Assembly: GCA_027604185.1 (NCBI GenBank)
Contig: JADGKB010000096.1
Coordinates: 1 to 54,770, forward strand
Direction: 5' to 3'
Length of the DNA stretch: 54,770 nucleotides
Source: Boothiomyces macroporosus
Taxonomy: Eukaryota > Chytridiomycota > Chytridiomycetes > Rhizophydiales > Terramycetaceae
Shown here piece by piece: positions 1-54,770 of this stretch; position 1 is the stretch's first letter, and the number at the start of each line of letters is the position of its first letter. The notes beneath the pieces were generated by a model. The model was not told where the DNA came from. It was given only the letters and a program-made list of their open reading frames with translations, and searched no databases. The position numbers and the translations under genes are program-made.

Positions 1-26
1 AATATCTTGATTTTTCTTGCCAAAAA

Positions 27-1925
27 ATGATTGACCAAAGCACTCTGGATGATGGACAAAACGCAGTGATCGCACGCCATACGATAATCACCAACAAGAA
101 AAGAAAGAACGCAACTGATAGCGAACCAATCGCTCGCATTCAGTGCAAGTATTGCCAGGTATCCTTCGTTCCCACTGCTAGCAATTTGGCAGCTTTTAAT
201 CATTTAAAAACCAAACATAAATCACTGGTTCCTGAAATTATTGAAGCAGACAAAAAATCAAAACCTGAATCAAGAAGTCTTCGGAAACACGAGGACGGAT
301 TTGAAAGCAAAGTGCTTTACCAGAAACTGTTAATGTTCGTTGTTACATCTGAAGTGCCGTTCTGTAAGGTGGAAAGTGAATCTTTCATTCGATTAATTTC
401 CTTCTTGCGGGAAGGCTTTGACACAAAAGAGATTTTAAATAATCTTGTTAAAAGCTTGGATCAAATGTATCTGGAAGAAACAGACTCCTTTACTCAATAT
501 CTGCAATCCTTGAAGTGCAAATTTTCTCTTACAGTCAATATACAACAAACGCTCTACTCAATTTTCCTAACTGTGAATATTCACTATGTGGATGAAGCCT
601 GGAACAAGAAGCATTCACTGTTGGCGCACAAGCAAGTTGACAATTTTGAGGAAAGTCTTGCTGATTGTTTGATAGCAATATTAGAGAAATTTAAAATTGC
701 TCACAGATTGTCAAGTATTACTTTAGATGAAACTTGCAACAAGACCACCATGATGGCAGAATTAGAAAAATATTATCAAACCATTTACCCGGAATTAGGT
801 TTCAGTCCAGCAAAGAATCAAATCAAATGCTTTGTCTGTGCAATGGATAACGCAGCAGAACAAATATTGAAACCATTCACCAAATGCTTGTATTCCAAAT
901 ACACTAGTGATGATAATTTGTATAATGCTATTTCCAAGGTATTTCGACTGATTAGAGAAATTCAATTTTCTATAGAAATTTTCGACTGTTTAAGACTGTA
1001 ATTATTTATTAATACTAGAAATGCGCCTATGGACTGTTTTACAATACAAAATCATGGCTTGGATGAATATACCAAGTGGAATACTAAATTAAAGATGATT
1101 GAAGCCACCAAAAATCTTTGTCCTGCACTCATTGAAACAGCAAATAATGTACTAAAGGATGAGAAGCTTGCTGCCCTAATACCAAATGATGCCGAATGGA
1201 AATTAATTGACCAACTTATTGATATATTATTGCCAATAAGAAAAACAATGGAACAAATCTCAATGAACGGTCAAGCTGGATTCGGAATTCCAAAATCACT
1301 TGTAGATTTTTATAAATGCACCACTCATTTGAAAGGTCAACTTGAAAGATACTCAAATTCAGATTTAGTTTACCATGGTATACAAGAAGCAATCAGCCAG
1401 TTAACGCACACTTATGAACAAACATCACCTCCAGTCAATATTGCAGTCATACTCAACCCATCAATGAAAAAAGTGGTTTTAAGTAGGCTCTTGTGTTGGA
1501 AAGATGACTTTATCGAACGAGCAAACACAGATATACATGAGCGCTATGAATCCTATGCATCAAAAGAAAAACCCAGAAAAGTACAGCTAAATGAAGATGA
1601 AACTAATTTGGAATTGCAGAAACAATGGAATGAATTATTAACTAATTTTTTCAGCGAGTTTGATAGGAAATACGAACTAGAAACTTTTCTTGGTGAAAAA
1701 CCTAAAGTGGTACCAGATGTTCTTGCCTATTGGAAAGATAACTTGGAGAATTTTCCAGTTTTAGCTTCCATGGCCAGAGATTATTTGTCAGTTCAATCCT
1801 CTAGTGTATCTCCTGAACAGCTATTCTCAAATGATGAAGAAAGTGAAATCTTTGATCGAGAACGCCTGCCTGGAGAGAATATTGAAAAGATTCAGTTTTT
1901 AAAGCATCTTTGGTTTGAAGAATAA
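27..1925 (+). CDS. hAT-family transposase-like protein with BED zinc finger, catalytic residues altered
   Basis: One 625-aa reading frame once a 21-nt intron (998-1018, GTAATT...TAATACTAG) is removed; the only in-frame stop (TAA 999-1001) lies inside it. An N-terminal BED finger has C40, C43, H59 and H64. The C-terminus carries the hAT dimerisation signature (YLSVQSSSVSPEQLFS). The transposase core is recognisable, but the positions where active hAT enzymes carry acidic or His residues read SLTVNIQQ (Asp to Asn), TLDETCNK and CFVCAM (His to Cys). This suggests a DNA-binding protein derived from a transposase, or a dead copy kept open. The frame is open to the left window edge, so the start may lie upstream of ATG 27. 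No terminal inverted repeats are visible. Family assignment is firm; loss of activity is inferred. Confidence 0.8.
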
Positions 1926-2102
1926 AAAACAGATTTGAACTGGTTGAATTCTAACTGGGGTTGAATGTCCTGCTATGGGTTAAAAGAGGATCTAGTATTC
2001 CAATGGTCTTTGAGGCTTTCTTTGTGACTACTAAGCCAGAAATGAAATGGCAATGTGGCATAGCCAAGACGCTATAAAACCACAAAACATTAAAACTTTT
2101 CA

Positions 2103-2726
2103 ATGACTGAAAACCCAACAATCTGCACTCTTGAACTTGATCCAGTTTCCAACAAATTTTACGGATCGTACACACCAATTACAGCACAGTACCTCAAGAA
2201 ACAAGAATTTGATCATATTTTAAACGCACTGGGAAAAGGTCCTTCTAATAATACTCAAAGAAATCAGTTCATCATCAACTACCTGTACGCTATATCCGTC
2301 GTTATCTCTTGGGTTGGGTTATTTCCTCTGATAATACCTCTTCTGCTCTATGTTATGGATCCTTTTAGTGGTAAACATCAATTACTACTTAATTGGTGGC
2401 TAGCGGTGTCTGTATACGGATTAATAGCTGGTTATGCAATCTATCCAACCGCCAGCGGAACTGCTATTCCGAATACTACCATAGATATGCTACAATTGCA
2501 AAAATCTTTTGTATTGACAACATGCGCTGCCTTGACATCAAAGTATTCGTTCAAAGGAATCGAGCTTAAAGTGGTTGAAGGCAAAGTGTACATTGTATTT
2601 TGTCAAAAGTACCTGGACTTGTTTAATGACAAAGTTTCAACTGATGGTTTCGAGCAAGTCGAGGATGATTCAAGTACCAAAAATATAAACGAGAAAAAGG
2701 CTCTCCTTCCCGCTTATTCAGATTAA
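2103..2726 (+). CDS. Hypothetical protein with two transmembrane segments
   Basis: Uninterrupted 207-aa frame starting at ATG 2103, 177 bp after the hAT-like gene. No family recognised. A polar N-terminus of about 55 residues is followed by a long hydrophobic stretch at about residues 57-86 (YLYAISVVISWVGLFPLIIP) and a second at about 96-117. The remainder is soluble and ends in an acidic, Ser/Lys-rich tail. The layout resembles small ER/Golgi hairpin membrane proteins, but no motif supports a function. A real gene is likely because the frame is long for this AT-rich DNA, has a hydrophobic pattern typical of proteins, and fits co-directional spacing between two real genes. Confidence 0.6.
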   Translation: MTENPTICTLELDPVSNKFYGSYTPITAQYLKKQEFDHILNALGKGPSNNTQRNQFIINYLYAISVVISWVGLFPLIIPLLLYVMDPFSGKHQLLLNWWLAVSVYGLIAGYAIYPTASGTAIPNTTIDMLQLQKSFVLTTCAALTSKYSFKGIELKVVEGKVYIVFCQKYLDLFNDKVSTDGFEQVEDDSSTKNINEKKALLPAYSD

Positions 2727-3002
2727 TCTGCTAATATAAGCTTTTTTTGAACTTTCTCAATTTACCCATAGTCACTCATTTGAATACCCTCATGCGTAAT
2801 TGCCAGCAAGAATGCATTATTTAGACTGCAACCGTAAAGAAACGCAAGCTATTTAGTTGATTTGTATGACAGCTGTTTGCGGCCGCAAGTTTCATTTCGA
2901 AAAGCGCTCCTCCGATGACCAAAAAACTGTGCCACCACACCCTTCTTTACCCGACGGGAATCTAAAATATAAATTTGACAAAGAATCTCAGTATATATCA
3001 AA

Positions 3003-3872
3003 ATGAAGCAAACTGTTCTTGTTACTGGTGTTACTGCTGGCGGACTTGGCGCTGCTATTGCCATCAAATTAGCGAAAAACGACAATTATACTGTATACGG
3101 TACTCTTCGAGACTTGTCCAAGTCGGCTGCTTTTAAAACTGAAGCGGAACAGAGTGGTCTTAACCCAGATGCGGTCAAAATCATTCAATTGGATGTAACT
3201 AAAGAAGAATCATGCAAGAGTGCAATCAGTGCTGTGTTGGAGTCTGGCAGAATTGATATTTTGATCAATAATGCTGGCAAAGGTCTTGTTCAAACTGTAG
3301 AAGGAACAGATATGGATAGAGTTTACGATTGCTTTGAAGTCAATTATTTTGGAGTTTACAGGCTGATCAAGTCTGTAATTCCAACAATGCGCGCTCAATC
3401 GTTTGGAAGAATCGTGAATATTTCATCTGTCGGTGGGTTGGTTGGTCAACCATTCAACGAAGCTTACTGCTCAGCCAAAGCAGCCCTAGATTCTTTGGCA
3501 GAAAGCATGAACACTACTCTTCGTACTTTCAACATCAAAGTAACTACGTACTGTCCAGGAATGATTACCACCAACTTTATCAACAATGCTCAAGGAATTA
3601 ACGATGATTTGAAAATGGAAGGCATTCCTGCGGCTTATGAAGAAATGTTTGACAAATACGTTGCTAGAACTAGAGCAATCAAGAGCTCTGCCGAGGCCGC
3701 CGCCTTCCGCCAAACACCTGAAGAGTCTGCCGATGATGTAGTGCAAATTGTTTCCAGTGATTTGGCAAAAGCGAGAGTGTATCCAAACACGGTCATTGGC
3801 GTGGTCCAAACTAAATTCTCTGATCCATCAGCAGAAACTGTCATTAGTCTATTACGCACCACTTTCAAATAA
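3003..3872 (+). CDS. Short-chain dehydrogenase/reductase (Ayr1/retinol-dehydrogenase-like)
   Basis: 289-aa classical SDR oxidoreductase, probably NADP(H)-dependent, acting on a lipid or steroid-like substrate. The cofactor site TGVTAGGLGAAIA (Rossmann TGxxxGxG type) is at residues 8-20. NNAG follows in mid-protein, then catalytic Ser (NISSVGG) and YCSAKAA (YxxxK). The segment YCPGMITTNF matches the PG motif after the active site. Overall pattern and length are like yeast Ayr1 (1-acyl-dihydroxyacetone-phosphate reductase) and 17-beta-HSD-like enzymes; the substrate cannot be assigned. A TATA-like tatata lies just before the ATG. The stop is only 51 bp from the next probable start (3924). No intron. 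Confidence 0.88.
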   Translation: MKQTVLVTGVTAGGLGAAIAIKLAKNDNYTVYGTLRDLSKSAAFKTEAEQSGLNPDAVKIIQLDVTKEESCKSAISAVLESGRIDILINNAGKGLVQTVEGTDMDRVYDCFEVNYFGVYRLIKSVIPTMRAQSFGRIVNISSVGGLVGQPFNEAYCSAKAALDSLAESMNTTLRTFNIKVTTYCPGMITTNFINNAQGINDDLKMEGIPAAYEEMFDKYVARTRAIKSSAEAAAFRQTPEESADDVVQIVSSDLAKARVYPNTVIGVVQTKFSDPSAETVISLLRTTFK

Positions 3873-3923
3873 ATGAATACTTTTGCAGTTAAATTTCTTA
3901 TGTTGAGAATTTTTTTCAGGAAA

Positions 3924-5668
3924 ATGTCTGATAGCAGCACCAGTTCAACAGCAGAATTAGCCAACGCAATCAAAGGACAGAGTGCTAAACAGACTTTTAC
4001 ACTTTTAGCGGATCACTTTCAAACCAAAATACTAATCGGCAAAAAGTACCAGTATCCAAAGGATCTGCCCGACAATTTTCTACCGCAGATAGTCAAATGT
4101 ACCCCATTCCCGTTAGACTTTATTCTATCAATAGTTGCAGAAAACGGATTCTTGATTCCTGCTGTTCAACGTAATTTTTACAAGTCTTTCAAAGACACAA
4201 TCAGTATGCTACAGGGCAAAGAATGCCCTAAATTCATTCATAAAGCCAAGTTTACGCACTATTCAAACGGAGCGCAATTCTGGCAAACTCAGAAAGCAAA
4301 AAGTAATGAATTTGTACAGAGATATTTATCGTTGCTGCGTGATCCTAAAAGATCGCCATGGTTAGCGGTCTATCTCAAAGACTTTAGCCTGCAAATAGGC
4401 GAATCTGGGGTTGAAAATGAAATAAGTTTGAAAGATACACTTGCCGCTATAAATCGATTAAAATTTGTTGATGCAATGTACGAATATTGCCAACTCGTTA
4501 ATATCTACGATTTGTACGACCATGTACCTCTCCAGTCGCTGTACAATGAATTAACAATCAAAAACCAGCTGCAAATTCTTGAAGTGCTACTAGGGAGTAC
4601 AAAATTGATGCATTATATGGATTACCTGGAAAATATTCTGGAATACACTATAACTGCAAAAACAATGATCAAAAATAGCCATTTTATAAATGGCGGCAAA
4701 ATAGTATCAAGGCTGTCCCCAGACTTTTCTGTTACGCGATACCCAGCTATTTACATTTCCAATTCTTCAAGGCAAATCAGATGGTACGCGCATAACATAA
4801 AGTCCCTAATCAATACACCAGGAAATCCAAAATACAACTTTGATGATATTTGCGAAAGCTATCTGGACGTCATTGAGGACCAGTTAAAGAAAACACCAAT
4901 TAGTAATGATGCACTATCACCCAGACATGTATTATTAGGATTACTGGTGGATGCTTTATCAGAAGCTGGACTGAAAATATTTGCAAAAAGAATATGCGAC
5001 AGAATTCCAGAATGCAATCTTTCACTTGGAGTAAGAGACGCAGAAATGGTTGGCAAAATAGATCCAACTATTCAATTCTACAATATCACAGGAACTGTAA
5101 ATATGCTTGATTCTTCAAATTACAACAAGTTGATTAAAGATATTTCAAAGATAAAGATTATATCTATAGATTGCGAGTGGAACACTTCCGATCTATCGAT
5201 TACTCAAATAGGAGCGGAATTCAAAGATAATTCAATTCATAACTACATACTGGACATGTTGAATATGAAACCAAACGAAATACAAGATATTTTCAAACTA
5301 CTCTGGGAAATACCAGTCATTGGTAGTCAAAATTAATATAGGCTTTAGTTGCGATCAGGATTTGAGAAAGATAAACCAGAAAGCAGAGGTTGGATACCCT
5401 TCAAACTTGATTGACCTATTTCAGTATTCCCCAACTGACTTTGGCTTCGATGCTCATGAATCTAAAAAAGGTTTGGATACCTGGACCAGCATCATCCTAC
5501 AAAAACAATTGGATAAACGTCCACGAATGAGCTTTTGGGAAAAACGGCCTCTTCGCCAATCTCAAATATTATATGCTGGTAATTCATATTAATTTAGCGG
5601 GTGATGTACAGGTTTTACTAGAATTATACCGAACACTGCATTCCATCAACCCAGCTATATTTGGGTAA
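3924..5668 (+). CDS. DEDD-type 3'-5' exonuclease, Mut-7/EXD3-like
   Basis: 568-aa protein in three exons; introns 5323-5341 (GTAGTCAAAATTAATATAG, 19 nt) and 5579-5597 (GTAATTCATATTAATTTAG, 19 nt). The N-terminal 400 residues are helical and of unknown role. The C-terminal third is a DnaQ-like exonuclease: DCEW (first Asp and Glu), GFSCDQDL (Asp), and YAAGD (DEDDy-type Tyr and last Asp). The last two motifs are only continuous after splicing, which is strong support for the 19-nt introns. Similar proteins (Mut-7, EXD3, WRN-exonuclease-like) trim RNA 3' ends; the substrate here is unknown. An in-frame ATG at 3873 abuts the SDR stop; 3924 (aaaATGtct) is preferred. Its stop is 22 bp from the convergent ABCG stop. 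Confidence 0.85.
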
Positions 5669-5690
5669 TAAATGAATACTATATTTTATT

Positions 5691-8055
5691 CTAGCGTCTT
5701 CTATCCCTATTAGTTACCATCATCACTGCATATCCAAGGACTCTCCAGATGAACCCAATCAGGAAAGCTATTCCAACGTCGAAATTGAATCTGCCTAGTG
5801 TATAGCCAAAAGCATCCGCTGTCCACTGTATCTCGAATATATTGACAAATGGTTGCACACCATCGTTAAACATTGCTTCGGTTAGCCATCTATTGTAGCT
5901 CATATCAAACAACCATCCAAAATGACCGTCTCTTGCAGTAACCAGTGTGATACCAAAACCTGCCGTAATGCCATGGAGCAAACAAATGACAACTGCCATC
6001 AAAGATGCGTCTTCTCTCTCGACCAAGAACGAAATCACCGCAGACAGACCATATATTCCAAAGTAAGTGCCAAATATAATCCAATAAAAGTGCCAGAATG
6101 ATATTAAAGGGTTGGGAAGTATGTGTAAAAACATTGTAAAGTGTAGTGAGCAGATTGCCAAACGGTAGAATGAAGAAATTGTTTTTCCAATATAGTAACC
6201 TAGTGTAGAATGTCCTGCGGAAGCTTCTCTCCAGAATACTGGCTTCTCTTCTGAAAATATTTTAACAGCCGCTGAAATTAGTGGTAATTACCTGGTCCAG
6301 CTGCCAAAGAAGAAGTGACGGCAATCAAGAAACCAAGTAGTGCCAATAACCACTCCAACGGTGCTGGGGATATTGGTGTCATTGGGATTATGTATACGCC
6401 AGTGTAAATTGTTGGTCCGCCAATTGCAAACCCCATAACTGCTCCAGCCAAGGAACTTAGGAAAATTTCTAGAGCAAATGATCCTGGGTTGGCCAGTTGC
6501 TGAATCAGTCCTCTGTGGTGGCAGTATAATATTTGGTAGAAAATATTTGCTCCTCTTTCTTTGATTAGTTTTGGTACTTCTTCATGAAAATCTGTTTTCT
6601 GGACAGTCTCTTCGACCGAAGGACGTTTTTCCCAAATATCAGCCAACTCGCTGCTTTTATACACTTTTTTTGTGTTTATACCTTTACCACTCAAAATGTC
6701 CATCAATACATCGGCAGGATTAGCTTGAGGGTCGAATACATAACCGAGCTCCTGATAGTATGCTTGGACACCGCTTACTGGTCCAAGATACGCTGTCCTG
6801 CCTCCCGGCGCAATCATTAAAATGTCATCGAATTTGTCAAATATCTCTACTCTAGGCTGATGGATAACTGCAACAGTAGTCAAGCCTAATCGAGTGATTT
6901 TACGGAGGGTTTCACAGACTTCCAAGGCGGAAGTGGAATCCAAGCCCGATGTTGGTTCATCTAAAAAGATACAGACTGGAACTGCAGCCAATTCAATACC
7001 AATATTAACTCTTTTTCTTTGACCGCCAGATACCCCTCTTCTAGTTTCATCCCCAATTATGGAATCTGGAAATTAAAACAGCAAATACCTTGCACGTGTG
7101 CCAAGTTTAGCACCAACAATAAGGCATCTACATACTTTGAAACTTCTACATCAGACCAAGATCTTGGAAGTCTGATTCTAGCCGCATGAGTCAAAATTTC
7201 CCGTACAGTCAAAGTTCTGATCATGACATCTTCTTGGGGCACATACCCAATCATTTTCTTGAAATCTGTAATTTCTGCCTCTTTTCCGCTTACATAAAGC
7301 TTCCCATCAGTTCTTGGGACTTTTCCGCACAACACATTCATAAAAGTAGTTTTGCCAGCTCCTGATGGCCCCATAATCGCGGTCATTCTTGCTGATTTAA
7401 TACTTCCACTGACGCCTTGCAACACTACTTTTCCTCCCTTCAGTTTCAATCCAAGATTTTCAAACTTGAACTCCATTTGTATGTTGCGTCCATTCAAACC
7501 TTTGTGAAATCCGTCAACCAGCAAATCCAAATCGCTTTGAACGGGAATAGCTAGTCCTTCCGGAGTTAGAACAGGAACCTGTTTGTCAGGATTAATTTGA
7601 GGTTTTGGATTCTGTCTCCTAAATGCCAGTTTGTAATACAAAAAGACTGCAAAGAGAAAAATGTCAACAATCACACAAGCGATAACTCCATCTAATTCGA
7701 AAGGAGTTTCGGAACCTTCCGCACATAGACTTGTTGATGAACATTTTATAGGGTTGACAGATCCTAATGGGCAATAGTAGCCCTGAGGACATATACTTTT
7801 TGTACTTCCGTTTCCACAAAAATATCCTCTCGCGCAGATTTGAGGCTCCAGAGGGCCTTGAGAGGTTGCACACCCGGCTCCTTCTAGCCGTTCTAAACTA
7901 CAAAGAAAAGAAGGAGGGCAAATTCTGGGAGAGGTTGCTGGATCAGAAGAAGTTGTGTTTGGACACCAAAAACCAGTCGGACATGTTAATCTTCCGTCAT
8001 CGTAGATGTTTGCTCCTGCAAACATTGGTTGAGAGAAGCAATTCCAGCTGGACAT
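5691..8055 (-). CDS. ABCG (WBC) half-transporter with Cys-rich N-terminus
   Basis: About 773 aa with introns 7066-7088 (23 nt) and 6272-6291 (GTAATTACCACTAATTTCAG). Order: Cys-rich extracellular domain (CPTGFWCP, CPQGYYCP), one TM segment, nucleotide-binding domain with Walker A GPSGAGKTT, signature VSGGQRKR and Walker B IFLDEPTSGLD, then the ABC2-type membrane domain (VFWREASAGHS, YYIGKTISS). Removing the 23-nt intron joins LAHVQ to DSIIGDETRRGVSGG; removing the 20-nt one joins SLAAGP to AAVKIFSEEKP, both exact family matches. It resembles plant ABCG24/28-type and fungal Cys-rich ABCG exporters; cargo unknown. The start is unsure: the frame stays open to 8112, and a signal-peptide exon may lie in 8113-8317, but I could not find one. 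Confidence 0.87.
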
Positions 8056-8317
8056 TTCGACAGTGAAATTTTGTAAACGAGGAAATGACGTCGATGTCAA
8101 TAAGACTCTCACAATATCTCTTTATACTTTTACAGGACCCAATCCGGTTGATTGTCGTTGCTTTAAATGAATTGAGGTTCTCGGATCTCTTTGAAACCAG
8201 GCGAGTCTTTACAACTTATACTAGGGCTCTGACTCATCTATCCTATGCAGTAGTGCATCAGGCTTTATTTTTTAGTATCCTCCAATCCAAAAGTGCGAAT
8301 TGCGGAATTTTGATTTT

Positions 8318-9716
8318 ATGCTCTCGTCAATCCTAATCGTGAATGCAAAGGGCGACGTTCTAGTCAGCAGAACCCACAGAAAAGACATCAAGTAAACAAA
8401 CCTAACAAAGGCGGAACTTGTCGGATATATTTCGGATCCATGTTATTTCAAACAGCGATGTTCGCTCACCAATCACCATCGTCGAGAATAACACATTTTT
8501 CCATGTTAAACACGAAAACATCTTTCTAGTAGCGGTTTCAATCGTGAATCCGAATGCTTGTCTTGTATTCGAGTTTCTGTATAAAATCATTTCACTTGGA
8601 AAGAGCTACTTTGGGTTGTTCAACGAAGACGCAGTCAAAAACAATTTTACGTTGATTTACGAGTTGTTTGATGGTAAATACTTACTAATTAGAAATATGC
8701 GATTTTGGATTTCCTCAAACTACCGAAGCGGACACTTTGAAACTGTATATTACCACGGAAGGAGTACAATCTGAAAAAACTGACCTGGATGCTTCGAAAA
8801 TAGCGATTCAAGCTACAGGAGCAGTGTCATGGAGAAGACCGGATATCAAATATAGAAAAAATGAAGCCTTTGTTGATGTGATAGAGAGTATAAATTTGAT
8901 TATCTCTGCAAAAGGCACCATTCTCAGGTCAGATGTATCTGGACAAGTGTTAATGAGAGCATACTTGTCGGGAATGCCAGAGTGCAAGTTTGGACTAAAC
9001 GACAAAGTAATGATTGAAAAACAAGGACCAAACCATCCAGCGAAAAACAAACTGAACGTGGAGCTCGACGATTGCCAATTCCACCAATGTGTTAAGCTAG
9101 GCAAATTCGACTCTGAAAGAACAATCAACTTTATACCGCCAGATGGAGAGTTTGAATTGATGAGGTATGAACATTTTAACGAGATACCGTACAACTGAAA
9201 ATGTTAGTTTGCCATTCAAAGTACACGCCAGTGTAAATGAAGTATCTTCAACAAGGGTGGAATTCAAAGTATCAGTAAGGTCAAACTATTCTTCCAAAAT
9301 TTACGCCCAAAACATGATCATTAGAGTACCCACACCACTAAATACTGCCAGTGTGAAAACTAATATACAAGGAGGTAGAGCAAAGTATGTCGGTGGTGAA
9401 AATTGTATTGTCTGGAAGTAATAATTGTTAATATTAGAGTAGCCAGGTTCCAAGGCGGGGAAGAGATCTTTCTCAGTGCAGAAGCAGAGCTTACGTCGAC
9501 GACAGTCAAAAAACAATGGTCAAGACCGCCTATAACGCTTGAATTCCAGGCAAGTTACGTTAATTGTAGGTTATTATGTTTACTGCTTCCGGATTGATGG
9601 TCAAGTTTTTGAAAATATTTGAAAAGAGCAATTATCAGAGTGTAAAGTGGGTGAGGTACATGACCAAAGCCGGATCATATCAAATCAGGGTAAACATGTA
9701 TTAACCAAAGTTTTAA
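8318..9716 (+). CDS. APM4: AP-2 complex subunit mu (clathrin adaptor medium chain)
   Basis: 426 aa in seven exons. Introns: 8392-8410, 8674-8692 and 9165-9183 (19 nt each), 9418-9437 (20), 9550-9569 (20, GC-AG) and 9690-9710 (21). Spliced protein follows the mu2 family end to end: longin domain (RSPITIVENNTFFHVKHENI, FEFLYKI, IYELFDEICDFGFPQ), then mu homology domain (SWRRPDIKYRKNE, YLSGMPECKFGLNDK, DDCQFHQCVKLGKFDSER, RVPTPLNTA, SRPPITLEF) and a terminus KWVRYMTKAGSYQIRF. It links clathrin and cargo at the plasma membrane during endocytosis. The last exon encodes one Phe plus the stop. Wording matches mu2 better than mu1. Divergent from the ABCG gene; ends 27 bp before the acetyl-CoA synthetase stop. 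Confidence 0.95.
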
Positions 9717-9743
9717 ACCGTAATAAATAGTAAATTCCAATGT

Positions 9744-11841
9744 TTATTGTTTGGCAGCAGTTTCAATCAAAATCTTTACGATGGATTGATCGGCTAGAGT
9801 AGAAATATCGCCCAGCTTTTCGCGGATGCCAGCGTCAGTTTTGGCGTCTTCTAATGTGACATCTTTGGCCGCTACTTTACGTAAAATTCTTCTCATAATC
9901 TTACCAGAGCGAGTCTTTGGCAAATCTGGAACAATAATTACGCGTTTTGGAGTAGCAAACGGTCCAATGTTTTGTCTAACTTGAGCGCGGAGAGATTGCT
10001 GAAGTTCAGTGATATCAGAGTATCCAGACTTGACAGAACAGAAACAAACAATTGCTTCTCCAGAAATGTCATCTGGAACACCTACTACAGCTGCTTCGCC
10101 GCACAATGGGTGGAGAATAAGAGCAGATTCGACTTCAGCAGTACTCATTCTGTGCCCTGATACATTGATTACATCGTCTACTCTTCCTTGGATCCAGTAG
10201 TAGCCATCCTTGTCTCGCTTTACACCATCACCAGCAAAGTAGAATCCTGGGTAAGGTTTCAAGTAAGTATCCATGTATCTCTTGTGGTTGTCGTAAACAG
10301 TTCTTGCAATTGATGGGAAAGGAGATTTTATAACCAAAACACCTTCGACATCATTTCCCACCAACTCTTGCCCAGTTTGTGAATCTAATACACCCAATTC
10401 CACACCAAAGAATGGTTTAGTTGCAGACCCAGGCTTGGTGGTGGTTACTCCAGGAATTGGAGTTACCACAATAGAACCAGTTTCAGTTTGCCAATCTACA
10501 TCAGTAATAGGATACAGGTATCAACAATCATGCAGCGTTTTCTTCCAACAACTTCGTGATACCATAGCCAAGCTTCAGGATTGATTGGTTCACCAACGGA
10601 GCCCAATACACGAATAGAGTCTAGTTTGTAGCCTTCGAGGTGTTTGTCTCCAAGTCTCCTTAATGCACGAATAGCTGTTGGGGCGGTGTAGAATTGAGTG
10701 ACCTTGTGAGTGTCGACGAGGTCCCAGTATCTAGAAGGAGTTGGATAAGTAGGAACACTTTCAAAGATAACAGTCGCAACACCATTGGAAAGGGGTCCAT
10801 ATACGATATACGTATGTCCAGTAATCCAACTATTGTCATTTAACAATTACCCTACGTCTGCCATACATCCATGAACATCATTTGGATGCATATCAAAGAC
10901 GTACTTGCAGGTCATTGTTGCACCAAGTAAATACCCGGCTTGGGTGTGAACAACACCTTTAGGCTTCCCAGTAGACCTGGATTTAGCGAAATAGTTACCC
11001 AGAAGTGTATAACATGAAGAGCGGATCTTCACTTTTCATCATTTCAGGTGGACAAACTGGTCTTTGGTTATCCTAGCATTATATAATGAATTACGACTAC
11101 TTCGTGCCACCAGACATCTCTCTCTGGAGTAAACGGAACCGATTTGTCTCCGGTTCTTTGGAAAACAATACAGGTCTTTACGCAAGGACATTGTTCGATG
11201 GCAGCATCAACAATTTTCTTGAGATGGGTAACTTTTCCTCCTCTCATTCCTTGATCCGCTGTAATAACAACTGCACACTCTGCATCCAAGATTCTATCTC
11301 TTACTGCATCTGATGAAAATCCAGCGAAAATAACACTGTGAATAGCACCAATACGGGCGCAAGCCAACATAGCCACTGCTGCTTCGGGGATATTTGGCAA
11401 ATAAATGGCAACTCTGTCTCCTTTCTTTACGTGGTACTTTTTCAAGGTATTTGCAAATTGGCATACTTTTCTCAACAGTTCAGCATAAGTGATCTTTTGT
11501 GCTCTGCCTGTATTAATATAGCTGACCTGGCTCATCGGCTTCATAGATGATTGCCACTTTGTTTGGAGTAGCGATTGCATGACGATCAACGCAGTTGTAA
11601 GACACATTCAACTGGCCGTCATGGAACCAATTAACGTCTCCCTGGTGGAAACCACCGGCCTTGACCTTGGTAAACGGTTGATGCCAGTGAAGGAGATTCT
11701 TTCCCATCTGATGTTAGACTAGAGTACTTTATCAAAAAAGGTTTCTGGGGAAGCGATCGATTCCTTGTACATTTCTTCATAGGTTTCTTTGGTCAAGTGG
11801 TGGGCATGTCCTTGGAATTGTGGAGGTTCAAACTCGAGCAT
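9744..11841 (-). CDS. ACS: Acetyl-CoA synthetase (AMP-forming)
   Basis: 657 aa in seven exons. Introns: 11708-11727 (20), 11508-11526 (19), 11073-11094 (22), 10977-10998 (22), 10830-10850 (21), 10496-10515 (20). It makes acetyl-CoA from acetate, ATP and CoA. Motifs in order: [15 protein letters not shown] (adenylate-forming P-loop), [62 protein letters not shown], and TRSGKIMRR holding the acetylatable catalytic Lys. Each intron falls inside a conserved motif, and only these exact boundaries restore it: for example VDTY/WQTETG across GTATCCTATTACTGATGTAG, and ADVG/WITGH. Length matches fungal Acs1/Acs2 (about 650-710 aa). Start at ATG 11841 gives the family N-terminus ([19 protein letters not shown]). 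Confidence 0.96.
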
Positions 11842-12177
11842 TTCGGTTGTGAGTAAAGAAATTCAAAAGTGCCACATTCTCTGTGGTGATGCGACAAATA
11901 CGAAAAAGGAAATTCAAACTCATTGAAATTAATTGTTTGTTTTCAACTGAATTGCGATCCACGTTTTGTGTAGCGTCCTCAATATTACTAATGTCCATGC
12001 GCCATATGGAAGAGGAGGACAATCAGCTGGTCAAGAACAATTAAAAAATCCCGAGCAAAGAACAATGAGCTGTATTCAACAATAAGCTGTGTAAGATTCA
12101 AAAGAACAATGCGTGCCTGAAATTGATGGGAACAATGGAAAGTGGATATAAAGGCAAGTACTCTTTTCGGGCAAGCA
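11842..12177. other. Divergent intergenic region, no gene seen
   Basis: 336 bp between the acetyl-CoA synthetase start and a small secreted-protein gene. Presumably holds both promoters. A TATA-like ATATAAAGG sits near 12146, just before the start of the small gene. No further structure seen. Confidence 0.5.
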
Positions 12178-12360
12178 ATGCTCGGGTGGCTAGTACTTTC
12201 GCTGACTGCTGTTGCTCAATCGTTAGCAGGACAATATGTTTGCACCGATAGTTACAACTTCAACTTTTACTTGGATGATGTAAACTTCATCACTGGTTCC
12301 TGTGTGGATGGAAACTGTGTATCCCAATTGACACCTGAAGCTAATCCTTGCAGCGGGTGA
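12178..12360 (+). CDS. Small secreted Cys-rich protein with one chitin-binding-like (CBM19-type) unit
   Basis: 60-aa frame: signal peptide MLGWLVLSLTAVAQSLAG, then one Cys-rich unit (QYVCTDSYNFNFYL, FITGSCVDGNCV, NPCSG). The same four-cysteine spacing (C, CxxGxC, NPC-G) is present twice in the neighbouring secreted protein at 12859, so this looks like a single-module paralog. CBM19-type modules bind chitin in fungal secreted proteins; the assignment is by pattern only. Stop is TGA at 12358-12360. It ends right after NPCSG where the neighbour continues KANAARID, so it could be a truncated copy or have a missed last exon (GTGAAA follows at the stop). Confidence 0.5.
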   Translation: MLGWLVLSLTAVAQSLAGQYVCTDSYNFNFYLDDVNFITGSCVDGNCVSQLTPEANPCSG

Positions 12361-12858
12361 AAATAAAGATGAATTATACCACTGTTTGTCTTTGTGAATA
12401 GCAAGTCACTGATAATGGGCTTGCATTGTGCTGTTGATGGGCGTCCTTTTTGGGCGACCGTCAAAATAACACGATGAACAAAATAGTGGAATTCCATTGG
12501 ACAATTTCTATGACGGAGTAGGAACTATCATGTGGCAGTGGTTTGCGTTAGCCCGACTTTGCTATATTTGTACTATGAAACATCTTTAAAAAATAATGAG
12601 CCTTCAAGCTGGCACACATAGTGGAAATAGTACGCGGTTTTAGACCAGTGCAATAGACAAACTAGTACGACTATTTCAAACTTTACTGCTACGGACATCT
12701 CCCAAGTCTGGAGTTAGTTTCTCTGTTTCATGTCCATTTTTGATGTCTGGTGGCAACCAATAGGAGGCCCTGGTCAAAACCAACTGTTTAGACACCCCAA
12801 GTTGGGCTGCGATAGCAAACAAACACCTTAAAAACCCCCATGGCCACCAAGAGCTTTA
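12361..12858. other. Intergenic, no gene seen
   Basis: 498 bp between two co-directional secreted-protein genes. No convincing frame, with or without short introns. Likely holds the promoter of the downstream gene. Confidence 0.5.
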
Positions 12859-13710
12859 ATGTTCAAATATTTATTACTCTCACTTGCAATTGCCCAAAAC
12901 CCAACTCAAATTCAAAATGGTAAAGACGCTGCTGCTTTAGATGCTGCCAAATTCAACAACAAAGAAGGTGGAGCTTGCACGGGCACTGGAAACTTTTGCA
13001 TTGGCGATAAAGTTGGGATCTGTCAAAATGGTAAATTTACTGTAACTGCCACTTGCGGTGCTACACTGTCCTGTCAAGTACTGCCACTTGTAAATACGGC
13101 TGGTACTAGCGTAACTTGTGATACTGAAGCTGATAAATTGGCACGATTTGCTGCTGCTGGAGTTAATACTGGTTCAAATACTGGTTCAAATACTGGTGCA
13201 CAGAAAAACCAAGGTGCTGCAGACCAAACTGCCACCAGCCAAGGAAATACTAATAACCAAAATACAAACAATGCAGACACTACTGCCCATGTACCAAACT
13301 CTTTTGAATGTATCGACGATACTAGCTTCAAACTCTTTACCTCTCCTACCACTTTCATCATCAACAAATGCCCACCAGGTTTCTGTGCCACTAGAAACCC
13401 ACCAACAAAGAACCCATGTATTGGTAAAGCAAACGCTGCACGTATTGACGGAACAGAAAACAAAGGTGCTGCACCATCCAATACTGGCAACACTGGCAAT
13501 ACTGGCAATACTGGCAACTCTGCTTCACTTGCACACGTTCCAAACTCCTTTGAATGTATCGATGATACAAAGTTCAAGATGTTTACTTCTGCCACCACTT
13601 TTGTTGAAGGTAGCTGCCCACCAGGCTTCTGTGCAACTAGAAACCCACCAACAAAGAACCCATGTATTGGTAAAGCAAACGCTGCAAGAATCGACAAACA
13701 AGAAAACTAA
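12859..13710 (+). CDS. Secreted carbohydrate-binding-like protein with one N-terminal Cys domain and two CBM19-like units
   Basis: 283 aa, no intron. Short signal peptide MFKYLLLSLAIAQ, then a Cys-rich domain of about 75 residues (GGACTGTGNFCIGDKVGIC ... SCQVLPLVNTAGTSVTC) of a kind seen in many fungal secreted hydrolases, then a linker of Asn-Thr-Gly-Ser repeats. Two near-identical 50-aa modules follow: HVPNSFECIDD ... KCPPGFCATRNPPTKNPC and HVPNSFECIDD ... SCPPGFCATRNPPTKNPC, separated by an NTGNTGNTGN linker. The two modules are much more similar to each other than to the single unit at 12178, so the duplication is recent. Likely binds chitin or another wall polysaccharide outside the cell. 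The polyA-type aataaa begins at the stop; stop lies 23 bp from the convergent arrestin-like gene. Confidence 0.8.
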   Translation: MFKYLLLSLAIAQNPTQIQNGKDAAALDAAKFNNKEGGACTGTGNFCIGDKVGICQNGKFTVTATCGATLSCQVLPLVNTAGTSVTCDTEADKLARFAAAGVNTGSNTGSNTGAQKNQGAADQTATSQGNTNNQNTNNADTTAHVPNSFECIDDTSFKLFTSPTTFIINKCPPGFCATRNPPTKNPCIGKANAARIDGTENKGAAPSNTGNTGNTGNTGNSASLAHVPNSFECIDDTKFKMFTSATTFVEGSCPPGFCATRNPPTKNPCIGKANAARIDKQEN

Positions 13711-13733
13711 ATAAAAATGTACATTTGAATCAT

Positions 13734-15392
13734 TTATTCATTCGTTCCTATATCCAGCTGCGAGATTCTTAATGCTTCAATCAAATCAGGATCAGGTTTT
13801 TCCTCATTCCCCAATTCAGTATCAGCACCTTCAGCTATATCAAACAGCAGATGCTTGACATTGTTCATATGTAGTTCTAGATTACTTACGATTTCATTTG
13901 CGTTTCCAACAGGCTTGATCCACCCTTTAATCACACTTAGCGAATCTTGCATAAACAGTTTACATTCTTTCAACAGTCTAGCAACAATGGGCTCTCCTTC
14001 AGTAACTGTATAGGCGGGTGCATGCGGTACAGCCCTAATTAATAATTCCAGTTCTAGCAAAAACATATTGAACGGAACAGTTTCATTAGGCCAAGGTATT
14101 TTCTTTACATCTGTAGTCTGTAATATCAAATGTTTGGTAAATATTTCCAACTGACTGGTGAATGAATCTAGCATTTCTAATAGGAATATTGCATGATCGC
14201 TACTTTCAGTGCACATTCGGTCATTCTTGTTTGCTTCTGATCTGTATGACCGCCATTCTACCAATAGTACATTTAGACCTTCTACAGAATGCGTTAAATC
14301 TTCTATTAGCCCAGCCAATATTGGCAAGAAATGCTGTCTGGTCAATAATGTGGTGTTTGGATTCACAGCCTCATCCGCTTCAAGGTCGGTGTATGAAACT
14401 AGAAATGGAATGTTTGCTGATAGTTCTGGATAATCTTTAATAAATAGTTCTATTTTAAATTCGTATTGTATTTGTAATCCTGTTGACCCAGGCACCAAGT
14501 CAGAGTACTCTGTAGAAGATACCAGTGTACTGGTAGGGTCATCTAGACCTTTTACTTGAGCCATAGAAGGTAAATCAAACTTGTCAACCGATAAAACCAT
14601 CGTCTGTTTCCCACCGTGAGTATATAAAGGAGGCGCTGGCTCATCCAGAACCAAAAAAACATTTTTGAAATTGAAATGAGTGGAAGATACTGCCTGGTAT
14701 ACAATCTTTTGCTTCAGATGCACTTTGATCCGCTCTATTTGGTGCTGTGCCATGTCAGTCAAATCAATCTGCATTTCAATTGGATCCAAAGATCTGATGG
14801 GGTTCCGCAACTGGACACTGGCTTTCAAGATAGTATTATTAAAGAGTTTGTCTATTTGGTATTTTACAGATGACCTCCTATTGAGGGCATAAGAGATACA
14901 GTATCTAGTAGGCGGTTTGGTGTACTTGTATCCAACATGAAACGATATCCCCGTCTTTGACTGAATCTTCATATTATCAGATTGCGGAATATTTCCAAAG
15001 ATCTCTGCAACAAATCCATACACTTTCCAGTACACTCCGTGCTCTTGATCAAAGTCAAAAGTGGGAAACAGTGCTTTTGAGCCAAACCGAAATCTGAACC
15101 CAAATTTCCCGTCCTCTATTTTAACAGCTTTCTGATATTCATTATAAATAATTTTCGTAGTAGTAATTCCCACTGACGTTTTAAACACAAATCTGCATTC
15201 TAGTTGTACTATTGGAACCAAGTCTGATTTTGTTAATAGGAATCCAGCCATGTCTGGCCACTGCTTCCCGTCGACGGATATCAAGGTCCGTCTATTCAGA
15301 AACAGAGAGACTATGTTGTCTTTACTGTGTGAACCCAAGAGAACGGTTTCTCTTTCAATTTCCTCCATAAAATTAAAAATTTTTGTTTTCAT
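13734..15392 (-). CDS. Arrestin-fold protein (alpha-arrestin-like)
   Basis: 552 aa without introns. An N-terminal beta-rich half (FLNRRTLISVDGKQWPDMAG, VPIVQLECRFVF) precedes a segment typical of arrestin C domains: ILKASVQLRNPIRSLDPIEM ... IERIKVHLKQKIVY, reaching FKIELFIKDYPELSANIPFLV at about residue 350. The last 170 residues are predicted helical with no arrestin homology. Alpha-arrestins are adaptors that bring ubiquitin ligases to membrane cargo for endocytosis; no PPxY ligase-binding motif is seen, so that role is not shown. Start at ATG 15392; a second in-frame ATG lies eight codons in (MEEIERE). Assignment rests on fold-level pattern rather than a sharp motif. Confidence 0.65.
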   Translation of the reverse strand: MKTKIFNFMEEIERETVLLGSHSKDNIVSLFLNRRTLISVDGKQWPDMAGFLLTKSDLVPIVQLECRFVFKTSVGITTTKIIYNEYQKAVKIEDGKFGFRFRFGSKALFPTFDFDQEHGVYWKVYGFVAEIFGNIPQSDNMKIQSKTGISFHVGYKYTKPPTRYCISYALNRRSSVKYQIDKLFNNTILKASVQLRNPIRSLDPIEMQIDLTDMAQHQIERIKVHLKQKIVYQAVSSTHFNFKNVFLVLDEPAPPLYTHGGKQTMVLSVDKFDLPSMAQVKGLDDPTSTLVSSTEYSDLVPGSTGLQIQYEFKIELFIKDYPELSANIPFLVSYTDLEADEAVNPNTTLLTRQHFLPILAGLIEDLTHSVEGLNVLLVEWRSYRSEANKNDRMCTESSDHAIFLLEMLDSFTSQLEIFTKHLILQTTDVKKIPWPNETVPFNMFLLELELLIRAVPHAPAYTVTEGEPIVARLLKECKLFMQDSLSVIKGWIKPVGNANEIVSNLELHMNNVKHLLFDIAEGADTELGNEEKPDPDLIEALRISQLDIGTNE

Positions 15393-15672
15393 TTCGCTTT
15401 AATTGGTCTGGTGCCAACTGGTCATACGACTAGCTACTGTTGACTCTGAGATTCAACTAATTCCAAGAGTCGAAAGAGAGATTGAGTAGAGATGATTGGT
15501 CAACTGATCATCAATTTGAACTGGCCGTTTGACAAAAATATCCACAGCTGCTGCCTTTTGGGTAATAGGTTGAAATTTATAGGAAGGCTTGGATATTAAA
15601 CTAAAAATGTAACTTGATCAGCCAAAAGTAGAGTATTAAGAACAGCAGCCAATTAGGTGTATAGTTTTCAGA

Positions 15673-16891
15673 ATGGCCAACAGACTTTTCCCATTCATGA
15701 ATAAACTCTTTGAATCTAAATCTGAAATTCCAGGTGAAAACGTGCTGCACACAGTGTCAAATGTAGGACTGTACGATGGAAACGACAAACTGGAAGATTA
15801 CTCTAACGGAACAGTTACAATTACTTCACACCGGATAATTTATGATCCGAAAAACTCTTTGGGTCCAGTTCAAATCCTGCTTTCAAGGATCACCAGTCAC
15901 TCTACATTTGCTGGATTCATGCTCCAGTCTCCCAAAATAATTTTAACCCTTAAACAAGTACTGGTTTACGATTGGACGTGTCAAGTTTGCAATAATTTCA
16001 ATAATGTAATAACCAATAACATAGGGGAATAAATGCTTCAATTGCGGGGTAAGTCGACCTGATATTCCTGCTCAATGCAAAGTGTGTACATTTATCAATC
16101 AACAAGAAGATCAAAATTGCCAAATGTGTGGTAATTCCCTTCAAGTTGAACAGTTTGTGTTAAAGATATCTTTACGGTCAGGTGATTACTATTAACAAAG
16201 GCGGATTGCAAGAAACAGTGAATGCACTGGAAAAAGCGCTTTCTGATAAGCAATGGTTAAAGAAGGAAATTGGAGTTTCTTCAATCTTGAACAAAAAACA
16301 ACAAGAACAAAAGAAGATGAATGAAATGAATGAATCATTTTCTGATCTAAAAACACTGATGGAAAAAGCAGGCGAAATGACGAGACTAGCTGATTTAATT
16401 ACTTCAAAGTTAGGTGTGTGTTATTTAATTCAGGAACTGAACACGACGAATTTACTAATAGCTTGGCTCAATTCGGTGTGAACGTTCAATCAACTGGAAA
16501 TTATCATTCACAACTCTCTTTGGAAATTAATGAATTCTTGGTAAAGAGAAATGAAAATATCTTGACTCTATGTGATTTATACTGTCTATATAACCGAGTG
16601 AGAGGAATAGCACTCATTTCACCTACCGACTTACTGAAAGCTTGTCTATTACTAGACAAGGAATATATACTAAAAGAATTCTCTAGTGGGTTGAAAATAG
16701 TACAAAGAAAGGATGATGACTGCGTAGAACGAATAATCAAGGAAGCTGATGGGGATAGTGTTGGAAGTCTAGCTAAACGGATTGGATTATCTCTCTTGAT
16801 TGTCAAAGAAGGACTAACACAGGGAATTACAAGTGGGCAACTAGTAATTGATTCTATAGATTCAACATATTACAAAAATATATTTCTATAA
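15673..16891 (+). CDS. VPS36: ESCRT-II subunit Vps36
   Basis: 386 aa in four exons; introns 16006-16024 (GTAATAACCAATAACATAG), 16182-16200 (GTGATTACTATTAACAAAG) and 16414-16433 (20 nt). N-terminal GLUE (split PH) domain, interrupted after about residue 100 by two zinc-finger-like CxxC pairs (WTCQVCNNFNN, CFNCG, CKVC, CQMCG), then the GLUE end (KISLRSGGLQETVNALEKAL). The C-terminal winged-helix part reads LAKRIGLSLLIVKEGL, the Vps36 EAP45 signature. ESCRT-II sorts ubiquitinated cargo into multivesicular bodies; GLUE binds phosphoinositides and, in yeast, NZF fingers inserted in GLUE bind ubiquitin and ESCRT-I. The finger arrangement here follows the yeast type. Starts 281 bp from the divergent arrestin-like gene. 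Confidence 0.92.
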
Positions 16892-16912
16892 TTCTCCGAT
16901 TTCGCGTTAAAA

Positions 16913-18584
16913 ATGCTCTGTGAATGTGGAACTACTAATGTAGAAGGAGCAAAATTCTGCGCTCGCTGTGGCTCTAAACTCAAACTTAATAGGTGTTGGT
17001 GATGGCAGTGATGAAGTAATTGGGCAAAAAGGTGTTGGAGGTCAAGACTCTATGCGTTTTCAGCAATCCCTATTGTTGGTCAAAATGTTCCTTTAAATGC
17101 TCGCGCGTTAAATCAGCCTCAAGCTGGATCATTACCAAACGGACAGTATAACTTGCCACAGCCAAATGCAGGTAATCAAGGTTACTATCAAGCACAAAGT
17201 ATGCAGAACTCAAACCAAGGGTACTCTTTGCCTACATCTTCTAGCCAATCGAATTTAAGGCAAACCAGCCATTTGGAACTGCAATTTTACCCCTCAGGCT
17301 GCTCAAACTGTAGATAGAATATCCCAAATAGTCTGGCACTAATGTCCTTGCTCCTCAACCTACCAATCAGGTTGGTCAGCTGTCAGCCTATAACACCACC
17401 CTTAATGAATCCAACGTGAATCACATTATGCAACAGGGACAGCTAGCCGGCTCAAATCAAGAAGCACCACAAAGTACTAATTATAACCCAGATATTCCTG
17501 CAAACTACATAGCTAAAACACCACCAGTGAATAATTCAAGCAACTTGGAAAATGTATCATCGGCTCGTCCAGCTGTTCAAACAGATACTACAGGTTTGAA
17601 TTATCTAATTAAAGAGGTAGTAGGCTGGGGTATGTTGATCCATCGCTGCAGATGTACGCGCAACCAGCACAAAACAAACTTCAGCAGCACTATGAAAGAC
17701 AGCAGGTTAAACAAATGCTATCAAATGGTACATATACCCCCACCATCCAACATTCCCAGAGTCCAAACGCCCCCCAAATCCGATGCAGACACAGACAGCT
17801 GGTATGCAACCCCAATATGCAAAAGACTACAATTCTAAACCTCAGGCGAATACACAAAATATGACGAATCAAGGTCCAAAGCAAGATATAAGCAAACCTA
17901 TTCAGCAACCGCTTCCAGATGAGGTTTATGATGATTTGGAACCAGGCAAGAAATTTATGGTCAATGTAAACCCAAATGATCCAAAAGCCAAAGACTATGA
18001 AATTTCCCAAATGGAAATAATTTGAAGTGAAGCTGAAAAAAGCAAAGAAAACAGGACCGAGCGAGGGTGAGAATCAATCAAGTCAACCGCTAATGGAGCC
18101 AGTGTACCAACCACCAATGAAACCAGCCTACCAACCACCGCCTTTGCAACAATCAAAAGACAGAAAGTTCCATTTCTGGATTGGGGTTCTAGTAACTGTA
18201 TTTTTCCTATAGTATCTACCATCGCTATCTCTTGCATAAAGACACCAAAGTCACCATACGCTAGCAGCAGTCGTGTATTTAATTGAAGCTGCTGCAGCAT
18301 TCATAATCTGTTTCTTGATCTTATGCTGCTCAATGCCAAACCGTACTAATTACGTATTTGGGAATAACAATCCTCTCTATACTAACGCAATGACAGCCTA
18401 CACCAATTGCAATTACCTGTCAATGTCGCTGGGCATTTTCGTTGGTCTGGTTACATTGCTGACTTTGATCTTGTCCTTGAATTTTGCTCTGAAAGCAAAG
18501 AAATCGCTTGCGACAGTCAATAAAACAATTGTTTCCCCACTTTACCATGGTTCAAGTTTGAATTCCAGCCGGGCACTGATTTGA
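16913..18584 (+). CDS. Zinc-ribbon, Gln/Pro-rich, multi-TM protein (exon structure unresolved)
   Basis: Starts 21 bp after the Vps36 stop with MLCECGTTNVEGAKFCARCG, a four-Cys zinc ribbon. Downstream, short open blocks in all three frames are rich in Gln, Asn and Pro (ARALNQPQAGSLPNGQYNLP; QMYAQPAQNKLQQHYERQQV; EPVYQPPMKPAYQPPPLQQ), then a Lys-rich stretch and three hydrophobic segments (FHFWIGVLVTVFF; AAAAFIICFLILCC; LGIFVGLVTLLTLILSL). Plausible short introns: 17062-17084 (23 nt) and one starting at 17594. A frame change near 17770 sits beside a run of six C, so either an intron or a sequencing slip. I could not join all blocks, and two genes are possible. Zinc ribbon plus disordered linker plus membrane anchor is seen; function unknown. 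Confidence 0.5.
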
Positions 18585-19468
18585 TTTTTAATATTGCGGT
18601 AGACTGGGGCAGTCTGTTCCTTGTAACTATCATTTAAAATTATTGCACAAACAAAACAACCACAGGCCCTGTAGCATGGCCTATATTCTTTTAATGGCGA
18701 CGCATTCCACCAGCGAGTATTAACATTGTAATTAAATACGTGTAGACCCAGTTTTGGCCACCAGCTTGCTCTGGGGTTTGAGCCCAGACAAGGCCGATCC
18801 CGTCATGGGCGTCTTTGAAAGAAAAAAGCAACCAGATTTAGAAACTAAAGACGAGTATAATTAATTTTACAAGTAAAGTTTTCGCTGAAAAGAAAGATAG
18901 TGCGAGATTTTCTATATCAATAAAGCTGGGATCCAGTTTAAATACCATAAAGGTTACATGTCCCAACCCTACCTGCCATTTTAGACCTTCAAAAGAATTT
19001 CCTGGGACTTGAAAAAGACTTGGGTAAATTCTCTTTTTAATTTACGAGCATCAAGGGCTTGAAAGGTTGCTTTGATTGTGTATACAAAGAAATCAAATGC
19101 TTTTTAATCTTTTGAGTTTCCACAGGCTTATTTTGGTTGTTTCACAGTTGTTGACCCTGCCTCAGGAGAGCAAGCAGTCCCTTGAAATTATGCGGCCAAT
19201 ATTGGTTTATGGTGTTTAATCAGTCATCAAGTGGGCCAGTCATAGCGGGTAGCACAAGCTCCACCTGCTATGCGCAACACCATTTTTTCGATAATTATGA
19301 GTTCATTTGTGGTTTAAAAGCACTCTTTAGGTGAATTTGTTTCAGCAGGCTGGGCTTGGATCGCCTGTCATTCTGTCAACATTTCAACCAATAATCGAAA
19401 ATCTTGAATGTCACATTTGTGACAGATCAAAACACTTAAAAATTCAGCGATTTTCAAATTTGGCAACG
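18585..19468. other. Intergenic, no gene seen
   Basis: 884 bp upstream of the first GTPase-homeodomain gene. No convincing frame or RNA gene. A 5-bp stem (CTGGG/CCCAG) with a 7-nt loop near 18775 looks like a tRNA T arm but has no other tRNA parts. One of the longest gaps in an otherwise tight window, so it may hold extended regulatory sequence. Confidence 0.45.
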
Positions 19469-21106
19469 ATGAACGAGTTGAAGACGATTCTCATAATCGG
19501 ACCAAGGTCCTCTGGTAAGTCCAGTATTGGAAATTTATTATATTGCGAAGCTATTTCGAAGCTTCCTGTGAGAAACTCTTTTCAAACAGGACCAACAAAA
19601 TCTAATACTGGATACCATATCATCGACTCGCTGGAATCAAAACGCACGATAATCGATACGCAGGGTATGGACCAGTTTAGCACCATGCAGAATGTGACGG
19701 AAGCCTTAACGGACCTGAAGAAATCGCCCTCTCCATACTTGAATTCCATACTATTTGTATTGCCGTTTGGGAGGATACCAGACTCTACGTTTCAAATATT
19801 TCAAAGATGCACGCAGCTGTTCTCTGGATTGAATAGAATTTTCAGTATAGTGTTTACAAACTGCTTTCACATGGCCAAGTCAAGGAACGAACAGCAAGTA
19901 TGGATCCAAATGCAAAAAGCCGACCCTCGGTTCATGGAAATGTACACCTTCTGCGAAAAGCGTGTGGTGTTTATAGAAAATCCTCCCTACGATACATGCG
20001 CTGACGACCAAGAATTGCGCTTTGATACTGTAAATGTGCAAGAAAGCAAAAACACTCTTGATCAGCTGCTTTATTCGATTGACGGAAAAGTTGCGCTGGC
20101 GGATATCGACTTTAACCAGGAGTTTGTTTCAAATTCCAGCACTCCGAAAATTGGTTTCATAATCCATACGGATGATTTCCAAAGCAGGCCTGCATCTCCA
20201 TTGTACGATAGAAGAGCCTTTGATGTAGAGCATAAGCCAGAGACTCTTGTAAACTCGCCTAGAATGGATGGCTATGGAGTAAATCCACGGCCGTATGAAT
20301 CACCATTACCAACCTCACCTTACAATGCTCCTAGACCAGTAATTAAATCAAAAACCCTTATTGATAGAAATTTAAAGCTGCCAAGTATCAGGTCTATCGA
20401 CGGGTTGAACCAGCAACTTCCCACTTTGGCACCTTCTCTCCATGGCTCTCCGCACGGCTCTCCTGTAATACATCGTACACCTATAACTCCTGGGAGTTAC
20501 TCAGGCTCTCCAAGGACTGGAGGAACGCCAACTAGCCAGTATAGAGATGAAAGTGCTGCAGCATCGTTAATGACGTTTAAAAACTCAAAGTACGACGGCC
20601 ATAGCTCTGATGAAAGCCAAGAAGTTATTCCAAGCAAGAAACGGCCACCACCAGATAATGTTCAGCTCAGTTACAAAGGCAGGTCCAATGGGAATAAAAG
20701 AGGTCGCCAGAACCACACTTATAAACAGAACGAGCTCTTGAAAGATTGGATGCAGGCTCATCGATCTAACCCATATCCTACTGAAGAAGAAAAACTTCAG
20801 CTGATGAAAGAAACTGGGCTTACCTTGATGCAAGTAAATACATGGTTCATCAATGCCCGTCGTAGATTCCTCATTAAATCTGTTCCTACAAAGGAAATTC
20901 CTGACGAAAGCACCGAACAGATTCTTTTGCAATGGATGCTAGAGAATTTGAGCAATCCATATCCAGACGAAGATACAAAAGAAGAAATGTGTGGAAAGCG
21001 CCGCTGGGAAAAGAACAATTTGAACGCTTGGTTGACGTTTGTTCGTAAAAAGTACCTCGTAATGAATGACGGTGTTTGGGAAAGAATCAAAGAGGAAAGT
21101 AAATAA
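19469..21106 (+). CDS. AIG1-like GTPase fused to two TALE homeodomains
   Basis: 545 aa in one uninterrupted frame from ATG 19469 (the frame stays open upstream, with no better ATG). Residues 6-200 are a P-loop GTPase of AIG1/septin-like type: G1 [10 protein letters not shown]3 DTQGMD, and an ILFVLPFG core strand. The G4 position reads TNCFHM, not TKxD. A 200-residue Pro/Ser-rich linker follows ([26 protein letters not shown]). Residues about 408-468 are a TALE homeodomain: basic [11 protein letters not shown], the NPYP loop extension, and recognition helix [13 protein letters not shown] second, divergent homeodomain at about 481-530 keeps [13 protein letters not shown] and [13 protein letters not shown]. 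Likely a nuclear DNA-binding protein whose N-terminal switch is unexplained. Paralog at 21429. The fusion is seen directly, not predicted by splicing. Confidence 0.85.
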
Positions 21107-21428
21107 ATTAATTCGCACGTTAAAATTTCAAATGCCAGATTGGTCGCTGATCAGATATTTTGATTTGACAATTTAATTACGATTGCTGTAAAAGTCAAAG
21201 TCAAAATGTCACACCAGTGGCTCATTTGAAAAGAAGAAATTTCGGAAAGGAAATTCTATTTCAAGGACAAAACCACTTTGTTATAATCCGCTGGATAGAA
21301 GCGGATCTCTATCTACCTGGAACATCAGTGTATTGACTCTCTTCTTCTTTAGAGAGCATTTTGCTTTTTGTATTTTGTGACAGTGGCTGGGCGTGTCATG
21401 ATTCAAACAGTAGAAAAATTTCAACTAA
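21107..21428. other. Spacer between tandem GTPase-homeodomain genes
   Basis: 322 bp, AT-rich, no frame. Expected to hold the terminator of the first gene and promoter of the second. Confidence 0.5.
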
Positions 21429-22513
21429 ATGAAGACTATCTTGCTCTTAGGAAGCGCAGGGTCGGGCAAATCCACCATAGGAAACCTCCTAATTTCAAAT
21501 TCTTTTCCTGTCAATAATTCAACTCTGCCTTGTACACAGTCAGTATCTATAAAATCGCTTGGCAGCTTGACTGTAATTGACACTCCGCCTGATTTCAAAT
21601 CAAAACTTGGACAGCAAATCGATTGTTTATTATTTGTAATCAACGTTAGACATATACTATCATCAGACCTGCAGTATTACACTAGAATCGCAGAGCATAT
21701 ACCAAGTGGGATAATTTTCACTCACTGCTGTCATTTTGGAGCAACAAAGTTTTCAAACGAGACGCTAGGTGGGTCAGTGAAAAAGAGCGACTTGCTTGAG
21801 CAACGTCAAAAAGAATGGCTGGAGGTACAATGCGAAAACAGAGAGTTTATGAATCTGATCGATAAATGCAAAACAGAAACTGGGTACAGAATCGCTTATG
21901 TTGAAAACGGAATTGAAAAGCGATACCTAGAAAAGTCTCTTGGTGCCAGAATTGCTGTTCAAAACCTGGTCGACCAGTTGCCTTCATCACCTACAAACTA
22001 CGACCGCTTAATAGATATCCAGCATGAACTATTCAACCCTGCCGACAAACTTGCTTATAGAATCATATCGATTCCTCAAATCGAGGAATCGGCCATCAAT
22101 ACTTTGCTTACCTTATCAGGAAGCCAAGAGACTTTGAACGAATTTAATACCAAAATCAAGATTGAAAATATCAAAAAGAGACGACTAGCTACTCCTCCTG
22201 TGAAACAAGTCAAATCTCTTCCAAAGACAAATTATCATGAGAGTGATCAGGAAGATGACTCTGAAGAGGTAGAGAAAAAGAAAAAGAGGCCTGAAAAGGA
22301 CGACGGAAACAGGAAAAGGAGGAGAAACTACTCTAGCGATATACATGATATCCTGAAACAGTGGTTCTTTTCTAATAGTAAGGCTTGGTTAACCTAGTTA
22401 ATGATCCATACCCTACTGATCAAGAGAAGCGCCAACTGGCAGCAAAAACCAATCTTACTATGAGTCAGTTGAACAACTGGTTCATCAATGCTCGTCGACG
22501 CCTAATAAATTAA
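21429..22513 (+). CDS. AIG1-like GTPase fused to a TALE homeodomain (paralog of the 19469 gene)
   Basis: 354 aa in two exons; intron 22378-22397 (GTAAGGCTTGGTTAACCTAG). N-terminal GTPase with G1 GSAGSGKST at residues 8-16 followed by IGNLL, as in the upstream paralog ([11 protein letters not shown]). The G3 position is DTPPDF, so the usual Gly is lost, and G4 reads THCCHF. These changes suggest weak or no GTP hydrolysis. A shorter linker ends in a basic tract ([17 protein letters not shown]), likely a nuclear localisation signal. The homeodomain occupies the last 55 residues: [15 protein letters not shown], then [19 protein letters not shown]. The intron splits the TALE loop region, and without it the homeodomain appears truncated. 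There is no second homeodomain. Ends 59 bp from the convergent chitinase stop. Confidence 0.85.
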
Positions 22514-22572
22514 CATGTCCATCAAGTATAGCAAATGCAAATAATATATTAAGTACAATGAATATTCCAAGT

Positions 22573-24279
22573 CTATACTTTGCTAAAGGTATTGCTAAAT
22601 TCAAAGTTTGTTTGGGAGATTTGAGAAGATGCAAACAAGGCGCCATGAGTAGCAGTATCCCTTTGAAGCGACCAGAAAGACACCCATTGAACGTAGCTAG
22701 TTTGTTGCGCGAATTGGGTGACTTGCTGGGCATGAGCGACTGTAAATGTCTCCCCTGCGCTATCATTGTTACCGATCATTGGAGTGATTCCCATCTTTAC
22801 GTTTGGGAAGCCTGCTTGTTGAGCTTGGGCATACGTTGATTTGGTTGCTTGAATTGCTGCTTGTCCCATTTCAGTTACGGAGCCACCATAGTCCATAGCC
22901 ATTACGTTCAATATATCCAGACGCACACCATTTTCTTTTAAATTTGCAAGAAAGTTTACACCATCTCCAGTCAAACCAGATTGCAAAACTGGTAGAGTAA
23001 AAGAAACAGTAATCCCAGGATTTGCCTTTTGAATTCCAGCAATGGCTTGAGCACGACGTGTGTTTGCAGCAGTATTTACTATTTGGCTTCCTTCAATGTC
23101 AAAATCAATCCAATTAATTCCATAAGTATCAACAACTGATTGGTATTGCTTTTGAATTGCAGTCACGTCAGTTAGTGCGATTGCTAGTTCTTGACCAGCT
23201 TGTCCACCAAAAGAAATTCCGAAATTGGCCCCACTTTGCTTCATTTGTTGGATTCCAGCTACACTTGGAGACAAGTCCATGATTCCACCCCAGGAGGCTG
23301 TGTTTTGGCTACCTTGTACTATGAAAGCCATCATGAACCAACTTGTACCAACTGACTGGATATCTGATGGAGATAGAGTTCTAACTGTTGCATCGACATA
23401 TGGAGCAAAGAATTTTGATGGTAAACTACCAGAATATGCAGGAAGATTACCAGTTGAAGGGGCTGCTGTAGTGGTAGCAAGTGCAGAAGATGTGATGGTA
23501 ACAACAGGGATGGCACCAGAGCCAGGTGAAGAGTTGCCAGTACCAGAGGACTGAGTGTTGGAGCTAGAGGACTGTGGAGTAGAACTGGCAGTTGATTTTT
23601 GGCAAGAGCTCCAGTTATCATTTACTTTGACACAAGAAAGGCCAGCAGCACAGCACGCAGATCCCGTAAATCCATTACCACCACATTGAGCCCATTCACT
23701 AGCACAGTTTACACTGGATGGGATATTACCTCCAGAGCTTGTACTTGAAGTAGACGAACCTTGGGTAGTTTGTACAGGTGGGCTTGCAGCAGTGGTACTT
23801 TGAGATTGATCAGATCCATTTGATTGATTTGAAGTGCCTGATGATGGCGAACTACTGACGCCTTGAATACACATTGAAAAGGTAGAGGCAAAAGTCTGGC
23901 ATATCAATCCAGATTTACAGCAGGTACTACCAGTCCAGCCAGAGCCACCACATTGGTTCCACTCTGATGCGCAATTTGCTAGTGAGCTGGAGGATGGAGC
24001 GGATCCAACAATAGTAACTGTGGATCCAGTCTGAGTTTGGGGGCTAGCAGATCCTTCGCATAAACCGTTAGAAAATTGAGGCAAACAGCCATTGGATACC
24101 TGGGCAAAATATCCATTAGGAAAATACTGTTGGCAGTAGGCCAAGTTAGAAGATTGGTATGGTTGGTTGCACACAAATTTGACCCCATATTGACTCGCAC
24201 AGGCTACATTATTCGCAGCCGGACCACAATTTTGGGAATATACTAGAGACACAAGTGTAAATATCATTATAATCCTCAT
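22573..24279 (-). CDS. Secreted GH18 chitinase with two CBM1 modules
   Basis: 568 aa, no intron, stop TAG. Signal peptide MRIIMIFTLVSLVYSQ, then a Cys-rich region (CGPAANNVACASQYG, FVCNQPYQ). Two CBM1 cellulose-binding modules follow (CASEWNQCGGSGWTGSTCC and CASEWAQCGGNGFTGSACC), set in Ser/Thr-rich linkers. The catalytic domain is of the bacterial-like type (FFAPYVDATV, MMAFIVQG, WGGIMDLS, LNVMAMDYG). The family motif DGxDxDxE reads NWIDFDIEG: catalytic Glu and the preceding Asp are kept, while the first Asp is Asn. CBM1 on a chitinase suits breakdown of mixed chitin/cellulose material outside the cell. The CBM1 modules are near-duplicates. The upstream 600 bp contains no gene. Confidence 0.92.
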   Translation of the reverse strand: MRIIMIFTLVSLVYSQNCGPAANNVACASQYGVKFVCNQPYQSSNLAYCQQYFPNGYFAQVSNGCLPQFSNGLCEGSASPQTQTGSTVTIVGSAPSSSSLANCASEWNQCGGSGWTGSTCCKSGLICQTFASTFSMCIQGVSSSPSSGTSNQSNGSDQSQSTTAASPPVQTTQGSSTSSTSSGGNIPSSVNCASEWAQCGGNGFTGSACCAAGLSCVKVNDNWSSCQKSTASSTPQSSSSNTQSSGTGNSSPGSGAIPVVTITSSALATTTAAPSTGNLPAYSGSLPSKFFAPYVDATVRTLSPSDIQSVGTSWFMMAFIVQGSQNTASWGGIMDLSPSVAGIQQMKQSGANFGISFGGQAGQELAIALTDVTAIQKQYQSVVDTYGINWIDFDIEGSQIVNTAANTRRAQAIAGIQKANPGITVSFTLPVLQSGLTGDGVNFLANLKENGVRLDILNVMAMDYGGSVTEMGQAAIQATKSTYAQAQQAGFPNVKMGITPMIGNNDSAGETFTVAHAQQVTQFAQQTSYVQWVSFWSLQRDTATHGALFASSQISQTNFEFSNTFSKV

Positions 24280-24888
24280 CTCGCGGTTCGCCTTTTAAAG
24301 GCGGAACTTTAATGTCCCTTGAAAAAAGGAATTAAGGAATTTACTGTCGCCTTTTTTTCTGCGTAAAAAACCGCCGTTTCTCTTTATGGTGTTTAAATTT
24401 GACCGCAAGGGAATAATAAGAGGTGCCGCATTTGGAAGTATGTTTAATGCGGTAGCCAAATAAGGTCAATACTCTACCATCATTAAAATGAAAAAGAAAA
24501 ATAATTGCGGACAAGGAGAGCTTTACCCTTCTTTACTGGGAACAGACTGTCGCAGACTGGAGGGACAATTGTTTGATCTGCACACTGACATTAATTCTTA
24601 AGCTTATCCGATCGTAAAGAATCAGATGATTCAAGCTTTTTGGTTTTAATTTTGATCTTTTCTGATCTTTGCGGCTCACATTATTATTATCTTTGTGCAC
24701 TATTTTTTATTTGTGGACCATCAATTACTACTCTAGTCCAGACATTTACTTTGATTTTTCAAATTACTTTTAAATCATAACCAATGCCTCGGTCAACTTG
24801 CAATGTAAACTAGTTGGGTTGCCCACTTTTAGGTTCAGTTCAGGGTTGCATATTCCAATTTGTTACGAGTCGATTGCAACACTTGGTA
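24280..24888. other. Intergenic, no gene seen
   Basis: 609 bp upstream of the chitinase start. AT-rich, no convincing frame on either strand. Probably the chitinase promoter followed by sequence with no recognisable content. Confidence 0.45.
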
Positions 24889-25344
24889 ACATGGGGTGTG
24901 AGGAGATCCGTCCTCATTGAGATATAAATTAACAGCTATCGTATTATTTTGTTCAAGTTGCATGTGATTCACCAGAATGCCGACGATCTGGGAAGAGGAA
25001 GCTCGCCGCTTTCATTGACCACCGGCAATGCTGGAGCTCGTTGGCGTGCAGAAACATTATTGAATGGCCGATGCCGAAGTGGCAGTGTACGAATTCCACC
25101 ACCAGCACCGCTATGCTACCGAAGCCGTGACTTAACTGCCTCTCCATCAAGCACTGTTCATGAATCTGCCACTGCAGCGGCGACTGAAGCTCTTTCGGTC
25201 ACTCCTAATACAGCTCAGATGCTTTACAAAGTCTCCCAACAACTTTTTTGATTGGCCCAAACCTTATCAGTAGTGCTACTTCTTTATCAGCCATTAATTC
25301 ACTATTATTATTACCCGGACTAATTATTTAGCTCTAATAAACTT
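24889..25344 (+). pseudogene. Cu/Zn superoxide dismutase relic A (C-terminal half plus tail)
   Basis: From about 24960 the + strand encodes HVIHQNADDLGRGSSPLS and TTGNAGAR, the C-terminal signature of Cu/Zn SOD with its Cu-binding His and DDLGRG. After this, one missing base shifts the frame: reading LACRNIIE needs frame +2. At 25261-25320 a hydrophobic tail ([18 protein letters not shown]) in yet another frame looks like a GPI-anchor signal, as in fungal surface SODs. The N-terminal half is absent. Instead, 24934-24962 matches (27 of 29 bases) sequence upstream of the other relic at 32094-32122. The last 84 bp (25261-25344) match 31717-31800 inverted at 81 of 84. So this is a decayed copy with an internal deletion. 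Confidence 0.75.
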
Positions 25345-25386
25345 ATCGTTTATCAAATCAACTTGTTAATCAATCTTTATAGATAT

Positions 25387-26833
25387 TTATTGTAAAAGCC
25401 CTTGCTTTTCAGCAGATTTGGCAATTACGCTCAAACGATCAACAATCTCCTTTAATCCATCAATATAGCCAGTGGTGTGGTAAGGTACGTTATGCTTCTT
25501 GCATAATTCTTGTACCATCTTGGAAGTCTTTGGTAAATTATGTCTAGGAACTGTTGGGAACATGTGGTGCTCCATTTGATAACTATGTTAGTTGAATATT
25601 ACTTTAAACCTCCAGTAAACCAATCATTAAATACACCAGGAGTTACGTTTCTTCCAGTAACAATAGCCAATTCATAGAAATTCTTGGTCGATGCCTGTTC
25701 GATACTGTAAACTGGTCTTCCGTTGTGGTTAAGTGAGAACACAGTGGACAAAAAGATACCACAGAATACTTGAACAAGGACAGCCCATACAATAGCATTA
25801 ACAGGGCTTAATAATAAAAAGGCACCTCCAAGATACCAAACATAGTGGATTCCAATCAATACTCTTTCTACCGTAGGTAAAGATGGGAATTCTAAAATTC
25901 TCTTTGAAGTAGCATTCCATAAAATTGAGTGAAGAGCCCAGGATAAACGGGCAATACTCAACAATGGGAAAATCAAAATAGGTTGGTACTTGACCATGAA
26001 CTTTGCAACATCCTTGTCGCTCAAATCTGCAAATCCTTCAATCGCATATTCAGACCAAGCCAAGAAAGGCATGGTGTTGATATCAGGATCATGGGCGTGG
26101 ACATTTGGGGCTGCATGGTGGGTACAGTGCTTTTGTTTCCACCTATATCAGCTTTTTCTTACCATCCGACAGAAAAACCTTGTAAAATATTTCCAGTAAA
26201 GTACCCGGCCATATTTCCGAGGTCTCTGTTTTTGAATACTTGGTGGTGACAGCAGTCATGAGCTAGCCATCCAGATTGTTGGAAAGCCAATCCCAGTAAA
26301 GCAGAGGATACAACAATCGCCAAAATGTTGTTTGGCAATAAATACAAGATACCATAAGACTAGGAATTAATAATGGGTACAGTGCCAATGAGAGCAAAAA
26401 TAATGGACAAGATCCTGAGATAGTACAGCTTATCAGAGTCGTATAGTTTCATTTTCAAGATATTCTGTCTGATTTGCTGAACATCGTTTTCGAACTCTGT
26501 TGGCGGATGAATTTGATCAGGAGCCAAATCACCAACGTAATACTTTTTAAGGGTCAAAAAGGTCTTTGGATCGTGGAAGCCTTCAAATGGCCCTGCGGGT
26601 TAAATAAAGCTACCTGTTGCGTCCATTCCTATCTATATATTAGCACCAATTACCTGAGTAAGAGCGACTGAACCACCTGGATGCCAAGAGGAAAAATCCC
26701 CAGAGAGATCGTAGACTTTGTTCCTAATAACGATTAATGCTCCTTTGCTGCTCCTAACTTCCTCAGAAGTGTATTTTTTCGGAACGCTTGCCTTGATTTC
26801 TTCCCATGTATATTGTCTAGTTTCGACAGTCAT
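25387..26833 (-). CDS. Front-end fatty acid desaturase with N-terminal cytochrome b5 (delta-5/delta-6 type)
   Basis: 447 aa in six exons; introns 26633-26653, 26593-26613 and 26361-26381 (21 nt each), 26143-26162 and 25583-25602 (20 nt each). Exon 2 is a 19-nt microexon (26614-26632). Cytochrome b5 domain with heme motif HPGG and second His in GPFEGFHDP; then three desaturase His boxes: HDCCHH, WKQKHCTHH and QMEHHMFP. The Gln in the third box is diagnostic of front-end desaturases, and is only restored by splicing (GGLNYQMEHH across GTAATATTCAACTAACATAG). It inserts double bonds near the carboxyl end in polyunsaturated fatty acid synthesis, in the ER membrane. Regiospecificity cannot be told from sequence. 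The SOD relic A ends 42 bp from its stop. Confidence 0.95.
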
Positions 26834-27215
26834 TGAGAATTAAAAAAATTTCTTGAAAGCATACGCCAAGACATACCGCCCGCGAATTGTTTCCCCGGAA
26901 ATTCAATTTTCCACTGTAAAGTAGGATTAAAGAGAGATTTAGAGTAAAGGATCATTGGGGCTAGAGTCCGTACTTGCGCTGCTCGCCTAGATCCAGAGTT
27001 AATTTATCTGATTTTCACATGGTGGGTACTGGTCACTATTATTCAAAGCATTCTGGAAATTATTCATCCTACATGGTTGCTAAAGCCTTATTGGTTTACA
27101 GTTGATTTAATTAATCAACACTAGGATTTTAGCCTAAATCCATAGCTTATTTGTGCCACAGAATTTTACCCACGAAACCGGTTTGAAGAGAATTGAAATT
27201 AACCAATCATTTATT
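26834..27215. other. Intergenic, no gene seen
   Basis: 382 bp between the desaturase start and the thaumatin-like stop, which are on the same strand. Presumably the desaturase promoter. Nothing else seen. Confidence 0.5.
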
Positions 27216-28411
27216 TTATTGAACAATCTGGGTGCTTCCTGGGCAAAAGGTAATCTGGTACCTGGCAGTGTTGGTATTGTCGTTTGGATGGTATGGGTCA
27301 ATGCCTTGGTGGTAATAAGCTCCGCAAACAAATGTGCTAGACATGTCATCATATGGATATACATAGGCAGTTGGGCATGTTTGCTTTATCCATTTTAAAT
27401 ATGGGAGTACACTGCTGGTCCAGTTAGGGTTGGAATTTGCACAGGTCGTCGTTGTATTTGGTACTTTGATTCCAATATCATTCCAGTTGGCACACCCGCA
27501 GCAATTTGGGCCAACGTTCTGTTGGTAGCATGATGGAATACCATTGGTACATCCAAAGAGTTGGTTTAGAGGAGTTCCACCAACTATTGCATTACATTGG
27601 TTGTTCCCACAAGCTTTTTCTGGTGACCAGTAGCCAAGGATCTTTCCACAGTGCAAATCATTTGAAGGATCAAACCCAGGTGTTTGAGATGGTATACCGC
27701 AGACAAGTCCGTTTTGGCAGTCGGAATCTACTGAACAAGTTGGAGAATTTCTATCACCAGAGACCCAAACTTGATATGGAGTTGGTGGTTTTACATTCCA
27801 TTTACATGCTCCTAACTGAGAATTTTTAGGCCATGGACTTCCTGGGTTGCCACAAAAGTATGGATCTTTAGTATACACAGTCTTGTCTACAAGTGGCAGG
27901 ATTTCCATTGGAATAGAAAAGCCTACGTAAATGAAAAGTTACCATCAATCAACGTCAAGTCATAAAAGTCTACATTGTTTCTGATTAACGCGAATTCAGC
28001 TTTTGCAGTTTGTGGCCCCAAACTTGATCCATTCTGGTCGCAAGTACGGTTGGAGCAAGCCGCAATATTGCCTGTCCAGACTGGGCCATCATTGTTATTG
28101 AAAGGAAAAGTTAGTGTACTCCTGTTTCCTGGTTTGAGCCAATTACCAGTAGTCATCAACGGTGGTTTGTAAAAGCAAATATGGTTCTGCAAGTTACAAC
28201 TTCCTCCATCTTGACAGTCTCCATCGCTATTGCATTGGCCTAAGCCTGGTCTGTACCCACTGGCTCCACTGATAAAATTCAAGGAGATTGGTTCTTTGCA
28301 GTTATTGTGCACAAATATTACACGACCTGGAACAGTAGATGCTTGAGAAGCTGCAGCCAAAGTAGATGAAACAAGTAATGAAAGCATAACAAAAAAATAT
28401 CCCTTGCTCAT
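27216..28411 (-). CDS. Secreted thaumatin-like protein
   Basis: 391 aa in two exons; intron 27923-27942 (GTAACTTTTCATTTACGTAG). Signal peptide MSKGYFFVMLSLLVSSTLAA. Thaumatin-family features: VIFVHNNCKEPI near the N-terminus, AEFALIRNNVDFYDLTLIDG/FSIPMEI across the intron (family form EF...YDLSLVDGFNLP), many paired cysteines, and a C-terminal segment with YPYDDMSSTFVC (family YPYDD..STF.C). Thaumatin-like proteins are extracellular and often bind or cleave beta-1,3-glucan. Longer than plant PR-5 proteins (about 230 aa) because of Cys-rich insertions. One sits at residues 50-85 (CNSDGDCQDGGSCNLQNHIC). Enzymatic activity is not established. Confidence 0.9.
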
Positions 28412-28730
28412 TTATATTACTGTGTTGTCCTTGTGATCATGTGAATTAGCCTGAAATTAGATTCCACAAACGGAACCGAATGATAACGTGACAGGGGAAG
28501 CTTGGAAAAAAATAGGCTATTTGTGCAGCGCTGCTAGCATTTGGATCTGGTGACTCAAAGGTAACCGGCAGTCATTGTTCAAGTTCCATGAAACAGGAAC
28601 ATCTATGATTCCTTTTCGCTCACATGGCTATCAACGGCTCAGTCCTTGGAAATGAATTGACCAGAGCACAGCTGTCGCGGGCGAAAACTAGTAATTATCC
28701 GCCATCAGTATTGTAAGGTTAATTCACAAA
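28412..28730. other. Intergenic, no gene seen
   Basis: 319 bp between the thaumatin-like start and the PreP stop on the same strand. No frame or repeat noticed. Confidence 0.5.
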
Positions 28731-31682
28731 CTAATTTATTGATTCTCCAATAACACAAGCGCTAGCTTCCAGATTCAAATACTTTTGAACACGCACCAAA
28801 TCATCAATAGTGCAATCAAACAATCCAGCCCTATACTTTTTCATCTGTTCATGAAATACTTTACTAGTAAAGTAACTGTATCCTTCAAGCCCAGTATCAA
28901 TTGGAACATCCATGGTTTTCAGAATATCTAGTTTTGCATTTGTCAAATCTGTTTTCGACACTTTGGAGAAATCAAAAGTTGTAGATTCTTTGAATGTATC
29001 AAGGGTGCGGGTGTATCCGATTGGATCACGATAAGTCATGTAGTTCAAGATACCATCAATTGAGTTGTATCTGCAGCCTCCGCCATAAGCTCCGCCCTTC
29101 TCTCGTAGTTCTTTATGCAAAAAGTGATTGGTTAGGATGGAAGAAAGAACTTTAAGTGCTGGAGAGTCTGGATGTGTGTAAGGAACAGTTTTAATACTCT
29201 TTGCTACAAAGTTGATTCCTAAATCCATTGGATGATTATTCATCTTGAACGATGGCTGGAAATCTGATTTGTATGTGTGTTTAAGGGGTGAGAGGTTCTC
29301 CACTATCCTTGCTATGCCAACTTGGTGCTCTGTAATTGCCTGGTCTGTTACAATAAGAATTTCTGGTTGATTGAATATTTTTTTGGCGATCTCCTGTAAT
29401 CTGGTAGAAAGATGAGTGATATCAGGATCTTGAGTCAATGTATTCAAGTAATTCACTTGAGTCATTCCATGCAAGAGTTCTGACACATGTCCACTTGGTG
29501 TCAAACTAGCACTGGCAGATCTCATTGCATAGATATGTCCATTGCCCGTGATTGAATTCACCAATGAACTGGCTTCAATTGTCAAACACGTATACAATTC
29601 ATCCTTTTTAGTCCAATCAGTTTCAAACATGCACTGGTGCAATAATTTGTACATTTCAGAGATATTGGAAGGCATGCAGCTGCTGCTAACTGTCAAGTAA
29701 GTTGAATGCTTATTGTTATCCTTTGCATCAGTAGAGTGAGAGGCAGAAGCATTGATCCCGCCAGTAAACGTGCGAATATCTTCATCCAGCTTTGCGAGCG
29801 GAACACTGGCAGTTCCCAAGCTATTCAAGGCCTACATTAAATCCAAGTACCTTGCAGAATAGAGGAACCAACATTAGTTCGTTATCATTCAAATGTGAGA
29901 TGTCAAATTTAAAGTATACATATGAAAGAGTATTTGTATCAGTTGGTCGAATCAATACCGGTACATTACTAATGGTTGATTCAATCAATGGATAGTTGGT
30001 AGGCTCTCTGCTTACGCTTTGCAAATCGATACACGGGAGACAACTTAAATCTACATTAAAATGGAATACCTTCTTTCGATTCCTGTAATTTCAACAGTTT
30101 TTGTCCTTCTTTATAGATTCTTGTCTTATCATTTTCAGATAGTTTCAACACTTTATGATTTAGCCTTTCTTGCTCTTGTTTTACCAATAAATCAGCGTAT
30201 CCATGGTCAGGTAACATGGCAAATGTTAAACGATGAGGATTATTGATAAAATATTCATTCACTTTGGACCTGATGAAGCTATTGTCGTTCAAGTGTTTTT
30301 TCAATTTAGTAAGATTCTAAGGTTATCCAGCAATTACTTTTTCATAATCCAAAGCATCTAATGGGTCTCCTTGATGAAACATGTTTCTGGTCAAGTTCCA
30401 TCCCAAGTTCATTCCAAACTGTGTTGTTTTATGCTTTAGTCCAATTTCAATTTGGTGAAAGACTGAACTGATTCTTTCTTTTGGTGGTCCTTGCTTGGAA
30501 AAATCATCCAAACACTCAAGAATCTTTTCTGATACAACATCAATTTTGTCATTTTCAACACCTTGTAGACCAAAAGACATGCTCGTAACAGTTGGACAGG
30601 AGTTGTATCCAGTAGTAGGAGCAAATTCTATTCCTAACTTTGTTTCGATTAATCGCTTGTACATTGGAGATGCCGCGCCGTCCAGTAATAAATCTGAAAT
30701 GGCCCTAAGAGTGAAAGACTCGAATGTATCGCTTTCAGGGTTAGTCAGGTAACTAACGGCAACCCTTGCCTGTCTATTTTGGTCACCCAAGGAGTCAAAT
30801 GGACCTTTCACAACAACATTTTTTGGCTTTGTCCATCTTTGAATTGGTTCCACCAAGGTATGATTTAGACGTCCAAATCCAGCAATCTTTTCCTGTACTT
30901 TTTCCATTTGTTCTTGTAAATCAAAGTTGCCTGTATTAGATTGAAATACCATAAGTATAAATAATTGAATTGCTTGGGTGGTAGTTTTTCTTGTGGAAAG
31001 CGACTAATTCCTGATGAGTCAAATTTGTAATGTTTTGCGGGTCTCCACCACTGACATGAGAATAAGTGGTTCCGGGATACAATTGTTGTTGATGTCTGGT
31101 ATAGAACAAAGAGCTGGTGTCTGCCAACGCTCCTTTCATCTCATTGTACACAACCCCTTTAAAGATAATTGGCGAGGTGTTGTCATGTACATTTTCGTAT
31201 TCCAATCTCCATCCTTCTTGTTTGAAATCATATTCATTCAACTTTGGAAAAAACACTGCATCCAAATAAACGTCCATTAAATTGTAATAGTCCTGTTTGT
31301 TTTGGGTCGAAAAAGGATAGGCAGTCCTAATATTAAAGAACGGTACATGTCGTCGCCAGTCATTGCATTCATGAATGTTGCCATTGATCTGTTCAACATC
31401 TTGAAAAACGGATCCCTGAATTAAATCTGTCTACCTCACAGGGTATTTTTGAGACCCACACAGAGCTGTATGCTCTAGAATATGTGGGATTCCTGTTGAA
31501 TCAGATGGCTCTGTCTTGAATCCAATCGAGAATACATTATTACTGGTTGCCGCATCCAAATGAACCCATTGCAATCCAGTAGTGTGTCTGTACAACTCTA
31601 CATTGCAGTTGAATGTTGGTAAATGCTTTCTGCTTTGCAGAGTAAATGTTGAAGAATTTCTCTTTAGGATTCTAGACAACAT
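28731..31682 (-). CDS. CYM1: Mitochondrial presequence protease (PreP/Cym1, M16C metallopeptidase)
   Basis: 944 aa in seven exons. Introns: 31416-31434 (19), 31327-31346 (20), 30931-30949 (19), 30317-30337 (21), 30051-30069 (19) and 29832-29850 (19). A basic, Ser-rich N-terminus fits a mitochondrial targeting signal. The inverted zinc motif HILEH (H67, E70, H71) lies in [20 protein letters not shown]. Later family segments: [20 protein letters not shown] (joined over the 20-nt intron), [20 protein letters not shown], and in the C-terminal half [13 protein letters not shown]. PreP degrades cleaved presequences and short peptides in the matrix. Length matches yeast Cym1 (989 aa). All six introns end in TAG or CAG and each restores a family-conserved join, such as [14 protein letters not shown]. 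Confidence 0.95.
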
Positions 31683-31716
31683 TAAATTGGAAAACTTTTT
31701 TTTAAACAGGAAATTA

Positions 31717-32122
31717 AAGTTTATTAGAGTTAAATAATTAGTCCAAGTAATAATAATAGTGAATTAATGGCTGATAAAGAAGTAGCACTACTGATAAGGT
31801 TGGGACGTGCCATCCGTGTTGCGTGTTTGGGGCTAGGCCAGAAACATCGAGAGTGATCTTGATGTGGTCGTCCTTGCCGTGCTGCACCATCTTGACTGTG
31901 CCAGCGATGCCAAGTCCAGTTGGGAGGTGGAGTCTGGCTTGAGGTGGACGGTGGCAGTCTTTGAATAGACGAGCGCAGTAAAGAGAAGAGTAGCGAGCAT
32001 GAGTGATATGCAATGCTCTCGCGCCCTCTGTATTTATACCACTTCCAGAACTGGCTGGAGTATCTGCCACCGTTTTGCATCCCAACCACTTTTTGCAAGT
32101 TGAACAAAATAATATGATAGCT
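31717..32122 (-). pseudogene. Cu/Zn superoxide dismutase relic B (promoter plus N-terminal half joined to tail)
   Basis: Read on the minus strand: a 29-bp block shared with relic A (32094-32122), a TATA box (GGTATAAATA, 32031-32040), a signal peptide (MLATLLFTALVYSKTATVHL, starting near 32001), then after a one-base frame change TGLGIAGTVKMVQHGK and DVSGLAPNTQHGWHV, the N-terminal half of Cu/Zn SOD up to its first Cu-binding His motif. At that point the sequence jumps directly to the hydrophobic C-terminal tail ([18 protein letters not shown]), in the 84-bp block shared with relic A. The C-terminal half is missing. So the two relics lost opposite halves of what looks like a GPI-anchored SOD. 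Relic B begins 34 bp upstream of the PreP start. Confidence 0.75.
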
Positions 32123-32364
32123 AGTGATGCTTTTGAATCAACCATTAGTCGCTCCTTGGGTTTGGAAGGTTTCCAATTTAATATTCTCGGAAAAAATAAC
32201 CAAAATATTTTCCAAAAACTGGAATTGTTGTCACAATGATATCAGCATCTTATGGGAAGCACCACCAGAAAAGAAAGCACTCCAAATTTCCCTTAGATCC
32301 TTTACACTTGTGATTCAAACTAAACTGGCCCTTGAATAAACTTTTCAACTTTTATTCATATATT

Positions 32365-33258
32365 TTAATCAGATGGATAATCAATATGAACCATTAAAGA
32401 ATTAAATTCTTTCAACACTTTGTAATCACCATTCCCACCTCTCATACAAACCAAGTTTCTCTTCATCAACCCAAATTCCGAATTGACACCTTCAACAATT
32501 CCACCACTTTCCCTAACTAGTACCACTCCAGCACAAATATCCCAACAGTGAGTTCCATATTCATAGTATAAATCTGCAACTCCTTGTGCAATTAGTGCCA
32601 TACTCATAGCTGCTGACCCAACTGATCGAATACCTCTAGCAGTATCAATAACTCGCTTAATGTTATCCAACTTCAACTGCAAGATATCTTGCTGTTTAGA
32701 AGCACCATACTCTGTCAATACCAAAGTATGAGAGAGACTAGTAGGCAAATCACCAGTACTAAACAACTTTTTCCCATCACCAATATCCTTGAATTGATCG
32801 TTTGATAAGTAACAGCCAAGGTTCTTTCCAGCATAAAACAATTGGTTTTGCAATGGATTAAAAACAACACCGACAATGGGTTCTTTGTTTATGCAAAGAC
32901 CAATAGAAACGCAAAAGTATGGAAATGAATGCACAAAGTTAGTAGTTCCATCTAATTAATTACAAGTACCGATAGGATCGATAATCCAAGTTGGCTGATC
33001 AGTAAACTCTTGTCGAAGTGATTCCTCACCAATAAACAAATGATGCGGATATTTCTTTTTTATCTCTGTAATAATATAATCCTCAACTGCCTTGTCGGTA
33101 AGTGTGACTAAATCGGTAACGTTTTCTTTTGTTTCTATCTGCTTGTTGTTTTTGGAAATTATTTCTTTGGATTTTAAACATAGTTGAATTGCAAATAACA
33201 GAAGCGTTTGAATTTCAGATTGCATTTTGAAAAGTTTCTTTTTTGGTTTAGAAAACAA
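32365..33258 (-). CDS. IMPA: Inositol monophosphatase
   Basis: 291 aa from the first ATG, or 280 aa from ATG 33225 (MQSEIQTLLL), which matches the family start and length (about 277 aa). One intron, 32952-32969, is only 18 nt (GTACTTGTAATTAATTAG) and splits the metal-binding motif: WIIDPI/DGTTNFVHSFPY. Without splicing the motif and frame are destroyed. Other motifs: GEES (Mg-binding Glu), and WDICAGVVLVRESGG near the C-terminus with the third metal Asp. It hydrolyses inositol phosphates to free inositol for phosphatidylinositol synthesis, in the cytosol. A set of 20-bp tandem repeats lies just upstream of the start. Confidence 0.95.
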
Positions 33259-33270
33259 TTGTTTAGCCGA

Positions 33271-33370
33271 ACTCTATCAAAGTTCAATTAACTCTATTAA
33301 AGTTCAATTAGCTCTATTAAAGTTCAATTAACTATATTTAGCTATAACTTTAACTCTATTAAAGTTTAAC
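33271..33370. repeat. Short tandem repeat, 20-bp unit, upstream of the inositol monophosphatase gene
   Basis: Three consecutive 20-bp units, 33271-33290, 33291-33310 and 33311-33330, of form actctattaaagttcaatta, differing at one base each. A degenerate further copy is at about 33352-33370. It lies between the start of the inositol monophosphatase gene and the stop of the perilipin-like gene, so in the likely promoter. Confidence 0.85.
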
Positions 33371-33432
33371 AACAGCAAGTAAATTGAGGCTAAAAGTACC
33401 ACCTACAAGGTAAAAAGTAAAAAATAATTTCT

Positions 33433-34380
33433 TTATTCCATATCAACATCAACAGTAGAATTCTTTCCAAGAGTATATTCCGCACCTTCAAGTGTATTAG
33501 CAATCACATGCTCAACATTTGACAACATATTTGTAGATTCTTGTGCCAAGTTAATCACGTTTTCGGCTTCTTTTTTGTAATCTATTTCTCCAGTATGTTT
33601 CACTTTGTTTAGTCTAGCGGGTAATGATAAAATGAAATTCTTTACACTGTTCTTTGCGTCTACCGGTAAATAACTGCTGGAATATTTTCCTTTTTTTAAA
33701 AAAAGATTACCTAGAATGTCTACTGCTTTTCGGAGGGTTTCAACTATTTCCCTCTTGATATTAGCGATAAATAAAACAATGTTTTCTCCAGCGTACTGCG
33801 AATTGGTTGATCTAATTTAGTACTATTTACATGACTGACAATCCGTTACTAGTCTGATCAGTAATGTAACTCTTTAAAACAGTGATGGAATGAACCATAG
33901 ACTTCAATGCAAATTCAATGTACTGTAAACAATATCTACATTAGTAAAAAGATACTTTAAAGCTTTAATGGTTTCATCTCCGAGCATCCCAACACTAGCA
34001 CCAACAGCACCAACAGTCTGGTAAATCCTATTTGGCTGATGTGTGGGTGTGTTTTCATTGAGCACTGTTTGTATAGGTGGTAAATTGATGCCAAACCTGG
34101 ACTCCACCTTGTCCAGCTGATTACAGGCGAATTGGTTCAAAGGTCTAAGAACAGGCTCCAAAGTAGAGATAACCGGTCTAGTCATAATATTAATCCCATT
34201 TTCAATATTCTCTGCCGAATATTTAACTATATTATTTGAATTTTTAGTAGTTTCATATGCGCTTGATATATTACTGATTGTGCGGTTTACTATTGGGTAA
34301 GAGTGAACTCTGGAAAAGAATTGTGGTTTTGTTTTCAAGTGCTCCAAGATTTCTACTGCTACTTGCTCTTGTTCTTCCAT
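33433..34380 (-). CDS. Perilipin-like lipid droplet protein (fungal Mpl1/CAP20 type)
   Basis: 295 aa in four exons; introns 33936-33955 (GTATCTTTTTACTAATGTAG), 33812-33830 (GTAAATAGTACTAAATTAG) and 33690-33710 (21 nt, a T-run then an A-run). The N-terminal half has the fungal perilipin pattern: SRVHSYPIVNRTISNISSAY, a helical stretch, then RPVISTLEPVLRPLNQFACN and DKVESRFGINLPPIQ. The C-terminal half is helical (YIEFALKSMVHSITVLKSYI, KNFILSLPARLNKVK, EAENVINLAQEST), with amphipathic-looking repeats expected to bind the droplet surface. Perilipins coat lipid droplets and limit lipolysis. The assignment is by pattern over about 100 residues, without a catalytic motif to check. Confidence 0.65.
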
Positions 34381-34875
34381 AAGAAAAAGAATTTTGCAGG
34401 TGGCTGTTACTGTAACACTGACACGTGATCATCATATGGAAAACGTGAGAAATACAGGGCCGTCTTTGAAAGATCAAGAGATTATAATTCCTAGTTTTTC
34501 TATTAAAATCTATGTATTTTGGACCTATTCTTTTATATCCATAATAGGAAATCTATAAACAGTTTCAGATTTGAGAAAAAAAGATGTTTAAAACAAATAT
34601 TATGCATCGGTAAATACTCCGCTTTCACTTGAATAATAGGGTTAAACTTTGAGTTGTAATCTGATCTGAATAACTCTAATCTTGTTAAATTTTAATTAAA
34701 CTTTACAAGACCAACTAAGGCTTAAATTGGAAAACTTGAGATCAACTAAAGAGTCTTACATTGGATACTTTAAGATCATTCAAGAAACTTACATTAGAAA
34801 ACTAAAAGATCAAGAAGGTTAAATTGGAAAACCACAATCATTTTTTAAAGTAAATTACACCAAATATTACATGTA
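34381..34875. other. Intergenic, holds a minisatellite
   Basis: 495 bp, very AT-rich, no frame. Its right part holds the 30-34 bp imperfect tandem repeat listed separately. Confidence 0.6.
34689..34840. repeat. Imperfect tandem repeat, 30-34 bp unit
   Basis: About four and a half diverged copies of a unit beginning ttaaattggaaaact and containing agatcaa: starts near 34689, 34722, 34756, 34789 and 34819. Copies differ by substitutions and small indels, so the array is old. It sits between two minus-strand genes. Confidence 0.7.
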
Positions 34876-35379
34876 TTAAAATGAACAAAACAATTGCCGC
34901 TTATTAATAACCAGCGACTTTAAATAATTACTTATCCCAAGCACGATCCCACTCATCAATATCTGATCCAATTCAACCACATTATCCAGAACATAAACTT
35001 TACAAACTTCATTCTGTACAATCTCCAGATCCAAATAAGCTTCACAATTCTTTTCGGGGTATTTAAGACATCCCATAAAGAACTGCTTGGTTGGAATACT
35101 ATGCCAAGCAAATACTGTCTTGTTGGTACTAAACTTTGTCTTTGTAAACGATTCTTTTATAAAGTACCTGTTCAGTGTCTTGTATTCATGCACATCCCAT
35201 ACATTATCATTAAGGGAAAAGGAAGCAATTATCGGGCCTCGGAAGGACTGCGTTTGAAAAGTGATCATGTTATGCTGACTGGTAATGTAATACATTTTAG
35301 TCGAGTCTAACTTTAGGACGAAATATTTTGTCGAATCGGTTGGTTGGGTGTAGTGAATCACAGTGTATTTTAGTGTCAT
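34876..35379 (-). CDS. Hypothetical protein, beta-rich, possibly tubby C-terminal-like fold
   Basis: 167 aa, no intron. No signal peptide or TM segment. Alternating hydrophobic pattern with many aromatic residues (YFVLKLDSTKMYYITSQHN, PIIASFSLNDNVWDVHEY, FAWHSIPTKQFFMGCL) suggests a compact beta structure, similar in texture to small fungal tubby-like or DUF6593-type proteins. This is a weak impression; no motif confirms it. It is followed 72 bp downstream by the glyoxal oxidase stop... that gene lies beyond on the same strand. Real coding is likely from length and composition. Confidence 0.5.
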   Translation of the reverse strand: MTLKYTVIHYTQPTDSTKYFVLKLDSTKMYYITSQHNMITFQTQSFRGPIIASFSLNDNVWDVHEYKTLNRYFIKESFTKTKFSTNKTVFAWHSIPTKQFFMGCLKYPEKNCEAYLDLEIVQNEVCKVYVLDNVVELDQILMSGIVLGISNYLKSLVINKRQLFCSF

Positions 35380-35451
35380 TTTCTGATCAAAGAAAAATCA
35401 TTTGCAAGAGAAAAAATGGACATTTATGGTGAATTTATGTTAAATTTTTAT

Positions 35452-38400
35452 TCATGTGTTTCTGATCTTTGGCCACTGAGTAACTGGTGCGTTTAGCTTG
35501 ACCCATTGCGCTTGCGCACAAGGCTTGCCGTTGTCGACAACCCACAGTTGGTAGTAGATTGGCAGGGCAGTGTCAGAGTTGATTGGAGACATTACGGTGA
35601 TCGTGAACTGGCCGTTTGCTGCTGGCGCAATAGCCTTGGTCAGCAGCACATTGTGAGAGTTGCCCATGTGTGCGTTGTGGGTGACTAGGTTAGAAATAAC
35701 TTACTGAAGCCGGGGTTGATCAAACTGACGGTGACGCCTGCCGTCTTGCCGGACGGAATCGTTGTTGTGATGGTGAACTGCTGGTTGTATCCCAGCAGGC
35801 TCGAAGACACGGCAGAGATCTGAGGTGCTGCTGCACCGTTCAAGAGATACGGTGGGAGGAATGCCTCGATGCGCCTTTCTGTTGGGTGGATAACCTTGGT
35901 TGGGTCGTCGTTAGAGTCCTGGTTCGGAGTAGACCCAGACACAATGACTCTGCCGTCGATCGCGAGGATGGCTTCGGAGTGGTACAGTCTCTCGACCTGG
36001 GTCGAAGCGAGAACAGTGAAGCGCTGTCCAGCCGGCGCGCCAGGATTGTACAGGATCGGGTTGAGGACTGGCTTCTGGGCAGCGCCGAATCCACCTAGCC
36101 CGTTAGTCGCACCATTGATGAGCAGGTACGTCTGATCAGGAAGGGCAACCAAGTCGCACAGCACCCTAGGCATGGGCATGGTCTCCATGGCCCATGTCGC
36201 TTTGGCGCCTAGCGACGGAGTAACTGTCGCGCAAGTGTTCAACCCAAGGTTGGTTGCATCCGACCCTCCGCAAATGAGGATCTTTACCGGCGGATTGGTG
36301 TTGTCAGGGTTCGCCACGACAGGCAGCATGGCTGATGAGCCAGAGTATGGGTAGTTTCTGTATTCTGGCCGTCCAGAAGTGGAAGGCACGTCCGGCAGCG
36401 TAGCAAATGCTGCAAACGTAGCAGGGTCGAACAGTTGCGAGCTGGCACCGGCAAAGAGATAGATGTATGGCTTTGGCTGGTTTGCATCGGCCGGCAGATA
36501 GTAGACAAACGGATACAGGTTGTGGGTGACAGTGTTCACCAAGAGAGGAACTGTGACGAGCCCTGTGCTTGTTGGAAGCAATTCTACGCTTGGCTGGTTG
36601 GTTCCTGGAGCTGCTGAAGGAGCACCTCCGATAACCCACACGTTGCCGTTTGGGAGAAGAACAGGGGTAGGATCTATATTTAGTACAATTGCTTACACCA
36701 CCGATCAACTAAAAGCTGCAAAGTGCTGGCATCCTGCTTCCAATCGTCACCGATAGCTAGTAAACGAACACCCCTCAAAGATGGATCTCCGGTCCAGCCA
36801 CCTACGTTCAATACAGTACCATCAGGCATCATCACACCACCGCTGCAAAAGATGTCGGTGTAAACATGTAAAGGAGTAAATTTGTATGCTGCGAGATCCA
36901 TCAAGTAGGTGTGGTAAGTGGACCACACGCCTCCTGAAATTCTTTCCAAGTACACCAGCTGGTTTGTGGTGGGAATAGCAGCAACAGCCAGCGCAGCAAC
37001 GGGAGAAGTGACAATTGTTTGGTACTGGCCGGCGTTCTGCACGGTGGGAGCTATTGCGACTCCAGGGTCGCTGCCTGGAACGCCAAACCAAGGGTTTTGG
37101 TTTTTGCCGTAGCAGGGGACGTTGAACATTCCAGCTGGCGCCGGTGCCCAGCAACAGCCGGCTGCGTAACACGCGTCGTAAGTGGTTTGCAAACAGTCCA
37201 GTCTGGCATCGACCACAAACGGAGTTGCTGGACAGCCGGCTGGCTGGTTAAAGTTGGTGTTGACGAGAGGGACAATCGGACTGGCAAGCTTCCACAGCAC
37301 GTTTCCGTTGTTGTCGGCCCAGACCACGGATCCGTCCTCGTTCAACGTAAGAGTGTAGCTGGCTGCGGCAACGGCAGGAGCAGGGTTAGAGGTCCAGATA
37401 GGAGCGGGAGCAGCACCAGCGTCGTTTCTGTAGATGACCAGCTGCCCATTAGTCTGCGCGGCCAAGAAGCAGTTGTGTCCATCGCCTTGCCAGCTGCCAG
37501 AGTTCCACGTGGAGTTGAACGGATTGTTCATGTAGAGCGCCAAGATGCAATCGTGCTGCATTACAAGCTGGAACTCCCAGGAAGGCGAGGTAATGTAGCA
37601 TCCCCAGGTGATGCAGTCGCTGTTCAAAGTTGCTCCACTAGGTAACACAGTAGGGAAATAAACGGATGGCTTAGTAATAGTATATAATGGAGGAGGTGGA
37701 CCGATTGGCAAAGTTGACCAAACAACTGCACCAGTATTGTCTTGGAGGACTAAATTACCATCATTCTGCATTAACAAACTATAGCTAGCAGCTGGGACCA
37801 AAGGTGCTGGATTCAACGCCTTCACAACAACTGGGTTGGTTGGACCATTCTTGTAAATTACCACCTGACCGTTATTTTGAACTGCCAAGAAACATTTGTT
37901 TCCATCACCCAACCAAGTTTGGGAATTGAATACTACAGTCTTGATATCAGAAGTGTATGTCATCAAAAGGCAATCATGTTGCATAACAGTAATATATGCT
38001 CCGTTGGCAGAAGTTAACCCACATCCAAATGTGTTGCAATCACTGTTTAAAGTAGCCCCATTGGCAATTTTTCCTGTGTAGGCAACTGAAGGGGTAGTAT
38101 AAATATAATTTGTAATTGGTTTTGCAGACCATACAACATTTCCGACATTATCCTTGTACACGAGGTTTCCATCATTTTGAAGAACGAGGTTATAGCTAGC
38201 TGCTTGCACAGCTGGCACGGCATTCAGCGCCTTGACTACAACCGGATTTGTTCCAGCATTTTTGTAAATTGAAAGTTGACCATTAGATTGAGCAGCCAAA
38301 AAACACTTGTTACCATCACCGAGCCAGGTTTGCGAATCATACACAATTGTTTTCAAATCAGATGTGTACACAATAAACAAGCAATCGTGTTGCATAACAG

Positions 38401-39018
38401 CCAAGTAGGCTCCATTTTGAGAAGTAATTGCACATCCAAAGTTGTTGCAATCACTGTTCAAAGTTACTCCACTCGCCATGGAAGGTTGAAATTGTTTTGA
38501 AGGATTAGAGTAAGTAAATGTAGCAGGAGGTGGTGGAATTGGGAGTGCAGACCAGACCACAGCACCTGTATTATCCTGCCAAATCAAATTGCCGGTAGTG
38601 TCAATGTTCAAGGAGTAGCTCGTAGCAATGTTTGCTGGTGGGTTGTTGAGAGCTTGAACAACTTGCGGAGTGGCTGTATCATTTCTGTAAATAACCAACT
38701 GTCCATTAGTTTGCGCTGCTAGAAAACACTTGTACCCATCACCCATATAGGAGTTTGACTTGTACACGGTCGTCTTAAAATCTGGAGTATAAACAGCAAA
38801 CAAACAGTCATGCTGCATCATCGCCTATTGTTAGTAGGAAATACAGTGTATCCGTTCGCAGCTACTAATCCACATCCAAAAGCGTCGCAGTTGTTGTTTA
38901 AAGTTGAACCAGAAGGGATGGCGAGCTTATATCCAGTGGACGGGTTTGCAATAGTGAAGAGTGCAGGAGCTGCACTCAACCCGCTGAACAGGACAGCGAG
39001 CAATTCTATTCTTTTCAT
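35452..39018 (-). CDS. Secreted glyoxal-oxidase-type copper radical oxidase with four B-lectin-like repeats and a trefoil domain
   Basis: 1167 aa in four exons; introns 38825-38844 (GTATTTCCTACTAACAATAG), 36674-36696 (23 nt) and 35685-35704 (GTAAGTTATTTCTAACCTAG). Signal peptide MKRIELLAVLFSGLSAAPA. Four bulb-type-lectin-like repeats of about 125 residues follow (NSDCNxFGC, VMQHDC, GDGNKCFLAAQSNGQL, QNDGNLVLQDNTGAVVW). Next a P-type trefoil (DCLQTTYDACYAAGCCWAP), then the oxidase. Copper and radical residues are present: Cys in DIFCSGG, Tyr in RNYPYSGSSAM, Tyr-His in RLYHSEAI, and His in PGFITHNAHMG, the last restored by splicing. Such enzymes oxidise aldehydes or alcohols to give hydrogen peroxide. 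Base composition jumps near 37640: the first three repeats are AT-rich, while repeat 4, trefoil and oxidase are GC-rich. Confidence 0.93.
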
Positions 39019-40786
39019 TAAGTTTATCAAAAACAATTTTTAGAATTTTATAAAGGGGACCCGATCCATTCGAACTGAAAAAGTCTAAACCCGAAAAATG
39101 AATGGTTAAAGTGGATTCCGTATTCCAAATCTCACAGTTCCCTTTTTATTCATTACAGCAATAAGCGGATTGTGGTATGCAATATAGCTTTTTAATTCTT
39201 GTAGCAGTGTTGATAAGATACGGCCTATCAATTACCTAGCTTGTTTCGAAATCCTCGACTCGGTGTGGCGCTGTGAACCAAGAAGGAAGAATATGACTCC
39301 ATACTTCATACACACCCTCCACGGTTGATAAACAAAGACGTAGATAAGGCGTGTCGGAAATGATTATTAATATCCATTACATTTCCAGCTTTATCAAATA
39401 CTCTCAACCTAATGATGTGGCGACCAAAGAATCAAAAAGAGGGCTGGGCGCTTAAGTATGCGATTATGGATATGACCGGAAATTAATTAATCATCACTAT
39501 TTTAGAGACTGTGTAAGGCTCGATATTCAAAGTCATATGGAGGTGAATGATATTTACCACAGAAAATCATCCTGCTGAAATCCCCAACAGTTTTGGAAAG
39601 GCTAATCCGTACATTGAATGGGTAGGTATCTCTGAATCACTTAATCTACCTTCATATTCAGCGTGAACGGAACTTTCTCTGATTGTTAGAATAACGTATT
39701 GTGTTTGCATTGGCTGCTGTCTTTGTAACAATTCTATCACTAATTTCTAATCATTATTTTCATTTTCGTTTGATTTCTTGCTGCAATGAATGCTCTAAAA
39801 GGCGTAAAGAAGGGTCTTTAGTAATTTACCTGCAGTAATTGAAGTTGAGTAGTTATAAGTCTAGATTTATACGTGAAGGAGCAACCAAATTGCTTATACA
39901 GGATTGCCCATGTTGCAAAAAGAATACAGAAAATAGTGATGTTGAATACCATATTTAGTCCAACAATCAAATGTGACATTTTTCTGCGTGGTCCGTTTAA
40001 TGAGATAGTCTGGGGCAAGAGTAACCTAGAATATAGCAGCTTTGAGAAATTGGTGAGGCTAAATAGCAAATCAAGCTATCAATTTTTTGTACATTCAAGT
40101 AGCTTCCTTTGGCCAAAGCTCTTTGGTTGACATTTTTCAGAATAGCGAAATGCAACATCATTGACTGGTAAGCTCTTGCATTCAAGAGCGATTCGTTTTA
40201 GTATCTAGAACCCATCCAGTTGCATGTGTACGTTGCGTTGTATATGTGCTTAATTCGGGATGTGATAACGATTTTCAAGTTGATTGTGGGAATACTGTTT
40301 CTCCGACGATTGGTTGAAATTCTCGTAACCGCGAGGCTGGTTTGCCTTTTTGAGTTTTCGAAAATTCTCAAAGTTTGAGAATAGCTCCCTATTTATATAG
40401 CTGTTACCTGTCTATAGATGCCCCAAAATTATGCTAATTACGTTGATGATCTTTGTTTTGAGTCATGCTGATAGGGCCTCGCCCAAAAAAATCGGGGCAG
40501 GTCGCATCTCTCGTTCTGTGCTCTGTGTAACGTTCATATCAAATCGTGGCTGGCGTGGATTATCACCAGTTTCACAGCACCTGAGTAAAAATTACTCGAA
40601 TGATAGTATTGCACCATTTTGATTCACACTTACTGTACCTGCCGCTATAAATTTTAGTCTCTGAAAACGTACCTTTGTCATGCCAAGCTTTCAATCAAAT
40701 GTCTGATTCCGTGTGGCGTCTGTGTCCTTGAAAATTTTCTTTGGCAGCGTTATTTAAAAGAGGGTTCAAGTACCCCAATTGAGCTA
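39019..40786. other. Long divergent intergenic region; one weak membrane-protein frame
   Basis: 1768 bp between two divergent cell-wall genes, by far the longest gap here. The only protein-like stretch is on the minus strand, about 39818-40069, including GLNMVFNITIFCILFATWAI, which is hydrophobic enough for a TM helix. Candidate short introns flank it, but no complete gene could be assembled and no family is recognised. It may be a decayed or intron-rich membrane-protein gene. The rest shows no gene. Confidence 0.35.
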
Positions 40787-43621
40787 ATGAAATTCTCAAG
40801 TTACTTGGGATTGATTTCAGCTTGGATATCACTGACTGGCGCTCAAGTGCCAGTCGTGAATGCAACAGTGACAACATCTGCTGAACCAAATATCCCAATG
40901 CCAACTACTGCCAACATTCAAAAACCAACAGTTACACAAGTAGGACCACTAAAAACTCCTGGAATCGCTGCACATCCAGCGAAAGGCAATCCTGGAAAAT
41001 TACAGAAAGCAGTTAGTTCAGCGACTGCACCACATCGCAGCTCTTTACGAACAACTGCTTCCACACCAACCACGACCACTTCCAGCGTTCCCACAGCAAC
41101 CATTGAAGCCACAACTATTGTCGTAGCAGCAGCACTAAGCAACGCAACTCCTACCCAAAATACCCCAACAGTACAGAAAAACTCGACAATTTCAGAAAAC
41201 CATCAAACCACCAAGGATGATCCACTCTTCAATCAATTTATAACTGAAATGGCGGGCGTATACACACTACTTTCATTTGTGGTTTTTGTCATCTCATTCG
41301 TGCTATTGGTAATCACCGTCCGGCACTTTAAATCAAAAGGAAAAATGGACCCTGTACATGCTGGTGCTCTAAGATACTGCGCGGCTCAAGGTAACATCTC
41401 TGCACTCGAGTTGCTTTCAAAACAGCCAAACTTTAATGTGAACTCTAGTCACGATGGCTTTACTGCTCTACATGCTGCATCTGTTGCTGGTCAGACCAAA
41501 GCAGTAGAGTGGCTACTGAACAATGGTGCAGACACTTCATTGAAAAAGAATGATGAATGGAACGATACTGCTCTACACTATGCTGCAGCTAAAGGCCATG
41601 CAGATGTCGTAGCGGTAAGGAATTACTAATAATAGCTTCTACTAAAACACGGAGCAGCCCAAGAAAAAAACTTTGCTGGACAATTACCAATTGATTTAGC
41701 AAAAGAATATAACCACACCAAAGTACTTCGAGCTTTCTATGAATTTGAAAACCCAGATGCCGTCTTGAATCCACCACAATCAGTTCATGAAGGAAACTTT
41801 TATCTTGCTGATTCAGAAAGCAGCGATGGCTATGCCTCCTCTATTTCATCTAAACACACACAAGAAGTTGATGAAAGTGACCTTTCATGGGTGCTAGAAC
41901 GCAGATGGGACAACGCAGGGACTCCTGGAACAAAGATTTACCCAAACACAGCATTGACAAAGTTCTTTGTGGTTGCTTCTGTTTTCATTACACTGATCTA
42001 CATTACCTGGAGAGCGTGCCGAACCATCAACCCAGATCATCTCGGCTACAGCATCTTTATCTACGTGTGCGAGCTGTTTCTGACTCTGCAGTTCTTGCTG
42101 TCTCTGGTGTTGATGTGGGCCCCAATCACCCGTCCCGACAAGGACCTGTACAAGATGGTTGGCGAATCCGAGTTCCCTACCGTCGACATCTACGTCGTTA
42201 CCTACAACGAAGACGAGGAGATTGTCGATGCTACTGTTTGTGCTGCTGCTAATATGCAGTATCCAAAGAGGAAATTGAATATCTTTGTTCTAGATGATGG
42301 TAAACGGGACAACATCAGACTCATGTCACTCAGAATCCAAGCAGAATTGGAATCGATTGGAAGCAGAGTCAAGATCACATACTGCGCAAGACCAAAGGTG
42401 AAAGGTGTCAACCACCACGCCAAGGCTGGAAACATCAACCACTGCTTCACAAAGCTCCCGCAATCCAAGGGCGACTACGTGCTCATCCTCGACTGCGACA
42501 TGATTGTAACAAAGAGCTTCCTGCTCAAGACCATCCCGCACTTTTTCGAGCTGAAGAACGGCAAGTACGTGCGCAAGGAAAAAACCGCGATGCTGCAGAT
42601 CCCGCAGCGGTTCTACAACCTGGGCAAGAATGATCCGTGGTGGCACACTGCCGAAGACTTTAACGCTGCCGGGTTCGAAGGCTCCGACGGTGTTGGAGGC
42701 ACGCCCTGTGTCGGGACTGGCGTGCTGTTCAGGAGAGAGTGCTTGCTCTCGCTCGGCGGCCAGTCCTACTGGTCGGTCACCGAGGACTTTAAGACGTCGT
42801 TCAACCTGATTGGCGAGGGCTTCTCGACCATGTACCTGTTCAGAAACCTGGTCTTTGGCATAGCTGTTGACGACGTCGTTGGCATCTACAAGCAGAGGCT
42901 CAGATGGTCCACCGGCGGCCTGCAGATCCTGCAGTACGACAACCCGCTCTTCAAGGTCGGGCTCCCGTGGGCTGCCACGTCGCTGTTCTTTTGCAACGCC
43001 TGGCAGTATGTGCTGTGCATCCCGTATCTGGCAGTGACGATCGCGCCTTTGGTTTACTTTATTCTCGGCGTTTCCCCAGTGTACACCCTGCTGCTGGAGA
43101 CTTCGATCTTTGTGGGCGGGTTCATCCTCGTCACCCGCTGCCTGCAATGGTGGCAGGTGCGCCTGATCAGGGGGAGCAAGGACATGGCTCTGTGGAGGGG
43201 CTGCCAGCAGATTGTGTGGTTGGCGCCAATCTTTTTCCACTCGCTGTGCCAGATGGTCTGGCTCAAGACCGGCAAGAGAGTCATCGAGTTTATCCAGCGC
43301 AAGACCTCCCACGTTGAATTTGTGACTTCCAGAAAGGACGGCGCAAAGATGCCAATCACCGAAATCCTAAAGTCCAACTGGTTCCCGCTGCTCGCGTACT
43401 CGGCGTTCTTGTTTGGAATAGTCTGGCACGTTGTTCGTCTAGCGCTCAAAATTGAGACACCTAACGCCAACTGGATTCTGCAATGGTGCCTCGGTTTCTT
43501 CCTGTGTCTGGTTGTGTGCATGATGCTGTACCCGTCATTCAGTGACACCTTCCCAATCCTTGTTCGCGAAGAAAAAGGGTTCGTTTCATGGGAATGCAAT
43601 TCTTGTTGTCTTTGGTGTTGA
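40787..43621 (+). CDS. Membrane-anchored ankyrin-repeat/cellulose-synthase-type GT2 fusion, copy 1 (C-terminus replaced)
   Basis: 937 aa; intron 41615-41635 (21 nt). Signal peptide MKFSSYLGLISAWISLTGAQ, a Thr/Ser-rich ectodomain, a TM helix at about 158-180 (YTLLSFVVFVISFVLLVITV), and about three ankyrin repeats (DGFTALHAASVAGQTKAVEW, DTALHYAAAKGHADVVA). TM helices and a processive GT2 domain follow, with DDGK, DCD, TED and QRLRW. This motif set marks beta-glucan/cellulose-type synthases that extrude polymer through the membrane. At 43594 the frame leaves the family sequence and runs into the second copy, stopping at TGA 43619 after CNSCCLWC. The cytosolic tail and final TM helix of the other copies are therefore missing. 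Whether it is functional is doubtful. Sugar donor and product not determinable. Confidence 0.88.
42194..43594 (+). repeat. GT2 core repeat, unit 1 (1401 bp)
   Basis: Direct repeat with 43702-45102 at an offset of 1508 bp, apparently without mismatches in the stretches compared. It is inverted relative to about 53208-54577. It is GC-rich (40 of 60 bases at 42661-42720 against 23 of 60 at 41641-41700, counted by hand). Confidence 0.9.
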
Positions 43622-45492
43622 TGTGGTCTCCAATTACTAGACCAGACAGGGAACTATACAAGATGATTAGAGAAGCCGATTTCCCATCCGTTGATGTTTA
43701 TGTCGTTACCTACAACGAAGACGAGGAGATTGTCGATGCTACTGTTTGTGCTGCTGCTAATATGCAGTATCCAAAGAGGAAATTGAATATCTTTGTTCTA
43801 GATGATGGTAAACGGGACAACATCAGACTCATGTCACTCAGAATCCAAGCAGAATTGGAATCGATTGGAAGCAGAGTCAAGATCACATACTGCGCAAGAC
43901 CAAAGGTGAAAGGTGTCAACCACCACGCCAAGGCTGGAAACATCAACCACTGCTTCACAAAGCTCCCGCAATCCAAGGGCGACTACGTGCTCATCCTCGA
44001 CTGCGACATGATTGTAACAAAGAGCTTCCTGCTCAAGACCATCCCGCACTTTTTCGAGCTGAAGAACGGCAAGTACGTGCGCAAGGAAAAAACCGCGATG
44101 CTGCAGATCCCGCAGCGGTTCTACAACCTGGGCAAGAATGATCCGTGGTGGCACACTGCCGAAGACTTTAACGCTGCCGGGTTCGAAGGCTCCGACGGTG
44201 TTGGAGGCACGCCCTGTGTCGGGACTGGCGTGCTGTTCAGGAGAGAGTGCTTGCTCTCGCTCGGCGGCCAGTCCTACTGGTCGGTCACCGAGGACTTTAA
44301 GACGTCGTTCAACCTGATTGGCGAGGGCTTCTCGACCATGTACCTGTTCAGAAACCTGGTCTTTGGCATAGCTGTTGACGACGTCGTTGGCATCTACAAG
44401 CAGAGGCTCAGATGGTCCACCGGCGGCCTGCAGATCCTGCAGTACGACAACCCGCTCTTCAAGGTCGGGCTCCCGTGGGCTGCCACGTCGCTGTTCTTTT
44501 GCAACGCCTGGCAGTATGTGCTGTGCATCCCGTATCTGGCAGTGACGATCGCGCCTTTGGTTTACTTTATTCTCGGCGTTTCCCCAGTGTACACCCTGCT
44601 GCTGGAGACTTCGATCTTTGTGGGCGGGTTCATCCTCGTCACCCGCTGCCTGCAATGGTGGCAGGTGCGCCTGATCAGGGGGAGCAAGGACATGGCTCTG
44701 TGGAGGGGCTGCCAGCAGATTGTGTGGTTGGCGCCAATCTTTTTCCACTCGCTGTGCCAGATGGTCTGGCTCAAGACCGGCAAGAGAGTCATCGAGTTTA
44801 TCCAGCGCAAGACCTCCCACGTTGAATTTGTGACTTCCAGAAAGGACGGCGCAAAGATGCCAATCACCGAAATCCTAAAGTCCAACTGGTTCCCGCTGCT
44901 CGCGTACTCGGCGTTCTTGTTTGGAATAGTCTGGCACGTTGTTCGTCTAGCGCTCAAAATTGAGACACCTAACGCCAACTGGATTCTGCAATGGTGCCTC
45001 GGTTTCTTCCTGTGTCTGGTTGTGTGCATGATGCTGTACCCGTCATTCAGTGACACCTTCCCAATCCTTGTTCGCGAAGAAAAAGGGTTCGTTTCATGGG
45101 AAGTCGATCCTGTAATAGTTGAAGTATCCAACGATATCGAAAGCCAAAACAATACTAAAGAGCAAAGACGTATTGTTAGAGCAAAATCATTAAAGAAAAT
45201 TAGAGAAGAAGTTTATCAAAACGTTGCTGATGGCGAAGCCTATTTCCGATTGAGAATTGTAAAATTTATTTGACATTAGAATAGCGATTCTATGGCTTCT
45301 ATAGCTGATAGTTTAGCAGAATCTGTCGCTTCATCCACAGCATCATCAGTAATCAAAGTTCCAATGTTTAATTTGGTCAAACAACCAAGCACTGTTTGGA
45401 AGTACCGTGTGCTACAAGGCGCTATGGTGCTATTTGCGGCTATTGGTCTACCTTTGATTGCTATCTACATAACTAGAGATACGCGATTATAA
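43588..45492 (+). CDS. Cellulose-synthase-type GT2, copy 2 (5'-truncated tandem duplicate)
   Basis: Up to 627 aa; intron 45259-45279 (21 nt). The ATG at 43588 lies in the last codons of copy 1 in another frame, and no promoter or N-terminus precedes it. Family sequence starts at QFLLSLVLMWSPITRPDREL, which follows the subtype of copy 3, not copy 1 (WAPITRPDKDL). It lacks signal, ankyrin and first TM segments. The catalytic core is identical to copy 1 from 43702 to 45102 (DDGK, DCD, TED, QRLRW). It keeps its own tail (VDPVIVEVSNDIESQ) and a last exon with a Ser-rich stretch and TM helix (GAMVLFAAIGLPLIAIYI). Probably a remnant of unequal recombination; expression would need readthrough or an internal start. 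Confidence 0.7.
43702..45102 (+). repeat. GT2 core repeat, unit 2 (1401 bp)
   Basis: Second unit of the direct repeat with 42194-43594. Sequence to the left (43595-43701) belongs to a different subtype from the equivalent part of copy 1, and sequence to the right is absent from copy 1. Confidence 0.9.
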
Positions 45493-45550
45493 TAAATGTG
45501 TATTTCGTTCTAAAATTTTCAGGATCAATTAGAGTCATTAAGTGAATTTA

Positions 45551-46273
45551 TTAGCCAGTAACTTTTTCAACAGGCATGAAGCCTGTCGACCCAAGAAATT
45601 TCAAATCAACTTTACCTTCTGAATCAATAGAGATTCTAGTAACACTGCCATGACCAACAAAGAAATTCAACCATCCTTCAAAACTGATTTGTAAAGCATA
45701 AGCAGCCAAAAATCTAATCATATTCCCATGGCAGACCAAAATATCTACTGAATGAGTGATCCCATCATTTTCAACACCACGTATTCTCCCTGCTTGATCA
45801 ACCTCTGGTCTGTGAATGAATTTCCTAGCACATGCCAAAAACCGCACACTTTCATCAAATGCCTCTTCAGGGTTGGGTTTAATTGGGAACGGCTCTCTGT
45901 GACAAGGGAATCCTTCTCGAAGAATAGAATCCTTGTAATGTTTTACATTGAAGTTATGGTTAATTATCTGTGCAGTTTCAACGGCACGAGTAGAATCAGA
46001 GGAATACAATCTATATCCAGATAATCCCTCCTTTTCCAAGATTGCTTTGAGATATTTCCCAGTATATCCAGCTTGTTCTTTTCCCAGATCAGTAAGAATA
46101 CAAAACTCGTCGTTCAAGATGAAATCTTCTTCAGTTAGGGATGAAGGAGTATATTTCGATTCGTCCATATCGTATTGGCCGTGACGCACTAGGAATATGT
46201 GGTGCACCGCATTTTTGGAATTATTTTGTTGTCTTCCATCCCAATTTCGATTGGCAAACTGATTTGCAGGCAT
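45551..46273 (-). CDS. PGAM5: PGAM5-like phosphatase (histidine phosphatase superfamily)
   Basis: 240 aa, no intron, from ATG 46273. N-terminal NRNWDGRQ resembles the WDxNWD segment of PGAM5. Catalytic RHGQY at about residue 34, then SSDSTRAVETAQ and VCHGNMIRFLAAYAL with the second catalytic His. PGAM5 is a mitochondrial Ser/Thr protein phosphatase rather than a glycolytic mutase; the short N-terminus here shows no clear TM anchor. The C-terminus, VGHGSVTRISIDSEGKV ... GSTGFMPV, is the part shared with the divergent paralog at 46615. Stop is 58 bp from the end of GT2 copy 2. Confidence 0.88.
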   Translation of the reverse strand: MPANQFANRNWDGRQQNNSKNAVHHIFLVRHGQYDMDESKYTPSSLTEEDFILNDEFCILTDLGKEQAGYTGKYLKAILEKEGLSGYRLYSSDSTRAVETAQIINHNFNVKHYKDSILREGFPCHREPFPIKPNPEEAFDESVRFLACARKFIHRPEVDQAGRIRGVENDGITHSVDILVCHGNMIRFLAAYALQISFEGWLNFFVGHGSVTRISIDSEGKVDLKFLGSTGFMPVEKVTG

Positions 46274-46614
46274 AAGGACCAAATTAATGCTTCGTTATAA
46301 GCTGTTTGAATCAACCGCCTTGGGACCTCTTATTTTCAATGAAATAATGTGAGGGGTATGGAATAGGTTTGTACCCGATGATGTCATAGTAGAATGGCAA
46401 ATTAACCATTCAAAACGGACACTTGTACATTTAAACCAAAAAGATAATGTCTCATTAATTCAAATTAAATTCCAGATAATTTCCTTGGATTTAATCCTGA
46501 AGCTTGGGCTGAATATCTGATTAAATTGCAAAAGTCACAGGGTGGAACTGCTTGCGGTTGCCGAATTGGACCCCCGAAAGTAACCTATAAGCTTGAAATA
46601 TCTAATACAGGAAG
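46274..46614. other. Divergent spacer between two PGAM5-like genes
   Basis: 341 bp between start codons of two divergent paralogs; probably a shared bidirectional promoter. No other structure seen. Confidence 0.5.
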
Positions 46615-47118
46615 ATGACTGGCTTTACGTTCAAGGAATTGCTTCCAACTGTAAACTCCAAAGAATGGGATTCCAACTGGGATAGTGCTCCCAAGCCCGA
46701 ATCAAAGACTTTGTCTAGTATATACCTGTTGAATGGGTACAACCGAGAATGCTTTAAATACGTTCAAAATATTCTGGAGCACCTTGGGTTTAAAGATGTA
46801 ATGTATGTGTCCACCAGCCATGCTCATTTGCCACTTGGCGTTCCAACAAAAGTTGATCCTCTGTCCAAACAAGAATTATTCGCAAAGTATTTCAAGAGGA
46901 TTGATTCTGGACAGGAAATCAAATCTTCTTTGCAACAAGCGACGGTAATTATAGTTGATCATCAAACTATAGAGTACTGTATTACAAAAGGACTTCAAAT
47001 TCCTCTATTGTCGTTTGACATCCCTCCAGGAAGCATCACGGAATTCTCCATCAACAATGATGGATGGGTTAGAGTAATGAGGTTGGCAGATACAGGTTCA
47101 ATAAACCCGATATTATAA
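46615..47118 (+). CDS. PGAM5-like pseudoenzyme (first catalytic His lost)
   Basis: 167 aa, no intron. It aligns by eye to the PGAM5-like neighbour: KEWDSNWDSAP with NRNWDGRQ, SIYLLNGYN with HIFLVRHGQY, VIIVDHQTIEYC with ILVCHGNMIRFL, and GSITEFSINNDGWVRVMRLADTGS with the C-terminal GSVTRISIDSEGKV...GSTG. The first catalytic His (RHG) is gone, while the second (DHQT) remains, and the segment between is about 70 residues shorter. It cannot be an active histidine phosphatase by the usual mechanism, yet the frame is open and well formed. A regulatory or scaffold role is possible. Its stop is 9 bp from the convergent PS synthase stop. Confidence 0.65.
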   Translation: MTGFTFKELLPTVNSKEWDSNWDSAPKPESKTLSSIYLLNGYNRECFKYVQNILEHLGFKDVMYVSTSHAHLPLGVPTKVDPLSKQELFAKYFKRIDSGQEIKSSLQQATVIIVDHQTIEYCITKGLQIPLLSFDIPPGSITEFSINNDGWVRVMRLADTGSINPIL

Positions 47119-47127
47119 CTTGTTTTA

Positions 47128-47911
47128 TTAAAGCTTTGGAATTCTTAATGTCTTTGACACCATTGCAAAAGACCAAAAGACGTAAACCAAAGTAAACTTG
47201 TGAATCTTGAATATCCATATTTCAGTCAACCCACCTGGTATCCCCTCTGTCAAGTATCCCCATTCAGCCCAATACTACCTTAACATTCACTTACCCACAT
47301 TGTTAGTACCAGTACTAGAGAAGACGGTATAGGCAACCCCTGGAAATATTTCATTTTACCTGAATTATCCTTAGGTACGATATGCGCTGTCACATTGAAC
47401 CTCGCCAACCTAGATTAAATATACTTGCCTCGCCAACCCAGCACATACAAATAAACTCAAAAATATAAAATCATGCTGTGTTCGTAATCCAATCAGAAAT
47501 CCTAAACATGCTGGTGCAACCCCAAAAGAAATTAAATCAGCCAAGGAATCCAGTTCTTGACCAAGAATGCTACTATTCCTACATTAATATAGCGTACCCG
47601 CTCCATCGTGCAACTTTGCCATCAAATACATCAAATGCAAACCCGAGTAAAGGAAATAGAAACGCATATCGCATGGTCCATAATTGATCGGTAGTGAGAT
47701 TGATTGGAAGTGAAGGCGGTGATAACTGACAAACTAGTGACATGGTTGATAATACTGATGATACTCCGCACTGGTATTAAGTCTAATTACGAGCCCATTG
47801 CATATAGTTACTACCTATGTTAGTGGAGCGTACATCCGCAAGTTTAAAGTTACGTGCAAGCGAGAATCGCTGGTAATCATCATTGTATTCCTTCAACTGT
47901 GTTTTGGTCAT
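47128..47911 (-). CDS. CHO1: CDP-diacylglycerol-serine O-phosphatidyltransferase (phosphatidylserine synthase)
   Basis: 228 aa in six short exons. Introns: 47815-47833 (GTACGCTCCACTAACATAG), 47771-47790 (GTAATTAGACTTAATACCAG), 47579-47597 (GTACGCTATATTAATGTAG), 47410-47428 (GCAAGTATATTTAATCTAG, GC-AG) and 47275-47294 (GTAAGTGAATGTTAAGGTAG). Spliced product follows the Cho1 family: [47 protein letters not shown] (the CDP-alcohol phosphatidyltransferase DG-AR-G-D-D motif, completed only by splicing), [40 protein letters not shown] and SKTLRIPKL. It makes phosphatidylserine from CDP-DAG and serine in the ER. Naive reading shows nothing but fragments. It starts 45 bp downstream of the Sel1 gene stop. 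Confidence 0.95.
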
Positions 47912-47956
47912 GAGATTTTGAATTTACAAAAATCAAAAATAATTATCAATGATTTA

Positions 47957-50900
47957 TTATTTGCCAAACAAGGAAGTAAGGAATCCCTTCTTCTTCCTTT
48001 GATTTTGTGCCTTGAGGTAATTAGGATCTAATTTCTTTAGTTTCTTTTGCGCCCGTTCATCGCCTATGGTTATTCTCGCTTACCCAACTCATGCGCTTCC
48101 TTGTATTTTTCCAAAGCAATGTCCATATCCTCGCTCACTCCGATACCCTTCTCATAGAAATATGCCAGGGTAAATACCGCTCTCGCTAACCCGGATTCAG
48201 CTGCTATAGAACAGAGCTTGAACGCCTTTTCTTCATCTTGTGCCAGTAGGTCTGGAACACCAGTCATATGCCTACCATTAATTGTAACTTACCATCCAGC
48301 TAATCCCAGCTGCCCATCAGCATTACCTTGATCAGCAGCCAAAGTGTATAATCTAATGCTTTCACCAGGATTGCTTTCTACCCCCATCAAACCATGCTCA
48401 TAGCAATATCCCAGCTTGTATTGTGCTGGTGCGTAACCAAAATCAGACGCTTCTTTCAACACGCTCAGAGCATACTTTTTATCTGGGGCAATAATTCCTT
48501 CTACTCCATGTTCATAAATTACACACAATTCGTACAGAGGTTCAGGATGATTTGGATTTGGAACTAGATTAAATAAAAGTTACCTGCTGCAGCTCTCTTG
48601 AACCATTTGATTGCCTTGTGAATATCCGGTTTCAAACCAAGAGTTCCTTCTAACTCTGCCAATCCTAATCTATACATTGCATCAAGGTCTCCTGAAGAAG
48701 CTGCCTTATTATACATCTCAATAGCCACCCGTTTAGACTTCTTGCAGCCTTTTCCTTCTTCATAGCACTTGCCAAGTTTGTAAAAAACGGGAGAATAGTT
48801 CTTTTTCGCAGCAAGCAAATACTGGGAAAACGCTGCAGCATCTTTCTTATCATCTGCATAGGAATCCCCCAAAAACACGTTTGCTTCTGGGTATGTATTT
48901 GCATTGGCTACCTTTCTGAGAAGTACATATCCTTCATCGATATATTCTTCAATACCAGATGCTAGACATAACCTAATATTAAATAAACTTACTTTGCAAA
49001 CTCAAACAGTTCTTTTGGTTCGGTTGAATTTTTCAAAGCATCCTTTTGTCTAGCAAGGAACTCTCGATTAGATACAGGGAGTTTGGTAGCTCCTAAAGTC
49101 GCTCTTCGATTAAGAGTTGTAAAAGAGGGGCGAACTTCGTCTATTGTAAGCTGAGGGCTATTTGGTGCAGTCTCTGCGTCAGTATCGGTCAACGATGCTT
49201 CTGATATTCTACCCTCGTCAAAACTGAAATCTGAGATTGTAGCTTTACTGGATTTCATTCTTTCCAAAGTATTTCCAGTATGGAACGATAAATCGCGATC
49301 TGGCCCAAACTTCTTGATATTTATAGAGTTTGTGCGATATACTGGTACTTGTTCCTTTTCAGTCCTCATTTGTTCAGGTGATTGGTAACCAACCGGCATA
49401 TACGATGGCACACCAACCGGGGGGTTTGATTCGGAGACTCCAGAGAAAATATGACTAGGTGGTTGATGAGGATAAGGAGCATAATATGGATATCCTGGCA
49501 TTGACGGATATGAAGACTGATGTTGGGGATGTCCTTGAACCTGAGCAAGAGGTTGGCCTGGTGTTTGTCCTGGATAAGGTTGAAACTGTGGATATGGATA
49601 TGGATAGTACGGATATCCTTGCGGAGGTACTTGCCCAGATTGATTACCATCTGCACCTGTCATTCCAGGTGCTGGAGGGTATGGGTACGGATAGGGGTAA
49701 AATGGTGGATACTGCTGTGGATGAGATGCTTCAGATTCACCGTCTTTTGGAGGTGGGACGGGGTAAGGATAGGGATATGGCATATGAGGTGGATATGGGT
49801 AAGGATAAGGAGGAGAAACTGTCGATTGATTGCTAGCTGCTCTTTGGGGAGTTCCTTTCTCAGGGGAACCAAGCTTCATTTCAGAAAAAACTTTTGAAGG
49901 AGAATCTGAAGGATTTGCATGCTCTGGAGATTTGGACCTACTAAGGGTTTCAAGCATATAGCTAGGTTTTTGGACTACTGGAGAAGCAGCAGTAGGCTCA
50001 TCATCAAACGGTTCCTTGTCACTGGTATAGTCTACACTATCAGAACGGAAAGTAATAGTGCTGATTGCAGATTTCAGTCCACCAGACTTTGTGGAGCGCA
50101 TTGTCTTGAATTCGTCAAATTGTACATCCAACTTTGCAAATTTTCCTTTTTTCGATTCTGTAGAATCCTGTCTCTTTGGTTCGTCAATAGACATTGCGCT
50201 ATTAGTTCTATTAACTGCCAATATTTTGTTTTCATCTTCTTTGGCTGGAGATTTCACGATTGTTGAGCCAGGATCAAGACTGGATCTTCTAGAATGGATA
50301 CTCGCTCGTCTTGTTTCAATAGTTGGTTCATCGATTGACATTTCACTGGAAGATTTTTTTGGGGGGACATTTTCAATTGATGCAGCTCTTTGAAGCCTCT
50401 TTTCTCGCTCTTCGCTCACGATTGATAATTCGTTTTTCAACTTGCTGTATTCCTTTGCTGAAGGATCAAGTACGGATCTTGATTTCCTTAAAACTTTTGA
50501 CTTTTTGAATTCCTCTAGTCCAGGAGATATTGCTTTTTTCCTTCTTTCAAGTTCGTCATCACTATTATCCTTTGAATGATTTGTGTTTCTAGATTCAGAT
50601 CTAACAAAAGCTTTAAAGTAATCCAAATCTTGGTCGAAATCCAACGGTTCAAAGTTCAATGAAACTTTTGGCAATTCCCTGTCAATAGCTGTAGGCGATT
50701 TTAATGATACTGACTGTTCGACCTCTCTGGTAATTTTGCTACTAGTATTTTCTGTTGGCTGATTAAAAGTAGGTAGTGTAATAAATGGCTGCACAACAGG
50801 TTCAAATCCAACACTCTCGTTATCACTATCTTCATCCTCTGTGCCAGATGATTCCTTCTTTTCCTTCTTTTTTATTTTCTTCTTGTCAACTTTAACCTTC

Positions 50901-52563
50901 ATTTCATCTGAATCTTCTGTTCCCGACGACTCATTTTTAATCTTTTTCTTTTCACTCTTCTTTGCGATTGGCTTGGGAGGTTCTGAATCCTCCGTACTGG
51001 ATGAAGGCATCTTTTTAATGGTTGGGATTTCTTTTTGTAAAACTGGTGATTTTTCGTCATCCGATTCTGTTCCTGAAGAGTCTTGTTTGACAGGGTTGGT
51101 TTCTATTTTTGGAGCTTTTTTCACAATTTCCTCATCGGAGCTTTCTGTTGACGAGCTTTCCTTGAGCATCCTTTTATTTTCTTTAGTTGGTGATTTTGGA
51201 AGTTTAGGAGATACCTTAGTTGGTGACTTTTTCTGACTGTCATTATTTAAACTATCGAAAACTTCTCTGGCAAATCCACTGCTTTTTTCTGACGATATAT
51301 CTGTTCCTGATTTTGAAGTTTTTGAAATAGAATCCCGTCTACTATCATGCTTCACTGGCTTGGATACAACTTCAGATGCTCTCTTTGATTTCTTTTTTGG
51401 AACTGGATAAGGAGCTTTGAATTCCGGTTTATTCCCAAACGAAGTAGGCAGAACCATAGGGTTAAAGTCATAACTAGATGCTTCTGATATCACACTCTCA
51501 GTCCCAGAAGTAGCCCTAGAAGATGGTCTTTGAAGTTGATGTGGAGCTAGATAATCAGGATTAAAGTATTTAGGGATTTTTGCATCTGTTGACATTGACA
51601 AATGCTTCTTTTTTTCTGGATTCAGTTGCGGTGGTTGATACGATTGTGGTCTTGATTTCCTGCGATGATCTGATCCAGCGTTAGATGAAGTATTATTTGA
51701 GTTTGATTTCTCCTTGTGTTTCCTGTCCTTTGGTTCTTTTGGTGTTGGTGGAAGTGGCTTTCTTAAAGCGCTGAGAGGAACATCATCATCTACGTCTCTT
51801 TGCAGAGCTCTCAACGGAATATGATCTTCAGAATCTTTTTGTAATGCACTTAGGGGTACATCATCGTCCACGTCTTTCTGTAAGGCACTTAATGGAACAT
51901 CGTCGTCCAGATCTGGCTGGTTGAAACCAATAGCCGGGTTTTCCTGATTCCTAATTTGCAGTGGTACATCATCGTCATCCGAAAATTGCTGTTTTTGTAC
52001 CTGCAATGGGGTATCCGAAGATGCGGTAGGACTACCCGGCTTTTCCGGAGATATGCTCTAAAATCAAAATCAGCTTACTCCTTGATAATACTGACTGGTG
52101 TTGCTCATGCGCATATGTAAAGGTATCGAATTTTGCATCGGGTTTGGTTTCATTTGCTATCTTAACAGAATATTACTGAATACATTTGCCGGTTACGGTT
52201 TTGGATTGGCGTAGGGTTTTGAGAGAGTCGGTTCATGTCTATCATTAGATCTTTTGTACTCTGCACAAGCGGTGCATCATCTTCAGAGGATTCATCCCTC
52301 ACAGAGCGCTGATTAAATTGTCCTGCAGGCTGATTATATTGAGGAATTCCTTGGCTATACTGTAAATTATACTGCGGCTGTGCTGGGATATTTGTTTTTA
52401 CTAGTGGTGAATCATCTTCAGAATCGCTCCCATCGGGAATTCCCTTGGGAAATAAAGGCTTGTCATCGTCAGAGTTATCTGAACCAGAATTCAGCTTCCT
52501 GGGCGGTAGCGGAGGTGATCTGATTGGATTCTTTCTTGGGGGTAGCTTTGGAGGTCCGCTCAT
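47957..52563 (-). CDS. Sel1-repeat protein, Chs4/Skt5-like synthase regulator with long disordered N-terminus
   Basis: 1494 aa in seven exons. Introns: 52157-52176 (20), 52058-52078 (21), 48973-48992 (20), 48564-48583 (20), 48272-48292 (21) and 48064-48083 (20). The first 1100 residues are disordered: proline motifs (PPKLPPRKNP), at least eight acidic motifs of type (D/E)DDxPL (SDDDKPL, SEDDSPL, SEDDAPL, DDDVPLSAL), Ser/Lys blocks (SSGTEDSDEE-like), and a Tyr/Pro tract (YPYPYPPHMPYPYPYP). The last 350 residues hold Sel1 repeats (YKLGKCYEEGKG, YRLGLAELEG, YKLGYCYEHGLMG, FTLAYFYEKGIG) and end in KKKGFLTSLFGK. Skt5/Chs4 proteins bind and activate chitin synthase at the plasma membrane. No CaaX box is seen. 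It lies between GT2 synthase copies, which fits a shared wall role, though this is inference. Confidence 0.85.
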
Positions 52564-52817
52564 AAAGAATTATCGAGTTTGAAAATGGAAAAATGAGAAA
52601 ATCAGCCACGGCGTTAGTGAGGTGAGAACATTTCGCAAAAATCCAATAAATCCGGAATCCTTGGGCAATAACAGACCTGAATGGTTTCGTCTTTGCATTC
52701 TAATTTACCTCTCATTGATTGTCTTTTTTTTAAAAAACTTCGCAAATTATCAGGCTACGACTTAATGTTTCATCCAGCGGCAAACTTTACTATAATTCTC
52801 CGATGAATTTATTTTAA

Positions 52818-54770
52818 TTATATTCTAGTATCTTTGGTAATGTATACAGCCACCAAAGGTAAACCAATAGCCGCAAATAGCACCATCGTGCCTTGCAGCA
52901 CACGGTACTTCCAAACGGTGCTTGGTTGTTGCACCAAGTTGAACACTGGCGTCTTAATGACTGAAGATGTAGTAGATGATGCAACTGACTCTGCTAAACT
53001 ATCAGCAAACGAAGCAGTAGATCCGCTATTCTACTATTAAAATAAAAAAACCTTTTGGGTTTTGAAATATGCTTCACCATCTAAAGAACTTCTGGAAACT
53101 TCTTCTCTAATTCTTTGCATTGCTTTGGACTTGACCATTCTCCTTTGATCCTTCATATCTCCCACATTCTCAATGTCAAGCTGGCCTTGTACAATCTTTG
53201 GGTCAATTTCCCATGAAACGAACCCTTTTTCTTCGCGAACAAGGATTGGGAAGGTGTCACTGAATGACGGGTACAGCATCATGCACACAACCAGACACAG
53301 GAAGAAACCGAGGCACCATTGCAGAATCCAGTTGGCGTTAGGTGTCTCAATTTTGAGCGCTAGACGAACAACGTGCCAGACTATTCCAAACAAGAACGCC
53401 GAGTACGCGAGCAGCGGGAACCAGTTGGACTTTAGGATTTCGGTGATTGGCATCTTTGCGCCGTCCTTTCTGGAAGTCACAAATTCAACGTGGGAGGTCT
53501 TGCGCTGGATAAACTCGATGACTCTCTTGCCGGTCTTGAGCCAGACCATCTGGCACAGCGAGTGGAAAAAGATTGGCGCCAACCACACAATCTGCTGGCA
53601 GCCCCTCCACAGAGCCATGTCCTTGCTCCCCCTGATCAGGCGCACCTGCCACCATTGCAGGCAGCGGGTGACGAGGATGAACCCGCCCACAAAGATCGAA
53701 GTCTCCAGCAGCAGGGTGTACACTGGGGAAACGCCGAGAATAAAGTAAACCAAAGGCGCGATCGTCACTGCCAGATACGGGATGCACAGCACATACTGCC
53801 AGGCGTTGCAAAAGAACAGCGACGTGGCAGCCCACGGGAGCCCGACCTTGAAGAGCGGGTTGTCGTACTGCAGGATCTGCAGGCCGCCGGTGGACCATCT
53901 GAGCCTCTGCTTGTAGATGCCAACGACGTCGTCAACAGCTATGCCAAAGACCAGGTTTCTGAACAGGTACATGGTCGAGAAGCCCTCGCCAATCAGGTTG
54001 AACGACGTCTTAAAGTCCTCGGTGACCGACCAGTAGGACTGGCCGCCGAGCGAGAGCAAGCACTCTCTCCTGAACAGCACGCCAGTCCCGACACAGGGCG
54101 TGCCTCCAACACCGTCGGAGCCTTCGAACCCGGCAGCGTTAAAGTCTTCGGCAGTGTGCCACCACGGATCATTCTTGCCCAGGTTGTAGAACCGCTGCGG
54201 GATCTGCAGCATCGCGGTTTTTTCCTTGCGCACGTACTTGCCGTTCTTCAGCTCGAAAAAGTGCGGGATGGTCTTGAGCAGGAAGCTCTTTGTTACAATC
54301 ATGTCGCAGTCGAGGATGAGCACGTAGTCGCCCTTGGATTGCGGGAGCTTTGTGAAGCAGTGGTTGATGTTTCCAGCCTTGGCGTGGTGGTTGACACCTT
54401 TCACCTTTGGCCTTGCGCAGTATGTGATCTTGACTCTGCTTCCAATCGATTCCAATTCTGTTTGGATTCTGAGTGACATGAGTCTGATGTTGTCCCGTTT
54501 GCCATCATCCAGAACAAAGATATTCAATTTCCTCTTTGGATATTGCATATTAGCAGCAGCACAAACAGTAGCATCAACAATTTCTTCATCTTCATTGTAG
54601 GTTACGACATAAACATCAACGGATGGGAAATCGGCTTCTCTAATCATCTTGTATAGTTCCCTGTCTGGTCTAGTAATTGGAGACCACATCAACACCAAAG
54701 ACAACAAGAATTGCAGAGTCAAAAATAGTTCGCACACATAGATAAAGATACTGTAGCCGAGATGATCTGG
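52818..54770 (-). CDS. Cellulose-synthase-type GT2, copy 3 (5' end outside the window)
   Basis: 643 residues visible, open to the right edge; intron 53031-53051 (21 nt), at the same position as in copy 2 but with unrelated sequence. TM segment VCELFLTLQFLLSLVLMW, then the same GT2 core with DDGK, DCD, TED and QRLRW. The core is nearly identical to copies 1 and 2 (for example Ala to Thr in RIQTELES), while the tail (IDPKIVQGQLDIENVGDMK) and last exon (SVIKTPVFNLVQQPSTVWKY, TM GTMVLFAAIGLPLVAVYI) have diverged. The missing N-terminus probably carries ankyrin repeats as in copy 1. Orientation is opposite to copies 1 and 2. Confidence 0.88.
53208..54577 (-). repeat. GT2 core repeat, unit 3 (inverted)
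   Basis: Inverted copy of 42194-43594 and 43702-45102. Nearly identical over about 1.2 kb; differences cluster at the right edge (54410-54610), where synonymous changes accumulate, as expected at the end of a conversion tract. Confidence 0.85.

Follow-up and report, generated by a model that had tools for sequence, protein, structure and literature searches.

Most introns in the genome of the chytrid Boothiomyces macroporosus are 18-23 nt long

The introns of Boothiomyces macroporosus, nearly all of 18-23 nt, are among the shortest known. Judged from genomic and protein sequences, they are very probably ordinary U2-type spliceosomal introns that have been shortened to near their physical minimum. 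The stretch of DNA in which they were noticed (54,770 nt, hereafter the window) is a complete contig of an assembly totalling 15.2 Mb, the GenBank proteins of which are labelled as those of this rhizophydialean chytrid. An initial annotation of the window, made from the sequence alone, had placed 54 introns, all within 18-23 nt (1, 16, 20, 13, 2 and 2 at 18, 19, 20, 21, 22 and 23 nt, respectively), and a curated recount gave 52 in the same range (1, 16, 20, 10, 3 and 2; Table 1).

The curated set was built from 56 model introns, 51 of which are 18-23 nt long. One of the models, 47360-47378, was judged false and removed, and two GC-AG introns (47410-47428 and 9550-9569), each of which restores a conserved protein, were added; in the mu subunit gene the model stops at 9597, and the GC-AG intron restores the frame and extends the gene. 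A doubtful member of the 52 is 17310-17331, which lies in a repetitive gene. A plain count of GTA...YAG spacings across the window rose only slightly at 19 nt (69, over a level of about 48) and is not decisive.

Table 1. Genes of the window and their introns (intron lengths in nt in brackets)
Gene	Span	Strand	Introns	Support
Gene 27-1925	27-1925	+	998-1018 (21)	gene model
Exonuclease-like (named by eye)	3924-5668	+	5323-5341 (19), 5579-5597 (19)	gene model
ABC-G type transporter (named by eye)	5691-8025	-	7066-7088 (23), 6272-6291 (20)	gene model
Adaptor-complex medium (mu) subunit	8318-9720	+	8392-8410 (19), 8674-8692 (19), 9189-9207 (19), 9418-9437 (20), GC-AG 9550-9569 (20)	gene model, Pfam Adap_comp_sub
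Acetyl-CoA synthetase	9744-11841	-	11708-11727 (20), 11508-11526 (19), 11073-11094 (22), 10977-10998 (22), 10830-10850 (21), 10496-10515 (20)	gene model, homology, GenBank P0241
Vps36-resembling (named by eye)	15697-16891	+	16006-16024 (19), 16182-16200 (19), 16414-16433 (20)	gene model
Repetitive gene		+	17310-17331 (22), doubtful	gene model
Homeobox-like end joined to gene start (by eye)	21429-22513	+	22378-22397 (20)	gene model
Cytochrome b5 - fatty acid desaturase	25387-26833	-	26633-26653 (21), 26593-26613 (21), 26360-26380 (21), 26143-26162 (20), 25583-25602 (20)	gene model, homology, GenBank P0001
Secreted-hydrolase-like (named by eye)	27216-28387	-	27923-27942 (20)	gene model
Presequence protease	28731-31682	-	31416-31434 (19), 31327-31346 (20), 30931-30949 (19), 30317-30337 (21), 30051-30069 (19), 29832-29850 (19)	gene model, homology, Pfam M16C_assoc, Peptidase_M16_C, PreP_C, Peptidase_M16
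Inositol monophosphatase	32365-33225	-	32952-32969 (18), shortest	gene model, Pfam Inositol_P 231.5 bits
Unnamed gene	33433-34380	-	33936-33955 (20), 33812-33830 (19), 33690-33710 (21)	gene model
Lectin-repeat oxidase-like (named by eye)	35452-39018	-	38825-38844 (20), 36674-36696 (23), 35685-35704 (20)	gene model
Ankyrin + glycosyltransferase-like (named by eye)	starts 40787	+	41615-41635 (21)	gene model
Phosphatidylserine-synthase-like (named by eye)	47128-47911	-	47815-47833 (19), 47771-47790 (20), 47579-47597 (19), GC-AG 47410-47428 (19), 47275-47294 (20)	low-scoring gene model (8.2)
Sel1-repeat-like (named by eye)	47957-52563	-	52157-52176 (20), 52058-52078 (21), 48973-48992 (20), 48564-48583 (20), 48272-48292 (21), 48064-48083 (20)	gene model

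Intron lengths were also measured from homology alone, using no splice signals, in three genes with 119 homologues each. All 17 introns of these genes are 19-22 nt long and have GT-AG ends, in agreement with the lengths given by the initial annotation. In the desaturase gene a 19-nt exon (26614-26632) separates the first two introns, which mostly show up in homology as one sum of 42. The best PDB chain for acetyl-CoA synthetase aligns without a gap at all six junctions, and the spliced model matches the GenBank protein (P0241, 657 aa) at 100% identity. Near 9840, homology shifts by 36 nt (75 of 82 junctions), but this shift was rejected as an intron; it is taken to be an inserted coding stretch because its length is a multiple of three and it is kept in this GenBank protein of identical length. 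Across the three genes, the GenBank proteins have 13 of the 17 introns spliced exactly, including three of six in the presequence protease (P0121) and four of five in the desaturase (P0001), and the other four are lengthened, by our reading to about 37-62 nt.

Is the pattern confined to one contig? The wider sample comprised the window and 20 loci of 10 kb each (21 stretches, 254,770 bases or ~255 kb), in which spliced genes were modelled by unsupervised expectation-maximization (EM) with a starting prior flat over intron lengths of 10-300 nt. The first model with this flat prior contained long false introns that fused adjacent genes and was replaced; once lengths and splice signals were learned iteratively from a sharper start, most of these fusions disappeared. 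In round one, with no lengths or motifs yet learned, 24 of 92 introns were 18-23 nt long, and at the end state this was true of 282 of 313 (283 at 17-23 nt), in a narrow distribution that extends modestly beyond 21 nt. At least one short intron was present in 20 of the 21 stretches. Four fake splice signals run in the same way as GT-AG gave no such peak (11/142, 10/182, 7/188 and 10/160 "introns" at 18-23 nt, against 278/309 for GT-AG). Genome-wide, a consensus pattern that covers only introns with GTAA and CTAAY-N-TAG was found 996 times at 16-46 nt, compared with 369 for the reversed control; of the first 100 places listed, 85 are 19-22 nt and six are 25-29 nt long. At 60-90 nt the pattern shows no excess (276 vs 370 for the reversed control).

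The initial claim that every intron is 18-23 nt long holds for the large majority and not for all model introns, since 31 of the 313 lie outside this range. It is possible, though on balance doubtful, that distinctly longer spliceosomal introns occur among these as a minority, so that the genome does not use tiny introns exclusively. Candidates are the 24-26 out-of-range introns in the other 20 loci, counted as modelled, and two calls in the window, of 88 and 130 nt, both in the same repetitive gene as 17310-17331. However, the remaining three of the five window exceptions are otherwise explained: the 39-nt call is a 19-nt GC-AG intron wrongly drawn, the 62-nt call is a junction between two near-identical gene copies, and the 273-nt call (16844-17116) bridges the Vps36-like gene and the next gene and was rejected. 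Longer introns are also disfavored by the homology-tested genes, by the missing excess at 60-90 nt (for GTAA and CTAAY-N-TAG introns) and by the fake signals, which yield still more long false introns. A handful of introns 24-29 nt long could be genuine; the SF1 gene model includes one of 24 nt.

The signals within the short introns (17-23 nt, wider sample) are those of U2-type splicing. GTA starts 261 of the 283, and the base before the AG is T or C in 249 and A in 34. A strict YTRAY motif is present in 204 and missing from 79; where present, its A precedes the last G by 5-6 nt in 180 of 204 and occupies position 14-16 in 194 of 204. No T-R-A occurs at the expected place in 42 of the 283. All 17 homology-measured introns have T-R-A, its A standing at position 14-16 and preceding the last G by 5-7 nt, compared with a mean of 1.9 and a maximum of 7 of 17 in 2000 shuffles. 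The ends (GT-AG, and GC-AG in the two added introns) and a branch-like motif near the 3' end that fits the GTAGTA box of U2 are consistent with this class. With the branch-like A so close to the last G there is no room for a polypyrimidine tract before the AG, as the initial annotation had anticipated; a T-rich stretch lies upstream of the motif instead (43% T vs 27% in exons). Selection against stop-free introns with lengths divisible by three was not seen in these introns (25/77 stop-free, vs 39/86 and 36/120 for the other lengths).

Removal of the segments from DNA, or their skipping in translation, is highly improbable: the evidence for splicing does come from DNA and protein sequence, but the GT/GC-AG ends, the branch-like motif at a fixed distance and the canonical snRNA boxes all speak for splicing, and lengths of 19, 20 and 22 nt, not being multiples of three, could not be absorbed by simple read-through. 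Chance GT-AG pairs repairing frames in a weak gene model are refuted as a general explanation by the fake-signal controls, the homology-only lengths and the whole-genome excess, all independent of the model's weaknesses (a small training sample, a noisy first round and artefacts such as neighboring introns 0-3 nt apart at 4 of 187 internal exons), although single introns may still be wrong. The initial reading, of fungal spliceosomal introns below the usual footprint of the spliceosome, is supported by the fungal host and the homology lengths.

The splicing machinery of this genome looks conventional in the parts covered here (U1, U2, U6, U2AF65, SF1, Slu7 and Prp18). Two matches to U2 snRNA (142.2 and 135.4 bits) and one to U6 (62.2 bits) are above cut-off, and U1, whose 5' end carries ATACTTACCTG, scores 68.8 bits, just under its gathering score of 69.5; the contact boxes of all three are canonical. 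The branch-site factors proposed for a survey alongside U2 were recovered as SF1 (SF1-HH, 113.9 bits for the spliced gene model) and U2AF65 (1.3e-61 to a PDB chain), the latter with an NCBIfam match of 230.7 that is below the cut-off of 310.3, as were matches to this family in two of 14 control genomes. Loss of Slu7 and Prp18, expected from the short branch-AG distance and listed for Stentor, was rejected, as both genes are present (294.1 bits for the spliced Slu7 model and 183.2 bits for Prp18). So far as gene presence goes, these results do not support the altered recognition machinery implied by the initial annotation. Human spliceosomes need RED when the distance from 5' splice site to branch point is short. 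RED had been expected to persist here. Neither RED_N nor RED_C was matched in the genome, but the control genomes gave no match either, so this is not proof of absence.

How could so little RNA be spliced? GTA at the 5' splice site, or in rare cases GC, would contact U1 and then the ACAGAGA box of U6. The predicted branch A, ~13 nt downstream and mostly within TTAAT, CTAAT or TTAAC, would be flanked by pairing with GUAGUA of U2, and the 3' AG would follow 5-6 nt later, with the intron presumably leaving the RNA as a lariat formed at this A. In humans, the minimum distance of ~50 nt between 5' splice site and branch point is attributed to the geometry of the B complex, which is described as containing two extended helices of 17 and 14 nt and as needing ~52 nt if its structure stays unaltered (PMC6692369). 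Both helices cannot fit into ~14 nt, and the U6/5' splice site and U2/branch helices may therefore be shortened, or formed successively rather than simultaneously. Overall, we consider it likely that essentially the whole intron complement of this intron-rich 15-Mb fungal genome (~17,000, extrapolated from 282 in 254,770 bases) is 18-23 nt long, the 5' splice site and the branch A being 13-15 nt apart, and that a spliceosome retaining canonical U1, U2 and U6 boxes, U2AF65, SF1, Slu7 and Prp18 activates at about one quarter of the human B complex distance, perhaps without RED, through such shortened or successive helices, an arrangement that arose separately from those of ciliates, rhizarians and nucleomorphs.

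A length of about 15-21 nt and a nearly fixed branch position characterize narrow-range ultrashort introns, and both features recur here (282/313 at 18-23 nt; 194/204). The nucleomorph introns of the chlorarachniophyte Bigelowiella, reported as 18-21 nt in ~300 intron-bearing genes (PMC10245619), share the length class, the narrow range and the many introns per genome, but belong to a relic nucleus rather than to a fungal nuclear genome. Stentor coeruleus is, like Boothiomyces, free-living, with AT-rich GT-AG introns and homologues of U2AF and SF1; its introns are given as 15-16 nt (PMC9505925), those of Boothiomyces being 4-5 nt longer with a clearer branch motif. The branch A is nearly fixed in both (10th or 11th position in Stentor, 14th-16th here), whereas Slu7 and Prp18 are listed as not found in the ciliate (PMC9505925). 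Mikrocytids also have very short, uniform introns, of 16-17 nt, with 224 predicted for Mikrocytos mackini (PMC10245619) against the thousands implied by our sample, but the spliceosome of these parasites is highly reduced. Stentor and mikrocytids show losses among the second-step or early spliceosome factors, a feature that need not define the class; in Boothiomyces, Slu7, Prp18, SF1 and U2AF65 are all present. The intron-rich fungus Cryptococcus neoformans likewise has short introns, yet these are stated to average 56 nt, with the few below 40 nt notably poorly spliced (PMC11913375). No publication describing the tiny introns of Boothiomyces was found in the open-licence PMC literature, a scope outside which many subscription papers and bioRxiv fall.

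Wherever an RNA aligner or gene finder is set to a minimum intron length of 20 or more, introns like these will be missed or stretched, and such a minimum seems to have affected the four lengthened introns in GenBank. More broadly, one may ask how a machine as large as the spliceosome gets hold of so little RNA. In other tiny-intron organisms, loss of spliceosome parts is confounded with tolerance of tiny introns; their occurrence together with a conventional set of the tested factors, in a chytrid, which stands closer to the splicing models of yeast and animals than do ciliates and rhizarians, makes the two separable.

Intron lengths in three genes of the window, which comes from a chytrid of the family Terramycetaceae (Rhizophydiales), were measured without the use of splice signals. 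For each gene, ungapped tblastn matched 119 homologues to the unspliced DNA, with the deposited Boothiomyces proteins excluded, and the shift between adjacent matches was taken as the intron length. In the acetyl-CoA synthetase gene, intron 1 measured 20 nt (71/71 at the main position, 6/14 in the adjoining bin), followed by introns of 19 (110/119), 22 (105/109), 22 (119/119), 21 (116/116) and 20 nt (117/117). The six presequence protease introns measured 19 (113/115), 20 (108/108), 19 (51/51), 21 (101/103), 19 (57/57) and 19 nt (84/84). In the desaturase gene (25387-26833, minus strand), introns 1 and 2 gave a summed shift of 42 nt in 51 of 70 junctions and 21 nt in the other 19, and introns 3-5 measured 21 (20/27), 20 (115/117) and 20 nt (118/118). 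All remaining shifts were multiples of three, and apart from a 36-nt coding insertion near 9840 they were scattered. All 17 lengths equal those of a spliced-gene model, and the spliced synthetase crosses its six junctions gap-free in the two alignments inspected against PDB enzymes (fungal and other). In the desaturase, a 19-nt exon lies between two 21-nt introns (26593-26653, minus strand), a 61-nt unit that could hardly be occupied by two spliceosomes simultaneously.

The model takes its coding statistics from long open frames and requires of an intron only a GT start and an AG end. All lengths between 10 and 300 nt carry equal weight at the start, and in later rounds the model learns lengths and splice signals from its own output. 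It was applied to 254,770 bases, made up of the window and 20 further loci of 10 kb, each at a single fixed position on one of the 20 largest contigs. In the first round 24 of its 92 introns fell at 18-23 nt; in the last, 282 of 313 did, with a mode of 20 nt. These tiny introns occur in 20 of the 21 sampled stretches, with a density in coding sequence of 1.54 per kb. Under an identical four-round procedure, GT-AG yielded 278/309 introns in this class and its gene score totalled 7545; the fake pairs yielded 11/142 (CT-AC), 10/182 (TG-GA), 7/188 (GA-TG) and 10/160 (AG-GT), with scores of 5747 to 5952. The initial annotation had held that every placeable intron is 18-23 nt long; the size class is upheld by the model and by the homology lengths, all 17 of which are 19-22 nt, and it may not be strictly exclusive.

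Across the whole assembly (216 contigs, 15,203,306 bases, of which the window is contig C96 with 54,770), the pattern GTAA-N(3-33)-CTAAY-N-TAG, 16-46 nt in total, matched 996 times, compared with 369 for the reversed pattern. Among the first 100 matches listed, which all come from contigs C1-C4 and include overlapping places and places within repeated segments, 44 were 19 nt, 26 were 20 nt, 12 were 21 nt and 3 were 22 nt; the other 15 spread across 25-45 nt and none fell at 16-18 or 23-24 nt. At 60-90 nt the pattern was not in excess (276 versus 370 reversed), and several of the matches listed merely end at a tiny intron. Scaled up from the 282 in 254,770 bases, tiny introns would number about 17,000 in the assembly, a rough figure because each locus is a fixed place on one of the 20 largest contigs and because repeated segments occur. 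Identical pattern matches reappear inside one contig at constant offsets that range from a few kb up to about 54 kb, which suggests large duplicated segments or uncollapsed haplotypes. On C2, about 269.6-298.2 kb is repeated at 312.2-340.7 kb, and C3, C10, C16, C18 and C20 are also affected. Within the window, a glycosyltransferase-like gene has three near-identical copies (41765-45273, plus strand; 53037-54770, minus strand). Two of them stand in tandem and meet abruptly near 43577, and the contig end truncates the third; the copies reflect either recent duplication or an assembly artefact.

The deposited acetyl-CoA synthetase (657 aa) is 100% identical to the six-intron splice. In GenBank desaturase P0001, 14 conserved residues are missing at one intron; presequence protease P0121 is short of 7, 6 and 6 residues at three introns, 19 conserved residues in total. 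Because of these missing residues, we read the GenBank models as apparently exact at 13 of the 17 introns and as stretching four to about 62, 40, 37 and 37 nt, so that conserved residues would be lost from both proteins. Further proteins of this genome probably suffer similar losses. By eye, each of two adjoining window genes (19469-22513, plus strand) looks like an unusual fusion between a GTPase-like domain and a TALE-type homeobox-like end; in the second, the homeobox is reached only through a 20-nt intron. A protein predicted to be secreted (12859-13710, plus strand) contains NTG repeats and a repeated module that bears cysteine.

Intron anatomy was tabulated for 283 introns of 17-23 nt. 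GTA opens 261, position +5 is T in 43% versus G in 18%, and the third-last base is T in 188, C in 61 and A in 34, in keeping with the GTA starts and the T or C before AG first described. GC content is 29% versus 40% in exons, and the intron phases number 105, 102 and 76. Strict YTRAY is present in 204; in 194 of these the A occupies position 14-16 counted from the 5' end, and in 180 it precedes the last G by 5-6 nt. Since the model itself learned the last 8 bases, the 17 homology-set introns are the fair test of a branch-like motif near the AG, and they bear it out: every one of them carries a T-R-A whose A lies at 14-16, at a distance of 5-7 nt from the last G. Shuffling the interiors 2000 times put such a T-R-A in 1.9 of the 17 on average and in 7 at most. 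T-R-A is in place in 241 of all 283. The space between branch site and AG is too small for a polypyrimidine tract, which is absent there as proposed; upstream of the branch site, T makes up 43% versus 27% in exons. With GC donors allowed, 4 of 314 model introns were GC-AG, the size class unchanged, and an extra one was located in the window. Those listed are 19-21 nt, most starting GCAAGT, and the plus-strand window example restores the conserved end of an adaptor subunit.

GC-AG introns in the window and in loci L008, L020 and L022
Sequence	Position	Strand	Basis
Window	9550-9569	+	model with GC donors
Window	47410-47428	-	by hand
L008	1460-1480		
L020	6371-6390		
L022	4968-4988		

A survey of the genome for U2AF, SF1 and U2 snRNA, part of a check suggested with the initial annotation, recovered U2AF65 and SF1 genes and two U2 copies (142.2 and 135.4 bits). 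U6 is present once (62.2 bits), as is U1 (68.8 bits, slightly under the cut-off of 69.5). Their contact boxes, U1 ATACTTACCTG, U2 GTGTAGTATC and U6 ACAGAGA-AGATTAGC, are ones we take to be canonical. Slu7, Prp18 and SF1 gave matches above their cut-offs, and the spliced models of these genes score 294.1, 183.2 and 113.9 bits. The U2AF65 gene, on C2, scored 230.7 bits in the unspliced search, under the family cut-off; its spliced model matched U2AF65 in the RNA-binding domains (1.3e-61) and in the C-terminal domain (about 1e-22). Splicing genes themselves contain tiny introns: 21, 20 and 23 nt in Slu7, 21 and 21 in Prp18, and 19, 20, 19 and 19 in U2AF65. The SF1 model has introns of 20, 225, 24, 22 and 21 nt, the 225 being a join to the adjacent gene. 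RED_N and RED_C had no match in the genome, and control genomes likewise gave none.

Length class, ends, fixed-spacing branch-like motif and the presence of the factors recovered are observed; most likely, the tiny introns are spliced by the major spliceosome, which would act through intron definition at minimal spacing. An account of the human B complex places the U6/5'SS helix (17 nt) about 15 nm from the U2/branch helix (14 nt), with about 52 nt needed without structural change (PMC6692369). Just 13-15 nt precede the branch-like A in tiny introns, and with so little room the two helices would have to be much shorter or formed successively, or the complex built differently. Where the tract of a short human intron is truncated, SPF45 is described as replacing U2AF (PMC8363638).

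Introns of 15-16 nt are reported in Stentor (PMC9505925), and of 16-17 nt in mikrocytids and 18-21 nt in chlorarachniophyte nucleomorphs (PMC10245619). Cryptococcus neoformans is given the top share of introns below 100 nt among the fungi studied, averaging 56 nt (PMC11913375), and a mean of 63 bp in a survey of 644 fungal genomes (PMC8476143). In a Rhizophydiales genome paper of 2026 (PMC13391722), the passages about introns deal solely with method settings, and searches of the open-licence literature turned up no report of tiny introns in chytrids or elsewhere among the fungi. On the strength of these comparisons, we class the B. macroporosus introns with the ultrashort narrow-range spliceosomal introns already known from other organisms, in a setting that is new at the level of the kingdom.
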